Shown here one piece after another: positions 1 through 64,000 of a stretch of DNA of 64,000 nucleotides (position 1 is its first letter; every line of letters starts with the position of its first letter). Source of the stretch: Terebella lapidaria. Its lineage: Eukaryota > Annelida > Polychaeta > Terebellida > Terebellidae. The position numbers and the translations under genes were made by a program. The stretch covers positions 24,861,462 through 24,925,461 of the forward strand of contig OX424557.1 of assembly GCA_949152475.1 (NCBI GenBank). Direction: 5' to 3'. The notes under the pieces were generated by a model. It saw only the letters and a list, made by a program, of their open reading frames with translations, did no database searches and was not told where the DNA came from.

Positions 1-990
1 CGCGGAGATATTTATTGCATCATTAGTCTCTGGATCACGGTGAAATTGGTTTCTATTTTGCGATGTATTTTTTTCGTTATTTTTCACATTGTGGCACTTG
101 TCGGGTGTTTGCGTGTGATGCGTGTGACACACTAATCAAATTTTATGTGGCAGCCATATAGAAAACAAGTTCTGCACAGCATTAGGGAGTTAGAATCCAC
201 TAGATACATTAGGAATGCACTCACAGCATGTTCCCGTTATTTCCCGTCTTATGCAGTGGCATTCATTATACAAATATCTTAATGTAAGTTGATGTTTTAT
301 AGGCATTTTTATTCTAACCAGAAGAAGCAAGCCCTACCCAGACATGATTGTATGGAGTTGCAGCTTGTTATCAGTCTGCGTCCAAGACAAGTGATTTGTA
401 TGCACCTCTGACATTTCTGGTGTCTGGGATGGTCTTTGTTGATCACTGTCTACTTCTGACACAGACATTATCGTGATTATTGGAATCTACATGTCATATC
501 ACTTGAAATAAATGTAGCTACATACAAGACAAGTACAGCAACATTCCACATCTTGAAGTTTCTGGTGCCAGACAATAATTCAGAAGTCATAACACTACCT
601 GCCTTGACATTTCTATAGTTGATACGCCACTGTTCTGTGATTGTGTCTGCGTGTCTGTTGCCGGGAATGATGTCTTCAACCTTTATCTACCATGTACACA
701 TGTACACATACATTTTGTATCTACAATTCTACATGTTTCTGATTATTCATGTACCAGTACCTGTCGGTTCCTCTGCTATTACATGTACATCTGTACTACA
801 TACAGACGCAATTACCTGTGATGGTAATTGAATGTATGTATTTACCTGCCTGTTTTTGAATTTGCCTACTTGAGGATGTATCTGCCTACATGGATATGTA
901 GGTGCATCTGTCTAGCTGTATATATCCACCTGCCGATTTGTCTATTGTTTTTGTATCTTTCCACCTGTACATGTCAGTGTATCTGCCTAC
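1..990. other. Non-coding DNA, presumed intron of the FREM1-like gene
   Basis: This stretch lies directly downstream (minus strand) of the FREM1-like first coding exon and should be the start of its next intron. I found no continuation of the FREM N-terminal domain in it. Between about 840 and 1,010 the DNA is a degenerate run of short related words (TATCTGCCTAC, TGGATGTA, CCACCTG). This explains the several small overlapping open frames there, which I do not regard as genes. Confidence 0.6.
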
Positions 991-1218
991 CTGTGGATGT
1001 ATCTGGCCGACCCGTTGCACTGACGGTTCCCGCGTCACAACCTCCACCTGGCAGAGCTCGCCCTCCTCAAGGTCAAAGGTCAAATCGTTGGGGTGCAAGA
1101 ACGCCGAGCGCCCTCGCTCAACCACTAGTGCCCTCTTCTGGGAGAGGGATGAACTGACACCCAACCCCAGCGACACCAGTGTCAGGGTCATCGCCATAGC
1201 AACAGAACTCCACTCCAT
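991..1218 (-). CDS. FREM1-like: FREM1-like extracellular matrix protein, first coding exon (76 codons)
   Basis: N-terminal piece of a FRAS1/FREM-family basement-membrane protein, which in animals is secreted and supports adhesion of epithelium to matrix. The start at 1,218 has a near-perfect Kozak context (GTCACCATGG). Residues 1-23 form a hydrophobic signal peptide. Residues 34-76 match from memory the mature N-terminus of vertebrate FREM1/QBRICK: GRSAF, then C-x-VEVV-xx-EP-xx-QRVG, then PQ. FREM2 fits less well. The exon ends in phase 0 after CCACAG, with donor GTAGGC at 989-990, just where vertebrate FREM1 continues PQ-VFDCHF. Later exons lie left of the window, so the CSPG repeats, Calx-beta and lectin domains are not seen. 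Met8 is an alternative start. The family call is firm; FREM1 rather than another FREM paralogue is inferred from a remembered alignment. Confidence 0.82.
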
Positions 1219-1326
1219 GGTGACCGGTTGCTGTTTTCGTTGGATCTAGTTCGGGGAATGCTACTTGTCGGGTATCGAAGGTGGAGTGAGTAGTTGGGGC
1301 TTCATCTCGTTAGAGTTGTTGTTCAT
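1219..1326 (-). other. 5'UTR part of the FREM1-like exon, with a 3' splice acceptor
   Basis: On the minus strand, a branch-point-like TTAAC and a pyrimidine-rich run lead to TTTCATTTGCAG. The acceptor AG is at plus 1,327-1,328 and the exon begins at 1,326. About 108 nt of untranslated sequence follow before the ATG. This implies at least one non-coding 5' exon further right, so the promoter is not here. Confidence 0.7.
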
Positions 1327-4300
1327 CTGCAAATGAAATAAAGAAGACAGTTAAAATATGCGGAATCACGTCTGATTCTAACAAGGCCAATCGAGTTATG
1401 AATGAATCATGGAAGAATTTTTCGTAAAAATTATATTACTCATGATGTTAACAGAATAAGAAATACCTGTCCCTAAAAGAAATATTACAGACTTCTTGCA
1501 CATGTGTATGTTAATAAAAAAAATATTATCCAGACATTAATTGTACAGATACATGTATAAACCACTATATGATTTTGCAGTTATTGAAGGACACTTCCAA
1601 TATTTTCATGCAAAATCGCATGTAACTTGGCATTTATTTGCCATTTTGCATTGTTTCTATAATTTTTAACAAATCATGTACAAGTACATGTACATTGTAC
1701 AGATTCAAACTGAACATAATATTCACAGACAACCATTATCATGTATGTACACGTTATAAAAAACAAGCACGATTGTACAACACGTACAACAACTCCCAAC
1801 CTCACAACTTTCTCTTCCCTGGATGATGGATATGCGAATTCAATTTGCCTCCAAAATCTGATAACAAATCATACACTCTACAGAGACCGCCAACCCAATA
1901 CATGTACCGTAAATGGGTAATATCAGACACCCATATAAGCACTTATGTGTTCTTGGTGATATAGTGTACCTACTAGTATACAATATATGAACTGTAGCTG
2001 TATGTATGTATGCAAAAGGCCATCAAATTCGCTTGATTATATGCGTGTGTGTTTTACATGATTGCTTTATCGTAATATTGCGTGCGGACGACATCGTCTT
2101 TATTTCTGACTGTGGCGGCCTTGTTTGGTGCTTATTTGGCCCGAGGGCACGTGTCAAAGCAATTTGGTCGGGTTACAGCCTTACAGGCCTGGTGGGCCTC
2201 CAAGTATTGCACATGGACAGAAACGGCTGGTTGTTGGGTGGTTAGGACGAAGCACAAAATGAACTGACGGGTGGTAATGAATTGAATTTTGACATCGAAT
2301 ATGCCATGTTTCGAATGTAAATGGCCCCGTTTAACATTCGAAAGGTATCGTCTGACTATGCTAACCCACAAATCTTGGGCGCATATAAAGATAAATGCCT
2401 GGCTTATGCGCTGTACGGTACGCAGTTCGTAAGGTACATGAAAAATAAGGTGCAAGAACTGGACGTAATTTTGCCGCGAGGAAAGTTATGGCCACTATTT
2501 TATCGGGAGAAAAACTACTTCTTGGCCAGAAAATTAGCACCTTGGCTGAGTTCCGTAGTCTACCACATGTGTAATGCATCATCACAAAACAGAAGTCTGT
2601 CATCGAAGAAGCAATAAACTTCACAGCGAAAACACAACCGAGGCAGCTCAGTATTCTATTGCTTTGGAAATGTTATATAAAGTTTTATTCTTTTATATCA
2701 TTGATGCTTACATACAGCATTCCAATGTCTTCAGATTGAAAGCATACATGTGCTTTCACTCGACTGCTTCTATCATGTTTATGTAGACAATTCAGCTTCA
2801 GTACTCAATGAATATAATCCATTGATACAATATTTGTATACGAAGGTATAGTATATGAAGATGCAGGTACGGCACCACGTCAATATTTCATATTCTTGGA
2901 ACAGAAATGATTTGTTGGCAGAGAAATTGAATCTCCAAAACAGCGAAAGAACATTACCTGATAAGGTCTCAAAATATCCTACTTGGTATTCCTGAAGTAC
3001 GCATGAAATCAAAGTTAATTTTTCACAATCGACAAAGTTTTATTCAGTTACCACGGATTATCAGTGATCAAAGTCGCATTCCATTGCATTATTTAATTTC
3101 CCTGCCAGTCTGTCAACACCTTTTATTCCTTATCCGCTAAACACCTTTAACAATGGTCCCAGAATTTAATCCATTCCGTGGCCCTCTATCCATGACGACA
3201 ACCACCTGGGAGCCGCCGCGATTGGCTCAGCACAATCAGAGCCGCTAACAGCGGAATCTCACAATCCATCCATCAGATCTCACTGCCTCTGGAGGGCTCG
3301 GTGGCTGCCAAGAACATGCTTCAGCCCCTACATGTACGGGTGCATGAGGAGATGTTTATCCCGCGAGCATTCTACTCATCGCCCGTTGCATGGCCACTGC
3401 GCACTGGGTCGAGAGGGATGGAATGGTTTTGCGGATGTGCCGTCTTAACCCAGGTGTGGACTACATGTTTCGCCCTTCACTCACTGTCCGTGGGTGATAA
3501 AGAGATGGGTTGAGGGATTTGCCATGGACCCAGGAAGCACCTCAAACCTGGAAACCCTTCTGCTCCCTCATGTTTTCCATCGAAGGAAAAGCTGCGAAGA
3601 AATTGATATTCTCACTATCGCATGCATCCAATTTTCCGACGATATCACTCATGGGGTTTTGTTTCCAGGGGCATCAGCATCTTTCCCTTTCTCTATTGTC
3701 TCGTAATAGGGTTCATCTCTGCGCACAATTGGCTTCCAACGATGCAATCTGACTTATTTCCTTCTCCTTTATCATTGCCTTGACATTTTTGTACTTTCCT
3801 TGCATTTTACAATGGAACTTATATTGGGAAACATAAAAAGCCAAATGGGATATTCAAGGAACGAAACTCACAAACCCTACATGTGCAATTGTAAAATCCA
3901 TGTGCACATTACATGCATTACCACGGTCAACATGGTCAAGTGGAAACAAGTTCTCTGATGACTTCACAGCATACATACAATGTACATGTATGCAGGAGAA
4001 CCTCTTTATTGTTGCTACTTCTCTAAACGAACATGTACACTTGTCAAATCACAAGCACCAATATCTGCATTTGTGATACATCCCATCTACATCTACATGT
4101 ACACGTACCAGTGTTTCTTGCATCATGTCATTCCAATACTCACAACCTCAAGCATGGTAGGTCACCACATTGATAATTAATGACAACATAACACAACTTG
4201 AGATGACAGATGAACAAAGTGACAACAATACACTTGTTCCGTTACTTATTCACACACGTGTGGCTGGTCAGACCGCCCCAGCATGAGCATGATGAGAGGC

Positions 4301-5475
4301 AGTCAGACTGAGGTGGTTTCAGGTGGTCACCAGCTGCAGACACTCGGGCAGAGGCGGAAGTCACCAGCCGATAGTGATCCTACATGAGCCGTACTGAACC
4401 ATACCCAAGACCTTGACAGACCCTTCAGAGTCACCAAGGTCCTGAAAACACATGTGTCTTACCAAGTATGACTCTTACACCTCCTATCCTGTACATATGT
4501 GTAGGGCAATGGTACAACGAGGCATCTCGACTCCGGTCACTGGTCATGGGAAAATTTAGTCATTTGGTGACATCATGCTGTTACACATGCTACGCTATCA
4601 TGTCTTGGAAATGAGTGTGCGTGTAGCAAGCATGTGAGAAGAATTGCTCAAGTCAATATACAAGGTACCGATATTTCCACACATGCAGATGTAAAACTGC
4701 AGTAATTTTGACCGCAAAAACCCCCCACAAATTGCAGTGATAGGTCGCAAATCACACAACTTAATCAGCAGCCACAGAGAAACAAAAGACACTGGCTGTG
4801 CTGAGAAACAAGATCACCCGGTCTGCTGCAGGTGTCCCAGCAACCTGGATACTATCTGCCTGACTCGCTCGCGGGGAGACAGCGGAGAGATCGTCACACT
4901 GATTGATGTGAATGGAAGTCTGCCACAGCCAGGTGGGAGCCTGAGACAATGGCGGGGGGAGGGGGGTACCCAAGATTGACTGTACATTGTATGCTAGGAG
5001 ATTACACGGAGTGTCAATAGGCCGAGGATATGATAAAAAGATGTCTGATGATCGGAGTGGCTCATCATCACTGATGCCAGCATACAATTGTAAGGAACCC
5101 CCGGGTTCTGATTACATGCCAATATCACCATCTCCCCCCTCCCTGCGGAAAAACAACATAGATCTGTCAGTTGATCATGTTGATGGAGCAGTAGTAATGT
5201 GTACTTCTTCAACCAGGTTCACTTGGTCACAGGTGTCAACTGTAGATGGACATTCCAAAAGCCAAAATGGCAATATTTTATGAAAGCAGCACATGGAAAG
5301 TCCTTGCAGTTTTTTTTTTGCAATGTCTCACAGTCTCTGTCTCAGTAAAGTGAATTTTTCCAAAACGTTCTTCGCGTATTAATACTACCAGGTAGTTTGT
5401 ACTTTTCTTGTTCATGCATTTCCCTCGACCTAATTCATGTCATAACATAATTGTGACAGAAGCAAACAGAGTCCT

Positions 5476-5492
5476 ATTAATCATGCTAATTT
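5476..5492. promoter_or_regulatory. Homeodomain-type motif, TTAATCATGCTAAT variant
   Basis: A one-base variant of the 14-mer TTAATCATGTTAAT that occurs exactly at 10,160 and 14,271. It contains two TAAT cores in fixed spacing. Function is inferred from motif shape only. Confidence 0.25.
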
Positions 5493-7520
5493 GCAGCACA
5501 CACGTATGGCAACAGAAACTGTAAACTCTCGGCAAATCACAATATTAATCAAAATACTACAGTTGTCAACCATGATTAATACAAACAGGAAAACTTTTCA
5601 CCGAAGCAATCACCCGAATATCAGGCACGTGCGCATGCTGAGCAATTTATCATCAGTTCCGAAATTTTGCCGAACTATTCACACGAATTAGGCTGGCACA
5701 ACAAGAACATGTACAATGTACATGTAATTGGAGGCAATACAGTGCTATAGATCAAACTTAGATTGATTGGATGGGGAGAGGTGAGAGGACACCTGTTGAT
5801 CATAATAGCTACACAATATAACACTTCTCAAGTACTCGGATAAGTGTCCGCCATTTGATTGAGGGCCATAACAGTCCACTTGAGCAGGTGATAGGCCAAG
5901 TGCCCTTCACCATTTGGAAACAATACATGTAATTATTGATGGTTTTTGTGTCTTATGTCTTGCTTTTTTAGATGAAATTTATTGCAATGTACTGCTTCGT
6001 AACGTGGTGAAACTTACGAACACAACATGATAAATACTAGCAAAAAGCATGAAAAACAATGAACTTTATCAGGCCAAACTAATCTTGAGGCTCAAGAAGA
6101 AGTTTGTTGGCGTCAGTATTTATGTACATAACCTGAACTCGTAATTTGTGATCACAGTTTATACATGGGATATTAATGACATAATTGATGATTTAAACTC
6201 GGAAACAAACTGTGCCAGAATTTTCAGCTACATTGTAATTTTTCATGATCGAGGCAACAAATAACCTCAGAAGAAAAGACAGTAAATTGAGCGATTAATT
6301 ATCTATTATGACAACGACAGTCGCATATGTCACTCAAACAATTAACCATGTTAACACACAAACATGTTGCAACACATGAGAACAACAAACAAAGAGAAAC
6401 AGACAAAACGCTGATGGACGGACACACCTCCACAAACATGTACATCAGAGACATTCACAGCACCATGCGTAACTACACATTTATACATGTATACCCAAAC
6501 AGACTGCTTATATACATCTATATCGATGTAGACAGCTCGACCACTTTTATCCCGACATGGCACAAATTCCCACAATGCACCTGACAATCCACATTATTTC
6601 GCGCTGGCACCTGAATCACAACTGGCAGATTCAATTCGTCTTTTGAATAGTTCCCCTCTGGGTTATTTTAGGGATGCAGATGGGATTTAGCGTTGCAATG
6701 GTATGGTGGCGATCCTATACTGAGTGATATGCCACTGCACAAAGGCTAACAAGACTGGGAAGGTTTCCGACACTAAGACGGTTGACTTCAATTTCCGTGT
6801 GGTGGCAAAGCACCGGTCGGACGGTACGGGATAGAGGCCTTGGACCAACAGGACAAGAAAATATTCCATAATTCCATATTTCAGGAACCATTCATTTTGC
6901 CACTGAGCTGCCAGATGTAATAAACTGTCGCATCTGTATTCCCCACCATTTTAGTGTAGGCTGCCACCTGAAAACACGATCTAGATCTGTACAATTTGTC
7001 GCTTGGTTGTTGGAAGACACCCCTGTTGGCGACATATGATTGCAATGTCCATAGAGAACAGGATAATACATGTGTTATCAAGAGAAAGGTGACAGGAACA
7101 GTGGAGTGACAGATGCATTGAAACACAGATCTGGAAGAGGTTGCAGTGCAAGACAGAATCATCTCTACTGCTGTCAAATTGCATGTACAGTGTAAATGGT
7201 AGAGAAGTACATTGTATCTTGCATTGTTATTGGGATTTTAAAGACTACAGTAGGGTTGTCATTCTCACCTATCAGCTGGAATCTCCGCAGAGAACTCTGA
7301 ACTCTGTGTCAGCCTGGTCAGATCCCATCTCAAAACACAGTGGGAAAGACACTATGTAGCAACAGAAGCGACCCAGTGATGTCTTCCCATTCGTGAGCCA
7401 AGGTCAAACCCACTCAATTTAAACAATGTCCTAGTCCTTAAAAAATCACTTGGGGGTCGGAAGTGAATATTAGGTTGGTCTTGAGGAGGATGTAGGTGGG
7501 TGGGGAAGTGGATGGATGAG

Positions 7521-7540
7521 AGGGTGGGGGTGGGGGAGGG
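7521..7540 (+). other. G-quadruplex-type G-rich run
   Basis: Four runs of three to five G separated by single bases lie inside a longer G-rich tract (about 7,480-7,545). This satisfies the canonical short-loop quadruplex pattern on the plus strand, which is the template side if the minus-strand FREM gene is transcribed across it. Confidence 0.6.
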
Positions 7541-10158
7541 AGTTACTTAGAGAAGGGCCCTGTGCCTGTCAGATGACAGATGGTGCTGGATGACTACTGT
7601 GATGACCTTGTGGGGTCTCTAAAGGAATGATTGGGGAGAACAACCTCAGGCACCTCTCTCATTAAACAAGTTAGCATGGTCAGTCCTAAAGATGTCACCA
7701 TAAGGATTTGTCAGCCTAGATTTTAGAGTGTCAAGGTTTTTCCTTTCTACATAGTTTACACAAGTTACAATTTGGCAGAAGCAACATGCAAGCTGCAAGT
7801 TCAAGGGCCCCTAAAGATTCATGTTCCTTTCATGTTCTGATGGAAAATGAACAATGTACCAGTACAATGTACATATCCGTCATTTATTTGGAAGTATATC
7901 CAGCCCAAACAATTACATGTACATATACATGCATGTATTTCCATCATTTAATTGGGGGACTGATTGAATCTTGCACCAGTACATGAATGTAATCAATTAT
8001 TTTGTATCTAAAACGGAAACAATACATATTCCAGGAATCCTTCAAATAATGAAATAACCTGATTATACAGTAGTGGTGGGTTAACAGAATAGATCTATTA
8101 TAAATGTGGGATCTGAACAAAATGCACTTTCTGAACTGCATCACATTATAGGATACATGTACCTGACTGAATGATGATAATGTACTGTACATGCCATATT
8201 ACTCGAAGCAGAAACCCATAAGAGACTCGAAGTACCCATGGGTCTCCAGTACTGCAGGATTACCCAGCATCCTCTCCTGCTTGATGAAATGTAAATATTG
8301 ATTAATTCGGATTGAGTCAACAGAGAAATTCAGGAGCGGTCAAGCTAATGAAACGTAATTTTCACGTTGAAAAGTCCATATTTATCTGCCGGAATTCCCT
8401 CAGTCTGCTCGTTCAGTAGCTGTGTAGCTAGCGGACTGAACTCTGCCTCGGGCGCTGATCGATACTAATTAAATACCCCAGTGGAGATGTCGGAAGTTTG
8501 ACGTTAAATAAAATGGCAACGGGCGTCGGAATAAAGTGGCCCAGCAAAGGACCACTTCAATTGGCAACAAATCAGATTCTACGCGAAAAAGTCAAACGAC
8601 GAAGTTTTTGATCTTTTGCAAGCAATGCGTCGAATAAATATAATGCTTTTTTCACCCACCATGGGAAAATTCAATAAAAGCATTCTGGCCAAAATGTGGA
8701 CAAAATAAAATATTCGGTTGCTTTTTCTCAATAGACAGACTTGAAAAGGTCCACTTTTGCCCAGCCAAACACCTGTTGTATCTTGTCCCGTCCAACATGT
8801 GACCATGTACATGTTGGCCGTGTCAAACATGAATGGCCAACGGACAAACAACAGACGTAATTACACACTGACAAACTATTTGACACCAGTGACCTGAACA
8901 ATTTGTGACAAAAAGCAATCACGGGAAGTGATTTTTGACGAACAAATGACCCGATGTTTCATTTGCATATTTCTAAATTTGTCCACAGTAACTGCTACAT
9001 GTAATTAATAGTCATGGTTGCCTCAAGGCAAAATTAGACTATATTAAAATGTTATGCATATTATTGTATGTACTTGTTGTCTTGTGCAACAATACAAGCA
9101 CATAATTATATATCGGAGTATACATGAAAGTAAACAAAATGTTTATGATGCCTAAGTGTATGTATTCCGAACATTAATCACCTCGTTATCACACAGCACT
9201 TTGTGTTTACATTCAATTTGCCTCCTCTTCCACACTGTAACTCTCCCCTCCCACAGTGTGCTAACATCACCAGCCCTCCCACACCTACCATCACTCCACA
9301 AATATTATTGAATCCCTTGCCCCCACACACCACGCGTGGATCCCACCACTGGGAAACTCTCCGGGGCCGATCTGTAACAAACTAAACACAAAGTGTGTGG
9401 TGTTGGATAAATGGTGATAAATCTGCTTTCTGCTTTCTCCTAGGTGATTATCGCTGCTTATTTAACACATAAACATTCTATGGAAAGCGACTGATAACTT
9501 CTACATGTAGCTGGCCATCAGCGGCCACGCCTGGCAGTGCTGCAGCAGCACATGCAAGTGGTCATCAGAAGAGGCTGCTGGTCAGTTCAGCAGATGCATG
9601 GGAGTCTGTCAATGGCCAAATCTGGTTCTTTCCAACTTAACTGGTAAGATCTAAAACAGTCCCCATAAAGTTGATGATCTGCAACTGATCAATGATCATG
9701 TCTGTTTTCCAGTCCATTGCATGTCCATGCATACAAGTACACACAGAATTCTGTTTGTGTTTTTTCCCTCTACCTAGTTAACATGCATGCATGGGGAGTG
9801 CATGTCAAGGCATCTACAGGAATGGAACGAAAAATGTCCATATCAACTTCATCGAAAATATCAAAGAATTTTTGTCTGGCACATGGCTACTGCCTTTTTC
9901 CATCGTTTCCATGTATCTGATACTGCCAGATGCCTTGCGGATACAGCCCAACAGCTGGTCAGATAGGGCTGTTTATTTTGCCAATCAGGGTCATATAGAT
10001 CCCGATGTGTAAATTAGCAACTGGTTAAACAGCTGTCCGTCCATCGCAGGGATGGAAGCGTTCTAGAAACACAAGCCTGCAGTAAAATATTGTGATGACC
10101 TGAATGGAAACAGGAACATCACGATGATCTTGGGCCATGAGACTGTATCCTGGATCGA

Positions 10159-10180
10159 GTTAATCATGTTAATCATGAAT
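10159..10180. promoter_or_regulatory. TTAATCATGTTAAT motif, first exact copy
   Basis: The 14-mer is followed by a further CATGAAT. It has paired TAAT/ATTA homeodomain cores around a central ATG. The same 14-mer recurs 4.1 kb away at 14,271, which is unlikely by chance in this length of DNA. Confidence 0.3.
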
Positions 10181-13100
10181 GGATTCATAAATTAAAATTT
10201 TGTATTGGTGATCGGTATATATATGCATGACGACCCGGCCTGGTAAAAAAAACAATCGGCTGAAAATAGCATTCATAAAAAAACATAAACTGAGTATTCA
10301 AATATTTTTACATATTAGGAATCTCAAAATATCACACAATTTGCTACAATACATTACATGTACATATAACAATATCTATTACATATTTTACAGTATACCT
10401 GTACATGTATCCCGCAAATAATATTCATCTATTCACCATGCAGTATACCATCGAATGCTCTGTAAAACTTTCCCCACCAATCCCAGTAATCTCCCTGCAA
10501 ACTTGCCATGCATGGTTACCGTGGTAATGGCCAATTCATGTCTCTGTCAGTTTTGTCCCTATTAATTTGACAAAGCTTATTCGTCTGGGTCTTCCGATAT
10601 AAAGCACAGGAACAACATCTTTCCATTATTGATGGTATCATTTTGCGGCAAATTTTCTCGGGATTATTTTCAATGGGATATACCGGTATACCTACATGTA
10701 CATAGTAATACTACAATACTAGTAGGCATCGTACATTCTCAGAAATGTTGCATTTTGGGTCAAGGTATCATAATACTATATTTTGTCAACATAGACATGG
10801 GTTATATGTCTATGATTGTCAACGGCCCACATACACAATTTGCATTGTACATATATTGTACCTACTCCAGAATTTAACGATTTCTTCGGTCTTCCAACAT
10901 GTCCCAAATGTTCAAGTACATTCTTACTGGTCCTTCTTTCTGATACCTTCCACAAGAACCAGATATGATGAAGAGCGTTTGGAATCGAGCAAATGTTGAA
11001 ATGTTCTCACACCTACCAGACCTACAGACTTCTACTGACCTACCAGTATCGAATATGTAAATTACCCTAGTTATTCAATATGCATGACCACTTTATTGCG
11101 GACAAACACGAGCGGAAACAATGTAGAATGCACAGGTCGGCACATGATACATGAATAACTACATACTCACATGCCACAACATCCAAATTACAAGGCTGAC
11201 CTGCGCCGACATTACCTGTACATCACAAGCCATGTGTAATGTATACATTACCTGTAGTAGTGAAGCCATGATACATTATCCCACACCAATCTGGTAATTC
11301 AATCCTTCCGAGAGTTTTGTAATTGTTATTCAAATGGAATGGCCCTTGTCACAATTTAGTGCATAATTAAAGAGTAAATTTTGCTGTTGCACTTGTTTCC
11401 TTGCTATCTGATTATATTCCAATCTTATCGCCCCGTTTCTTCAAGGGCATTCCTGTAACAGATATGCAATGAAAATTCAGCCAACAATTTTCTGCCTGGT
11501 TCGATCAAGCAGATGGAATGAACAAGTTTGTTGTTGATGCCGGCAGGCAGTTGAGTTGGAACATATTTTTATTTTTCCTGATGCAGCTCGTGTACTCCAA
11601 ATAAAGTAATATCAATTACCAAAACATGTCGCATGCTGAGATTGTTTTGATAATTTGAGCTCCTTTCTCCCCGAGAGCGATGCTGTGATGCGCCAGGAAA
11701 CCAGTTGCACTGCCTTCTACAAGATGCAGTCATGCTCTGGCTTTAGAAGGCTTCATCGCCAAATGCACAGACATGTTCCATCTTGCGAGATTTTGGCATG
11801 GATGCAAAAAATTGCCTTCTCTTCTAATCCAAGGTGTACCACTGGTGTAGTTGTTTGACTTTTCTTTACTCTTTTCACATGAAACTTCTACATGTAGGTT
11901 TCTTTTTTCCTTTCTGCTGGACCAGGTTTCTTTTATATTATATTTTATATTATCTTTTTATATTCCTTTTTACTACACAATCATACACATGAAACATCCA
12001 TCACTGCCAGATATTTCCAATTTTCAGAAATTCATGCTCATGTACAATACATATAAATGTAGGAACTGGAAATATAAAAGGAGCAATATGAACATGATCA
12101 ACACTGAATTAATCAAAATACGGTCCAAGAATTTTTCTACACTTCCTGATCACTTATAAATAATATATATCGACCCATCCAATGCTGATATTCAATCAGC
12201 CACCACGATCAAAACAAAATTATGTTTCCTTAATATGCTACATGTAGCATCATGCTAAAATGCATCAATACACGTACATGACGTAAATATGGTACATGTA
12301 TACTGGTATCTATCCTGTAATCAAACATGTTACAGAGGAGCGCAATGATTTGATCAATGTTCAGTAACGTCAGTTTGAAATATTGCTTTTCTAATGCTAC
12401 TCCTAATTCATTAAAATGTATATCCATGTAAAACACATACATGTAGATGTGGCTTGCACTTGAGATGTCGACAATGAAACTGATACCCCTAACTTCCAAT
12501 TATGCCCAAGAACTAACAATTATCACATTAACAGTGACCACCTGACAAAACCGGTCCGCCAGCCAGGAGACCCGCTGGGGAAAGTGTCGATACTCACAAC
12601 ATCAGTCAACCAGATACACCATGTCTATAGATACATGATATACAGACATACACATGTACATGTAATACCATTACCTCAATGAATGAGCCTCTTTGTTATC
12701 CAATAGATGGGGTGAGCCACATGTAATGAACACGTATCTATAGCGATGTAACAACGACCTACGCACTTATCCACTCTGCCTCGATGTTTGCTAACAAAAT
12801 ACGACAAGGTTTTTCCCAACTGCCACATGATGAGAAGTGGCTGCGGCTGCCAGTTTTTTGCTGCTTGAAGCCTATTGCTCCATTTTGGGAGGCGGGACCA
12901 TGACTATGTTGGACGGATGGATGGCGTGGGGTGAGTATTTGAGGACTGAGGTACATAAATGTATGGCAGGGGCCTCAGGTGGACTTGCTGGCTGATTGGA
13001 GGGCCATCAACGTCTGCCAAGGTGCTCTATGGTCCTTGACATCTAATGCCGCATAACAGTGGAGAGTGGGTGCAAAGTGGGGAAATGTGTGAACAGTTGT

Positions 13101-14268
13101 GCAGTATTTCTCTATAAATGGTGTATCATTGCTCCCGTGTATGCTGTAACAGTGTAATTGTACATGTAGATGTTTGTACACGACGTACACAAGAGAATTT
13201 TTCCAACCATGAAATTAAATATGATAAATTTCATATCTATCAAATAAATGTAATAAAGAATCCACAATGATTGTAACCTAAGTGAAATTGCTAGAACATA
13301 CACGTAAATATATAAATGGTAAATATCTATGAAATGAACGAGATAAAGAAGCCATAAACATGATAAAGACTATAAACTGAATAAAGATGAGAGAACATAC
13401 TATTCAATGCAGTTACATAATTACATGTATTCAGTGGACAAATGCCACACATTCTTCAAAAGTGGGTGGGGCAAAATTATTTGTTGAACATCCATCAATT
13501 TTCAAAACATGATCATTGATAAAATCTGCCAGATGTAAGAAAGTGCCTGAAAGCTACAATTTTACACAGTGTACAAATATTTATTTCCCAACATCCATCA
13601 TGTTAGTGCCGTGCTGCAGTTGATTTTCAACAAGATAAGAGATTGACTCTGTCAGCGGGGATTGGATGCTAGACATAACCCCAACATCTCAGACAGCAGT
13701 TATCTTGTTATTAAACAGTGACAAGAGCAATCACAGCTTGTAAAAACTTGCATATTTATGATATTTCTATACTTGGAATGAATACTTTGAATTTCAAGAC
13801 TTTGTATTTACTTTTAATTAAACTCCAGACACCAACTTAGCAAAAAAAAAACAGTTGCAAAACTCGTGTCGTTATCAGTTGGTTTGCCAACATCTGCGAG
13901 GGACAGCTTTGCTATAATTTACATCTCATGACAGCAAATAAATCAGAAATTTGCAGCTCATGAATCAAAGATACAGTACCAAGTAAAATACTGGCAATTC
14001 TATCTACAAAAGACTTTCGAAAATCAATCAGCCATCAATAGACGCCATAAATGAGACAACAACCGCTCCCAGGTCACCGACTGCATTAGCGATTGATCTG
14101 AATCTGATTATTGATCTTTCCATTGGAACCTGACCTGCCACCGGTTCCAAATCCTCAAAGGGATTTTTCCAGAGGTGGTTTTCATCTTTCATGTTTTTAT
14201 GTTTGCGTGGGGAAACGAGATGTCCAGGAGGAAAAAAAAATTCCGGTCATATTGAGTTAATGGTTTCT

Positions 14269-14288
14269 AATTAATCATGTTAATTACG
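14269..14288. promoter_or_regulatory. TTAATCATGTTAAT motif, second exact copy
   Basis: The exact 14-mer is flanked by AATTAATC and TTAATTACG, giving several overlapping homeodomain-type TAATTA cores. It shares spacing and orientation with the copy at 10,160. Confidence 0.3.
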
Positions 14289-17200
14289 TACCAGAAAACC
14301 ACTGTCACTTTCCCCTGGCAAGTTGCACTGGTCACAAAAGATTCGAAAGCATTTGGACAGAGGGTCAAAACCCGAGATGGGAGAGTCCATGGTCAGTAAT
14401 TTGCATTCAGAACAGGAGAGCAGCTCAATAGACTCGGCAGGAGCTGAACTGACCACTGGGAGTCATGAGGATCACTGCCTCGACATTCTCCCAGATAACC
14501 TAATTATCCAACTGCTTCCTTGTCAATTGTCATGGTCCATATAGCATGTATAGCGCATAGATGCTCATGTACATGTAGATGTAGTGCCAGATTTGGCAAA
14601 TTGCCCTCTTGGCCAAAGAAGAATTCTGGAATAGTCATGTGTGGGGAATGGCCATGTTTTGGAGGAAAATGAAGATGTTAATTAACAAATATACATGGCA
14701 TTGTATGTCTGCATCAGTCGACATGTACAATTGTACTATATTTGCAGATGTCAGATGCACCCGTGAGTTGTGTGAACTTGCAGCAGTATACAATGTATAC
14801 ACTTTATCATGTCTATGTACCCCAATAACGAGTGACTTTACATGTACATACACCATCACTCAGGTAACCAGAGCTGCACACGAGATATATGGTCAATTGC
14901 TTACAAATTGCCGGGCCTAATGGACTGGGATACTTTGGGGTCCATTCATTGTTAAAGGTCAACGGAACCTAATGCTTCCGAGCCTGACATAATTGCATAT
15001 TTGGGGGCAGAATTGCATCCATGGGTAAAGAAAGGATTCAAAGTGATGTCTTGGAAGTTAACCATGTTTGACAAGGTTTCGTCAAACACGAAGCATCACG
15101 TGTGGGGTGTATCGACGATCTAGTGTTGTAGTAACACAGAAAACATGTTCATCGATTTGTCACAACTTTTTGCGTGATGAGATGAGAACGAGTGAGATTC
15201 TCGAATGAATACAAAAATCTTTCATCTAATGTACATACAATTTTTCATTTTCATTACGGTACATGTACTAACCTTTTGAGTGGAGAGATCACATTCCAAT
15301 GCAGTCAATGCTGATGCATGTAGCTACAAGTATATCCACTTTTACGTGTAAGACTGGTCAGTTGTCCAGTGTCGGGTCCTCACTCACTCAGACCATCGGT
15401 GTCTGAACAGGGGTTCCAAGAACTAAAGTAAACAGGCAATTCTCACCCTTGTCCACTGTCCATTATGTCTGCAAGGTCCCCGACTTAATCCTGCCAACAC
15501 TTTCACAATGGCGATGAATTCCGATGGCTTGATCGAGAGAACAGCATCGATTCCACGTCACTTGTCGCGGGTAAACAGCCGAGGGTTGCCGCGACAATTG
15601 CTGGTGACGCGCTCCGTCAAATACTCTTGGATGACCTGTCCGCGGAACCTGTCAAATACACAGAAACAATAGGTGAATGTTTGTTTCTCTAAGTCCCCTT
15701 CAAACAAGGTTGATCCCACTTTTGAAAGAAAGTATCCACTGTAGGTTCTGTGTGGTCAGCGACATCACGGCTGGAGTCGGCTGCTGTGCCATGCGTGCGG
15801 TTTTAGTTGTGAATACGAAATTCTTACGAAGTCATCACAGACGACAGAAGATGAAGAGGGCCCACACTTTTTTTTCATATGCTTATCTTTTTTTTTTTCT
15901 TTCGGGAACTGCAAATTTGCACTGAAATCCCAAAAATAAACACTTCTTTGAGAAAACCCAATGAAGTCGGCATCAATTAAACTGTTTTTCTTTCCTGCGA
16001 CTTGACCCTTTCGTATGTTCCTTGGACCCTCATCGTCCAATGCTTTGTGAGCATCAAATAAACTTGAAACAACTTGAGCATCGCTGAGAGGGATAAAAGT
16101 TGGCTTCGTTCTCTGAAACCGTCCAGAGCCTAGATGTGCCGATCACTCAGTCCCGAAGTCTTATTTCACGCCACGTAAAAATAACAATTTAGCGACGTGC
16201 CGTATAGTTTTGTATTTTTTCTGACTGGGAATTTAATGTATGTACTGAATGTATGGAAGAATACCTAATTTTCTACCATAGTGACTCAGTGTAATAGCGC
16301 AGACGTATTACCTCATTGATAATGACTTATCCATGGGGGGGCTGAGTGATATACAACAGCACATCTACAGCATGGACAATGATCTACTGTAGATACACTG
16401 CATGTTACTAGGATAATGTATAAATGCAAGAATTTTATATAACTGATCATGACTTACAATAACATTATTTAGGTGAATAGCGTGAAGCATTCATGATGGA
16501 TGTCAGTAAAATATTTGCCAAAAAGACACTTTCAGGTGTAGATCTATTGTAGATGTAATTATGTTCTTAACAGCGTTGTACCGGTAATTGACCTATCCCA
16601 AATGCCCCAAAAAAGTTGTCCAAGTTTCACAAATTACGTAAGCAGGCTTCTCTTTGGCCAATAATAACGTTTTGCAGAATACGTTGAAAATGATATAAAA
16701 AGACTCGGACAAACTGGATCTGGGATAGGTTAATTAGATACATGTGACATAATATACATAACTAAAAAGCATTAATTATTATAAACAAATTCGACTGATG
16801 CAAACTTTACATGTAGCTCAACATAGTATTACATGTACTACAGTAAACAAAACATTCTTTTCACATATTTCTGTGTCCACGAAATTTATGTAACTACTAC
16901 ATAATTCACACCTGTCACGGACACATAAACATGCATCCGAAGAATGTTGCCGGGAAAGCAATTATCAACTAAATACTCATTTACAAAGCACAACAAATTC
17001 ACATTTAATCACGAGTGCATATACAGGACCTGCTGGGATTCAGTAATAAACATACCAATCTATGCAGTGTAATAATGTATAGGTCTCAAAGGGGCGTCTA
17101 GTGTTTTAATGATAGGCGAAATATTTCTACTTATATTGTTGGGGGTTTGGGTAAAGATGGTTTTTTGAATACCTTGAAAACAATGCCCCACAGAAAACTC

Positions 17201-17586
17201 CCAAATGAGGCATGTTATCCGTGCGTGCGTGCGGAAGCCTGTCTCTAGAAGACGGTGAACCCACGATTCACCCACCATGTGGTACTTCCACCCTATTAAC
17301 TCTGAAGCCTTCTTCAAGTCCACAAGTGTTTTCATATATTTCATCAGGTGAAATTGACAACGAGCACTACCCTGACCCCACACGGTGCTAAATGAATGCT
17401 CCCTGTTGCTACACTTTTCAATTTAAAAAGTGGTCTGCGGAAACAAGGGAGAAACACACATGTAGATGAATCGATGATGCCTGCATATGATGTATGCATA
17501 CCGGTACTATTATTCGTTTATGATGTTTACATCAATAACAGGTGTATGATTGTATTCAATGATCGTTTCTGAATTGTCAATAGGTG

Positions 17587-17604
17587 CAATGTACATGTAC
17601 ATTG
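17587..17604. repeat. 18-bp perfect palindrome CAATGTACATGTACATTG
   Basis: A fully self-complementary example of the TACATGTA-rich words that recur throughout the first 35 kb (others near 1,679, 5,707 and 16,832). Such words are a genome-wide compositional habit in several marine invertebrates. Confidence 0.7.
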
Positions 17605-20600
17605 TGTAAACATGGTCCATGTAAATACTTGTACATGCAACAAGTGAGGCATTATAGGAAAGTACAATCATACTTTCCTATAAATACATCATAATTACTA
17701 GTAATAGACCACATAATTATACAAAATTTGCAATATAAAGAAAAGAATAAACATAATAATTTACAAGTACATGTACGTGTAGCACACATTTATAAAGAAA
17801 ATCTCTTGGAGATTGTCCGAGATTGTTCGATTTGTTCTGTTTTTCTTTAACATCTCCCTGTATGCAAGTTATGAAAAATCTTTTGATCCTCAATCTCCAA
17901 AAAGCAACAGGCCAAGGCTCCCTTCATTTCTTGAGTTGTGTAATCTACCAAGCTCGCTACAGGCTGTCACAAAAATATGGACCGGATAATGGCCATCTCA
18001 TCAAGACATGGAAAATCATGGGTAAATCATGGAAAGACTGTAAAAAAGAAATGTCCGTAAAGCTTCCGATGCTACACTGTATAGCTCAAGATAAGTCCCC
18101 GAGTCAGTGGAGAGGATTTAACTCTCTCTCCAAAGAATGACAGGAAGATTACAGATTGACTAGCTAATCTGTTTGCAGACATGAACGGCACATCTCAAGT
18201 TTGAAAAGACACCATTCATCGAGACGGCTTGCCATTTTCGGCATGCTGGGGGACCAAGTTCTTTTCACACTGGGAGGTTCGCCAGTGTTTTCTTCTTAAA
18301 GGACATAAAATTCTCCCCCATCATGTGAAAATTGATCTCAAGAGCTGGAAAGCTTCAATATGTTTTGAATAGAAAAATTTCTGGCTCCAAGTATGGTACA
18401 TGTAGGTAGACGTAAATCAGCAAAATGAGCAAAGTGAAACGTGACGAAATGCAACTTCATTCGGCTCAGAGAAGTACATGTATTGCTTTCAAAAGATAGC
18501 TGAAGTTGAAGCAGGAGGTGACAAAGGCTCGCCTTATTTTACACCTAGGACACATGCTAAATGGCCCAATGGCAGTCTCAGTTGAAGTGTTGCTGGGCCA
18601 CCATAATGGCAAGTTCTTCACAAGAGTCGAACACCTCGCGGCAATAAAACATCATTGATTCTGAATTTGTCACTTTCGAATAAATTAGCACTCTTTTGTA
18701 CCAGGTGGCAAGATCCATGTGTGCTAACGAGCTAGAATTCTCAGGTGTCTCATCAAGCAATTATTTAGTGATCATCAACTTTCCTCTTGGGTGTGTATGT
18801 TCCCTGATCAGAATCGCAGAGCGAAATTCCAAGCATGGTGTCTTGATGCAGGATGTGAGATATGTCAATGGGGGAGAAAAATTAAAAGACTTGAATATAA
18901 AAGCCTTTGACCCAGCGCAACACAAAAGCAGCCACTGGCCATAATGGAAGCTACTGGAAGAAAGGCAGTGTCAAAGGTGTCAAACGCCTAACAACAACTT
19001 TGTGATTTCCGATGCTGTTCTTTTCATTGGCTCACGCCCAGTGCCAAGCAAACGAGAATACCCTTGTTATTACAGTGTATTTTATTACAGAAGACCCATT
19101 GTAAATCGCGTCAAGGAAAAACTTTATCTCTGTAATTATGTCTTGTTTAATTTTTATTCACTGTCCCGCTGACTGCATAATGACAGTATCAGCAACAGGG
19201 ACTGCAAACTTCACATGTTCATGTTTATTTCCTTGTCCAAGCACTATATGTGCATGTATATCCCATTCTTGACTGTGGTATGTCCATTGATTTAATTTTA
19301 TTAAGAATTCGCAAATTTTTTTTATTGAATCATCATATTCCGATGTTTTTGAATGCATCATACACTACATGTATGTACACACTATGTATAATACCAGTAC
19401 ATTATATATACATAAACTACCATACAATAATGTAGTATTTAACGTTATTTGAAGATTTATATAATTATACATGTATACTCATTTTCACATGTATAATCAC
19501 GCTATAATCTATAGTATATTCAAAATCAATTTGAGTTCTGCTCATGGACTACTGTACATGTACAAAAACAGGGAGAAAACCTATAGGCGTTGATCATTTC
19601 CCCAATAAAACTACATACATTGTATATCGGCCCCTTCCGGGTGGTGGAATGTTCACACTTCTACCGGCTTGTCGACACCCACAGTGATAACAGCCTCGGA
19701 CTGCTTGATACTCTCGCTAACAATGGGCCAGCACTCCAGCCCGATTGGGACTAATAACTTCTGATCAGACGTCCCCGGTCTGGAGGGGCCACGCAGACGG
19801 GGGAAGATATTTCCTGATTTGGAGTGGTCTGGTGTTTACGTGTCGTAGGGCGACTGTCACTATCGGTGAGACGAGACGAGAAGGAGCAACGATGTGGCAA
19901 GCTGGGTGAATGTGTTGATGGAAAGAAGAAAAAAATTTATTTACAGCTCATGCTTCGATCCTTTGCATCATGATAATCCTTAGTAAATATATATTCTGTA
20001 CAGGTACTATAATGCTGATAAATTTTATTAGTTCACACAGTGCTTCCAAAATCCAAATCATACAAGTATACCGGTACCGTGAAATAATTCATAACCATGA
20101 TGATGTCATAGATACATGTATTTCATGTATGTAGACACATGGATGAACACACATGGATTGTTTGCTTCCTTGATAAACAAGATGAATCATGCCGTGCCGC
20201 TCAGTGAAAATCGCGGATTCTCCACCACTTGTTACAGTTGCTAGAATTGGATGCAAATGTGAGGACATCTACAATGTCCTTGGCAGCTGCCAGAACAGAG
20301 GAAACAACCTCTACATGGTCCTATCCCATGTAACCGAAGCCGACAATGAAGCAACGTGATTGAACACGATCAGCAACAAGTGTTTGTCTAAACTGATGGA
20401 ATTAGGGAAATCGTTAGAAGCCGCGACAGACAGTCATCCTGGTTGATGTAGCTGGGTTTTGATGGTACTTCCTACGCTCAAGGGTTCTCCAAACACATTT
20501 GACCAACTCCCACCAATAAATATCACAAGTCCCATATCAACAACAGAAATCACAACAGATTCCATTAAATCCTTCCACTCAACAGGCAGGAAGATATGGG

Positions 20601-21439
20601 GATATGATTTTTACTGTTGCGTTGAGCTTGGCTTGCTAGTATGCGATCTACATGTAGTTTCAACATCGCTGCACTGCAAAGGTTCGAATCTGCATTGTCA
20701 CAATTGGCCACAGTCAGCAATTTCCCAAAGGCCCCGACTTGGGTTCAGGTGATACAGGCATTTATGATCTTGGCAGTTTCAATAAACGAAACAAAAAGCG
20801 CCAGGACTAATGTGACAATATAATGCAATGCCATAAGGCAGATATTGCGCCCACAAAAAGCGTCGGGAAATCAATGCACAATGTATCGGGACCAAGGGGA
20901 TACCTTTTTATCGGACTGGCTGCGGTGAAGTGTTGGCTGGTGACTTTGATATTAATGGATTGTGAAAGCCCTGGTGGGGCATACAGTTACACGGGTGAGA
21001 AAACAGTTGTCGGTCCTCATGACAGGAAAAAACTACGTCTGTGCTTTACCTTTGACATCAGCCTCGTAACCCAGTACAGGAGGGTTACAAAGTTTAAAGT
21101 ATGATACTGCCGACAATCGAACAGTAGCCACATGTAATTACATGTTCATCAATAAGGTTTTCTACGACATTGCAATTTAGGCCACTCTTAATATTTTCTC
21201 AATGCTGTTGTAATAAGCTGTTATAACTATTTGAGGCATATTGTCAATATGACTCTGTTTAGAGAAAGAAAACAAATTTGTCGCATTCTATGAAAATAAT
21301 TTGCAGGAACACGATTGGTAGATTCATTTTTGTTATGGAATTACATAAAACTTGTAGTGTACATTAATCTCCCTGGGTTTCGAACAAAAGCACGTAATGT
21401 TCTACAAAAATGAATTCCATTCAAGAAAAGTAATCAAAA

Positions 21440-21760
21440 TAGCCATCCATCAGTAACCATGGTAACGGCGGCAAACACAACGGACATCACACCCCAATAG
21501 AGTTAATACCTCGCTACGCCTGCCCCACGCGAGCCGCGATACATTGTAAGACTTCCCTGCGTCCTCTAGTCGCCGCTTTTGTCTCGGGCCCCGAGTTAAT
21601 AAATTCTCACACCTGACTGAACCCCCCACCTTGATGAGACATAATCTGGACCGTAGATTTGGCATAAACCCGTGAGATATTGGCGCAATCAAGTATCGTG
21701 GCCGAAGCTCGACTCTCGTAATATCTCCTCCGAGGAACTTTTGTCTCGACACTTTCTCAC
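21440..21760. promoter_or_regulatory. CpG-richer patch with an RFX X-box-like palindrome
   Basis: This 300-bp patch has more CpG than its surroundings and begins with GTAACCATGGTAAC at 21,452-21,465, a perfect palindrome of the RFX X-box type. Open frames cross it on both strands but resemble nothing I recognise. It may be an enhancer or distal promoter; this is weakly supported. Confidence 0.25.
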
Positions 21761-24700
21761 GCAGGCTTGGGTTTTATGTCTCCTTCCTTGTGTCATTCTT
21801 TCTGAGGAATTGTGTAAATATCGTCTACATGTATATGTAAAGTTTATATGTATAGACAGAGTTGGGATTCTCGAGAACATGTCACCAAGCGATAGACATA
21901 CATGTAAATATCTGAAGTAACACCATCCGAACAAAATTTGTACATGCCACTGACACTGAATGTCATGTGATAACACAGTGTATATAGTTTCTCTCACTTT
22001 AATAATGAAATTTATATTCGATGCAGGGTCACGAAAACCGAGTCCCTAGAACGACGATCAATCAATCGTCCATTTGCGAAAAGCTGAGACGGAAACCGGC
22101 AATCTCAGATACGAGAAGTGCCTTGATGATAATATCCCTCAAAGCAGGATCCCATCGAAACATCGCCGGTGTCTCAGGGAAATAATCTCCCGTGGAAGGA
22201 AGATGGGCGAATTCCGGGGGCTAAAGTACCATGTACCTGTTCTACTTGGACAGCTCTCAGGACATTAGCGCTGGGTCAGTCACATCTCACGCCACGACAA
22301 TTCCCATCGATTCCAACAGAGTTATGGCCCCCATTTACACAAACTTATATTCCGCAACAATCCCCACAACCGGCCATTAGACGTCCAATAATCTTGAAAT
22401 GGATTCAGAAATGTTTTCAATTCTAGCTATTCTAAACACGTGCTATAAACGGTACAATAAATACAGAAGTTAATCTGTGGCGCAACTCAAGTGAGATAAA
22501 GTCTATTTTTTTCAGATTTTTTTGTCAACTGTAGTAAATACTTTTATGAAGGACTTTAGACCACGGTTCGCTTATCATTTTTCCATTTCTTCAATCACCT
22601 ACATACATGTATCATATACTTATTTTTTTCAATTTATTTCTCTAATATTTTTTGGATAAAAACTGTGCATAAATGGCAGAATTCATGAACTCTGTTCACA
22701 ATATCAACAAAATCTTTTTGTATACATGTACATGTAACTCCACCATGTCCACCACAAAGACTTCCATGAAACTGATTTCCGACATTCCGTGACACTTCTC
22801 CAACCTCCACTTCATGATCATGATGATGTTGAGGTCTGAATCTTCAAAATAATACATGTCATTGTTTCCAGGAATCTGCATAGCGTCGAGTCATCCCCTT
22901 TGGGAGAGACAAAGATGACGAAATTTCCGAGGTCTGTTGACCTCCAGTCATCCATCTGCCCCAGGATAGGGTGTCACTTTGATCATGGAAAGAGAAGGTG
23001 TATGTATTTCCACATATACAATGTATAAGGCATATTCCACTTCAAATGCATGCAAGACGGTGCACACACCTTATACGGTCGATTTGACTCTGCCGAGTTG
23101 ACACGTGATCTATCATAAAGACGGGACACCTGGGAGCAATAATTCCTGGTCATTTAGCGCGGTAAATGGGAGCGCGGGGGTAGAGCCGCTCAATGGCTTC
23201 ACCCCGGAGAGGCCATCAGCACCCTGACAACTACCACCCCCTCAGCCTATTGCCCCCTCCTTTTATGGGTCTGTCGGCAGGCGAACATAATTGTTAAAGA
23301 TGAGAACCTGAGATGGACCATTTATCAAGAATGCCGTTTTATGAGAAAATATTTGACTGCAGCAGCGAAAATACTGGGCTGTTTTCCATATTTATAAGCA
23401 CGATATTAAACACATTTTTCTTCGGCTTCTAGTCAACACCCCAAATATATCCAAATCTCCGTGTTGGCAGCTGCTTTTTCGCAAGTATGGATGTCAATTA
23501 CAGGCATACAGGTCATTATACAGGTGTAAAGACATCAGGCATGATTCAAGCATAGTGGCTGAAACTTTTCCAAGTCATTGGATGTTTCATACCACTGTTG
23601 TCATCTACATTTAATAGTCAAATTCCAATTAACCCAAATGGAAATTGCCCACTAAGTGTATTGCCCCGGGCTAACGACCAATATGTCCAAGGCTCCACAC
23701 TGTAATTCAACCTAATTATCATTGCTTCTGTCAGGGGTTTATATCCAAACAGATTGATATATTGCCTATAACATTGACGAATGAATAGCAGGGTATTTTC
23801 ACCACTCATTGCTCCCTTATTGGGTATCTGAGATGAAGACGTCAACGACAATTGACGGTTTACAAGTTGTCCCCTTCTTAATGGACATTGAAAAGCAAAA
23901 TCAAATTTGAAGGAAAAGCTATATCGATACAACAGATACACCTACACGCGCAGGAATTAAACGACAAATACATTCACTAGTTGAGCACTTTACCATGATG
24001 GTTCTTACTACACGTATTGTGTAACGTAAATCTCCATGAGACAATTTGCATCACCGACTTTTTACACGCTTACAAGCCATGAACAATGTGACGACATACT
24101 CACGATAATCACCAGTATGACATCGGCAATATGATGCTGCCATCCCCCATACACGTACCATATTTGTCCTAATAGTGGTATGTGCCCTAATAGTAGCCCT
24201 CCCTCCTCTTTTCTACAAAAATGTTAGATTTTTTGTAACCTTGTATATGTGTAATTCACTCCATCATATATTTCTATAAACTCTTGGAGTGTTCCTATTC
24301 ACATATTTATGTTAGTCGAATCATTATGAACGGGACTGAGGCTATGAGTATTCAGCGGTTTTTTTTTAATTTGACCTCAAATTTAACCTTGTGAAATCTC
24401 ACTCAAGACTCGAGTGCAAACATAAATCAACTTACAACTGCCGGACATTCTCACATTAGCAATCAAGGGTGAAATGTTTTTTTTTGTTTTGAGATGCAAT
24501 TTAAAATGTCTGCACATACACATATGCAGACAATCATTAGTGCAATAAGCATCAAGTATATCCAAAATTGGCAGATATTTCTTGTGGCGTCAAATTAGCA
24601 TGTCAGAAAAAGTCAAGTTTCCAATTAAGCATCTGCACAAAAGAATTTCACAATCTCATTGGCATCAAAAATGTGATATCACAACTTCTTTCCTTACTTC

Positions 24701-26488
24701 CAAAGTCAATTTACTCAAAATACAATAAAATGTCAAGCTGAAATTGTCAAGGAGACAAAATTCCTGCAATGAAAAAAAAAAATATTGGAAAAATTTGTGA
24801 GAAGACATTTATCTCTGCGAGATCCACTTGATGAACCTGGGGTACACTCAGCATAAATTAGCGGGCTAAGTTTTCCTCACTAAAAAAAACAATATGATAT
24901 ATCGTCCATGGAAAGGCAGCTCAAAAACTTTACCCCAGTCAGGGTTGCATTAGCCCCCTCCACATTACCATAATTGCCCTCTCGAAATACAATCTTGTAA
25001 ATCGCGCCTGCAAATTATACATGTATGAAAAAATGGGCAACAGAGGGGTATCTATTGCGCCTCTACAAATGCCCCGTCACTTAATATTCTGGTGGAAAGA
25101 GGTTAAAATTTCGTGGGGCGACGAGCGATAAACACCACAAATTTCAACTGGAGGTGAGCTAGATCCCACTGGTTGCCAGGAGTACATCCCAATGTGCCTT
25201 GATAACCTTCCCGCGCACACCTTTGCTCGGGTTACCTGGGCTACTGATGAAATACCTCCATGAAAAAGTATCGGCGGAAAATATCTCTGAGCTAATATTC
25301 TTTGATTGCTGGGCGTTGGGGGCCAGGAAAGAGGAGAGATTGGCAAAGGGGAAAAGTCAGGCGTTGGTAGTATCTACTGAAGGTCAGGGAAACGTGACTC
25401 CCAAAATTTTTGTCTTGTGTTTGTTTGACTTCGATATTGGACGGTGGTTGATAAAATACTAGAGACTGATTGAAGATCAACCAGTTCACAATAATAGTTT
25501 TTTATTCACTACACAAAACTGCCAAGTAAATAATGTCTTAATTATTGTAAGTTATCATGACTAATTATTTCAGGTGTGTTTTTCATTCATCTAGATGTGC
25601 ATACACGTACATGTTCATTGCAGCCAAATATGTTAATTACTTATCATATAAAAAGATAGAATAGCACAAATTATATGGAAAATATCCGACCATTCAAAAT
25701 TCATCTCAATACTAGTACTATACATGTCAGCATGATTTCCCTTTAGACGGTGATATCTACCCCAACATTACATCATGAACATGATCTACCAATTAGGATT
25801 GTTGTATAATTAGCCATGGATGAGCAATTAAAAATTTAACCAAGAAATGATGAACACAAGATGAATGTACATAATATGGCAGCCAAAATTGTATTTTCAG
25901 ATTTGGTACATGTAATAAAAGAAACCTACCTGTTTGCTATCCAGAAGTAGATAAAGGAAATGCGTGCTTGGCAAGCATACATCCATGTAACAATTGCGCA
26001 ACACAGAGTAGGTAGATGGGGGGGGTCCGTTTCCTCCAAGAGTAGGGCAGGATACACCTGTCTTCACTAATCCATCACCATCGCGAGCCCCTAAAAACTC
26101 GTCAAGCAAGAGAGAATACGAATATCGCTGTAAGAACAATTACTCCACTCCGTAACTATCCATGTTCTCAGCAACAATTCATTCCACTGCGGCGTTGTTA
26201 CAGATTGAAAAGTCGTAAACTCCGTTGGAGACAAGGCAATGCCGATGCATTACATCCTACACACTCGGCATTACATGAGGCAGCTACACGTATGTGAGGA
26301 TTTGTGGAGAAATCGTGTAGAAATCTCCATTGAGTCCCATCGAGAGGCAAGCCGTGATGGATGACAATAATATCTCAAGATGTTGAATTGTTTCACGCGG
26401 ACGCCGTTGTCTGCCAGCATCCAGAGAACGAAGTGAGAACCATCAACGAGACCCACATCCTAGCTCGGACAGCACAGCCACTATCTAG

Positions 26489-26509
26489 GTGTATGTGTGT
26501 GTGTGTGTG
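26489..26509 (+). repeat. (GT)n microsatellite
   Basis: A short TG dinucleotide run. A similar (AC)n run of about 14 bp lies at 31,789-31,802. Confidence 0.85.
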
Positions 26510-28439
26510 AATGCTGCCGTCCACAGTGGGCACCTTTGGGCATCCACTTGCTTGCCAGCGATCCTTTACACAAATTGTTTTTCTTTCTTCTTTTCACACA
26601 CTCTTCTTCTAGCCCAGACAACGGGACCCTCCGACCAACCGACCCAGCACAAACAGGGTCCAGCAATTAATGTATCAACAACAAAATATCAGTGTAATGT
26701 TGTTAAAGCTTCTTTTGTATGTTTTATCGTGTGGGGGCCCTGCAGGCAGACCCAGCCAATGTAAGACAGGACGCAGGTTTGGACCTAACGCCTGCCTCAC
26801 TGCGTGGACCTTGTCTCGCGCTGAGGTGTAACCATGCACCACTGAACGAGGGCCTGACAGACGTACTGGAATGACAGCCACGGTGGTGGTGTTGGCTGTG
26901 GATGGAGTGCTTATGATTTTGTCAGCCAGCCACGGACAAATTGCTCTGTCCTGTTGCACAGAATTGCAGCCATTGGCCAGGCCATGGCGAGATGGATGGC
27001 AGCTGAGAAACTCGAACTAAACTTTGGAAAGTTCTCTTCGCCTCAAAACTCCCATGGCAGTTATCAAAGTGAAACAGCGTCAAGTCCAATGGGGGCAGAC
27101 TACACTGGCGTTGTCAATATGTTCTTTCATCTGTTTAAGTGGGGGATTTCGACACGATTGGTGTTTGATTTCTGAGGCCCCGACATAATACCTCACACCG
27201 AGGACAAATAGCCCAAAGCAATTTATCCTGGCCAAATATTATTTGCCATAAAACTCCAAAACGGCTTTTCAAGCGAGGAGTGTAAAATGGCCATAAGCAT
27301 TTGTTGATTGGTAGTTTGTATTGGCGGCTTTCCTTTGTGTCGGTTAATGGCATTGGTCGGATAACGAGCATTAAGTTTTGGCACCTTTCTCCTGTTGACG
27401 GAACGATTGTTTTGGAGTGCGTCCAGTGTTGTGTAGCGAATCGGAACAAAGCTATACATGGACAATGAGGGAATGACAGCTGATAAATTTTGTAATAACT
27501 TTATTTTCTGAAGATCATGAAATGAATAGAAACAATTTTTTCCTGTCCATGATATTTCAAACTTGTGTGAGGCAATTGAAAGGGTGAGACATGAGAGAAA
27601 TGAATAAATTTGGATGAATTTTTCCTTGATGTCATGTCCTGATCAGCTGAAGAAACTAACACTGTTTATCATGTACCTGGATGAGCATGATGAAGTGAAC
27701 AACATCTAGATAAGTGTATATTTCAAAATGTTTACTCTAGTAGCATTTGAAGTAACATTGTACCAGGTCGCGGATGTTCTCACAAGAGGAGAATCGTTTA
27801 CTCGGCATGCAAACTTCAAAGGGTCTTCTCTTATAAACATATCCGACCCGACCAATGCGAGGCATGTTCTGTTAGCATTTCTCTTGAAAATTACCATGCC
27901 CCATATGTTAGCCTATGAATAGAAAACAAGTGTACTCTTTTGTGTCCATTCAGTAAATCTTTTCAAAAAAGCTAATCGCTTCGGAAAATAGCTCAAACAT
28001 CGTTTCGAGAGGCCAAACAATATACTGACCTCATGTTTATTGGTTCAGCAATTGCGAGAGAGGAATGACAACATGCGACTGGCACAATGGCAACGCGTCA
28101 GACAGACATTTCATGATACTCACCAAAAAATCAACTTTGATGAAACTGGATGATTTAGAAGGAAAATGTGATACTGGAACATGCAAGCAGATCTTCTAAT
28201 TCCACGTACTGAGATACTACCATATGATAGAGTGAAACATGAATTTCCATAGAGTCCACACTGATTAAAACCACATGATACTTGAATAATATAATAATAT
28301 AATAACACAATCATATGATACCGTAAGACAATTATTGAAATATTGTTTTTAGTGTTTAAACCAGATCCAAAACTTCCTATTTCAACCTAATATAAGACCA
28401 GACCAGTAGCACTAGCAGTTATCAGTACAAATGACCACA

Positions 28440-28830
28440 ACATACCTCCATCGACCCGCTCCCAGACACACTCACCTCTCACGTAACTGTGTATTCCGTC
28501 ACTGTTGCGACATCGTCTCCCGGCTGTCGTTTCCAATCTTGTCCACAGATTCACCGCGGATGATGTGAGTGGACGGACGGACGCGATGATGGTACCAGAA
28601 TTCTCACTAGAGCTGTGATGACTGTGGCGATGGAAACAACTGTAAGCCAAAACCGGACTCCTCTCACTGGATTGGATACAGACTAATTTGGCACTGGTCG
28701 AGACTATCTCGTCTCTCGCTGTCGGCCGTCGGTCAGTTGGCGTCGCTTGGGAGACCTGCAGTGATTCTGACGGCAGACAATCACCGTTACCTCTGCGCCC
28801 GTAGGTCTATTGCTGCGGCTGGTAAGTGCG
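28440..28830. promoter_or_regulatory. CpG-rich patch with splice donors on both strands: candidate promoter / 5' exon
   Basis: On the minus strand there are two strong donors, AGAG|GTGAGT (exon edge 28,486) and GGAG|GTATGT (exon edge 28,446), downstream of CpG-rich sequence. On the plus strand there is GGCTG|GTAAGTG (exon edge 28,821). A minus-strand non-coding exon ending here could join the FREM1-like acceptor at 1,326, and the plus-strand donor would suit a divergent transcript. No TATA box or coding sequence helps decide. The splice words are seen; the pairing is speculation. Confidence 0.25.
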
Positions 28831-31800
28831 GAGGCAGCGGCTGTTGTTCGGGCAGTGCGGTTCCACAGGGATGGACAGTCAGTGATGTTCCTTCGCTCCC
28901 CGATCTCATCGCTTGGGAGAAATCATTTCCTCGAAACATTCTGGAAAAAACATAGCTTGTAGAACAGCGAAAGTCACGAGGAGGAACAGAGATTCGACAC
29001 GAGGATCAGCGCTGAAGCTGGTAATGGACTAGTCGGGTGTGAATTAGCACATTAAGGAGGTCCTGATTTCGATCACAACGGTTCTCCATGGAGTTCTTGC
29101 GTGTTTCTATTTCATACTGAAATTGGTAGTCTGGGTCAAGCTGTGCAAGCCAATCGACACCCAGATAACGCTAAATTAGAAAACATCGCACTATGATGAG
29201 CTATTTCTCCATGAAATGAGTTGGGCAGACTCAATCTGCGATGACCTTTCACGTGTTTTTGTGTGTGTTTTCAAGAAATAAATGGGAAGTTAATGTAACG
29301 TGAATGATGTACATATTGCTGCACACTGTTCTGTACAGTGAGGTTCATGTACAAAATCCATGATTATGATTAGCATGTGCTTGAAGAAAGTGTCACAATT
29401 CTTCTCAGTTCTATTATCGATCAGGTTGATACATATATGTCATGTAGCTTTGTAATTTTGCATTTTTCTGCAATAACATGATCTTCACGGTTGTTGCAGA
29501 ATATTGCATTATTGCAATCTTTGTTATTGCATTATTGGTACATGTATATGACAAACTGTCAGTAGGAAACTGTCCTTTACATGCAATTCTGTTTCTCTTG
29601 GAGCTGCCATCACAAGGGACATCAAAGTCGCTGAGCTTTACATGTATTTGAAGTTAACATGTATAAAGCCAAGTCCAAATTCATGTCAGCTTTTCAGGAA
29701 ATGAGAGAATTCTAATGCCATGACCAGACAATATCCGGCAAGTTTTTCCATCTGAAGTAAAGCCACAACTTTGATGGTAGGACCCCAAAAGAAGCTACTC
29801 CAAGTGAACCTGCAAACATGTAGTTCTACAAAGACACATGCTTGTGAATTACAACTGTCACTAAAAGCAAACACTATATATATTTCAGAACCAACTTAAC
29901 ATTACGCATAGTTGAGTATGTATGTGTGGCATATAATTTCCGTCAAATAAGCTGCTTAAGAACAACCATTTCACATTTGTCATCTATGAGGTATCAAGGC
30001 GTAGCATCTGCCTATTTCTTGGGAAACTACATCTTCAACAGGTTCAATCGTGGTGCAGTAAAACTGTCAGTCGATTAGGTAATTATGACTCCTTGCTTGC
30101 ATCTCCATAAGCTCAGTTGTAACCGTGGGTAACCACCACAGCCCTGACCCCAGAAGTTATTCGCCCCAGCGGTGGCACATATAACGTGTCACACAAGTGG
30201 TCTATGGGTGTGCCCACTTAGAGGATGAAAGCCTCAGCCCTTGTGGGGCAATAGCCCTCATCACTGCAAGGGGCAACAGTAAGTTGTATAGGCCCCTTGG
30301 GGAATAACACTGATGAAATTTGGGTGGAAGATTACGTGGCAAAAGAAATTGAGGTGAAATAATTCTGGGATTATACCCTTCGTGAACATGTTTCATTTTA
30401 AATGGCAAGGTGTTGACACTGAGCCGGTGCCATGGAATTTAATTTGATACAGGCATGACAACTGTAAGCTTCTGCTGGATTATATTGTTGTCATATAACT
30501 TGCAGGATTCAAAGGTTTTTCCCCCCTTGATTTTTTGTGGTAGTGGTACATTGTAGATAAAATGAGAAAAGATGATACAAACATGACTGAAAAAAAGGCT
30601 ATGTATAGTAGTCACAAGATGGTCTCTCTTTGACAAACACAAATTTTCATATTGATCCTTTCTCTCTCATATCTTGAATACTAGATCTATCTAAGCTTTG
30701 AAAACAATTGCCCAATGTACATGAAATCCTGAATTAGACATTTGCTATAACGTGATGAGTTGTATGCTATCATGTTTATGCACTATTATGATGTTTTATC
30801 ACATATTTAATATTCTGAAATGAAACCTGTGATTATATTTTTGCATTAATTCTTACCTACCATTATACATTGATGGTAGCCCCTCTGTTCCATGCTGCTG
30901 ATGACCATGATGATGGGCAGAGAACATAATCATGGCGCAGTAATGTGCTTATTTAGTACTGTCACACCTCCCGAGAGTCCTGCGCTTCTGTTTCCGTCTC
31001 CATGACCACCGCGGGAAGAAGCGACAAATAGCCAGTCTGACATGAATAAATATCTCGTTACTTTTGTCAAATTACATGCATTATGTATCATGTAGGAAGC
31101 AAAAACTAAGGCACACTTACATGTAATATCCTCTGTCTAGCGGCCCTGGTTCTGCACTGGAAGTACATGTAGTCAACAGCACTGGACAACAGGTGTTTTT
31201 TGCGCATTAACCCTAAGAAAATTACACATCATTTCTGCATGTAGATATCAGCTGGATACCCGCTATTGTTATGCTGCAAGACCACAAAATATCATTACAA
31301 CTGTCACCAAGTACATCAAACTAAAGCTCCGTCTATAAAATCTCTAAAAAATTCATCATCATCGATCATACAAATGTGGTTTTCATTCCACGGCAATGGT
31401 CATGTCGATTGTAAAAACAGCAGAATACACCTACAACTTATTGCTCAAGCTAGGAACTTCCCTCAGCAAACATAGCACAGGAAAATGCAATATCAGGAAT
31501 TGTGTTCTGATATAATAGAGGAACTTAAATAAGGTGAGCAAAATGCAAAAGTTCTTTGGCTCGGTTAATAAATTTGATATCAAATGAGCATGAATCCTAT
31601 TTATCACGTAAAACATCATGCAGCCTCTTAACTGCATTTTTACCGGATTAACATCAGATATTAAAGTGGTTTTGCTCTTGATTTGGCCCATTGTAATACT
31701 CTGTATTACATGTAGGCCGTGCTGTGTTAAAACTTTGTTTAGCGTCTGCCAGATTTCGAAAAGGTATCAGGCAGCACGGAATATTAACACACACACACAC

Positions 31801-32638
31801 AAATTTAACACAAGCCAATATACCAGACACAATTCACAAATTCTTGTGTACATATCAAGTGAAAACATGTTCTATGGACACCAGAACAAAGGAGAACAAT
31901 CCTCCACAATCTATTCAAAGGAAAATATTGTTTTATTGCTCATTAATTATCCGACATTGGAGGCGAGATAATTTTGAAAAAGATTTCTATAAAAATTTCG
32001 TCTAAATTCTGTTAAATGACTAGGATTTTTTGTGTGTGTCAAAATTTTTTGCCAAATTTTGTGGAAAAGCTACCCGCACGCTGACACTAAACAAAGTCTT
32101 AACACAACACGGCCTTGCATAATTCACTATGGTTACATTGCGCAATATTACACGTGTTGAATATCAAACATTCTACATGATGTTATTAGATTGAATAATA
32201 CCAGTGTCATGTGATCTTCACATTCTACAGGACCAGGTACATTCTTGCCATTTTACAGACCATTTACACACCTTTTCCTCATCTATTCCAAAGGTCGGTG
32301 AATTTGTTGTATAAGCCTATTTTCACTATCTATCGGATCTCCTAAATGTGAATTTCTTTGAAACCAACATTCAAATCTTACACTTCAGATCACCTAATCC
32401 ACCATTCATGATGGTTTTGACACTGTGCCTATGGTAAACTAGACACTTCCGGTCGCCTACGACCGCTTGGGTGTATCCCCCGTAGCCCTATCATCCCTGT
32501 TGCCCCAAATATATCGCTGATGTACATTGTGAGTGTGAAACCTTTCAAGTTTATTGAAGGTCGAATTCAAGATCACCACTAAAATCACTGCATTCGAATT
32601 TCCATTTCGACATGTTCGAAAAAAATAACGAAATTACA
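28831..32638. other. Non-coding DNA, nothing recognised
   Basis: I see no exon, RNA gene or defined mobile element in these 3.8 kb. The small open frames overlap on both strands and have no family resemblance. There is a short (AC)n run at 31,789-31,802. Confidence 0.55.
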
Positions 32639-33066
32639 GCCAGATAAATGTTTTCACCTAAAGCTATATTTCAACTCAGAATATTTGACAAACTTGGTTT
32701 GCAACTAAGTTGCGAGATGACTAAATTGGAGCCAGATCGAACTTTTCACTGTAAGTTATATTTCAACTCATACTATGTGCCAAACAACTCATACTATGTT
32801 CCAAGTTGAAATTCAAAGTAAAAGTTGACCAAAACTACATTTCAAGATGACGAAATTGGAGCCAGATCAACTTTTCACCATAATTTAAATTTTAATTCAT
32901 AATATGTGCCAAACTTGGTTTCAAGCTGAAATTCAAGTAAAAGTTTACCAAAACTGCATTTCAAGATGACGAAATTGGAGCCAGATCGATCTTTTCACCA
33001 TAAATTATATTTTAATTCATAATATGTGCCAAACTTGGTTCCAAGTTGAAATTCGAAGTAAAAATT
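32639..33066. repeat. Degenerate tandem repeat, four units of about 92-131 bp
   Basis: Units are marked by GGAGCCAGATCGA near 32,728, 32,859 and 32,977, with a shortened first unit near 32,639. Each unit continues with CTTTTCACC, ATTTYAACTCAT, ATGTGCCAAACTTGGTT and TTGAAATTC. Units differ by small indels and substitutions, so the block is old. The second unit has a further internal duplication (CATACTATGT near 32,769 and 32,792). Confidence 0.75.
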
Positions 33067-33500
33067 GACTTCACTGGTAAAAATAATGTTAACTTATCCG
33101 GTTACACCCATGAAATCTATACTGGACAAAACTTTTAAATTGTTGAGTTCAATAATAAATGTTTCTTGTCTTAACTATTTTTCTTGAGGTCAATAATAGA
33201 CTTAACTAGTAAAAATGATGTTAACTTATTCGGCTACAGCCATGAAATCTCTACTGCACAGAAGCTTTACCTTGTTGAGCCCAATAATAAATGTTTCTTG
33301 TCTTAACTATTTTTATTGTGGCCAATAATAGACTTAACTAGTAAAAATAATGTTAACTTATTCGGTTACACCTGTGAAGTCTCTACTGGACAATACCTTT
33401 ACCTTGTTGAGCTCAATAATAAATGTTTCTCGTCTGAACTATTTTTATTGTGGTCAATAATAGACTTAACTAGTAAAACCAATGTTAACTTATTCAGTAA
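33067..33500 (+). repeat. 132-bp tandem repeat, three full units plus a partial
   Basis: The word GACTTAACTAGTAAAA (or a one-to-two base variant) begins at 33,067, 33,199, 33,331 and 33,463, giving a period of exactly 132 bp. Because 132 is divisible by three, a plus-strand frame from 33,316 reads through the last units with a repeated peptide (IIDLTSK, NNVNLF). There is no start signal, homology or splice evidence for a protein. It directly follows the other tandem block, and both contain AAAATTGAC-type junction words. Confidence 0.8.
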
Positions 33501-33659
33501 TATTGTTCTTTTTTCACCAAAAACATCAGTTCTGTATTCTGAACAAGAATCCAGTGCAATTTGCTTTCATAGTACAGGTTATTGGAGTGATCACACATGT
33601 CAAAGTAGGTATTTTAATTGTCGTAATAAGTTAACCTCTCAAACTTATTAATATTTATT

Positions 33660-34132
33660 CGATCATTCTGAAAAACAATAGGTTTCGTCTGATGGTCTTT
33701 CTCATTGAGCCTGTGCAATTTCATCATCATTCATTGAAAACTCCCACCCGTAGTGCGTTCACAACCCATGTGTGTTAAACAGGCTAATTTGAGCACAAAA
33801 TGTTACGCCAATCGGCTATTTTGGTTGCTATGGCAACCAAAATCGATAGGTGTCCAGATCTCACCATAAGACATGTCCATATAAAATATTATCAAAATCG
33901 GTTCATATTTGCAACCTGCAGCGCGTTCACAAGAAAGTGTCTGCGGACGCGGACGCGGACGCGCGACGATCGTAAATCCATAGTATCCGCCGAACTTTGT
34001 TCGGGGGATACAATAACTAATTCCAACATTCGTGAAATACACTACCTAGTACGTAAATCCATAGTATCCGCCGAACTTTGTTCGGGGGATACAATAACTA
34101 ATTCCAACATTCGTGAAATACACTACCTAGTA
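33660..34132. repeat. Probable interspersed repeat with GGACGC run, RFX-type palindrome and an 81-bp duplication
   Basis: The stretch contains a 26-bp perfect palindrome (33,818-33,843) whose centre, GTTGCTATGGCAAC, is an RFX X-box form. It also has a GCGGAC triplet run (33,943-33,964) and then 81 bp at 33,971-34,051 repeated without visible change at 34,052-34,132. The 81-bp unit begins CGTAAATCCATAG and contains GCCGAACTTTGTTCGGGGGA, itself partly palindromic. The family is unknown to me. Confidence 0.6.
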
Positions 34133-35349
34133 CTAATTTTGGTATCCAACTATTCACTCCCCTTGCTTCCATGCAAATGCTCTCAGACTTAACAAAATAC
34201 ATATCTATTAATTCACCAGGAGTTCATTGAGAAACAACAGAATGCATGCAAACTCAGCGGGATAATTATAAACACATGCAACAAAAACTATTCATATTCA
34301 TAACTTAGAAAACCCCACAAAACAAAACAATAATATGAGATACTCTGACATATGTGGGTTGTAAAATATAATTTTCACAGCAGGCATCCCTCAGAGACGG
34401 AAAGAACCAGCAGAGCCTCCTCAGTGCCTGTGTTTACTTAGCACAAATCCATATTATCTCGAGCCCAGGTGGGAGATATTACAGTGCTTGTTTCTATCAG
34501 GGTCTTTGTTCTCCAGAGTTTTGTTCTATTGTTACATGGAAGTTGCTGAATCATAGATGAGATGCCAGTACGGCATGAACAATTTATATATAAAGTCTCA
34601 GTTTTATAAAATTGTAGTACTTATGAATAAAACTACAATCATGACAATCAGAAACTATTTTTGCTCAAGACTTGAATGCTTTCACTACTATCAAGACAAT
34701 AATGTGAGGATTCACACATTTAAACAATTTTAGATTAATTGACAACACACTAGAGAATGTCTTCCACTAATTTGTTGAGATTTCAGGCCATTATGATTTA
34801 TCAAATCACTGTCATAATGCCCCACACTTCAAGTCTGCAACTTCGAAATGCAGCAGAACATAATCATTACGTTTTATTGAATCCACAAATTCCTTGATTC
34901 AAGCATCTCGTAAATACTCCACGATCAATAATTTTCATATTGCTGTAATAATGTCTCGAAAAAATGTACTATTGTCATATTGTTAAATAAAACTGTCTCA
35001 AGCTATACAAACTTGCATAGCTAAACTGTCTCAAGCTATACAAACACTGATACAGGTGTATTACACAGCTTGCAGCAACATAATTAGAACACAGTAACAT
35101 TGAAGGACTTTTTTTTTTAAAACTCTGAATGTGAGAAAATGTGTCTAACTACAGAAGAGTATGCAAAGAAACATGAACCATGTACACAGAATAGGTAATG
35201 GTGAATATAACATTACATGTACTCATCAGTTTGTTCTCATGACCATTAGCCAGACTCCATAATTTGAACTAATTCCATATTATTTCTGTGACAGCCAGAA
35301 TATAATACTGAGATTGCATTTCATATCACAGAAGTTAACACAAGTTAAT
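34133..35349. other. Non-coding AT-rich DNA
   Basis: No gene recognised. One 23-bp direct repeat, beginning AAACTGTCTCAAGC, occurs at 34,990-35,012 and 35,023-35,045. Confidence 0.6.
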
Positions 35350-35555
35350 CACTGGGTGGGAGCTTGCCCATGATTCTTGACGAGTCAACTCGGTAAAAAT
35401 CTTTCCTCGCAGGGGCATTGCTCGGTAAAAATCTTTAATCACAGGGGCATCTGAAAGCCCATGCGACAACAGATTTTTGCCGAGCAAAGCCCCTGCGAGG
35501 AAAGGTTTTTACCGAGTTGACTCGTCAAGAATCATGGGCAAGCTCCCACCCAGTG
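35350..35555. mobile_element. Fold-back (MITE-like) element with 85-bp arms
   Basis: The left arm, 35,350-35,434, begins CACTGGGTGGGAGCTTGCCC. It is matched with very few mismatches by the reverse complement at 35,471-35,555, leaving a 36-bp loop. The arms contain an internal repeat, CTCGGTAAAAATCTTT, which appears twice in the left arm region. No clear target-site duplication is visible (TAAT-like bases on both sides). It encodes nothing. The arm identity suggests a young insertion or maintained hairpin. Confidence 0.8.
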
Positions 35556-35713
35556 GTAATGATATTACACAGAATCACACCTCACAATTACCAACACACT
35601 CACATATTTTAAAGACTGGAACATGTATATTCAGATCATTTATTGCAATATAAATGTATAAAATTTTCAGCAGTCCGAATACAAAAAGTCAGTAACGTCG
35701 CTCCACTAAGAGT

Positions 35714-36357
35714 ACTATACTCTGATTTTTTTAACTCATTTACACCGTTTTTTGCCTTCAGTTCAGTCAAGTTACTTCGAGCGAACTATTCAACTGAATA
35801 TTGCATATCTGTGATACAAACGGCAATTAATTTACACAAACCTGCCTTCCGGAACGCTATCTGTTTCTTCCAAAACACAAAAGTTTTATTTAAGCGAGGA
35901 TTTGCTTGAACCATGGGCGCCGACATATTGCTTGGTTCTCGACAACTGATGACGGAATCCAAATAGACAGGTTCAAATTAGTCATAATAGGGGGATTGGG
36001 TTGTCAGTTGTCGTCAAGGTGCCTGCACGTGCGAGTCATTTCGAATCAGTTTACCTGCGTGGGCCGTCCCGAATCTTAACCCTCGCCCCTATGCGAATTA
36101 TCGGAACAGAATCGCCCATCACGTGCCAAAGGAAAACAATATTTGTTGACATGCAAACGACAGCATTTCAGGGAAAATTTATCATTGCAGTAGATTGCTG
36201 ACTCTCACAGTTCTATGAGCAGAAGTCTGAAAGTTTGCAGAAAAATGCCGTTTGATCTCCAGGTGAAGTATGCCAAGTTACAAAACGATACCATTAAACA
36301 TCGCAAAAATATCGGCAAAAAACGGTGTAAACGAGTTAGAAAAATCAGAGTATAGTT
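35714..36357. mobile_element. Terminal-inverted-repeat element, 644 bp, non-autonomous
   Basis: The left end (35,714-35,753) begins ACTATACTCTGATTTTT and continues TTACACCGTTTTTTGCC. The right end (36,314-36,357) is its reverse complement with about three differences over 44 bp. The interior has no transposase. It lies about 300 bp beyond the 3' end of ALG14. The superfamily cannot be set, because the flanks give only an ambiguous TA or TTA duplication. Confidence 0.65.
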
Positions 36358-36655
36358 ACAACAACAAAATATCGCTCAGAACACCACTGGTCAGTTCCCA
36401 TGATAATATCAACCAATGGTACTTGGCATAAACCACTCCGAATACATGAATGGATAAGGATGCATAATATTATCATTCATGTACAAAAGCGCTGCAATCA
36501 CAGAATATCATCTATTTATAATACAGTGGAAGTTGTGACAGTAAAGCTGAACATATCAAAAATATATTATTTCCATACAATCCCTACTCTACGAGTCAAA
36601 GTAACAGACAGCCAATAACAACAAAAGCATGCTTCAACAACAGAATTCAACAACA

Positions 36656-36661
36656 TTTATT
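36656..36661 (-). terminator. ALG14: Polyadenylation signal AATAAA of ALG14
   Basis: On the minus strand, AATAAA lies four bases after the ALG14 stop codon, followed by a TGTTG-rich stretch suitable as a downstream element. The 3'UTR would be only about 20-35 nt. Confidence 0.7.
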
Positions 36662-36665
36662 GCTT

Positions 36666-36836
36666 TCATACAAGCTGTCCGATGTATCTCGTGTGACTAT
36701 ATTTTTTCTGTAGTTCAGGCCACTGGACGAGCACATGGTCAGCGAAGTAATAGAGAATCTGTCCTGACAGCGACAAAGTTTCAACACGACAGAAGCTCTC
36801 GACGTAAATAATTGTCACTTTTTTCACTCCAAGCAC
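36666..36836 (-). CDS. ALG14: ALG14 exon 5 (residues 175-230 and stop)
   Basis: Follows CCCTTTGCCAG. Encodes VLGVKKVTIIYVESFCRVET and the C-terminal segment ending RYIGQLV-stop. The ALG14 C-terminus is the known contact surface for ALG13, and its length and last residues match the family. Confidence 0.95.
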   Translation of the reverse strand: MLGVKKVTIIYVESFCRVETLSLSGQILYYFADHVLVQWPELQKKYSHTRYIGQLV

Positions 36837-39800
36837 CTGGCAAAGGGTACATTTAAAAAAAAAATTCATGTCACATTTTATCAACTCACTATCAAGTGAT
36901 GGGTGCATATGATTATATCCAATATATCTAATTTAAAACAAGTATCAAAATATTGTAAAAATATACTGTATAAAGTTCCTCAATTTTGCTGCAATAATTG
37001 ATTACCATATAACATACCGTAAGCAAGAATCCTGCAACGCACAAGGGGATACAAGTACCGGGACCATTGCATAATATCTGAAAATCATCATGGGCAAAAA
37101 ACATAATCATGAGAAGGATGCATAATTCAGGTATACTAGTAAAGTTGTCATTTTGCTATTGACAAATTGGCAATCAGCGCTGCACTCACGAAGTCTGGTC
37201 TGCTGGACAAGACGAGAGGGAAGCTGTAGAGGCTGGCATACAGTGTTGTAAAGACGGATGTGATGTACGATTGTTTGACTTCTCTGCTCCTCGGAACGCT
37301 GCGCACTGAATACTGGATAGGAAAGATTTGATTTTGGTACATTGTATAAGTATAATGTCACATGTACCAACATGATTATATTTAAGCCCACTATATGTAG
37401 ACACTATTAGTCTATTACCTAAATCGATCCACAAAGTTTGCACGTAGCATTACTGCAACTCAGTATAGGGGAGTCTACATTTCATAAAACATATTTTTCG
37501 AGTCCCTGTTTTTTTTTTGTAATAAATCATAATTTTATCAGTTTTCAACTCCTTGAAATATTAACAGGGTTCCTACTTCAGATTCTTAGCGGCCTGACAT
37601 GGGCGAATGAAAAAAAACCTTCTTCACTTCAAGTCAGGCCCCTTTGAGAAAAAGATGTTATTCGGGAGAATTTCATGATGGATTCTATAGATTATCATAG
37701 AAAAACCAGAGGCTCACAGGTCAATGTCACAAATTTTATCACCAAACCCTTTATATTCAGAAATACAGATTTATAAATATATGTTCAAACGCAAAATTGG
37801 TTGTCTTTGCTGATATGCTACCTGAATGGGAGTGGAATTGCGATGTTTCTCAGATGTGTGAATTTTTTCTTTGCTCATTTGGTCTGTGTTGGCAACAACA
37901 TATTCTCTTGGACAGTAAACTGAGCTGGATAAAGTCTCTGCCAGCTGCAGTATCTCCGTGGTATGACCTCCTGTGAGGAAAGAAAATTTAGAACCCAGGT
38001 AGACCCTAGTTTGCGTTCGATTGTCATATAATCACCAGAAACAGTGGAAAATATGGGGATATACTGTATATATGTAATGTAATGTAATGTAATGTTTATT
38101 CCAAACCAAGTTGTACAGTTATATACAGTTGCTACATGGCAATTTTAACACATAATTTACAAAGTGGTTTGGGGATACCTAAGAGATACACAGTATCTGT
38201 AAGATAAGGCACCCCGTAGTGGAATTCATCCGTTGACACAAAGAGATAAAAAACTAGACGTCAAGGCCTAAAGGCCTTGGAGGCATTTCAGGGTGAAGCA
38301 TGAAAAAAACAAAATGCTGACATGATAAGTTCCCAATGAGACCGTTTCCGAGATATCGACAGAAACGAAAAATGCCGACTCAGCGAAAAAATTTAAGGTC
38401 AAGGTCAAAGGTCATCCACCATACCCTATGTACATGTTTGTCTAGGGCGACGAGTCCGAAAATAACATCCGTTTCGCTCTACGACGCACCATTTCCGAGA
38501 TATCGACGAAAACGAAAAATGCCGACTCAGCGAAAAAATTTAAAGTCAAGGTCAAAGGTCATCCATAATACCCCTAAGACATGTTTGTCTAGGGCGACGA
38601 GTCCGAAAATAACGTCTGTTTCGCTCTACGACGCACCGTTTCCGAGATATCGACGAAAACGAAAAATGCCGACTCAGCGAAAAAATTTAAGGTCAAGGTC
38701 AAAGGTCATCCATAATACCCCTAAGACATGTTTGTCAAGGGTGACGAGTCTTAAAATAACGTCCGTTTCGCTCTACGACGCACCGTTTCCGAGATATCGA
38801 CGAAAACGAAAAATGCCGACTCAGCGAAAAAAATTGAAGGTCAAAGGTCATCCATAATACCCTATATACATCTTTGTCTGGGGCGACGAGTCCAAAAATA
38901 ACATCCGTTTCGCTGTACGACGTACCATTTCCGAGATATCGACGAAAACGAAAAATGCCGACTCAGCGAAAAAATTTAAGGTCAAGGTCAAAGGTCATCC
39001 ATAATACCCCTAAGACATGTTTGTCAAGGGTGACGAGTCTTAAAATAACGTCCGTTTCGCTCTACGACGCACCGTTTCCGAGATATCGACGAAAACGAAA
39101 AATGCCGACTCAGCGAAAAAAATTGAAGGTCAAAGGTCATCCATAATACCCTATATACATCTTTGTCTGGGGCGACGAGTTAAAAAATAACATCCGTTTC
39201 GCTGTACGACGTACCATTTCCGAGATATCGACGAAAACGAAAAATGCCGACTCAGGGAAAAAATTTAAGGTCAAGGTCAAAGGTCATCCATAATACCCTT
39301 AAGACATGTTTGTCTAGGGCGACGAGTCCGAAAATAACGTCCGTTTCGCTCTATGACGCACCGTTTCCGAGATATCGACGAAAACGAAAAATGCCGACTC
39401 AGCGAAAAAATTTAAGGTCAAGGTCAATGGTCATCAATAATACCCTTAAGACATGTTTGTCTAGGGCGACGAGTCCGAAAATAACGTCCGTTTCGCTCTA
39501 CGACGCACCGTTTCCGAGATATCGACGAATACGAAAGATGCCGACTCAGCAAAAAAATTAAGGTCAAGGTCAAAGGTCATCCATAATACCCCTAAGACAT
39601 GTTTGTCTAGGGCGAGGAGTCCGAAAATAAGGTCCGTTTCGCTCTACGACGCACCGTTTCCGAGATATCGACATAAACGAAAAATGCCGACTCAGCGAAA
39701 AAATTTAAGGTCAAGGTCAAAGGTCATCCATGATACCCCTTAGACATGTTTGTCTAGGATGACGAGTCTGAAAATAACGTCTGTTTCGCTCTACGACGCA

Positions 39801-42800
39801 CCGTTTCCGAGATATGCATGAGAGCCTCAAGGATGACTCAGCTAAAATTATTTCGAGCCCTAGGTCAAAGGTCGTTTGACGAATCGGCCTCAAAATCAAT
39901 AGGCTTCTTCCCTGGTGATATATGAACCTCCATGCAAAGTTCCACAGTCATTGCCATAACACTTTTTGAGTTATCGTGCGGAAACCAGAAACATTGATTT
40001 CATCCTCACGGACCACACGGACCCCGGAGCCGGCTCAAAAACAATAGGCATCTTCCACACAACATTTCTGACCAGCAGTGAAAATTTGGCGAAGATACAT
40101 CGAGGCAAACTGAAGTTATCGTGCGGAAACCAAAAAGTGAAAAAAAAAAAAAAAAAAAAAAAAATTAGCCCAAAGGCTAAGATAGGTTACCGGACAATTT
40201 TGGTTTGGCCATGGCAGCATTGGCAGGTAACAGACCTTGAGATTTACCAATCAAGGTTCGCAGTGTAAACATATGACCTTGGGATTTACCAATCAAGGTC
40301 ATCCGTATGAACTTCGATGTAACCATTACATGTATGTGTGCGGCATTTGATATTCTATATGTTGGGTGGAATCGTTTAGGCCGCTCAGGTCAATTTACAC
40401 ATTCCAAGTCAGACATTTGGCACTCAAGGTCATCTGACGTCAAGTTCAAGGTCATCATTAGTTGTGCCATATATGTCTTCCTATATGTTCATAATGCAAA
40501 CAGGAGCTCTATCTGCAAGCATTTCATCTACAAAGGCAAATCTGGGCATTTTTTGACCCCAAAATGGCTGTTTTGACCTTTCAAGGTCATCCAAGGTCAA
40601 ATTCGAGGTCACCACACAAGTCGCCATATATCACTTCCGATTTGAAAGTGCCAATTTCTAAGCTCTATCTTCAAGCGTTCTATGAGTACAGTCCTGACAG
40701 CTCCCATTATGAAGGAAAAAAGTGCCGAAAATTTTTTTCAAAGGGTGAAAATTTTTTTTTGCCTAGAAATGGCCCAAAATGGATAGTAATGTTATTTGGG
40801 GCGAAAAAAAATTTTTTCGCCGACTCGTCAAAAATTCAAAATGGCCGCCACACTGAGATCGGCGATTCAAGGGCAACAAAACTTATACACATCGCAGAGG
40901 TATATAAGAGAAATCTTTTTAAGCAAAAATCTCAAAACTGATCAGAGAGTTTTTGAGAAAATACAGACCAGGTGCAAATTTGAGTGTTTTTCGACCCAAA
41001 AATGGCTGTTTTGACCTTTCAAGGTCATCCAAGGTCAAATTCAAGGTCACCACACAAGTCGCCATATATGACTTCCCATTTGAAAGTGCCAATTTCTAAG
41101 CTCTATCTTCAAGCGTTCTATGAGTACAGTCCGGACAGCTCCCATTATGAAGGAAAAAAGTGCCGAAAATTTTTTAAGTCCAAAATTTTTTTCAAAGGGT
41201 GAAAATTTTTTTTTGCTCTAGAAATGGCCCAAAATGGATAGTAATGCGATCTGGGGCGAAAAAAAATTTTTTCGTTGACCCGCCAAAAATTCAAAATGGC
41301 CGCCACACGAAAACCGGCAGATTTAGGGCAACCAAACTTATACATATCACAGAGGTATATGAGGGGAATCTTTTGAAACCAAAAACTCAAAACTGATCAG
41401 ACAGTTTTTGAGAAAATGGCCGTCAAAGTCCAAAATTGAGCGTTTTTCGACAAAAACGGCCGCCATTTTGAAAAAAATGCGAAAATCAAAAAACAAAAAA
41501 ATACCTCCTTCTCAAAATATTTTTAGGCATTTTTGTGCAAAATTTCAGAAAGATTCGATCGTTAACTTTAAAGATAAAAATGTTAACGCCGGACGGACGG
41601 ACGGACGGACGGACGGACGACGGACACAACGCCACGCCAATAGGTTATCGGACCAAAGGTCCGGTAACCTAAAAAAAAAAAAAAACTTTTTTTTTGACAA
41701 AACCATAAAGGCATTTCTGCTGAAATGCCTTAATAATAACCAAATGAAATTACTGCAAAAATTAGCGGAATGAACAGATTAGTCATGATACAATATAAAA
41801 CGATGCTATCATATGTCTATGCCGGATTGGTTATGTTACTGACTCTATATTGACCAATTGAAAATATGCATGCGCATAAGAATGGAAATCGGAGCGACGA
41901 TATATTGAGGACGAGTGAGGATCAACATCAATACTTTTTAATATAATACGTTTTGATTGATTTCATGAATAATTTGAGTGATGTAGAATTTCTGATTAGT
42001 TTGGATAGCCTCGACCATAAAATAGGACCTTGATGAATAAATGTTTTGGAGGTAAAATAATCACGTATTTCAATTCGCGGATCATTTCTGTGTCTAGTGT
42101 TATGAGTATGAACGTCGAATTGCGTGCGAAAAATGTCAAGCAAGGGTGGCGGCAAATCAAGCCTACTATGCAAGTACATAAGCCTGGAGAGTTGAATCTC
42201 CACAACATCAGTAAGTTTTGGAATATTTAGTTTAGAAAATAGTGGCGAAGTATGAGTGTTATAAGGCACTTTCATAATGCTTCGAATACATTTTTTCTGG
42301 AGAATTTCAAGTTTGTGCAAAAGTTTCTTGGTAGCCGAACCCCATATCATCGTGCCATATAACAGGTGCGAATGAACAATGCTGAAATACAATTGTCTGA
42401 GATTTGGGGTAGAAAGATATTGTTTGCATCTATTCAGTGCATATGCGCCGCTGCTTATTTTGCTTGCAACATAATTGATATGATCTTCCCATATAAACTT
42501 ATCATCAATATAAATTCCCAAAAATTTGGTTGTTTTGACACAGGATATTTTACAATTTCCTAGTAATAAATCGTTAATTTTGTTGTATTTGGGAAACGAG
42601 TTTCGAGATCCAAAATGAATGAAATTTGTTTTCAGTACATTTAATGACAACTTATTTGAGGAAAACCAGTCCGACAAAGTTGAGAGATCGCTTTCCATTT
42701 GTTGTTGCAGTTGCTTTATATTCTTTGAAGAGTGGTAAACTGTTGTATCATCAGCAAAGAGAATACATTGAGAGAACATGAGTGTTTTAGGAAGATCATT

Positions 42801-43309
42801 GGTGTAGATGATAAAAAGTAGAGGTCCAAGGACCGAACCTTGGGGAACACCGCAGGAGACATTATGATGATTGGAGTTTGTGTTAAAAACAGACACATAT
42901 TGTCGTCGATCTGTTAGGTAACTCCTGCTTCCACTGTTCCTGGTGGCTGTCTAAATGTAAAGTTTTAGGATAGCAAAATTATCAACCATATTCTAGTATG
43001 ATCAAGTCAAACATTCCAGGATGACCGCAGTCATTACACCTGTGGACTGGGATACGGTACATGAAAGGATTCAGTGTAGTTGAACAGTACAGTAACTAAA
43101 CTTCAATCCGCAAACTAACCAGACCCAGCGATGATCATAGTTTTGATTCCCGCTTTTCTCCGTTTGGAGTTGAACTTCGTGGCAGTTCTTTTCCTTTTTA
43201 TGTCACCAATAACGAAATACAATCTGGTGATGATATAACCACATGCAAATATCGAAAATGCAACGAATGTCACCGACAATACCACTAAAACCAGATGTAA
43301 CTGCCACAT
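36666..43309 (-). CDS. ALG14: ALG14, membrane subunit of UDP-GlcNAc transferase (complete gene, five exons)
   Basis: ALG14 anchors the catalytic ALG13 to the cytosolic face of the ER. Together they add the second GlcNAc to GlcNAc-PP-dolichol in N-glycan precursor synthesis. Joined exons (43309-43120, 37970-37822, 37312-37190, 37077-37018, 36836-36666) give 693 nt, 230 aa; human ALG14 has 216. Residues 4-34 form the membrane helix. AGSGGHT at 61-67 and NGPGT at 158-162 are family signatures. VPRSREV, VYVES-type YVES and CRVETLS match the vertebrate protein, as does the ending IGQLV. All junctions are GT-AG and phases agree (1, 0, 0, 0). Met at 43,309 is chosen because homologues start just before the helix and AAC precedes ATG. 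An upstream in-frame extension stays open to 43,486 but is probably 5'UTR. Intron 1 is 5.1 kb and almost wholly repeats. Confidence 0.95.
37018..37077 (-). CDS. ALG14: ALG14 exon 4 (residues 155-174)
   Basis: A 60-bp exon between GATTTTCAG and ACG|GTATGT. Encodes ILCNGPGTCIPLCVAGFLLT, the conserved nucleotide-sugar-side loop of the family. Confidence 0.92.
37190..37312 (-). CDS. ALG14: ALG14 exon 3 (residues 114-154)
   Basis: Follows CTATCCAG. Encodes VPRSREVKQS and VFTTLYASLYSFPL, ending RPDF before the donor GTGAGT. An alternative acceptor six bases further in (ATTCAG) would shift the frame, so the first AG is used. Confidence 0.92.
37822..37970 (-). CDS. ALG14: ALG14 exon 2 (residues 64-113)
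   Basis: The acceptor CTTTCCTCACAG precedes GAGGTCATACC. The exon completes the AGSGGHTTEIL motif, encodes REYVVANTDQMS (human HYVIADTDEMS), and ends CATTCAG|GTAGCA in phase 0. No separate gene is needed for this small exon, which is too short to stand out as an open frame. Confidence 0.92.
38072..38300 (-). mobile_element. LINE 3' end, severely 5'-truncated, in ALG14 intron 1
   Basis: On the minus strand the sequence ends in AATAAAC followed by (ATTAC)n, the pentanucleotide tail typical of CR1/L2-group LINEs. Inside, a hairpin with arms CAAGGCC and a TAAA loop lies at 38,262-38,279. No reverse-transcriptase code remains. The left end is certain; the inner end, near 38,300, is a guess because it merges into the next repeat. 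Confidence 0.5.
38345..39850 (+). repeat. 147-bp tandem array, ten full units, with AGGTCA direct repeats
   Basis: TTTCCGAGATATCGAC begins units at 38,345, 38,492, 38,639, 38,786, 38,928, 39,075, 39,217, 39,364, 39,511 and 39,657, with a last partial at 39,804. The period is 147 bp (146 once, 142 twice). Most units carry AAGGTCAAGGTCAAAGGTCA; the 142-bp ones lack the first half-site. The unit is 49 codons, so long plus-strand frames read through with repeated peptide (PRYRRKRKMPTQRKN). I take that as a by-product, not a gene. The array sits inside ALG14 intron 1, antisense to it. It resembles the core tandem repeats of bivalve pearl/HINE elements. Confidence 0.9.
39851..40183 (+). repeat. Right flank of the 147-bp array element, ending in A-run and palindrome
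   Basis: Two related segments start GTTATCGTGCGGAAACC (39,973 and 40,116) and contain AATAGGC-x-TCTTCC words. They are followed by a 24-A run (40,141-40,164) and the palindrome TTAGCC-CAAA-GGCTAA at 40,165-40,180. I read this as the right end of the element that carries the 147-bp core. Confidence 0.5.
40184..41670 (+). mobile_element. Pearl/HINE-like non-autonomous element, copy A (1.49 kb)
   Basis: The left end is AGGTTACCGGAC. The right end is a 29-bp near-perfect palindrome (41,642-41,670) whose outer arm, GGTCCGGTAACCT, is the inverse of the left end. Just inside is a (GGAC)n run (41,592-41,618) and ACAACGCCACGCC. The middle holds two tandem units of about 438 bp (starting near 40,571 and 41,009), each with AAGGTCATCCAAGGTCAAAT. 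Left terminus, core tandem repeats, tetranucleotide run and 3' hairpin are the layout known for bivalve pearl elements and Helentron-associated HINEs. No Rep/helicase gene is present. Lies in ALG14 intron 1. Confidence 0.65.
41687..42938 (-). mobile_element. CR1/L2-group LINE, 5'-truncated, with open reverse-transcriptase C-terminal half
   Basis: Minus-strand frame 42,938-41,928 (about 336 codons) encodes the later half of a LINE reverse transcriptase. It has SYLTDRRQY, then GVPQGSVLGPLLF, the catalytic FADD box, NKLSLNVLKTNF, FLGIYID, and a C-terminal tail with HNTRHRND and GP-x-LWSRL. These are typical of the Jockey/CR1 superfamily. The endonuclease and early RT motifs are missing (5' truncation). 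The 3'UTR runs to a hairpin with 10-nt arms (41,708-41,731) and an A tail (41,687-41,695) that abuts the A-run of copy A. The frame is unbroken, so the insertion is not very old. Sits in ALG14 intron 1, same strand as the gene. Confidence 0.88.
43120..43309 (-). CDS. ALG14: ALG14 exon 1 (residues 1-63 and first base of 64)
   Basis: Encodes the N-terminal transmembrane helix, a basic linker (KRKRT, KRRK) and the start of the Rossmann-type glycosyltransferase fold, ending TMIIAGS-G. The donor is TCTG|GTTAGT, a weaker site than the others. The basic residues after the helix fit a cytosolic orientation of the catalytic domain. Confidence 0.92.
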
Positions 43310-43491
43310 GTTGACAAGCCGACAGCTTGGAATTTGTGGACTGCGAGCACACAATGAAGTGTGCGTTATAAATGGCAAGCCGAATTTAAATATTGAAATT
43401 TCACCGGTATCTGGTCCAAAGATGCTTTTTACTTTGAAGCAATAACAAAAGCATACAGCCATTGGCCTTTTTGGGGGGTCTGACAATTTTT
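43310..43491 (-). promoter_or_regulatory. ALG14 5'UTR / proximal promoter interval (182 bp)
   Basis: Only this short unique interval separates the ALG14 start from the terminal palindrome of a repeat element. No TATA box is evident. Transcription must begin either here or inside the repeat. Confidence 0.5.
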
Positions 43492-44657
43492 AGGTTACCG
43501 GACCTATGGTCCGATAACCTATTGGCATGGCGTTGTGTCCGGCGTCCGTCCGTCCGTCATCCGTCCACATTTTTATCTTTAAACCTTCTTTTTTTTTTAA
43601 TCTTTTCTGAAATTTTGCACAAAAATGGCTAAAAATATTCCCATGAAAGGTTATTTTTTGTTTTTTGATTTTCGCATTTTCCTCGAAATGGCGTCCATTT
43701 TCGTTGAAAAATGCCCAATTTTGGACTTTGACGGCCATTTTCTCAAAAACTGTTCAGACAGTTTTGAGATTTTTGTTTCAAAAGATTCCCCTCATAGACC
43801 TCTGTGATGTCTATAAGTTTGGTTGCCCTTGAATCGCTGGTCTGCGTGTGGCGACCATTTTGAATTTTTGACGAGCCGGCGAAAAAAAAAGTTTCACCCC
43901 AAATCGCATTACTATCCATTTTAGCCCATTTCCAGGGGAGAATTTTTTTGCACCTTTGAAAAAATTTTTGGACTTGAAAATTTTCGTCACTTTTTTCCTT
44001 CATAATGGGAGCTGCCAGAACTGTACTCATAGAACGCCTGAAGATAGAGCTTAGAAATTGGCACTTTCAAATGGGAAGTCATATATGGCGACTTATGTGG
44101 TGACCTTGAATTTGACCTTGGATGACCTTGAAAGTCAAAACAGCCATTCTTGGGTCGAAAATGCCCAAATTTGCACCTTGTCTGTCTTTCCTCGAAAACT
44201 GTTCAGACAGTTTTGAGATTTTTGTTTCAAAAGATTCCCCTTACGGACCTCTGTGATGTGTATAAGTTTGGTTGCCCTTGAATCGACGGTCTGCGTGTGG
44301 CGGCCATTTTTAATTTTTGACGAGTTGCTGAGAAACATTTTTTTTCACCCCAAATCGCATTACTATCCATTTTGGGCCACTTCCAGGGGGAAAAAATTTC
44401 ATCCTTTGAAAAAAATTTAGTTTTTCCTTCATAATGAGAGCTGCCAGAACTGTACTGCCAGAACTGTCGAAAAATGCCCAGATTTGCCTCTATAGATGAA
44501 ATGCTTGCGGATAAAGCTTATGTTCGCCTTATGAACATATAGGAAGACATATATGGCACAACTAATGATGACCTTGAACTTGACCTCAGATGACCTTGAG
44601 TGCCAAATGTCTGACTCGGAATGTGTACATTGGCCTGAGCGGCCTATACACTTGCAC
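43492..44657 (-). mobile_element. Pearl/HINE-like element, copy B, inverted relative to copy A
   Basis: Starts with the 29-bp terminal palindrome (43,492-43,520), then GGCATGGCGTTGTGTCC and a (GTCC)n run, which are the reverse complement of copy A's right end. It continues through the same core sequence, with TGACCTTGAATTTGACCTTG at about 44,100, to about 44,657, and lacks roughly the first 200 bp of copy A. It lies immediately upstream of the ALG14 5' end. Copies A and B therefore form an inverted pair of 1.2-1.4 kb flanking ALG14 exon 1 and the LINE. Confidence 0.65.
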
Positions 44658-45289
44658 CCAGACGTATCTTTGTATTGTGAACATATAAACGAGAAAACGC
44701 TGCAAGCAGCCTTGGCGAAATGCAGCGTCTTTTTTGCGTTTTAGATTTTAGCATTTTGACAGATTTGATGAGATTTGATGATATATAAAACTAGATAACA
44801 GCATTACAATGAGATTACATCAGTGATGTTTACAATTGTCTGAGATGATGTTGCTCAAATACTTGAGCTGGACACACTTCAGATTTGATGACTTCTTGAG
44901 CGATACTTCAGACATTAATTGCAATATACAGTGGTTGTTTTTTTATCACTGCTCCGCAGTGACACTTGGCGAAATCCAACTGTGAAAAACTAATTGAATT
45001 TTTAATTTTGAAATGTCATTGAGGAGCAGTTTGTGTTATAAACAAAAACTATATTGGTGGGACAATTGCATTTACTAAATGCGTTATTGGTGTCTGATAG
45101 ATGTAGTTTAATCATGACAGTTACCATAGTATTGACACTTTGAAAAAATCTGACACGTTAAAATTGATTGGATTTTTCGATTTTGTAGTTACTACCTGTA
45201 ACGTTGGTGGGAATTGTGTAATTCAACCGTGCCAATAACTCAAAAGTATTCACAGCATGTCAACTTGATAGCAGTATATGTTTGTTTTA
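44658..45289. other. Non-coding DNA, probable left part of a repeat element
   Basis: No gene seen. CTGCTCCGCAG-type palindromic bases at about 44,950 and CACTTGGCGAAAT resemble words next to the related element at 63,446-63,475. This may be the beginning of the element carrying the 257-bp array. Confidence 0.35.
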
Positions 45290-46827
45290 TTTTACACTAA
45301 AACGGCCTCAGAACTGAACAATGGGCATCCTGAGCCAATTCGCTTGAAAATAATTCTACTTTCGGTTTTGTGTAATTTGACACCACAGGTGTAATCTGAT
45401 ACCAAACCACACCTAGTATAAGAACATTCTTCTTCCGGTTTGGTGTAATTTGACACAACAGCTGCATTCTGATACCAAACATCACCTATTATATTGCAAA
45501 TTAGCCCTCCGGGTGAGAAAATAACGTTCTTTTTGCTCTATGATCAATATTTAACGAGATGTGGAGGTTTTTATGGAAAGTGGGTGATAATAAGGGAAAG
45601 TATCATTTTTAGGCCTTGAAAGACACCAAAATGGAAAAATAACTGATCCTTGGGCATCCGGAGCCCATTTGCTTGAAAAATAATTCTACTTCCGGTTTGG
45701 TGTAATTAGACACCATAGGTGTAATCTGATAACAAACCACACTTAGTTTAATGCCAATTGGCCCTTTGGGTCCCAAAATAACGTCCTTTTTGCTCTACGA
45801 TCAATATTTAATAAGATATGGAGGTTTTTATGGGAAGTGAGTGATAATAGGGGAAAGTATCACTTTTGGGCATTGAAAGACACCAAATTGGCTTAATAAC
45901 TTATCCTTGGGCATCCTGAGCCCATTTGCTTGAAAAACAATTCTACTTCCGGTTTGGTGTAATTTGACACCACAGGTGTAATCTGATACCAAACCACACT
46001 TATTATATTGCCAATTAGCTCTATGGGTCCGAAAATAGCGTCCTTTTTGCTCTATGATCAATATTTATTGAGATATGGAGGTTTTTATGGAAAGTGGGTG
46101 ATAATAGGGGAAAGTATCAATTTTTGGCCTTGAAACACACCAAAACGGCCTTATAACTGATCCTTGGGCATCCTGGGCCCATTTGCTTGAAAAATAATTC
46201 TACTTCCGGTTTGGTCTAATTTGACACCACAGGTGTAATCTGATACCAAACCACACCTAATAAATTGCCAATTAGCCCTATGGGTCCGAAAATAACGTCC
46301 TTTTTGCTCTACGATCAATATTCACTGAGATATGGAGGTTTTCATTGAAAAGTGGGTGATAATAGGGGAAAGTATCAATTTTTGGTCTTCAAACACACCA
46401 AAATGGCCTAAAAACTGATCCTTGGGCATCCTGAGTCCATTTGCTTGGAAAATAATTCTACTTCCGGTTTGGTGTGAGTTGACGTCATCATAGTGAAATA
46501 CATGCTAATTTGCATAATCTATGATTTTTATATATTATACCTATGTGACTGATCCGAAAATAATGTTATTTTTGCTCTATCTGCAATAGTTTTTGAGATA
46601 TGGACCTATTAAGTATATCATTGGCTTAAATGGCAGGCGATTTTCAAAACGTTCCTGTGACCTTGACCTTTGACCTACGACCTTGAAGAACAATAGGAAA
46701 TCTAACGATTTGGATGTGCATGCCTGGTGAAAATTTCACAGAAATCAGACGAAAATTGCGCCCCCTAGAGGGCGAACGGACACACAAACAAACGAGGGGC
46801 CATAGGCCCGGCAGTTGACGAATTAGG
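45290..46827 (+). repeat. 257-bp tandem array and right end of its element
   Basis: TCCGGTTTGGTGTAATT recurs at 45,434, 45,691, 45,948, 46,205 and 46,463 (period 257-258), with an extra shortened unit near 45,362. Each unit has CCTTGGGCATCCTGAGCC, a GACACCACAGGTGTAATCTG near-palindrome, and GCTCTACGATCAATATTTA. The element then runs through TGACCTTGACCTTTGACCT and CCCCCTAGAGGG to a CACACAAACAAAC run, the palindrome GGGCC-ATA-GGCCC (46,797-46,809) and GGCAGTTGACGAATT. The same family returns at 63.5-64.0 kb. Confidence 0.8.
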
Positions 46828-49073
46828 AAGGTTACCGGACAATATATGTTTTAGATATATGTTTTAGTGAGATATTAGCCATTTTGTGCTCTGACCTGAA
46901 TTTTCAAATCATGAGAAGATTTAACATATACCATTTCCTATACATGTATGTCCAAAGCTGTAAAGTCGATAAAAAGCGATATATTAGCCACATTGTGCTC
47001 TGACCTTGAAAATGAGGTCAAAGGTCAAATGTCAAGGTCAAGGTCACAGAAGATAGAACTCGAGTTAATCTACAATATGAACTTGGTTTGAAGTCTCTAG
47101 GGCGATTAGAACCGAAGTTATGGGCATTTATGTGTTTTTGACATTTTATTTGACCTTGACCTTGACCTTTGACCTAGTGTCCCCAAATTTCACCCATTTC
47201 CAAGTATACACAAAAGCATTTCATACGTACAATTTGGTCATGATACGTCCAAAACTGTGGCTTGTAGAGCGGTAATATACGAAGAACAAACTAGATTTTG
47301 ATGATAACAATAGAATGCAAAGCAGTTTTCCGTTGCCATGGCAACATTTTACAGGCGAATCTGACTAAAAGTTTGGTGATGATCCGACCTAAACTGTGAT
47401 ATGTTTCAGTTAGTTTGAAAATTTGACCTTAAAGTTTTGAATGTGTCCTCATTTTTGCGACCAAGTTCAAAGTCAATTATGAAATTGACATGTACGTATG
47501 ATTACCATGCCTCTTCTGAATGATATGGTACGAATTTTATGAGACTACAAGAATTCAAGCAGATGTTATAAGCGAAAAGGTGATTTTCTGGGATTTCGAT
47601 GACCTTGACCTTGACCTTTGACCTTTGTATTTCAATTCGTAGAGGTCAATGCTATTAATACGCATGTCAAGTTTCAAGATATTCCATACAGTATTGACGC
47701 TGTACCGAAATTTCGGTAATTTGACGTTTATGACGTCATTGTGACGTGAGTGTACGTCGCAGCGCCGAAAATAAGGTATCACTGCAATCAGGGGCCCAAG
47801 ACCTTTCCAACGATATACTACTCGATATGATTCGCTGACCTTCGTACCTGACCTTGACATTCACCTCATGGCAAACTCTCAAGGTCAAGCTCAAATGCCG
47901 AGGTCAAGGTCACAGAAGATAGAACTCGAGTTTATCTACAATATGAACTTGGTTTGAAGTCTCTAGCACGAATAGAACCGGAGTTATGGCCACTTATGTG
48001 TTTTTAACATTTTGCGTGACCTTGACCTTGACTTTGGACCTTGAGTCACAAAAATTGTGCATTGTCTGTGCATGAATATATATATTGTATCTGTAAAATT
48101 TCATCAGAATCAAACAAAATTTGTGGACACTATGACCGTTTGAAATTTTGAAAAATTAACGTTTATGACGTCACTGTGACGTCAATAAACGTCACAGCTC
48201 AAAACTGATGAAAAGGTATGTACCAGGGAATCAAGACCTTTCATTTGATATACTACTTGATAGGTTTCAGTTAGTTTTAAAATTTGACCTTGAAGTTCTC
48301 CTCATATGACCTAATTTTCCTGACCAAGTTCAAGGTCAATCATGAAATTGACATATAGGTTCGATTGCTATACCTCTTCTGAACGATATGGTTTTATTTT
48401 CATGAACCTACGACAATTCAAACGGATGTTATTACCGGAAACGTGTTTTTCTGGGATTTCGATGACCTTGACCTTGACCTTTGACCTTTGCACTTAAATT
48501 CGTAGAGGTCATTGCTGTCAGTATGCATATCAAGTTTCAAGAGATTCCATATAGTATTGACGATGTGATGGCCTTTTGAAATTTCGGGAATTTGACGTTT
48601 ATGACGTCATTGTGACGTCAGTATACGTCGCAGCGCCGAAAATAGGGTATCACTGCGATCAGGGGGTCAAGACCTTTCCAACGATATACTACTCAATATG
48701 CTGCGCTGACCTTCGTACTTGACCTTGACTTCGACCTGGGGCGAACTTCTCAAGGTCAAAGTCAAATGTCAAGGTCAAGGTCACAGACGATAGAACTCGA
48801 GTGTATCTACAATATGCACTTGGTCAGAAGTCTCTAGATCGATTAGAACCGGAGTTATGACCACTTATGTGTTTTCAACGTTTTGTGTGACCTTGACCTT
48901 GACCTTTGACCTAGGGTCACCAAAATTCACCGGTTTCCAGGTATATACCTAGGCATTGTATCCGAACGATTTGGTGATGATCCGGCCAAAACTGTGGCCT
49001 GTAACGTGCAAACAGACAAACGAGGGGCCATAGGCCCGGCAGTTGACGAATTAGAAAGGTTACCGGACTAAGG
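46828..49073 (+). repeat. AGGTCA-rich unit D (2.25 kb) of a three-unit tandem block
   Basis: Begins AAGGTTACCGGACAATATAT and ends with GGGCC-ATA-GGCCC (49,025-49,037), GGCAGTTGACGAATT and a short duplicated AGGTTACCGGACTAAGGA. The inside has repeated TGACCTTGACCTTTGACCT and AAGGTCACAGAAGATAGAAC blocks, a perfect RFX X-box, GTTGCCATGGCAAC (47,332-47,345), and CRE palindromes TGACGTCA (47,731; 48,166; 48,602; 48,613). Non-coding. The left terminus is shared with copy A at 40,184. Confidence 0.75.
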
Positions 49074-50240
49074 AAGGTTACCGGACAATATATGTTTTAG
49101 ATATATGTTTTAGTGAGATATTAGCCATTTTGTGCTCTGACCTCAATTTTCAAATCATGAGAAAATTTAACATATATCATTTCCTATACAAGTATGTCCA
49201 AAGCTGTAAAGTTGATAAAAAGTGATATATTAGCCACATTGTGCTCTGACCTTGAAAAGGAGGTCAAAGGTCAAATGTCAAGGTCAAGAAGATAGAACTC
49301 GAGTTAATCTACAATATGAACTTGGTTTGAAGTCTCTAGGGCGATTAGAACCGAAGTTATGGCCATTTATGTGTTTTCGACACTTTATGTGACCTTGACC
49401 TTGATCTTTGACCTTTGTACTACAATTCGTTGTCGATCAATGCTATCAATGGGTATATCAAGTTTCAAGATACTGCATTTAGTATTGACGTTGTTATGGC
49501 CTTTTGAAATTTCGGAAATTCAACCTGTATGATGCAGTCAGATTTTGATGATGCCAAAAACAAACGTAAAATACAACAGTTTGCTATGAAAATTGTAGCT
49601 CGATCAAATAGTTCATCCGAAGACACACTGAAATATTCCACTCATAGTCATGAAACGCTTTTTTTGTTATCTCCATAAAGGCACCAAGTAGTAGATTCAT
49701 CGTGTTTTCTGCTTCAGGGTTGATTTTGTTTTAATATCGCAAACAATAGAATTAGATAAAAGGGTGACTGTGGAAAGCATATAAGAATTAATAAAAAAAA
49801 AACACTCAGAAACAGAAAAAGTCATTTAGACTGGAATTTAAAAAGAAAAGAAAATGGCAATAGGAATCGAACCCCTGACCCCGCGCATTAACACCTAGCG
49901 CGTTTACTGACTGAGCCAATCTGTCACTTGGAAGTTGATGCGTGTGAAGTGTATACCGTACAACAGACCGCGCTCAGAAAAAATGCTGGAATATCCCATG
50001 GCTGCGCATTGGTGTGGCTGCTGTGGCGACAGCGTGAGGAATTTTTGAGATTTTTTGTGACGTCTATACTTGACCGAATTTAACGAAAATTGAACCATTT
50101 CCAGTCTATAACATAAAGAATAACCTTGTAAATTTTCGTGAACATATCTCCAGAATTGTGGACGGTATCGTGCTAACAGACATCTTACTGATGGACATAC
50201 AATTACGAGGGGCCATAGGCCCGGCAGTTGACGAATTAGG
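49074..50240 (+). repeat. AGGTCA-rich unit E, shortened and with foreign interior
   Basis: Shares the first 450 bp and the end of units D and F, including palindrome 50,210-50,222. From about 49,530 to 50,190 the interior is different DNA. That segment contains a tRNA-derived sequence (see 49,863-49,920). The unit is either a deletion product with an insertion or a distinct subfamily. Confidence 0.65.
49863..49920 (-). repeat. tRNA-derived sequence (SINE head or tRNA pseudogene)
   Basis: On the minus strand, an A box (TGGCTCAGTCAG, 49,918-49,907) is followed 33 bp later by a perfect B box (GGTTCGATTCC, 49,873-49,863). Together they make an internal Pol III promoter. Acceptor-stem bases do not pair and the T stem has mismatches, so it is not a working tRNA. 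A T-rich run (complement of 49,793-49,803) lies downstream. The likely body extends to lower coordinates; its ends are not defined. Confidence 0.65.
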
Positions 50241-52594
50241 AAGGTTACCGGACAATATATGTTTTAGATATATGTTTTAGTGAGATATTAGCCATTTTGT
50301 GCTCTGACCTCAATTTTCAAATCATGAGAAGATATAACATATATCATTTCCTATACATGTATGTTGAAAGCTGTAAAGTCGATAAAAAGCGATATATTAG
50401 CCACATTGTGCTCTGACCTTGAAAATGAGGTCGAAGGTCAAATGTCAAGGTCACAGAAGATAGAACTCGAGTTAATCTACAATATGAACTTGGTTTGAAG
50501 TCTCTAGGGCGATTAGAACCGAAGTTATGGCCATTTATGTGTTTTCGACACTTTATGTGACCTTGACCTTGACCTTGACCTTTGACCTAGGGTCCTCAAA
50601 TTTCACCCATTTGCAAGTATATACATAAGCATTTTATACGTACAATTTGGTCATGATACGTCCAAAACTGTGGCTTGTAGAGCGGTAATATACGAAGAAC
50701 AAACTAGATTTTGATGATAACAATAGAATGCAAAGCAGTTTTTCCGTTGCCATGGCAACATTTTTCAGGCGAATTTGACTAAAATCAATGGGTGCCTGGC
50801 TTTGAGCCTAAAAAGTGTTCCCATAAAGTTTGGTGATGATCCGACCTAAACTGTGATATGTTTCAGTTAGTTTGAAAATTTGACCTTGAAGTTTTGAATG
50901 TGTCCTCATTTTTGCGACCAAGTTCAAGGTCAATCATAAAATTGACATGTACATATGATTACCATGCCTCTTCTGAATGATATGGTTCAAATTTTATGAG
51001 ACTACAACAATTCAAGCAGATGTTATAACCGAAAAGGTGTTTTTCTAGGATTTCGATGACCTTGACCTTGACCTTTTACCTTTGTATTTCAATTCGTAGA
51101 GGTCAATGCTATTAATATGCATGTCAAGTTTCAAGATATTCCATACAGTATTGACGCTGGTATGGCCTTTTGAAATTTCGGTAATTTGACGTTTATGACG
51201 TCATTGTGACGTGAGTGTACGTCGCAGCGCCAAAAATAAGGTATCACTGCAATCAGGGGCCCAAGACCTTTCCAACGATATACTACTCGATATGATTCGC
51301 TGACCTTCGTACTTGACCTTGACATTCACCTCATGGCAAACTCTCGAGGTCAAGGTCAAATGCCAAGGTCAAGGTCACAGAAGATAGAACAAGAGTTTAT
51401 CTACAATATGAACTTGGTTTGAAGTCTCTAGCACAAATAGAACCGGAGTTATGGCCACTTATGTGTTTTTAACATTTTGCGTGACCTTGACCTTGACTTT
51501 GGACCTTGAGTCACAAAAATTGTGCATTGTCTGTGCATGAATATATATATTGTATCTGTAAAATTTCATCAGAATCAAACAAAATTTGTGGACACTATGA
51601 CCGTTTGAAATTTTGAAAAATTAACGTTTATGACGTCACTGTGACGTCAATAAACGTCACAGCTCAAAACTGATGAAAAGGTATGTACCAGGGAATCAAG
51701 ACCTTTCATTTGATATACTACTTGATAGGTTTCAGTTAGTTTTAAAATTTGACCTTGAAGTTCTCCTCATATGACCTTATTTTCCTGACCAAGTTCAAGG
51801 TCAATCATGAAATTGACATATAGGTTCGATTGCTATACCTCTTCTGAACGATATGGTTCAAATTTCATGAACTTACGACAATTCAAACGGATGTTATTAC
51901 CGGAAATGTGTTTTTCTGGGATTTCGATGACCTTGACCTTGACCTTTGACCTTTGCACTTAAATTCGTAGAGGTCATTGCTGTCAATATGCATATCAAGT
52001 TTCAAGAGATTCCATGCAGTATTGACGATGTTATGGCCTTTTGAAATTTCTGGAATTTGACGTTTATGACGTCATTGTGACGTCAGTGTACGTCGCAGCG
52101 CCGAAAATAGGGTATCACTGCGATCAGGGGGTCAAGACCTTTCCAATGATATATTACTCGATATGCTGCGCTGATCTTCGTACTTGACCTTGACTTCGAC
52201 CTGGGGCAAACTTCTCAAGGTCAAGGTCAACTGTCAAGGTCAAGGTCACAGACGATAGAACTCGAGTGTATCTACAATATGCACTTGGTTAGAAGTCTCT
52301 AGAACGATTAGAACCGGAGTTATGACCACTTATGTGTTTTCAACGTTTTGTGTGACCTTGACCTTGACCTTTGACTTAGGGTCACCAAAATTCACCGGTT
52401 TCCAGGTATATAACTAGGCATTGTATCCATACGATTTGGTGATGATCCGGCCAAAACTGTGGCCTGTAACGTGCAAACAGACAAACAAACAGACAAACAG
52501 ACAAACCGAACTGACCAACATAGTTGACGAATTTTTAATTCGTCAACTAACAAACAGACAAACGAGGGGCCATAGGCCCGGCAGTTGACGAATT
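50241..52594 (+). repeat. AGGTCA-rich unit F (2.35 kb)
   Basis: The full-length partner of unit D in the same order. It has the left end AAGGTTACCGGAC, an RFX X-box at 50,746-50,759, CRE palindromes near 51,200, 51,630 and 52,070, and TGACCTTGACCTTTGACC blocks. It ends with an (ACAGACAA)n run, a 25-bp perfect palindrome of arms GTTGACGAATT around TTT (52,523-52,547), and GGGCC-ATA-GGCCC (52,567-52,579). Most differences from D are single bases, so D and F are close relatives. Confidence 0.75.
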
Positions 52595-53456
52595 CGCAAA
52601 CTGTTGTTCCAATGTAAAGGTCAAGGTTATAGTAATGGGGCCACCCTTTAGACATTGTACATGTTGGGATGAATGATCCGAGATAAATACATCTCAGGAA
52701 GTCGAAATTTTAATTTTGGCAAGCAGATAACATTGGGCTAAAGGCCAAACTTGTCAAAATCTTTCTTCGTATTAGGAGCACCAAAATCACGTGGCCTGGA
52801 GCGCTCGTTCCGCAGAATATATCCTTCAAGCTAGAATATGGACGGTCAAGTGCTAATGAAGAAAAAAGCGAACAAGAGGCTACAGGCCACACCCATGCCG
52901 GAAATCTTACGTTATTACCTGATACACTGGTGTTTCTAAATATACCTGTTAATATTGTGTTTATAAATTTTTACTGATTTCATTTTGTATCATTTATTAC
53001 CAAGATCAAATGTTATATTCAGGTTGGAAAACATATTAATATCTTAAGATAATATGTATGACGTCAATGGCATTTCACCAATCAGTTGAAACATGATATA
53101 CGATTGATAGTGCTACACATTCTCGGTCTCAATGTGATTGCTTTTTGAATTTTTAAATTTGTTTTGTACTTTGGCAATGATGAGAGATGGGGATTTTGCC
53201 AATGTTTGGCAGTGTCTAGTGACATCATCATTTGGCTCTCGAAATTGGGCTGATTTAGGTTGGAGGCAGATTGTTACATCTGGTAAGTGTGGTTTGGATT
53301 ACACGCAAATTGTGGCTGCATTGTTGCGAACAATGATTTCGCCAAGTAATAAAAGAAACTCAACAAAAATATATCCGGTGCATGAACAGGACCTTTGGTC
53401 CTCGAACAAATTACCGCTAAAAACCGGGAATGAGGTTGACTTCTACGCCGGTACAT
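52595..53456. other. Spacer between the D-F block and the 3,374-bp array
   Basis: No gene recognised. It contains further end-type palindromes, TTGGGC-TAAA-GGCCAA (52,733-52,748) and GGACC-TTT-GGTCC (53,389-53,401). A plus-strand frame (53,138-53,479) has no recognisable motif. The last 70 bp are distantly related to the DNA before the next half-unit at 55,920. Confidence 0.5.
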
Positions 53457-54350
53457 CACCCCCGATAGTGCTGATATAAAAGAGCCCCTGGCTTGCCAGA
53501 GATTGTATTTAAACAAGAGTTTTAGGCTTTGTTATATCACTTGTGCATTACTGAGTTAGAAAACCAAAGAAATGTTGCTTTAGATCAGTATTCAGATGCA
53601 TACAAGGTATATTGTATTACTACGCGACCGAGTGTTGATATTGGAGACGGTACATGTGCACAGGGGGTAATCGTTTCCACATCTTATTGAATTGTGAACA
53701 GGCTGACGAACAGATTTACCCCCGGTCTCTTTAAGTCTTAATATCTCATCGAGTTCTCAAGTTATTTTGAACATGAAAAGTGCATCTTAAAGTAGAAATA
53801 ACACTGCATTTTTCCATATAAACAGCTTCAGAATTCAATGTTCAATGATTTTTTTAAAAATTGGATCCAAAAGAAAATGAGATGTATCCGTAGAATCCGG
53901 ATTCCATATCCGATCCGGATGAAATTTTGTCAGTTTTCGGACCATAGTAGTCTGCCACTTTGTAGGAAAAATCAAATTGAAATATGCATAATGGACCGAA
54001 ATGTAATATAAAATATATGTTAAATGGAGTTTACAATGTTAAATTCAAATAGCTGTCAAATCCGTAATCCGGATCCGATCCGGATCAAAATTAGGATGTA
54101 TGTAGAGGATGTCATTCTACACATGTGACTAAAATTTCAAGAGAATTCAATAAAAATTAAACGAGTTATGATTTTTTGAAAATTCGCTCCATGTTAAAGA
54201 TAGGGTTTTTTCGAGTTTTCAATGATTTTTGGTGACGTCATCAATGAACCGATTTCTTTCAAAAACGTTCGGTGCCGTCCCAGGGCGGATACCTATCTAT
54301 CAAAAAAGTTTCGGGATGCTAGCTCGAAAACTGTGGCCTGTATCGTGCTA

Positions 54351-54381
<31 letters not shown>

Positions 54382-56830
54382 CACAAACAAACCGAACTGA
54401 CCAACATAGTTGGCGAATTTTCAATTCGTCAACTAACAAACGAGAGGCCATAGGCCACACACTTGCCGGAATGAGTACGCAATTATGAGGTCATTTGTCG
54501 TCAATTATTTACTGCAAACTTACTGTGAATGGAATTTTTAAATATGCATGAAAAAATCGTGTTCATATATGTTATATTATAACCGGACAAGATCATAATA
54601 TCTTCAAATGATGAGTTTCCTCTGAAATTTTACCGATTTGTTGCCACATAAACGTCAATTACGTCAAAACGGATATATCGATTGTGCTAAAAATTGATAG
54701 AGACCATCACAGGACGACTCCACATCGTTTACATATGCTAGATATGCAGTAAATGTTATAACTTCGCACCTCTGACATTCAAATGGCCTAAATGTCAGTC
54801 TGAAATCACATTTGACGTCATTATGACGTCAATTGACGTCCGATTCCAAAAATGACAACATATTTGGAAAGTACTCCCGAAGACCTTTCAAACGAGCTGC
54901 TACTCGATATTTTTGCAAAAGGTCAAGGTCAAGGTCATTTTTGAGGTCAACTTCGACCTCAGGCGCTTGCAAAGGCTATCGGTCAGACGCCTTAGCTGTA
55001 AATGCAAAAGTTGTTAGGCTAAGTGAGTGCAATACTGTGGATTTACTTTCGTGTCTCTATCTTGCTTACTTCCTGAGATATAGTGACCCACATGGTTTTC
55101 AATTGCAGGTCAATATTGACCTTGACTTTCGACCTTTGACCTTGAAATATTCTGGAACAAAAGAACTTATCCTTGACTATAAACTGGTGTATTATCAGAT
55201 TTTCACGCACATTATTGACGCTTTTATCAGCATCAACAGCTTGAAACATGCAATTTCGCTTATAATGGGGCCGATTTCGTTGCCATAGAAACGTCAATTA
55301 CGTCATAACGAATTGGCCGATCGGGCTAAAAATTGACATTGAGCATGAGGGACCGGTCCCACATCGTTTCCAAGCATCAGATCGAAAATCGGAGGAGGTG
55401 ACCTCCAAGGTCAAATATTCGACCTCGGGCGAACTTCTCAAGGTCAAGGTCAAAGGTCAAGGTCAAGGTCACAGAAGATAGAACTCGAGTTTATCTACAA
55501 TATGAATTTGATTTGAAGTCTCTACGACCATTAGAACCGAAGTTATGGCCACTTATGTGTTTTCGACATTTTGCTTGACCTTGACCTTGACCTTTGACCT
55601 AGACACACCAAAATAGGACGTTTTCTGGCCGGTATCCTACAGATTGTGCACACGAATTTTGAGAGCTTTTAATCAAGAACTGTGGACGCTAGAGTGCGAA
55701 CAAACAAACAAACACACCCATCCATCCACAAACAGACCAACATACTTGCCGAAATCTTTAGATTCCGGCAAGTAACAAACAAACGGAACTGACCAACATA
55801 GTTGTCGAATTTTCAATTCGTCAACTAATAAAGCTCCGCAAGTAGAAGAGACCCTGCGTATATCCGTTTCATGTACAGGATCTTTGGTTTTTAGATGAAT
55901 GGTGCTCCCTACGCGTTTTCGTCACCCCCGATAGTGCTGATATAAAAGATCCCCTCGCTTGCCACAGATTGTATTTAGACAAGGGTTTTAGGCTTTGTTA
56001 CATCACTTGTGCATCACTAAGTTGGAAAACCACAGAAATGTTGCTTTAGACCAGTATTCAGATGCATACAAGGTATATTGTATTACTACGCTACCGAGTG
56101 TTGATATTAGAGACGGTACGTGTGCACAGGGGGTAATCGTTTCCACATCATATTGAATTGTGAACGGGCTGACCAACAGTTTTACCCCAGGTCTCTTTAA
56201 GTCCTAATATCTCAGCGAGTTTTCAAGTTATTTTGAAAATAAAAAGTGCACCTTAAACTAGAAATAACACTGCATTTTTCTACATAAACAGCTTCAAAAT
56301 TCAATATCCAATGATTTTTTTAAAATTGGATCCAGAAGAAAATGAAATGTATCCGTAGAATCCGGAATCCGGATCCGATCCGGATCAAACTTGCAATGTC
56401 TGTAGAGGTTGTCATTCTACACATGTGACTAAAATTTCAAGAGAATTCAATAAAAATTAAACGAGTTATGAATTTTTGAAAAATCGCCCCATGTTAAAGA
56501 TAGGGATTTTTCGAGTTTTCAAGAATTTTTGATGACGTCATCAATAAACCGATTTTCTTCAAAAACTTTCGGTGTCCTTCCTGGGTGAATACCTACCTAT
56601 CAGAAAAATTTCGTGATGCTCGCACTAAAACTGTGGCCTGTATCGTGCAAACAGACAGACAGACAGACAGACAAACAAACAAACAAACAAACGGAACTGA
56701 CCAACATAGTTGTCGAATTTTCAATTCGTCAACTAATAAAGCTCCGCAAGTAGAAGAGACCCTGCGTATATCCGTTTCATGTACAGGATCTTTGGTTTTT
56801 AGATGAATGGTGCTCCCTACGCGTTTTCGT
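53457..56830 (+). repeat. 3,374-bp tandem unit, copy 1
   Basis: A composite unit. Half-unit a (about 53,457-54,475) begins CCGATAGTGCTGATATAAAA, contains GATCCGGATC palindromes and a TGACGTCATCA site, and ends with an (ACAG)n run, an AATTCGTCAAC hairpin and GGCC-ATA-GGCC (54,446-54,456). Segment b (about 54,476-55,782) is AGGTCA-rich and related to units D-F (AAGGTCACAGAAGATAGAAC; TATGGCCACTTATGTGTTTT). Half-unit a' (about 55,783-56,690) is about 90% like a and ends in (ACAG)n/(ACAA)n. The following 140 bp repeat 55,783-55,922 exactly, so a 908-bp sub-period is embedded. Non-coding; the 151-codon frame at 54,833 reads through repeat words. Confidence 0.9.
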
Positions 56831-57724
56831 CACCCCCGATAGTGCTGATATAAAAGAGCCCCTGGCTTGCCAGAGATTGTATTTAAACAAGAGTTTTAGG
56901 CTTTGTTATATCACTTGTGCATTACTGAGTTAGAAAACCAAAGAAATGTTGCTTTAGATCAGTATTCAGATGCATACAAGGTATATTGTATTACTACGCG
57001 ACCGAGTGTTGATATTGGAGACGGTACATGTGCACAGGGGGTAATCGTTTCCACATCTTATTGAATTGTGAACAGGCTGACGAACAGATTTACCCCCGGT
57101 CTCTTTAAGTCTTAATATCTCATCGAGTTCTCAAGTTATTTTGAACATGAAAAGTGCATCTTAAAGTAGAAATAACACTGCATTTTTCCATATAAACAGC
57201 TTCAGAATTCAATGTTCAATGATTTTTTTAAAAATTGGATCCAAAAGAAAATGAGATGTATCCGTAGAATCCGGATTCCATATCCGATCCGGATGAAATT
57301 TTGTCAGTTTTCGGACCATAGTAGTCTGCCACTTTGTAGGAAAAATCAAATTGAAATATGCATAATGGACCGAAATGTAATATAAAATATATGTTAAATG
57401 GAGTTTACAATGTTAAATTCAAATAGCTGTCAAATCCGTAATCCGGATCCGATCCGGATCAAAATTAGGATGTATGTAGAGGATGTCATTCTACACATGT
57501 GACTAAAATTTCAAGAGAATTCAATAAAAATTAAACGAGTTATGATTTTTTGAAAATTCGCTCCATGTTAAAGATAGGGTTTTTTCGAGTTTTCAATGAT
57601 TTTTGGTGACGTCATCAATGAACCGATTTCTTTCAAAAACGTTCGGTGCCGTCCCAGGGCGGATACCTATCTATCAAAAAAGTTTCGGGATGCTAGCTCG
57701 AAAACTGTGGCCTGTATCGTGCTA

Positions 57725-57755
<31 letters not shown>

Positions 57756-60204
57756 CACAAACAAACCGAACTGACCAACATAGTTGGCGAATTTTCAATT
57801 CGTCAACTAACAAACGAGAGGCCATAGGCCACACACTTGCCGGAATGAGTACGCAATTATGAGGTCATTTGTCGTCAATTATTTACTGCAAACTTACTGT
57901 GAATGGAATTTTTAAATATGCATGAAAAAATCGTGTTCATATATGTTATATTATAACCGGACAAGATCATAATATCTTCAAATGATGAGTTTCCTCTGAA
58001 ATTTTACCGATTTGTTGCCACATAAACGTCAATTACGTCAAAACGGATATATCGATTGTGCTAAAAATTGATAGAGACCATCACAGGACGACTCCACATC
58101 GTTTACATATGCTAGATATGCAGTAAATGTTATAACTTCGCACCTCTGACATTCAAATGGCCTAAATGTCAGTCTGAAATCACATTTGACGTCATTATGA
58201 CGTCAATTGACGTCCGATTCCAAAAATGACAACATATTTGGAAAGTACTCCCGAAGACCTTTCAAACGAGCTGCTACTCGATATTTTTGCAAAAGGTCAA
58301 GGTCAAGGTCATTTTTGAGGTCAACTTCGACCTCAGGCGCTTGCAAAGGCTATCGGTCAGACGCCTTAGCTGTAAATGCAAAAGTTGTTAGGCTAAGTGA
58401 GTGCAATACTGTGGATTTACTTTCGTGTCTCTATCTTGCTTACTTCCTGAGATATAGTGACCCACATGGTTTTCAATTGCAGGTCAATATTGACCTTGAC
58501 TTTCGACCTTTGACCTTGAAATATTCTGGAACAAAAGAACTTATCCTTGACTATAAACTGGTGTATTATCAGATTTTCACGCACATTATTGACGCTTTTA
58601 TCAGCATCAACAGCTTGAAACATGCAATTTCGCTTATAATGGGGCCGATTTCGTTGCCATAGAAACGTCAATTACGTCATAACGAATTGGCCGATCGGGC
58701 TAAAAATTGACATTGAGCATGAGGGACCGGTCCCACATCGTTTCCAAGCATCAGATCGAAAATCGGAGGAGGTGACCTCCAAGGTCAAATATTCGACCTC
58801 GGGCGAACTTCTCAAGGTCAAGGTCAAAGGTCAAGGTCAAGGTCACAGAAGATAGAACTCGAGTTTATCTACAATATGAATTTGATTTGAAGTCTCTACG
58901 ACCATTAGAACCGAAGTTATGGCCACTTATGTGTTTTCGACATTTTGCTTGACCTTGACCTTGACCTTTGACCTAGACACACCAAAATAGGACGTTTTCT
59001 GGCCGGTATCCTACAGATTGTGCACACGAATTTTGAGAGCTTTTAATCAAGAACTGTGGACGCTAGAGTGCGAACAAACAAACAAACACACCCATCCATC
59101 CACAAACAGACCAACATACTTGCCGAAATCTTTAGATTCCGGCAAGTAACAAACAAACGGAACTGACCAACATAGTTGTCGAATTTTCAATTCGTCAACT
59201 AATAAAGCTCCGCAAGTAGAAGAGACCCTGCGTATATCCGTTTCATGTACAGGATCTTTGGTTTTTAGATGAATGGTGCTCCCTACGCGTTTTCGTCACC
59301 CCCGATAGTGCTGATATAAAAGATCCCCTCGCTTGCCACAGATTGTATTTAGACAAGGGTTTTAGGCTTTGTTACATCACTTGTGCATCACTAAGTTGGA
59401 AAACCACAGAAATGTTGCTTTAGACCAGTATTCAGATGCATACAAGGTATATTGTATTACTACGCTACCGAGTGTTGATATTAGAGACGGTACGTGTGCA
59501 CAGGGGGTAATCGTTTCCACATCATATTGAATTGTGAACGGGCTGACCAACAGTTTTACCCCAGGTCTCTTTAAGTCCTAATATCTCAGCGAGTTTTCAA
59601 GTTATTTTGAAAATAAAAAGTGCACCTTAAACTAGAAATAACACTGCATTTTTCTACATAAACAGCTTCAAAATTCAATATCCAATGATTTTTTTAAAAT
59701 TGGATCCAGAAGAAAATGAAATGTATCCGTAGAATCCGGAATCCGGATCCGATCCGGATCAAACTTGCAATGTCTGTAGAGGTTGTCATTCTACACATGT
59801 GACTAAAATTTCAAGAGAATTCAATAAAAATTAAACGAGTTATGAATTTTTGAAAAATCGCCCCATGTTAAAGATAGGGATTTTTCGAGTTTTCAAGAAT
59901 TTTTGATGACGTCATCAATAAACCGATTTTCTTCAAAAACTTTCGGTGTCCTTCCTGGGTGAATACCTACCTATCAGAAAAATTTCGTGATGCTCGCACT
60001 AAAACTGTGGCCTGTATCGTGCAAACAGACAGACAGACAGACAGACAAACAAACAAACAAACAAACGGAACTGACCAACATAGTTGTCGAATTTTCAATT
60101 CGTCAACTAATAAAGCTCCGCAAGTAGAAGAGACCCTGCGTATATCCGTTTCATGTACAGGATCTTTGGTTTTTAGATGAATGGTGCTCCCTACGCGTTT
60201 TCGT
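56831..60204 (+). repeat. 3,374-bp tandem unit, copy 2
   Basis: Identical to copy 1 in every stretch I compared, including all incidental open frames, each displaced by exactly 3,374 bp. Confidence 0.92.
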
Positions 60205-61098
60205 CACCCCCGATAGTGCTGATATAAAAGAGCCCCTGGCTTGCCAGAGATTGTATTTAAACAAGAGTTTTAGGCTTTGTTATATCACTTGTGCATTACT
60301 GAGTTAGAAAACCAAAGAAATGTTGCTTTAGATCAGTATTCAGATGCATACAAGGTATATTGTATTACTACGCGACCGAGTGTTGATATTGGAGACGGTA
60401 CATGTGCACAGGGGGTAATCGTTTCCACATCTTATTGAATTGTGAACAGGCTGACGAACAGATTTACCCCCGGTCTCTTTAAGTCTTAATATCTCATCGA
60501 GTTCTCAAGTTATTTTGAACATGAAAAGTGCATCTTAAAGTAGAAATAACACTGCATTTTTCCATATAAACAGCTTCAGAATTCAATGTTCAATGATTTT
60601 TTTAAAAATTGGATCCAAAAGAAAATGAGATGTATCCGTAGAATCCGGATTCCATATCCGATCCGGATGAAATTTTGTCAGTTTTCGGACCATAGTAGTC
60701 TGCCACTTTGTAGGAAAAATCAAATTGAAATATGCATAATGGACCGAAATGTAATATAAAATATATGTTAAATGGAGTTTACAATGTTAAATTCAAATAG
60801 CTGTCAAATCCGTAATCCGGATCCGATCCGGATCAAAATTAGGATGTATGTAGAGGATGTCATTCTACACATGTGACTAAAATTTCAAGAGAATTCAATA
60901 AAAATTAAACGAGTTATGATTTTTTGAAAATTCGCTCCATGTTAAAGATAGGGTTTTTTCGAGTTTTCAATGATTTTTGGTGACGTCATCAATGAACCGA
61001 TTTCTTTCAAAAACGTTCGGTGCCGTCCCAGGGCGGATACCTATCTATCAAAAAAGTTTCGGGATGCTAGCTCGAAAACTGTGGCCTGTATCGTGCTA

Positions 61099-61129
<31 letters not shown>

Positions 61130-63437
61130 CACAAACAAACCGAACTGACCAACATAGTTGGCGAATTTTCAATTCGTCAACTAACAAACGAGAGGCCATA
61201 GGCCACACACTTGCCGGAATGAGTACGCAATTATGAGGTCATTTGTCGTCAATTATTTACTGCAAACTTACTGTGAATGGAATTTTTAAATATGCATGAA
61301 AAAATCGTGTTCATATATGTTATATTATAACCGGACAAGATCATAATATCTTCAAATGATGAGTTTCCTCTGAAATTTTACCGATTTGTTGCCACATAAA
61401 CGTCAATTACGTCAAAACGGATATATCGATTGTGCTAAAAATTGATAGAGACCATCACAGGACGACTCCACATCGTTTACATATGCTAGATATGCAGTAA
61501 ATGTTATAACTTCGCACCTCTGACATTCAAATGGCCTAAATGTCAGTCTGAAATCACATTTGACGTCATTATGACGTCAATTGACGTCCGATTCCAAAAA
61601 TGACAACATATTTGGAAAGTACTCCCGAAGACCTTTCAAACGAGCTGCTACTCGATATTTTTGCAAAAGGTCAAGGTCAAGGTCATTTTTGAGGTCAACT
61701 TCGACCTCAGGCGCTTGCAAAGGCTATCGGTCAGACGCCTTAGCTGTAAATGCAAAAGTTGTTAGGCTAAGTGAGTGCAATACTGTGGATTTACTTTCGT
61801 GTCTCTATCTTGCTTACTTCCTGAGATATAGTGACCCACATGGTTTTCAATTGCAGGTCAATATTGACCTTGACTTTCGACCTTTGACCTTGAAATATTC
61901 TGGAACAAAAGAACTTATCCTTGACTATAAACTGGTGTATTATCAGATTTTCACGCACATTATTGACGCTTTTATCAGCATCAACAGCTTGAAACATGCA
62001 ATTTCGCTTATAATGGGGCCGATTTCGTTGCCATAGAAACGTCAATTACGTCATAACGAATTGGCCGATCGGGCTAAAAATTGACATTGAGCATGAGGGA
62101 CCGGTCCCACATCGTTTCCAAGCATCAGATCGAAAATCGGAGGAGGTGACCTCCAAGGTCAAATATTCGACCTCGGGCGAACTTCTCAAGGTCAAGGTCA
62201 AAGGTCAAGGTCAAGGTCACAGAAGATAGAACTCGAGTTTATCTACAATATGAATTTGATTTGAAGTCTCTACGACCATTAGAACCGAAGTTATGGCCAC
62301 TTATGTGTTTTCGACATTTTGCTTGACCTTGACCTTGACCTTTGACCTAGACACACCAAAATAGGACGTTTTCTGGCCGGTATCCTACAGATTGTGCACA
62401 CGAATTTTGAGAGCTTTTAATCAAGAACTGTGGACGCTAGAGTGCGAACAAACAAACAAACACACCCATCCATCCACAAACAGACCAACATACTTGCCGA
62501 AATCTTTAGATTCCGGCAAGTAACAAACAAACGGAACTGACCAACATAGTTGTCGAATTTTCAATTCGTCAACTAATAAAGCTCCGCAAGTAGAAGAGAC
62601 CCTGCGTATATCCGTTTCATGTACAGGATCTTTGGTTTTTAGATGAATGGTGCTCCCTACGCGTTTTCGTCACCCCCGATAGTGCTGATATAAAAGATCC
62701 CCTCGCTTGCCACAGATTGTATTTAGACAAGGGTTTTAGGCTTTGTTACATCACTTGTGCATCACTAAGTTGGAAAACCACAGAAATGTTGCTTTAGACC
62801 AGTATTCAGATGCATACAAGGTATATTGTATTACTACGCTACCGAGTGTTGATATTAGAGACGGTACGTGTGCACAGGGGGTAATCGTTTCCACATCATA
62901 TTGAATTGTGAACGGGCTGACCAACAGTTTTACCCCAGGTCTCTTTAAGTCCTAATATCTCAGCGAGTTTTCAAGTTATTTTGAAAATAAAAAGTGCACC
63001 TTAAACTAGAAATAACACTGCATTTTTCTACATAAACAGCTTCAAAATTCAATATCCAATGATTTTTTTAAAATTGGATCCAGAAGAAAATGAAATGTAT
63101 CCGTAGAATCCGGAATCCGGATCCGATCCGGATCAAACTTGCAATGTCTGTAGAGGTTGTCATTCTACACATGTGACTAAAATTTCAAGAGAATTCAATA
63201 AAAATTAAACGAGTTATGAATTTTTGAAAAATCGCCCCATGTTAAAGATAGGGATTTTTCGAGTTTTCAAGAATTTTTGATGACGTCATCAATAAACCGA
63301 TTTTCTTCAAAAACTTTCGGTGTCCTTCCTGGGTGAATACCTACCTATCAGAAAAATTTCGTGATGCTCGCACTAAAACTGTGGCCTGTATCGTGCAAAC
63401 AGACAGACAGACAGACAGACAAACAAACAAACAAACG
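60205..63437 (+). repeat. 3,374-bp tandem unit, copy 3 (lacks last 141 bp)
   Basis: Again without visible difference from copies 1 and 2 until 63,437, the end of the ACAA run. There it departs into GAGAAAACATTGGCC instead of the ACGGAACTG that continues the earlier copies. The departure point is exactly the end of half-unit a', which suggests the array's last member keeps the original element border. Confidence 0.9.
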
Positions 63438-64000
63438 AGAAAACATTGGCCAGTAGGCCAAAACTTGGCGAAATACTTGTATAATATCCATACCATATCT
63501 ATGCTAACACATATGTACCATTATCATGATTATATCAGTAAGTTGTGATCCCGGTCAAAATATGATATCTGTTTTTCTCTATGAGCAATATTTACTGAAA
63601 TGTAGTAATCTTTATGTCCAATGGACAATAATAGCGACATGGTCACTTTTTGGCCTTTAAACACATAATAATGGCACCGTAACTGAAGTGTGGTCATGCT
63701 GAATACATTTGCTTGAAAAATAATTCTACTTTTGGTTTGCTGTAATTTGACACCACAAGTATAATCTAACGTGTTTTGTTCTACGATCAATCTTTACTGA
63801 GATATACTGATTTCAATGTTAAGAATGTAACTTTTTGGCCTTAAAACACACCAGAATAACATGATAACTGAACCATGGGCATTCTGAACTCATTCGCTTG
63901 AAAAAAAAATTTACTTCCGGTTTTGTGTAATTTGACACCACAGGTGCAATCTGATACCAAACCATCCATACCATAGTGGAATATAACCCTCTAGGTCTGA
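63438..64000 (+). repeat. Second member of the 257-bp-array family, running off the window
   Basis: Opens with the palindrome TTGGCC-AGTA-GGCCAA (63,446-63,461) and CTTGGCGAAATACTTG. It then has diverged units marked by TTGCTTGAAAAATAATTCTAC and GTAATTTGACACCACA at about 63,711 and 63,898, the same family and orientation as 45,290-46,500. Unit spacing here is shorter (about 188 bp), and the copies are more diverged. Confidence 0.75.

Follow-up and report, generated by a model that had tools for sequence, protein, structure and literature searches.

Compact hairpins in the Terebella lapidaria genome as likely ends of non-autonomous Helitron2-type elements, with a paired arm change in one family

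Most of the compact palindromes that recur in the window (the whole stretch of 64,000 nucleotides analysed here) very probably form the structural 5' and 3' ends of HINEs, non-autonomous Helentron/Helitron2 elements that belong to several families and lie mostly on the minus strand. We propose that the long palindromes, including those at 41642 and 43492 and others absent from the first-pass annotation (for example at 52521), represent a 5' inverted repeat paired with its complement, and that the short GGCC-type palindrome at the opposite end acts, by analogy with the known group, as a stop signal for rolling-circle copying by a Rep-helicase-endonuclease. Selection on the stem, or hairpin-templated mutation, would keep this palindrome paired when an arm base changes, and the elements insert at T-rich sites. 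The first-pass annotation had treated twelve hairpins as a single structure; they are instead 3' palindromes and 5' inverted-repeat hairpins of the same elements.

The hairpins are genuine and much more numerous than chance would produce. A strict scan, accepting perfect arms of at least five bases with CC/GG flanking an A/T-rich loop of 3-4 bases, finds 13 hairpins in the whole window, 12 of them within 38-64 kb, whereas 100 dinucleotide shuffles of that part average 0.3 and never exceed 2; the one strict hairpin in 1-38 kb is near expectation (shuffle mean 0.69). Ten of the twelve positions first described as near-identical are among these strict hairpins. Only two families account for the four GGGCC/ATA and the three GGCC/ATA sites, which leaves about six independent architectures rather than twelve. 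The hairpin at 52733 is imperfect (TTGGGC/TAAA/GGCCAA, one mismatch), and the one at 53389 is missing from related copies of its surroundings near 55880 and 56785, with no element end demonstrated there. The palindromes whose outer starts were annotated as 41642 and 43492 span 41641-41671 and 43491-43521, and the four-base-armed hairpin at 54446 has two further copies, at 57820 and 61194, that had escaped annotation. Element ends account for nine of the 12 strict hairpins in 38-64 kb, since those at 48907 and 63615 lie within element bodies and that at 53388 is not at a demonstrated border; the shorter or imperfect hairpins at 54446, 57820, 61194 and 52733 likewise mark ends.

Read on the minus strand, the elements share one order of parts: a 5' inverted repeat (for example AGTTGACGAATT, ACTTGCCGGAAT, AGGTTACCGGAC or AAGGCATTTC), a loop, the complement of the repeat, a microsatellite, the body, a 3' inverted repeat, the short palindrome and a T-rich flank. 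In most families the complement is followed by TATGTTGGTC or a similar sequence and then by a GTTT/GTCT/GTCC microsatellite, and the bodies frequently hold AAGGTCA-rich repeats or satellites. The two inverted repeats are placed asymmetrically: the 5' one is terminal, whereas the 3' one lies 19-27 bases inside its end. The GGCC-type palindrome lies directly downstream of the 3' subTIR, 0-10 bases from the 3' terminus in the termini read (types A, B, C and F1-F3). Elements begin with A[CG]TTG or AGGTTACC and end with CTCG or GGCTAA. From the order of subTIR, inverted repeat and microsatellite it follows that 41642 and 43492 are 5' hairpins, the latter in a plus-strand element; the remaining annotated hairpins, 53389 excepted, are 3' palindromes (Table 1). 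A reading in which the short hairpin opens plus-strand elements at their 5' end was rejected, as the same order fits the minus strand instead; most elements had initially been read backwards, with two parts merged. The ACAA/ACAG/ACGG runs noted beside the hairpins are genuine, but they are the 5' microsatellite in reverse and so belong to the 5' region of an element; where one lies near a 3' palindrome it is frequently the neighbouring element's, which is not so at 38262 and 40165.

Table 1. Element ends and related features in the window
Feature	Position	Strand	Remarks
Type K 3' palindrome (subTIR AAGGCATTTC)	38262..38279	-	Perfect 7-base arms, adjoining 3' subTIR; 5' end match at 41705-41734
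Type K 5' subTIR and complementary repeat	41705..41734	-	
Type K element	~38262-41733	-	Type A element inserted within
Type A 3' palindrome (subTIR AGGTTACCGGAC)	40165..40180	-	Followed by T run on minus strand; end recurs genome-wide
Type A 5' subTIR and complementary repeat	41641..41671	-	14-base arms, one mismatch; GTCC microsatellite after
Plus-strand type A 5' subTIR and complementary repeat	43491..43521	+	14-base arms, one mismatch; then GTCC microsatellite
Type B 3' palindrome (subTIR AGTTGACGAATT)	46797..46809	-	
Type B 3' palindrome	49025..49037	-	
Complete type B HINE	50206..52548	-	3' palindrome 50210-50222; 5' subTIR hairpin 52521-52549
Type B 3' palindrome	52567..52579	-	
Old ACTTG-type element, imperfect 3' palindrome	52733..52748	-	One stem mismatch
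Hairpin without demonstrated border	53388..53402	.	
Type B 5' subTIR hairpin, GTTT/GTCT microsatellite	54407..54435	-	Type C 3' end six bases before
Complete type C HINE, 1,333 bases	54441..55773	-	3' palindrome 54446-54456; 5' subTIR hairpin 55743-55774
Type B 5' subTIR hairpin and microsatellite start	55799..55827	-	Directly before type C element
Type C 3' palindrome, second copy in 3.37 kb tandem unit	57820..57830	-	
Type C 3' palindrome, third copy	61194..61204	-	
Type F2 3' palindrome (subTIR ACTTGGCGAAAT)	63446..63461	-	Then GTTT/GTCT microsatellite

The annotation's proposal that the hairpins mark element ends is borne out: most adjoin an inverted repeat, and a T-rich target follows. 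The elements carry the features of the Helitron2/Helentron (HINE) group, namely a 5' inverted repeat at or near the terminus and paired with a downstream complement, a subterminal 3' inverted repeat immediately before the 3' hairpin, a GTCY/GTTT microsatellite behind the 5' hairpin, and a T-rich insertion site. A canonical Helitron (Helitron1), with 5' TC, 3' CTRR and insertion at A/T, was rejected, as other ends and a T-rich target are seen. The first base of the 3' flank is T in 27 of 27 type C ends, where the search did not require T; the 40 ACTTG-type flanks start with TT by requirement of the pattern. The joined flanks of two loci (L009 and L014) align, across the junction, with paralogous HINE 5' regions that are uninterrupted there, though identity is only 80-87% and T runs on both sides can hide short duplications; several other junction-spanning matches are trivial, reflecting the flanks' own repeats. 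Among the sampled type C loci, eight distinct copies of 1,332-1,349 bases have both ends, and in the others no 5' end was recognised by motif. One of the eight (L010) comes from the same tandem array as the copies in the window, where positions 54407-63440 consist of about three near-identical repeats of a 3.37 kb unit holding a type C HINE among type B ends; the type C 3' end of this unit lies at C3:24915902, 24919276 and 24922650, and again at 24929284.

Beyond the window, too, the palindrome accompanies the 3' end in the families searched. A pattern blind to the hairpin, specifying the 3' subTIR and a terminal CTCGTT with the gap left open, has 199 matches in the genome against 0 for a reversed control, and among 100 listed of these, the gap holds perfect six-base arms in 98 and one damaged arm in 2 (judged by eye). 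Type A ends, searched as repeat plus T run, give 8,962 forward and 24,942 reverse matches, numbers that are inflated by T-run overlaps and include reverse-strand 5' ends; the matches divide mainly into 3' ends bearing TTAGCC/GGCTAA-like palindromes and 5' ends on the reverse strand, which carry A runs.

At least one change in the palindrome arms is a true compensatory change, as the first-pass reading had anticipated. The GGCC/TAT/GGCC palindrome of type C has 466 exact copies in the genome, and 200 type C ends carry a base other than G at the third position of the 5' arm. Among the 100 listed of these 200, 96 read GCCC/TAT/GGGC (type C'), with a matching change on both arms; the other four comprise two GACC/GGCC, one GTCC/GGCC and one GTCC/GGGC, so that three are changed on the 5' side only. 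A genome pattern search in the same context for ends with the third 3'-arm base changed and the 5' G kept returned 0. With 96 ends changed in pairs and none on the 3' side alone, the double change has spread and half-changed forms are few, which makes the type C switch a natural test of whether a Helitron2-type 3' hairpin is kept as a stem. The switch from C to C' may be one amplified event.

Pairing is also preserved across families. A comparison of 11 end types finds 60 of 66 arm cells paired, where shuffling gives a mean of 49.0 and none of 20,000 shuffles reaches the observed value, and in the eight types drawn from searches without a pairing requirement, three of which (A1, C and F2) are also on the first-pass list, 44 of 48 cells pair against 37.0 (p=0.00045); cell shuffling counts related families as independent in both comparisons. 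Double-sided changes occur at four of the six pair positions across the 11 end types. One position is unpaired in each of A2, A3, B, C and C', F4 has a T-G pair, and single type A copies show one-sided arm damage. The ACTTG-type families carry TTGGCC/GGCCAA arms in 98 of 100 listed ends and differ mainly in the loop (TTTA, TTCA, TACT, TCTA or TAAT).

The paired changes could have arisen by hairpin-templated (quasipalindrome) mutation, without selection on the stem, an account that we consider rather unlikely but the strongest of the alternatives. Quasipalindrome mutation is known in palindromes, the double change is seen as one subfamily, and the lack of any amplified single-side intermediate fits a one-step event; templated mutation alone nevertheless leaves unexplained why half-changed forms were not co-amplified, and why families that keep pairing differ in their outer pairs. 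It is less probable still that the ends are recognised through their primary sequence, a GGCC core, with the stem incidental. None of the 11 end types departs from the two innermost C-G pairs, and the ACTTG-type arms stay nearly constant as their loops vary, contrary to the initial suggestion that only the geometry is kept; these invariant inner pairs, together with the unpaired positions, indicate that sequence matters too and that pairing is imperfect. Against a purely sequence-based signal, both halves of the core have changed together in the amplified GCCC/GGGC form, one-sided changes are few (3 of 100 listed for the 5' arm, 0 found for the 3' arm), and types A1 and K have other pairs changed on both sides. 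An origin of the hairpins as unrelated palindromes in MITE-like cut-and-paste elements is hardly credible: both element ends do carry inverted repeats, but these are terminal at the 5' end and subterminal at the 3' end, the junctions read reveal no target duplication beyond T runs, and Rep-domain matches abound in the genome.

The genome encodes Rep and endonuclease domains of the kind expected of HINE partners. The Rep domain PF14214 gives 150 scored matches from 234 candidates in this genome and 0 in 14 control genomes, and many of these matches lie in open frames of more than 2,000 codons. Two scanned open-reading-frame stretches contain Helitron_like_N and OTU; in two loci (L051 and L042) an OTU-like protease domain lies upstream of the Rep domain in a single open frame. 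Among five sampled C-terminal pieces, Exo_endo_phos scores above the Pfam cut-off in three (L074, L072 and L078) and below it in L070 (E 4e-4), and L076 weakly matches a related family (E 0.037); going by the Rep and endonuclease stretches scanned, Rep and a C-terminal endonuclease are both encoded in this genome.

Rep genes and nearby HINEs lie almost always on opposite strands. In a first set of coordinates, this holds for all 40 pairs no more than 20 kb apart, for 94 of 95 up to 50 kb and for 165 of 174 up to 100 kb. A second set (type C/C' ends and 129 Rep rows) gives 35 of 35 pairs, involving 20 Rep genes, at the first limit, then 61 of 63 and finally 108 of 110; the pairs are not independent, because the clusters look duplicated. 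Of the 19 groups with both kinds in the first set, 16 are wholly opposite, two are mixed and one is same-strand. HINE orientation is mostly uniform within clusters, for example at C1:47.0-47.4 Mb, C4:19.9-20.2 Mb and C6:36.4-36.6 Mb, where the Rep genes run the other way. The flanks of five sampled Rep genes (3 kb upstream and 4 kb downstream, with more at three places) hold no HINE end that is clearly theirs, and none of four downstream loci has an open reading frame of 150 codons. An antisense Rep gene at C1:47.23-47.26 Mb has a HINE microsatellite on one side and a C' 3' end on the other, separated by about 21.7 kb, but the joins at this locus are not clean. Two Rep-locus copies (C17 and C4) share 3.05 kb on the 3' side at 99.9% identity; this stretch takes in about the last 0.1 kb of the open frame, which places the 3' border further out. 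Either the autonomous elements code antisense to their own ends, or Helentrons join the chains on the other strand.

Such chains are visible in the flanks of the 3' ends. Of 40 sampled ACTTG-type 3' ends, 23 are followed by a GTTT-type microsatellite leading into the body of another HINE and 3 by the 5' end of another HINE; the other 14 lie in different T-rich sequence, two of them beginning with a short GTTT run. For 27 type C 3' ends, which are best matches rather than a random sample and some of whose flanks may stem from duplications, a script assigned 8 to bodies, 5 to ends and 14 to neither, but two of these 14 (L010 and the first of L020) plainly start with a 5' end that the script's motif overlooked, raising the count to 15 of 27. 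Altogether, as a raw share, 41 of the 67 sampled 3' ends lie in another HINE's microsatellite or just in front of another HINE, all in one orientation; none of the 40 ACTTG-type or 27 type C flanks is positive for (AAAC)2, used to detect the opposite orientation. TTTGTTTGTTTG occurs 16,394 times, making up at most about 0.2 Mb of the 762 Mb genome. As nested insertion predicts, the 5' flank contains a HINE 5' region in five of the eight two-ended type C copies (L009, L010, L014, L021 and L029); that of L026 is another HINE's 3' end, and in those of L022 and L032 neither can be made out plainly.

We tentatively propose, as a reading with nearly as much for it as against it, that the microsatellite following the 5' hairpin serves HINEs as a favoured landing pad. 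Insertion there, or immediately before another element's 5' end, would keep the orientation of the resident element and thereby build one-way chains. Both ends of the host would stay intact, which could allow host and guest to move as a unit, and the autonomous elements of the clusters would carry Rep antisense to the chain. Tandem, satellite-carrying HINE regions may grow by way of such chains. Coates et al. reportedly described helitron-like elements disrupting (GAAA)n microsatellites, to go by the title as cited. Among titles and the openings of abstracts, we recognised no report of preferential one-orientation insertion of HINEs into HINE microsatellites.

The first-pass annotation regarded the ends as more varied than those of Helentrons, yet their layout is that published for Helitron2 and HINE elements. 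According to passages in Bao and Jurka (2013; PMC3627910), the Helitron2 group has hairpins at both ends, its asymmetric inverted repeats are set 0-2 bases inside the 5' end but about 20-30 inside the 3' end, compensatory changes separate the related Helitron-1N1_CQu and -1N2_CQu, some members have RepHel in the opposite orientation, and algal members insert after TTTT. The present elements share the two-end hairpins, the asymmetric inverted repeats and compensatory change, and differ from that account in that a compensatory switch within the 3' palindrome is here counted genome-wide. HINE/DINE-1/Helentron elements, as outlined by Thomas et al. (2014; PMC4067079), have subTIRs, an inverted repeat, a microsatellite, central repeats, a 3' palindrome, a T-rich target without evident duplication, and a Rep-helicase-endonuclease partner, with OTU in some. 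The order of subTIR, inverted repeat, microsatellite and 3' palindrome and the T-rich target are common to both, whereas the 3' subTIR lies 19-27 bases from the terminus here and 38-60 in the mite elements of that study. Coding on the strand opposite to the ends is described for a few Helitron2/Helentron elements (PMC3627910, PMC4067079). The Cg_HINEs of the Pacific oyster (PMC7492417) show the same layout as ours, with a 5' subTIR and inverted repeat, a GTCY-like microsatellite, satellite-like central repeats, a 3' subTIR and a palindrome, but are described as dispersed in both orientations, whereas many of the present HINEs lie in one-orientation clusters. Since two-end hairpins, compensatory change, the T-rich target, the microsatellite and opposite RepHel all appear in these published descriptions, the elements belong to a known group.

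Further repeats accompany the HINEs. Inside the type K element, window positions 38300-39800 hold a tandem satellite (by eye) with AAGGTCAAGGTCA motifs common to other HINE bodies. tRNA-like stretches, also seen by eye, occur in or beside HINE bodies (L006 2780-2870 and window 49860-49930) and are possibly SINEs. At 33983-34092 of the window, a GTATCCGCCGAAC hairpin is present in two tandem copies, one followed by GTCCGC repeats on the minus strand, possibly the 5' end of another HINE family.
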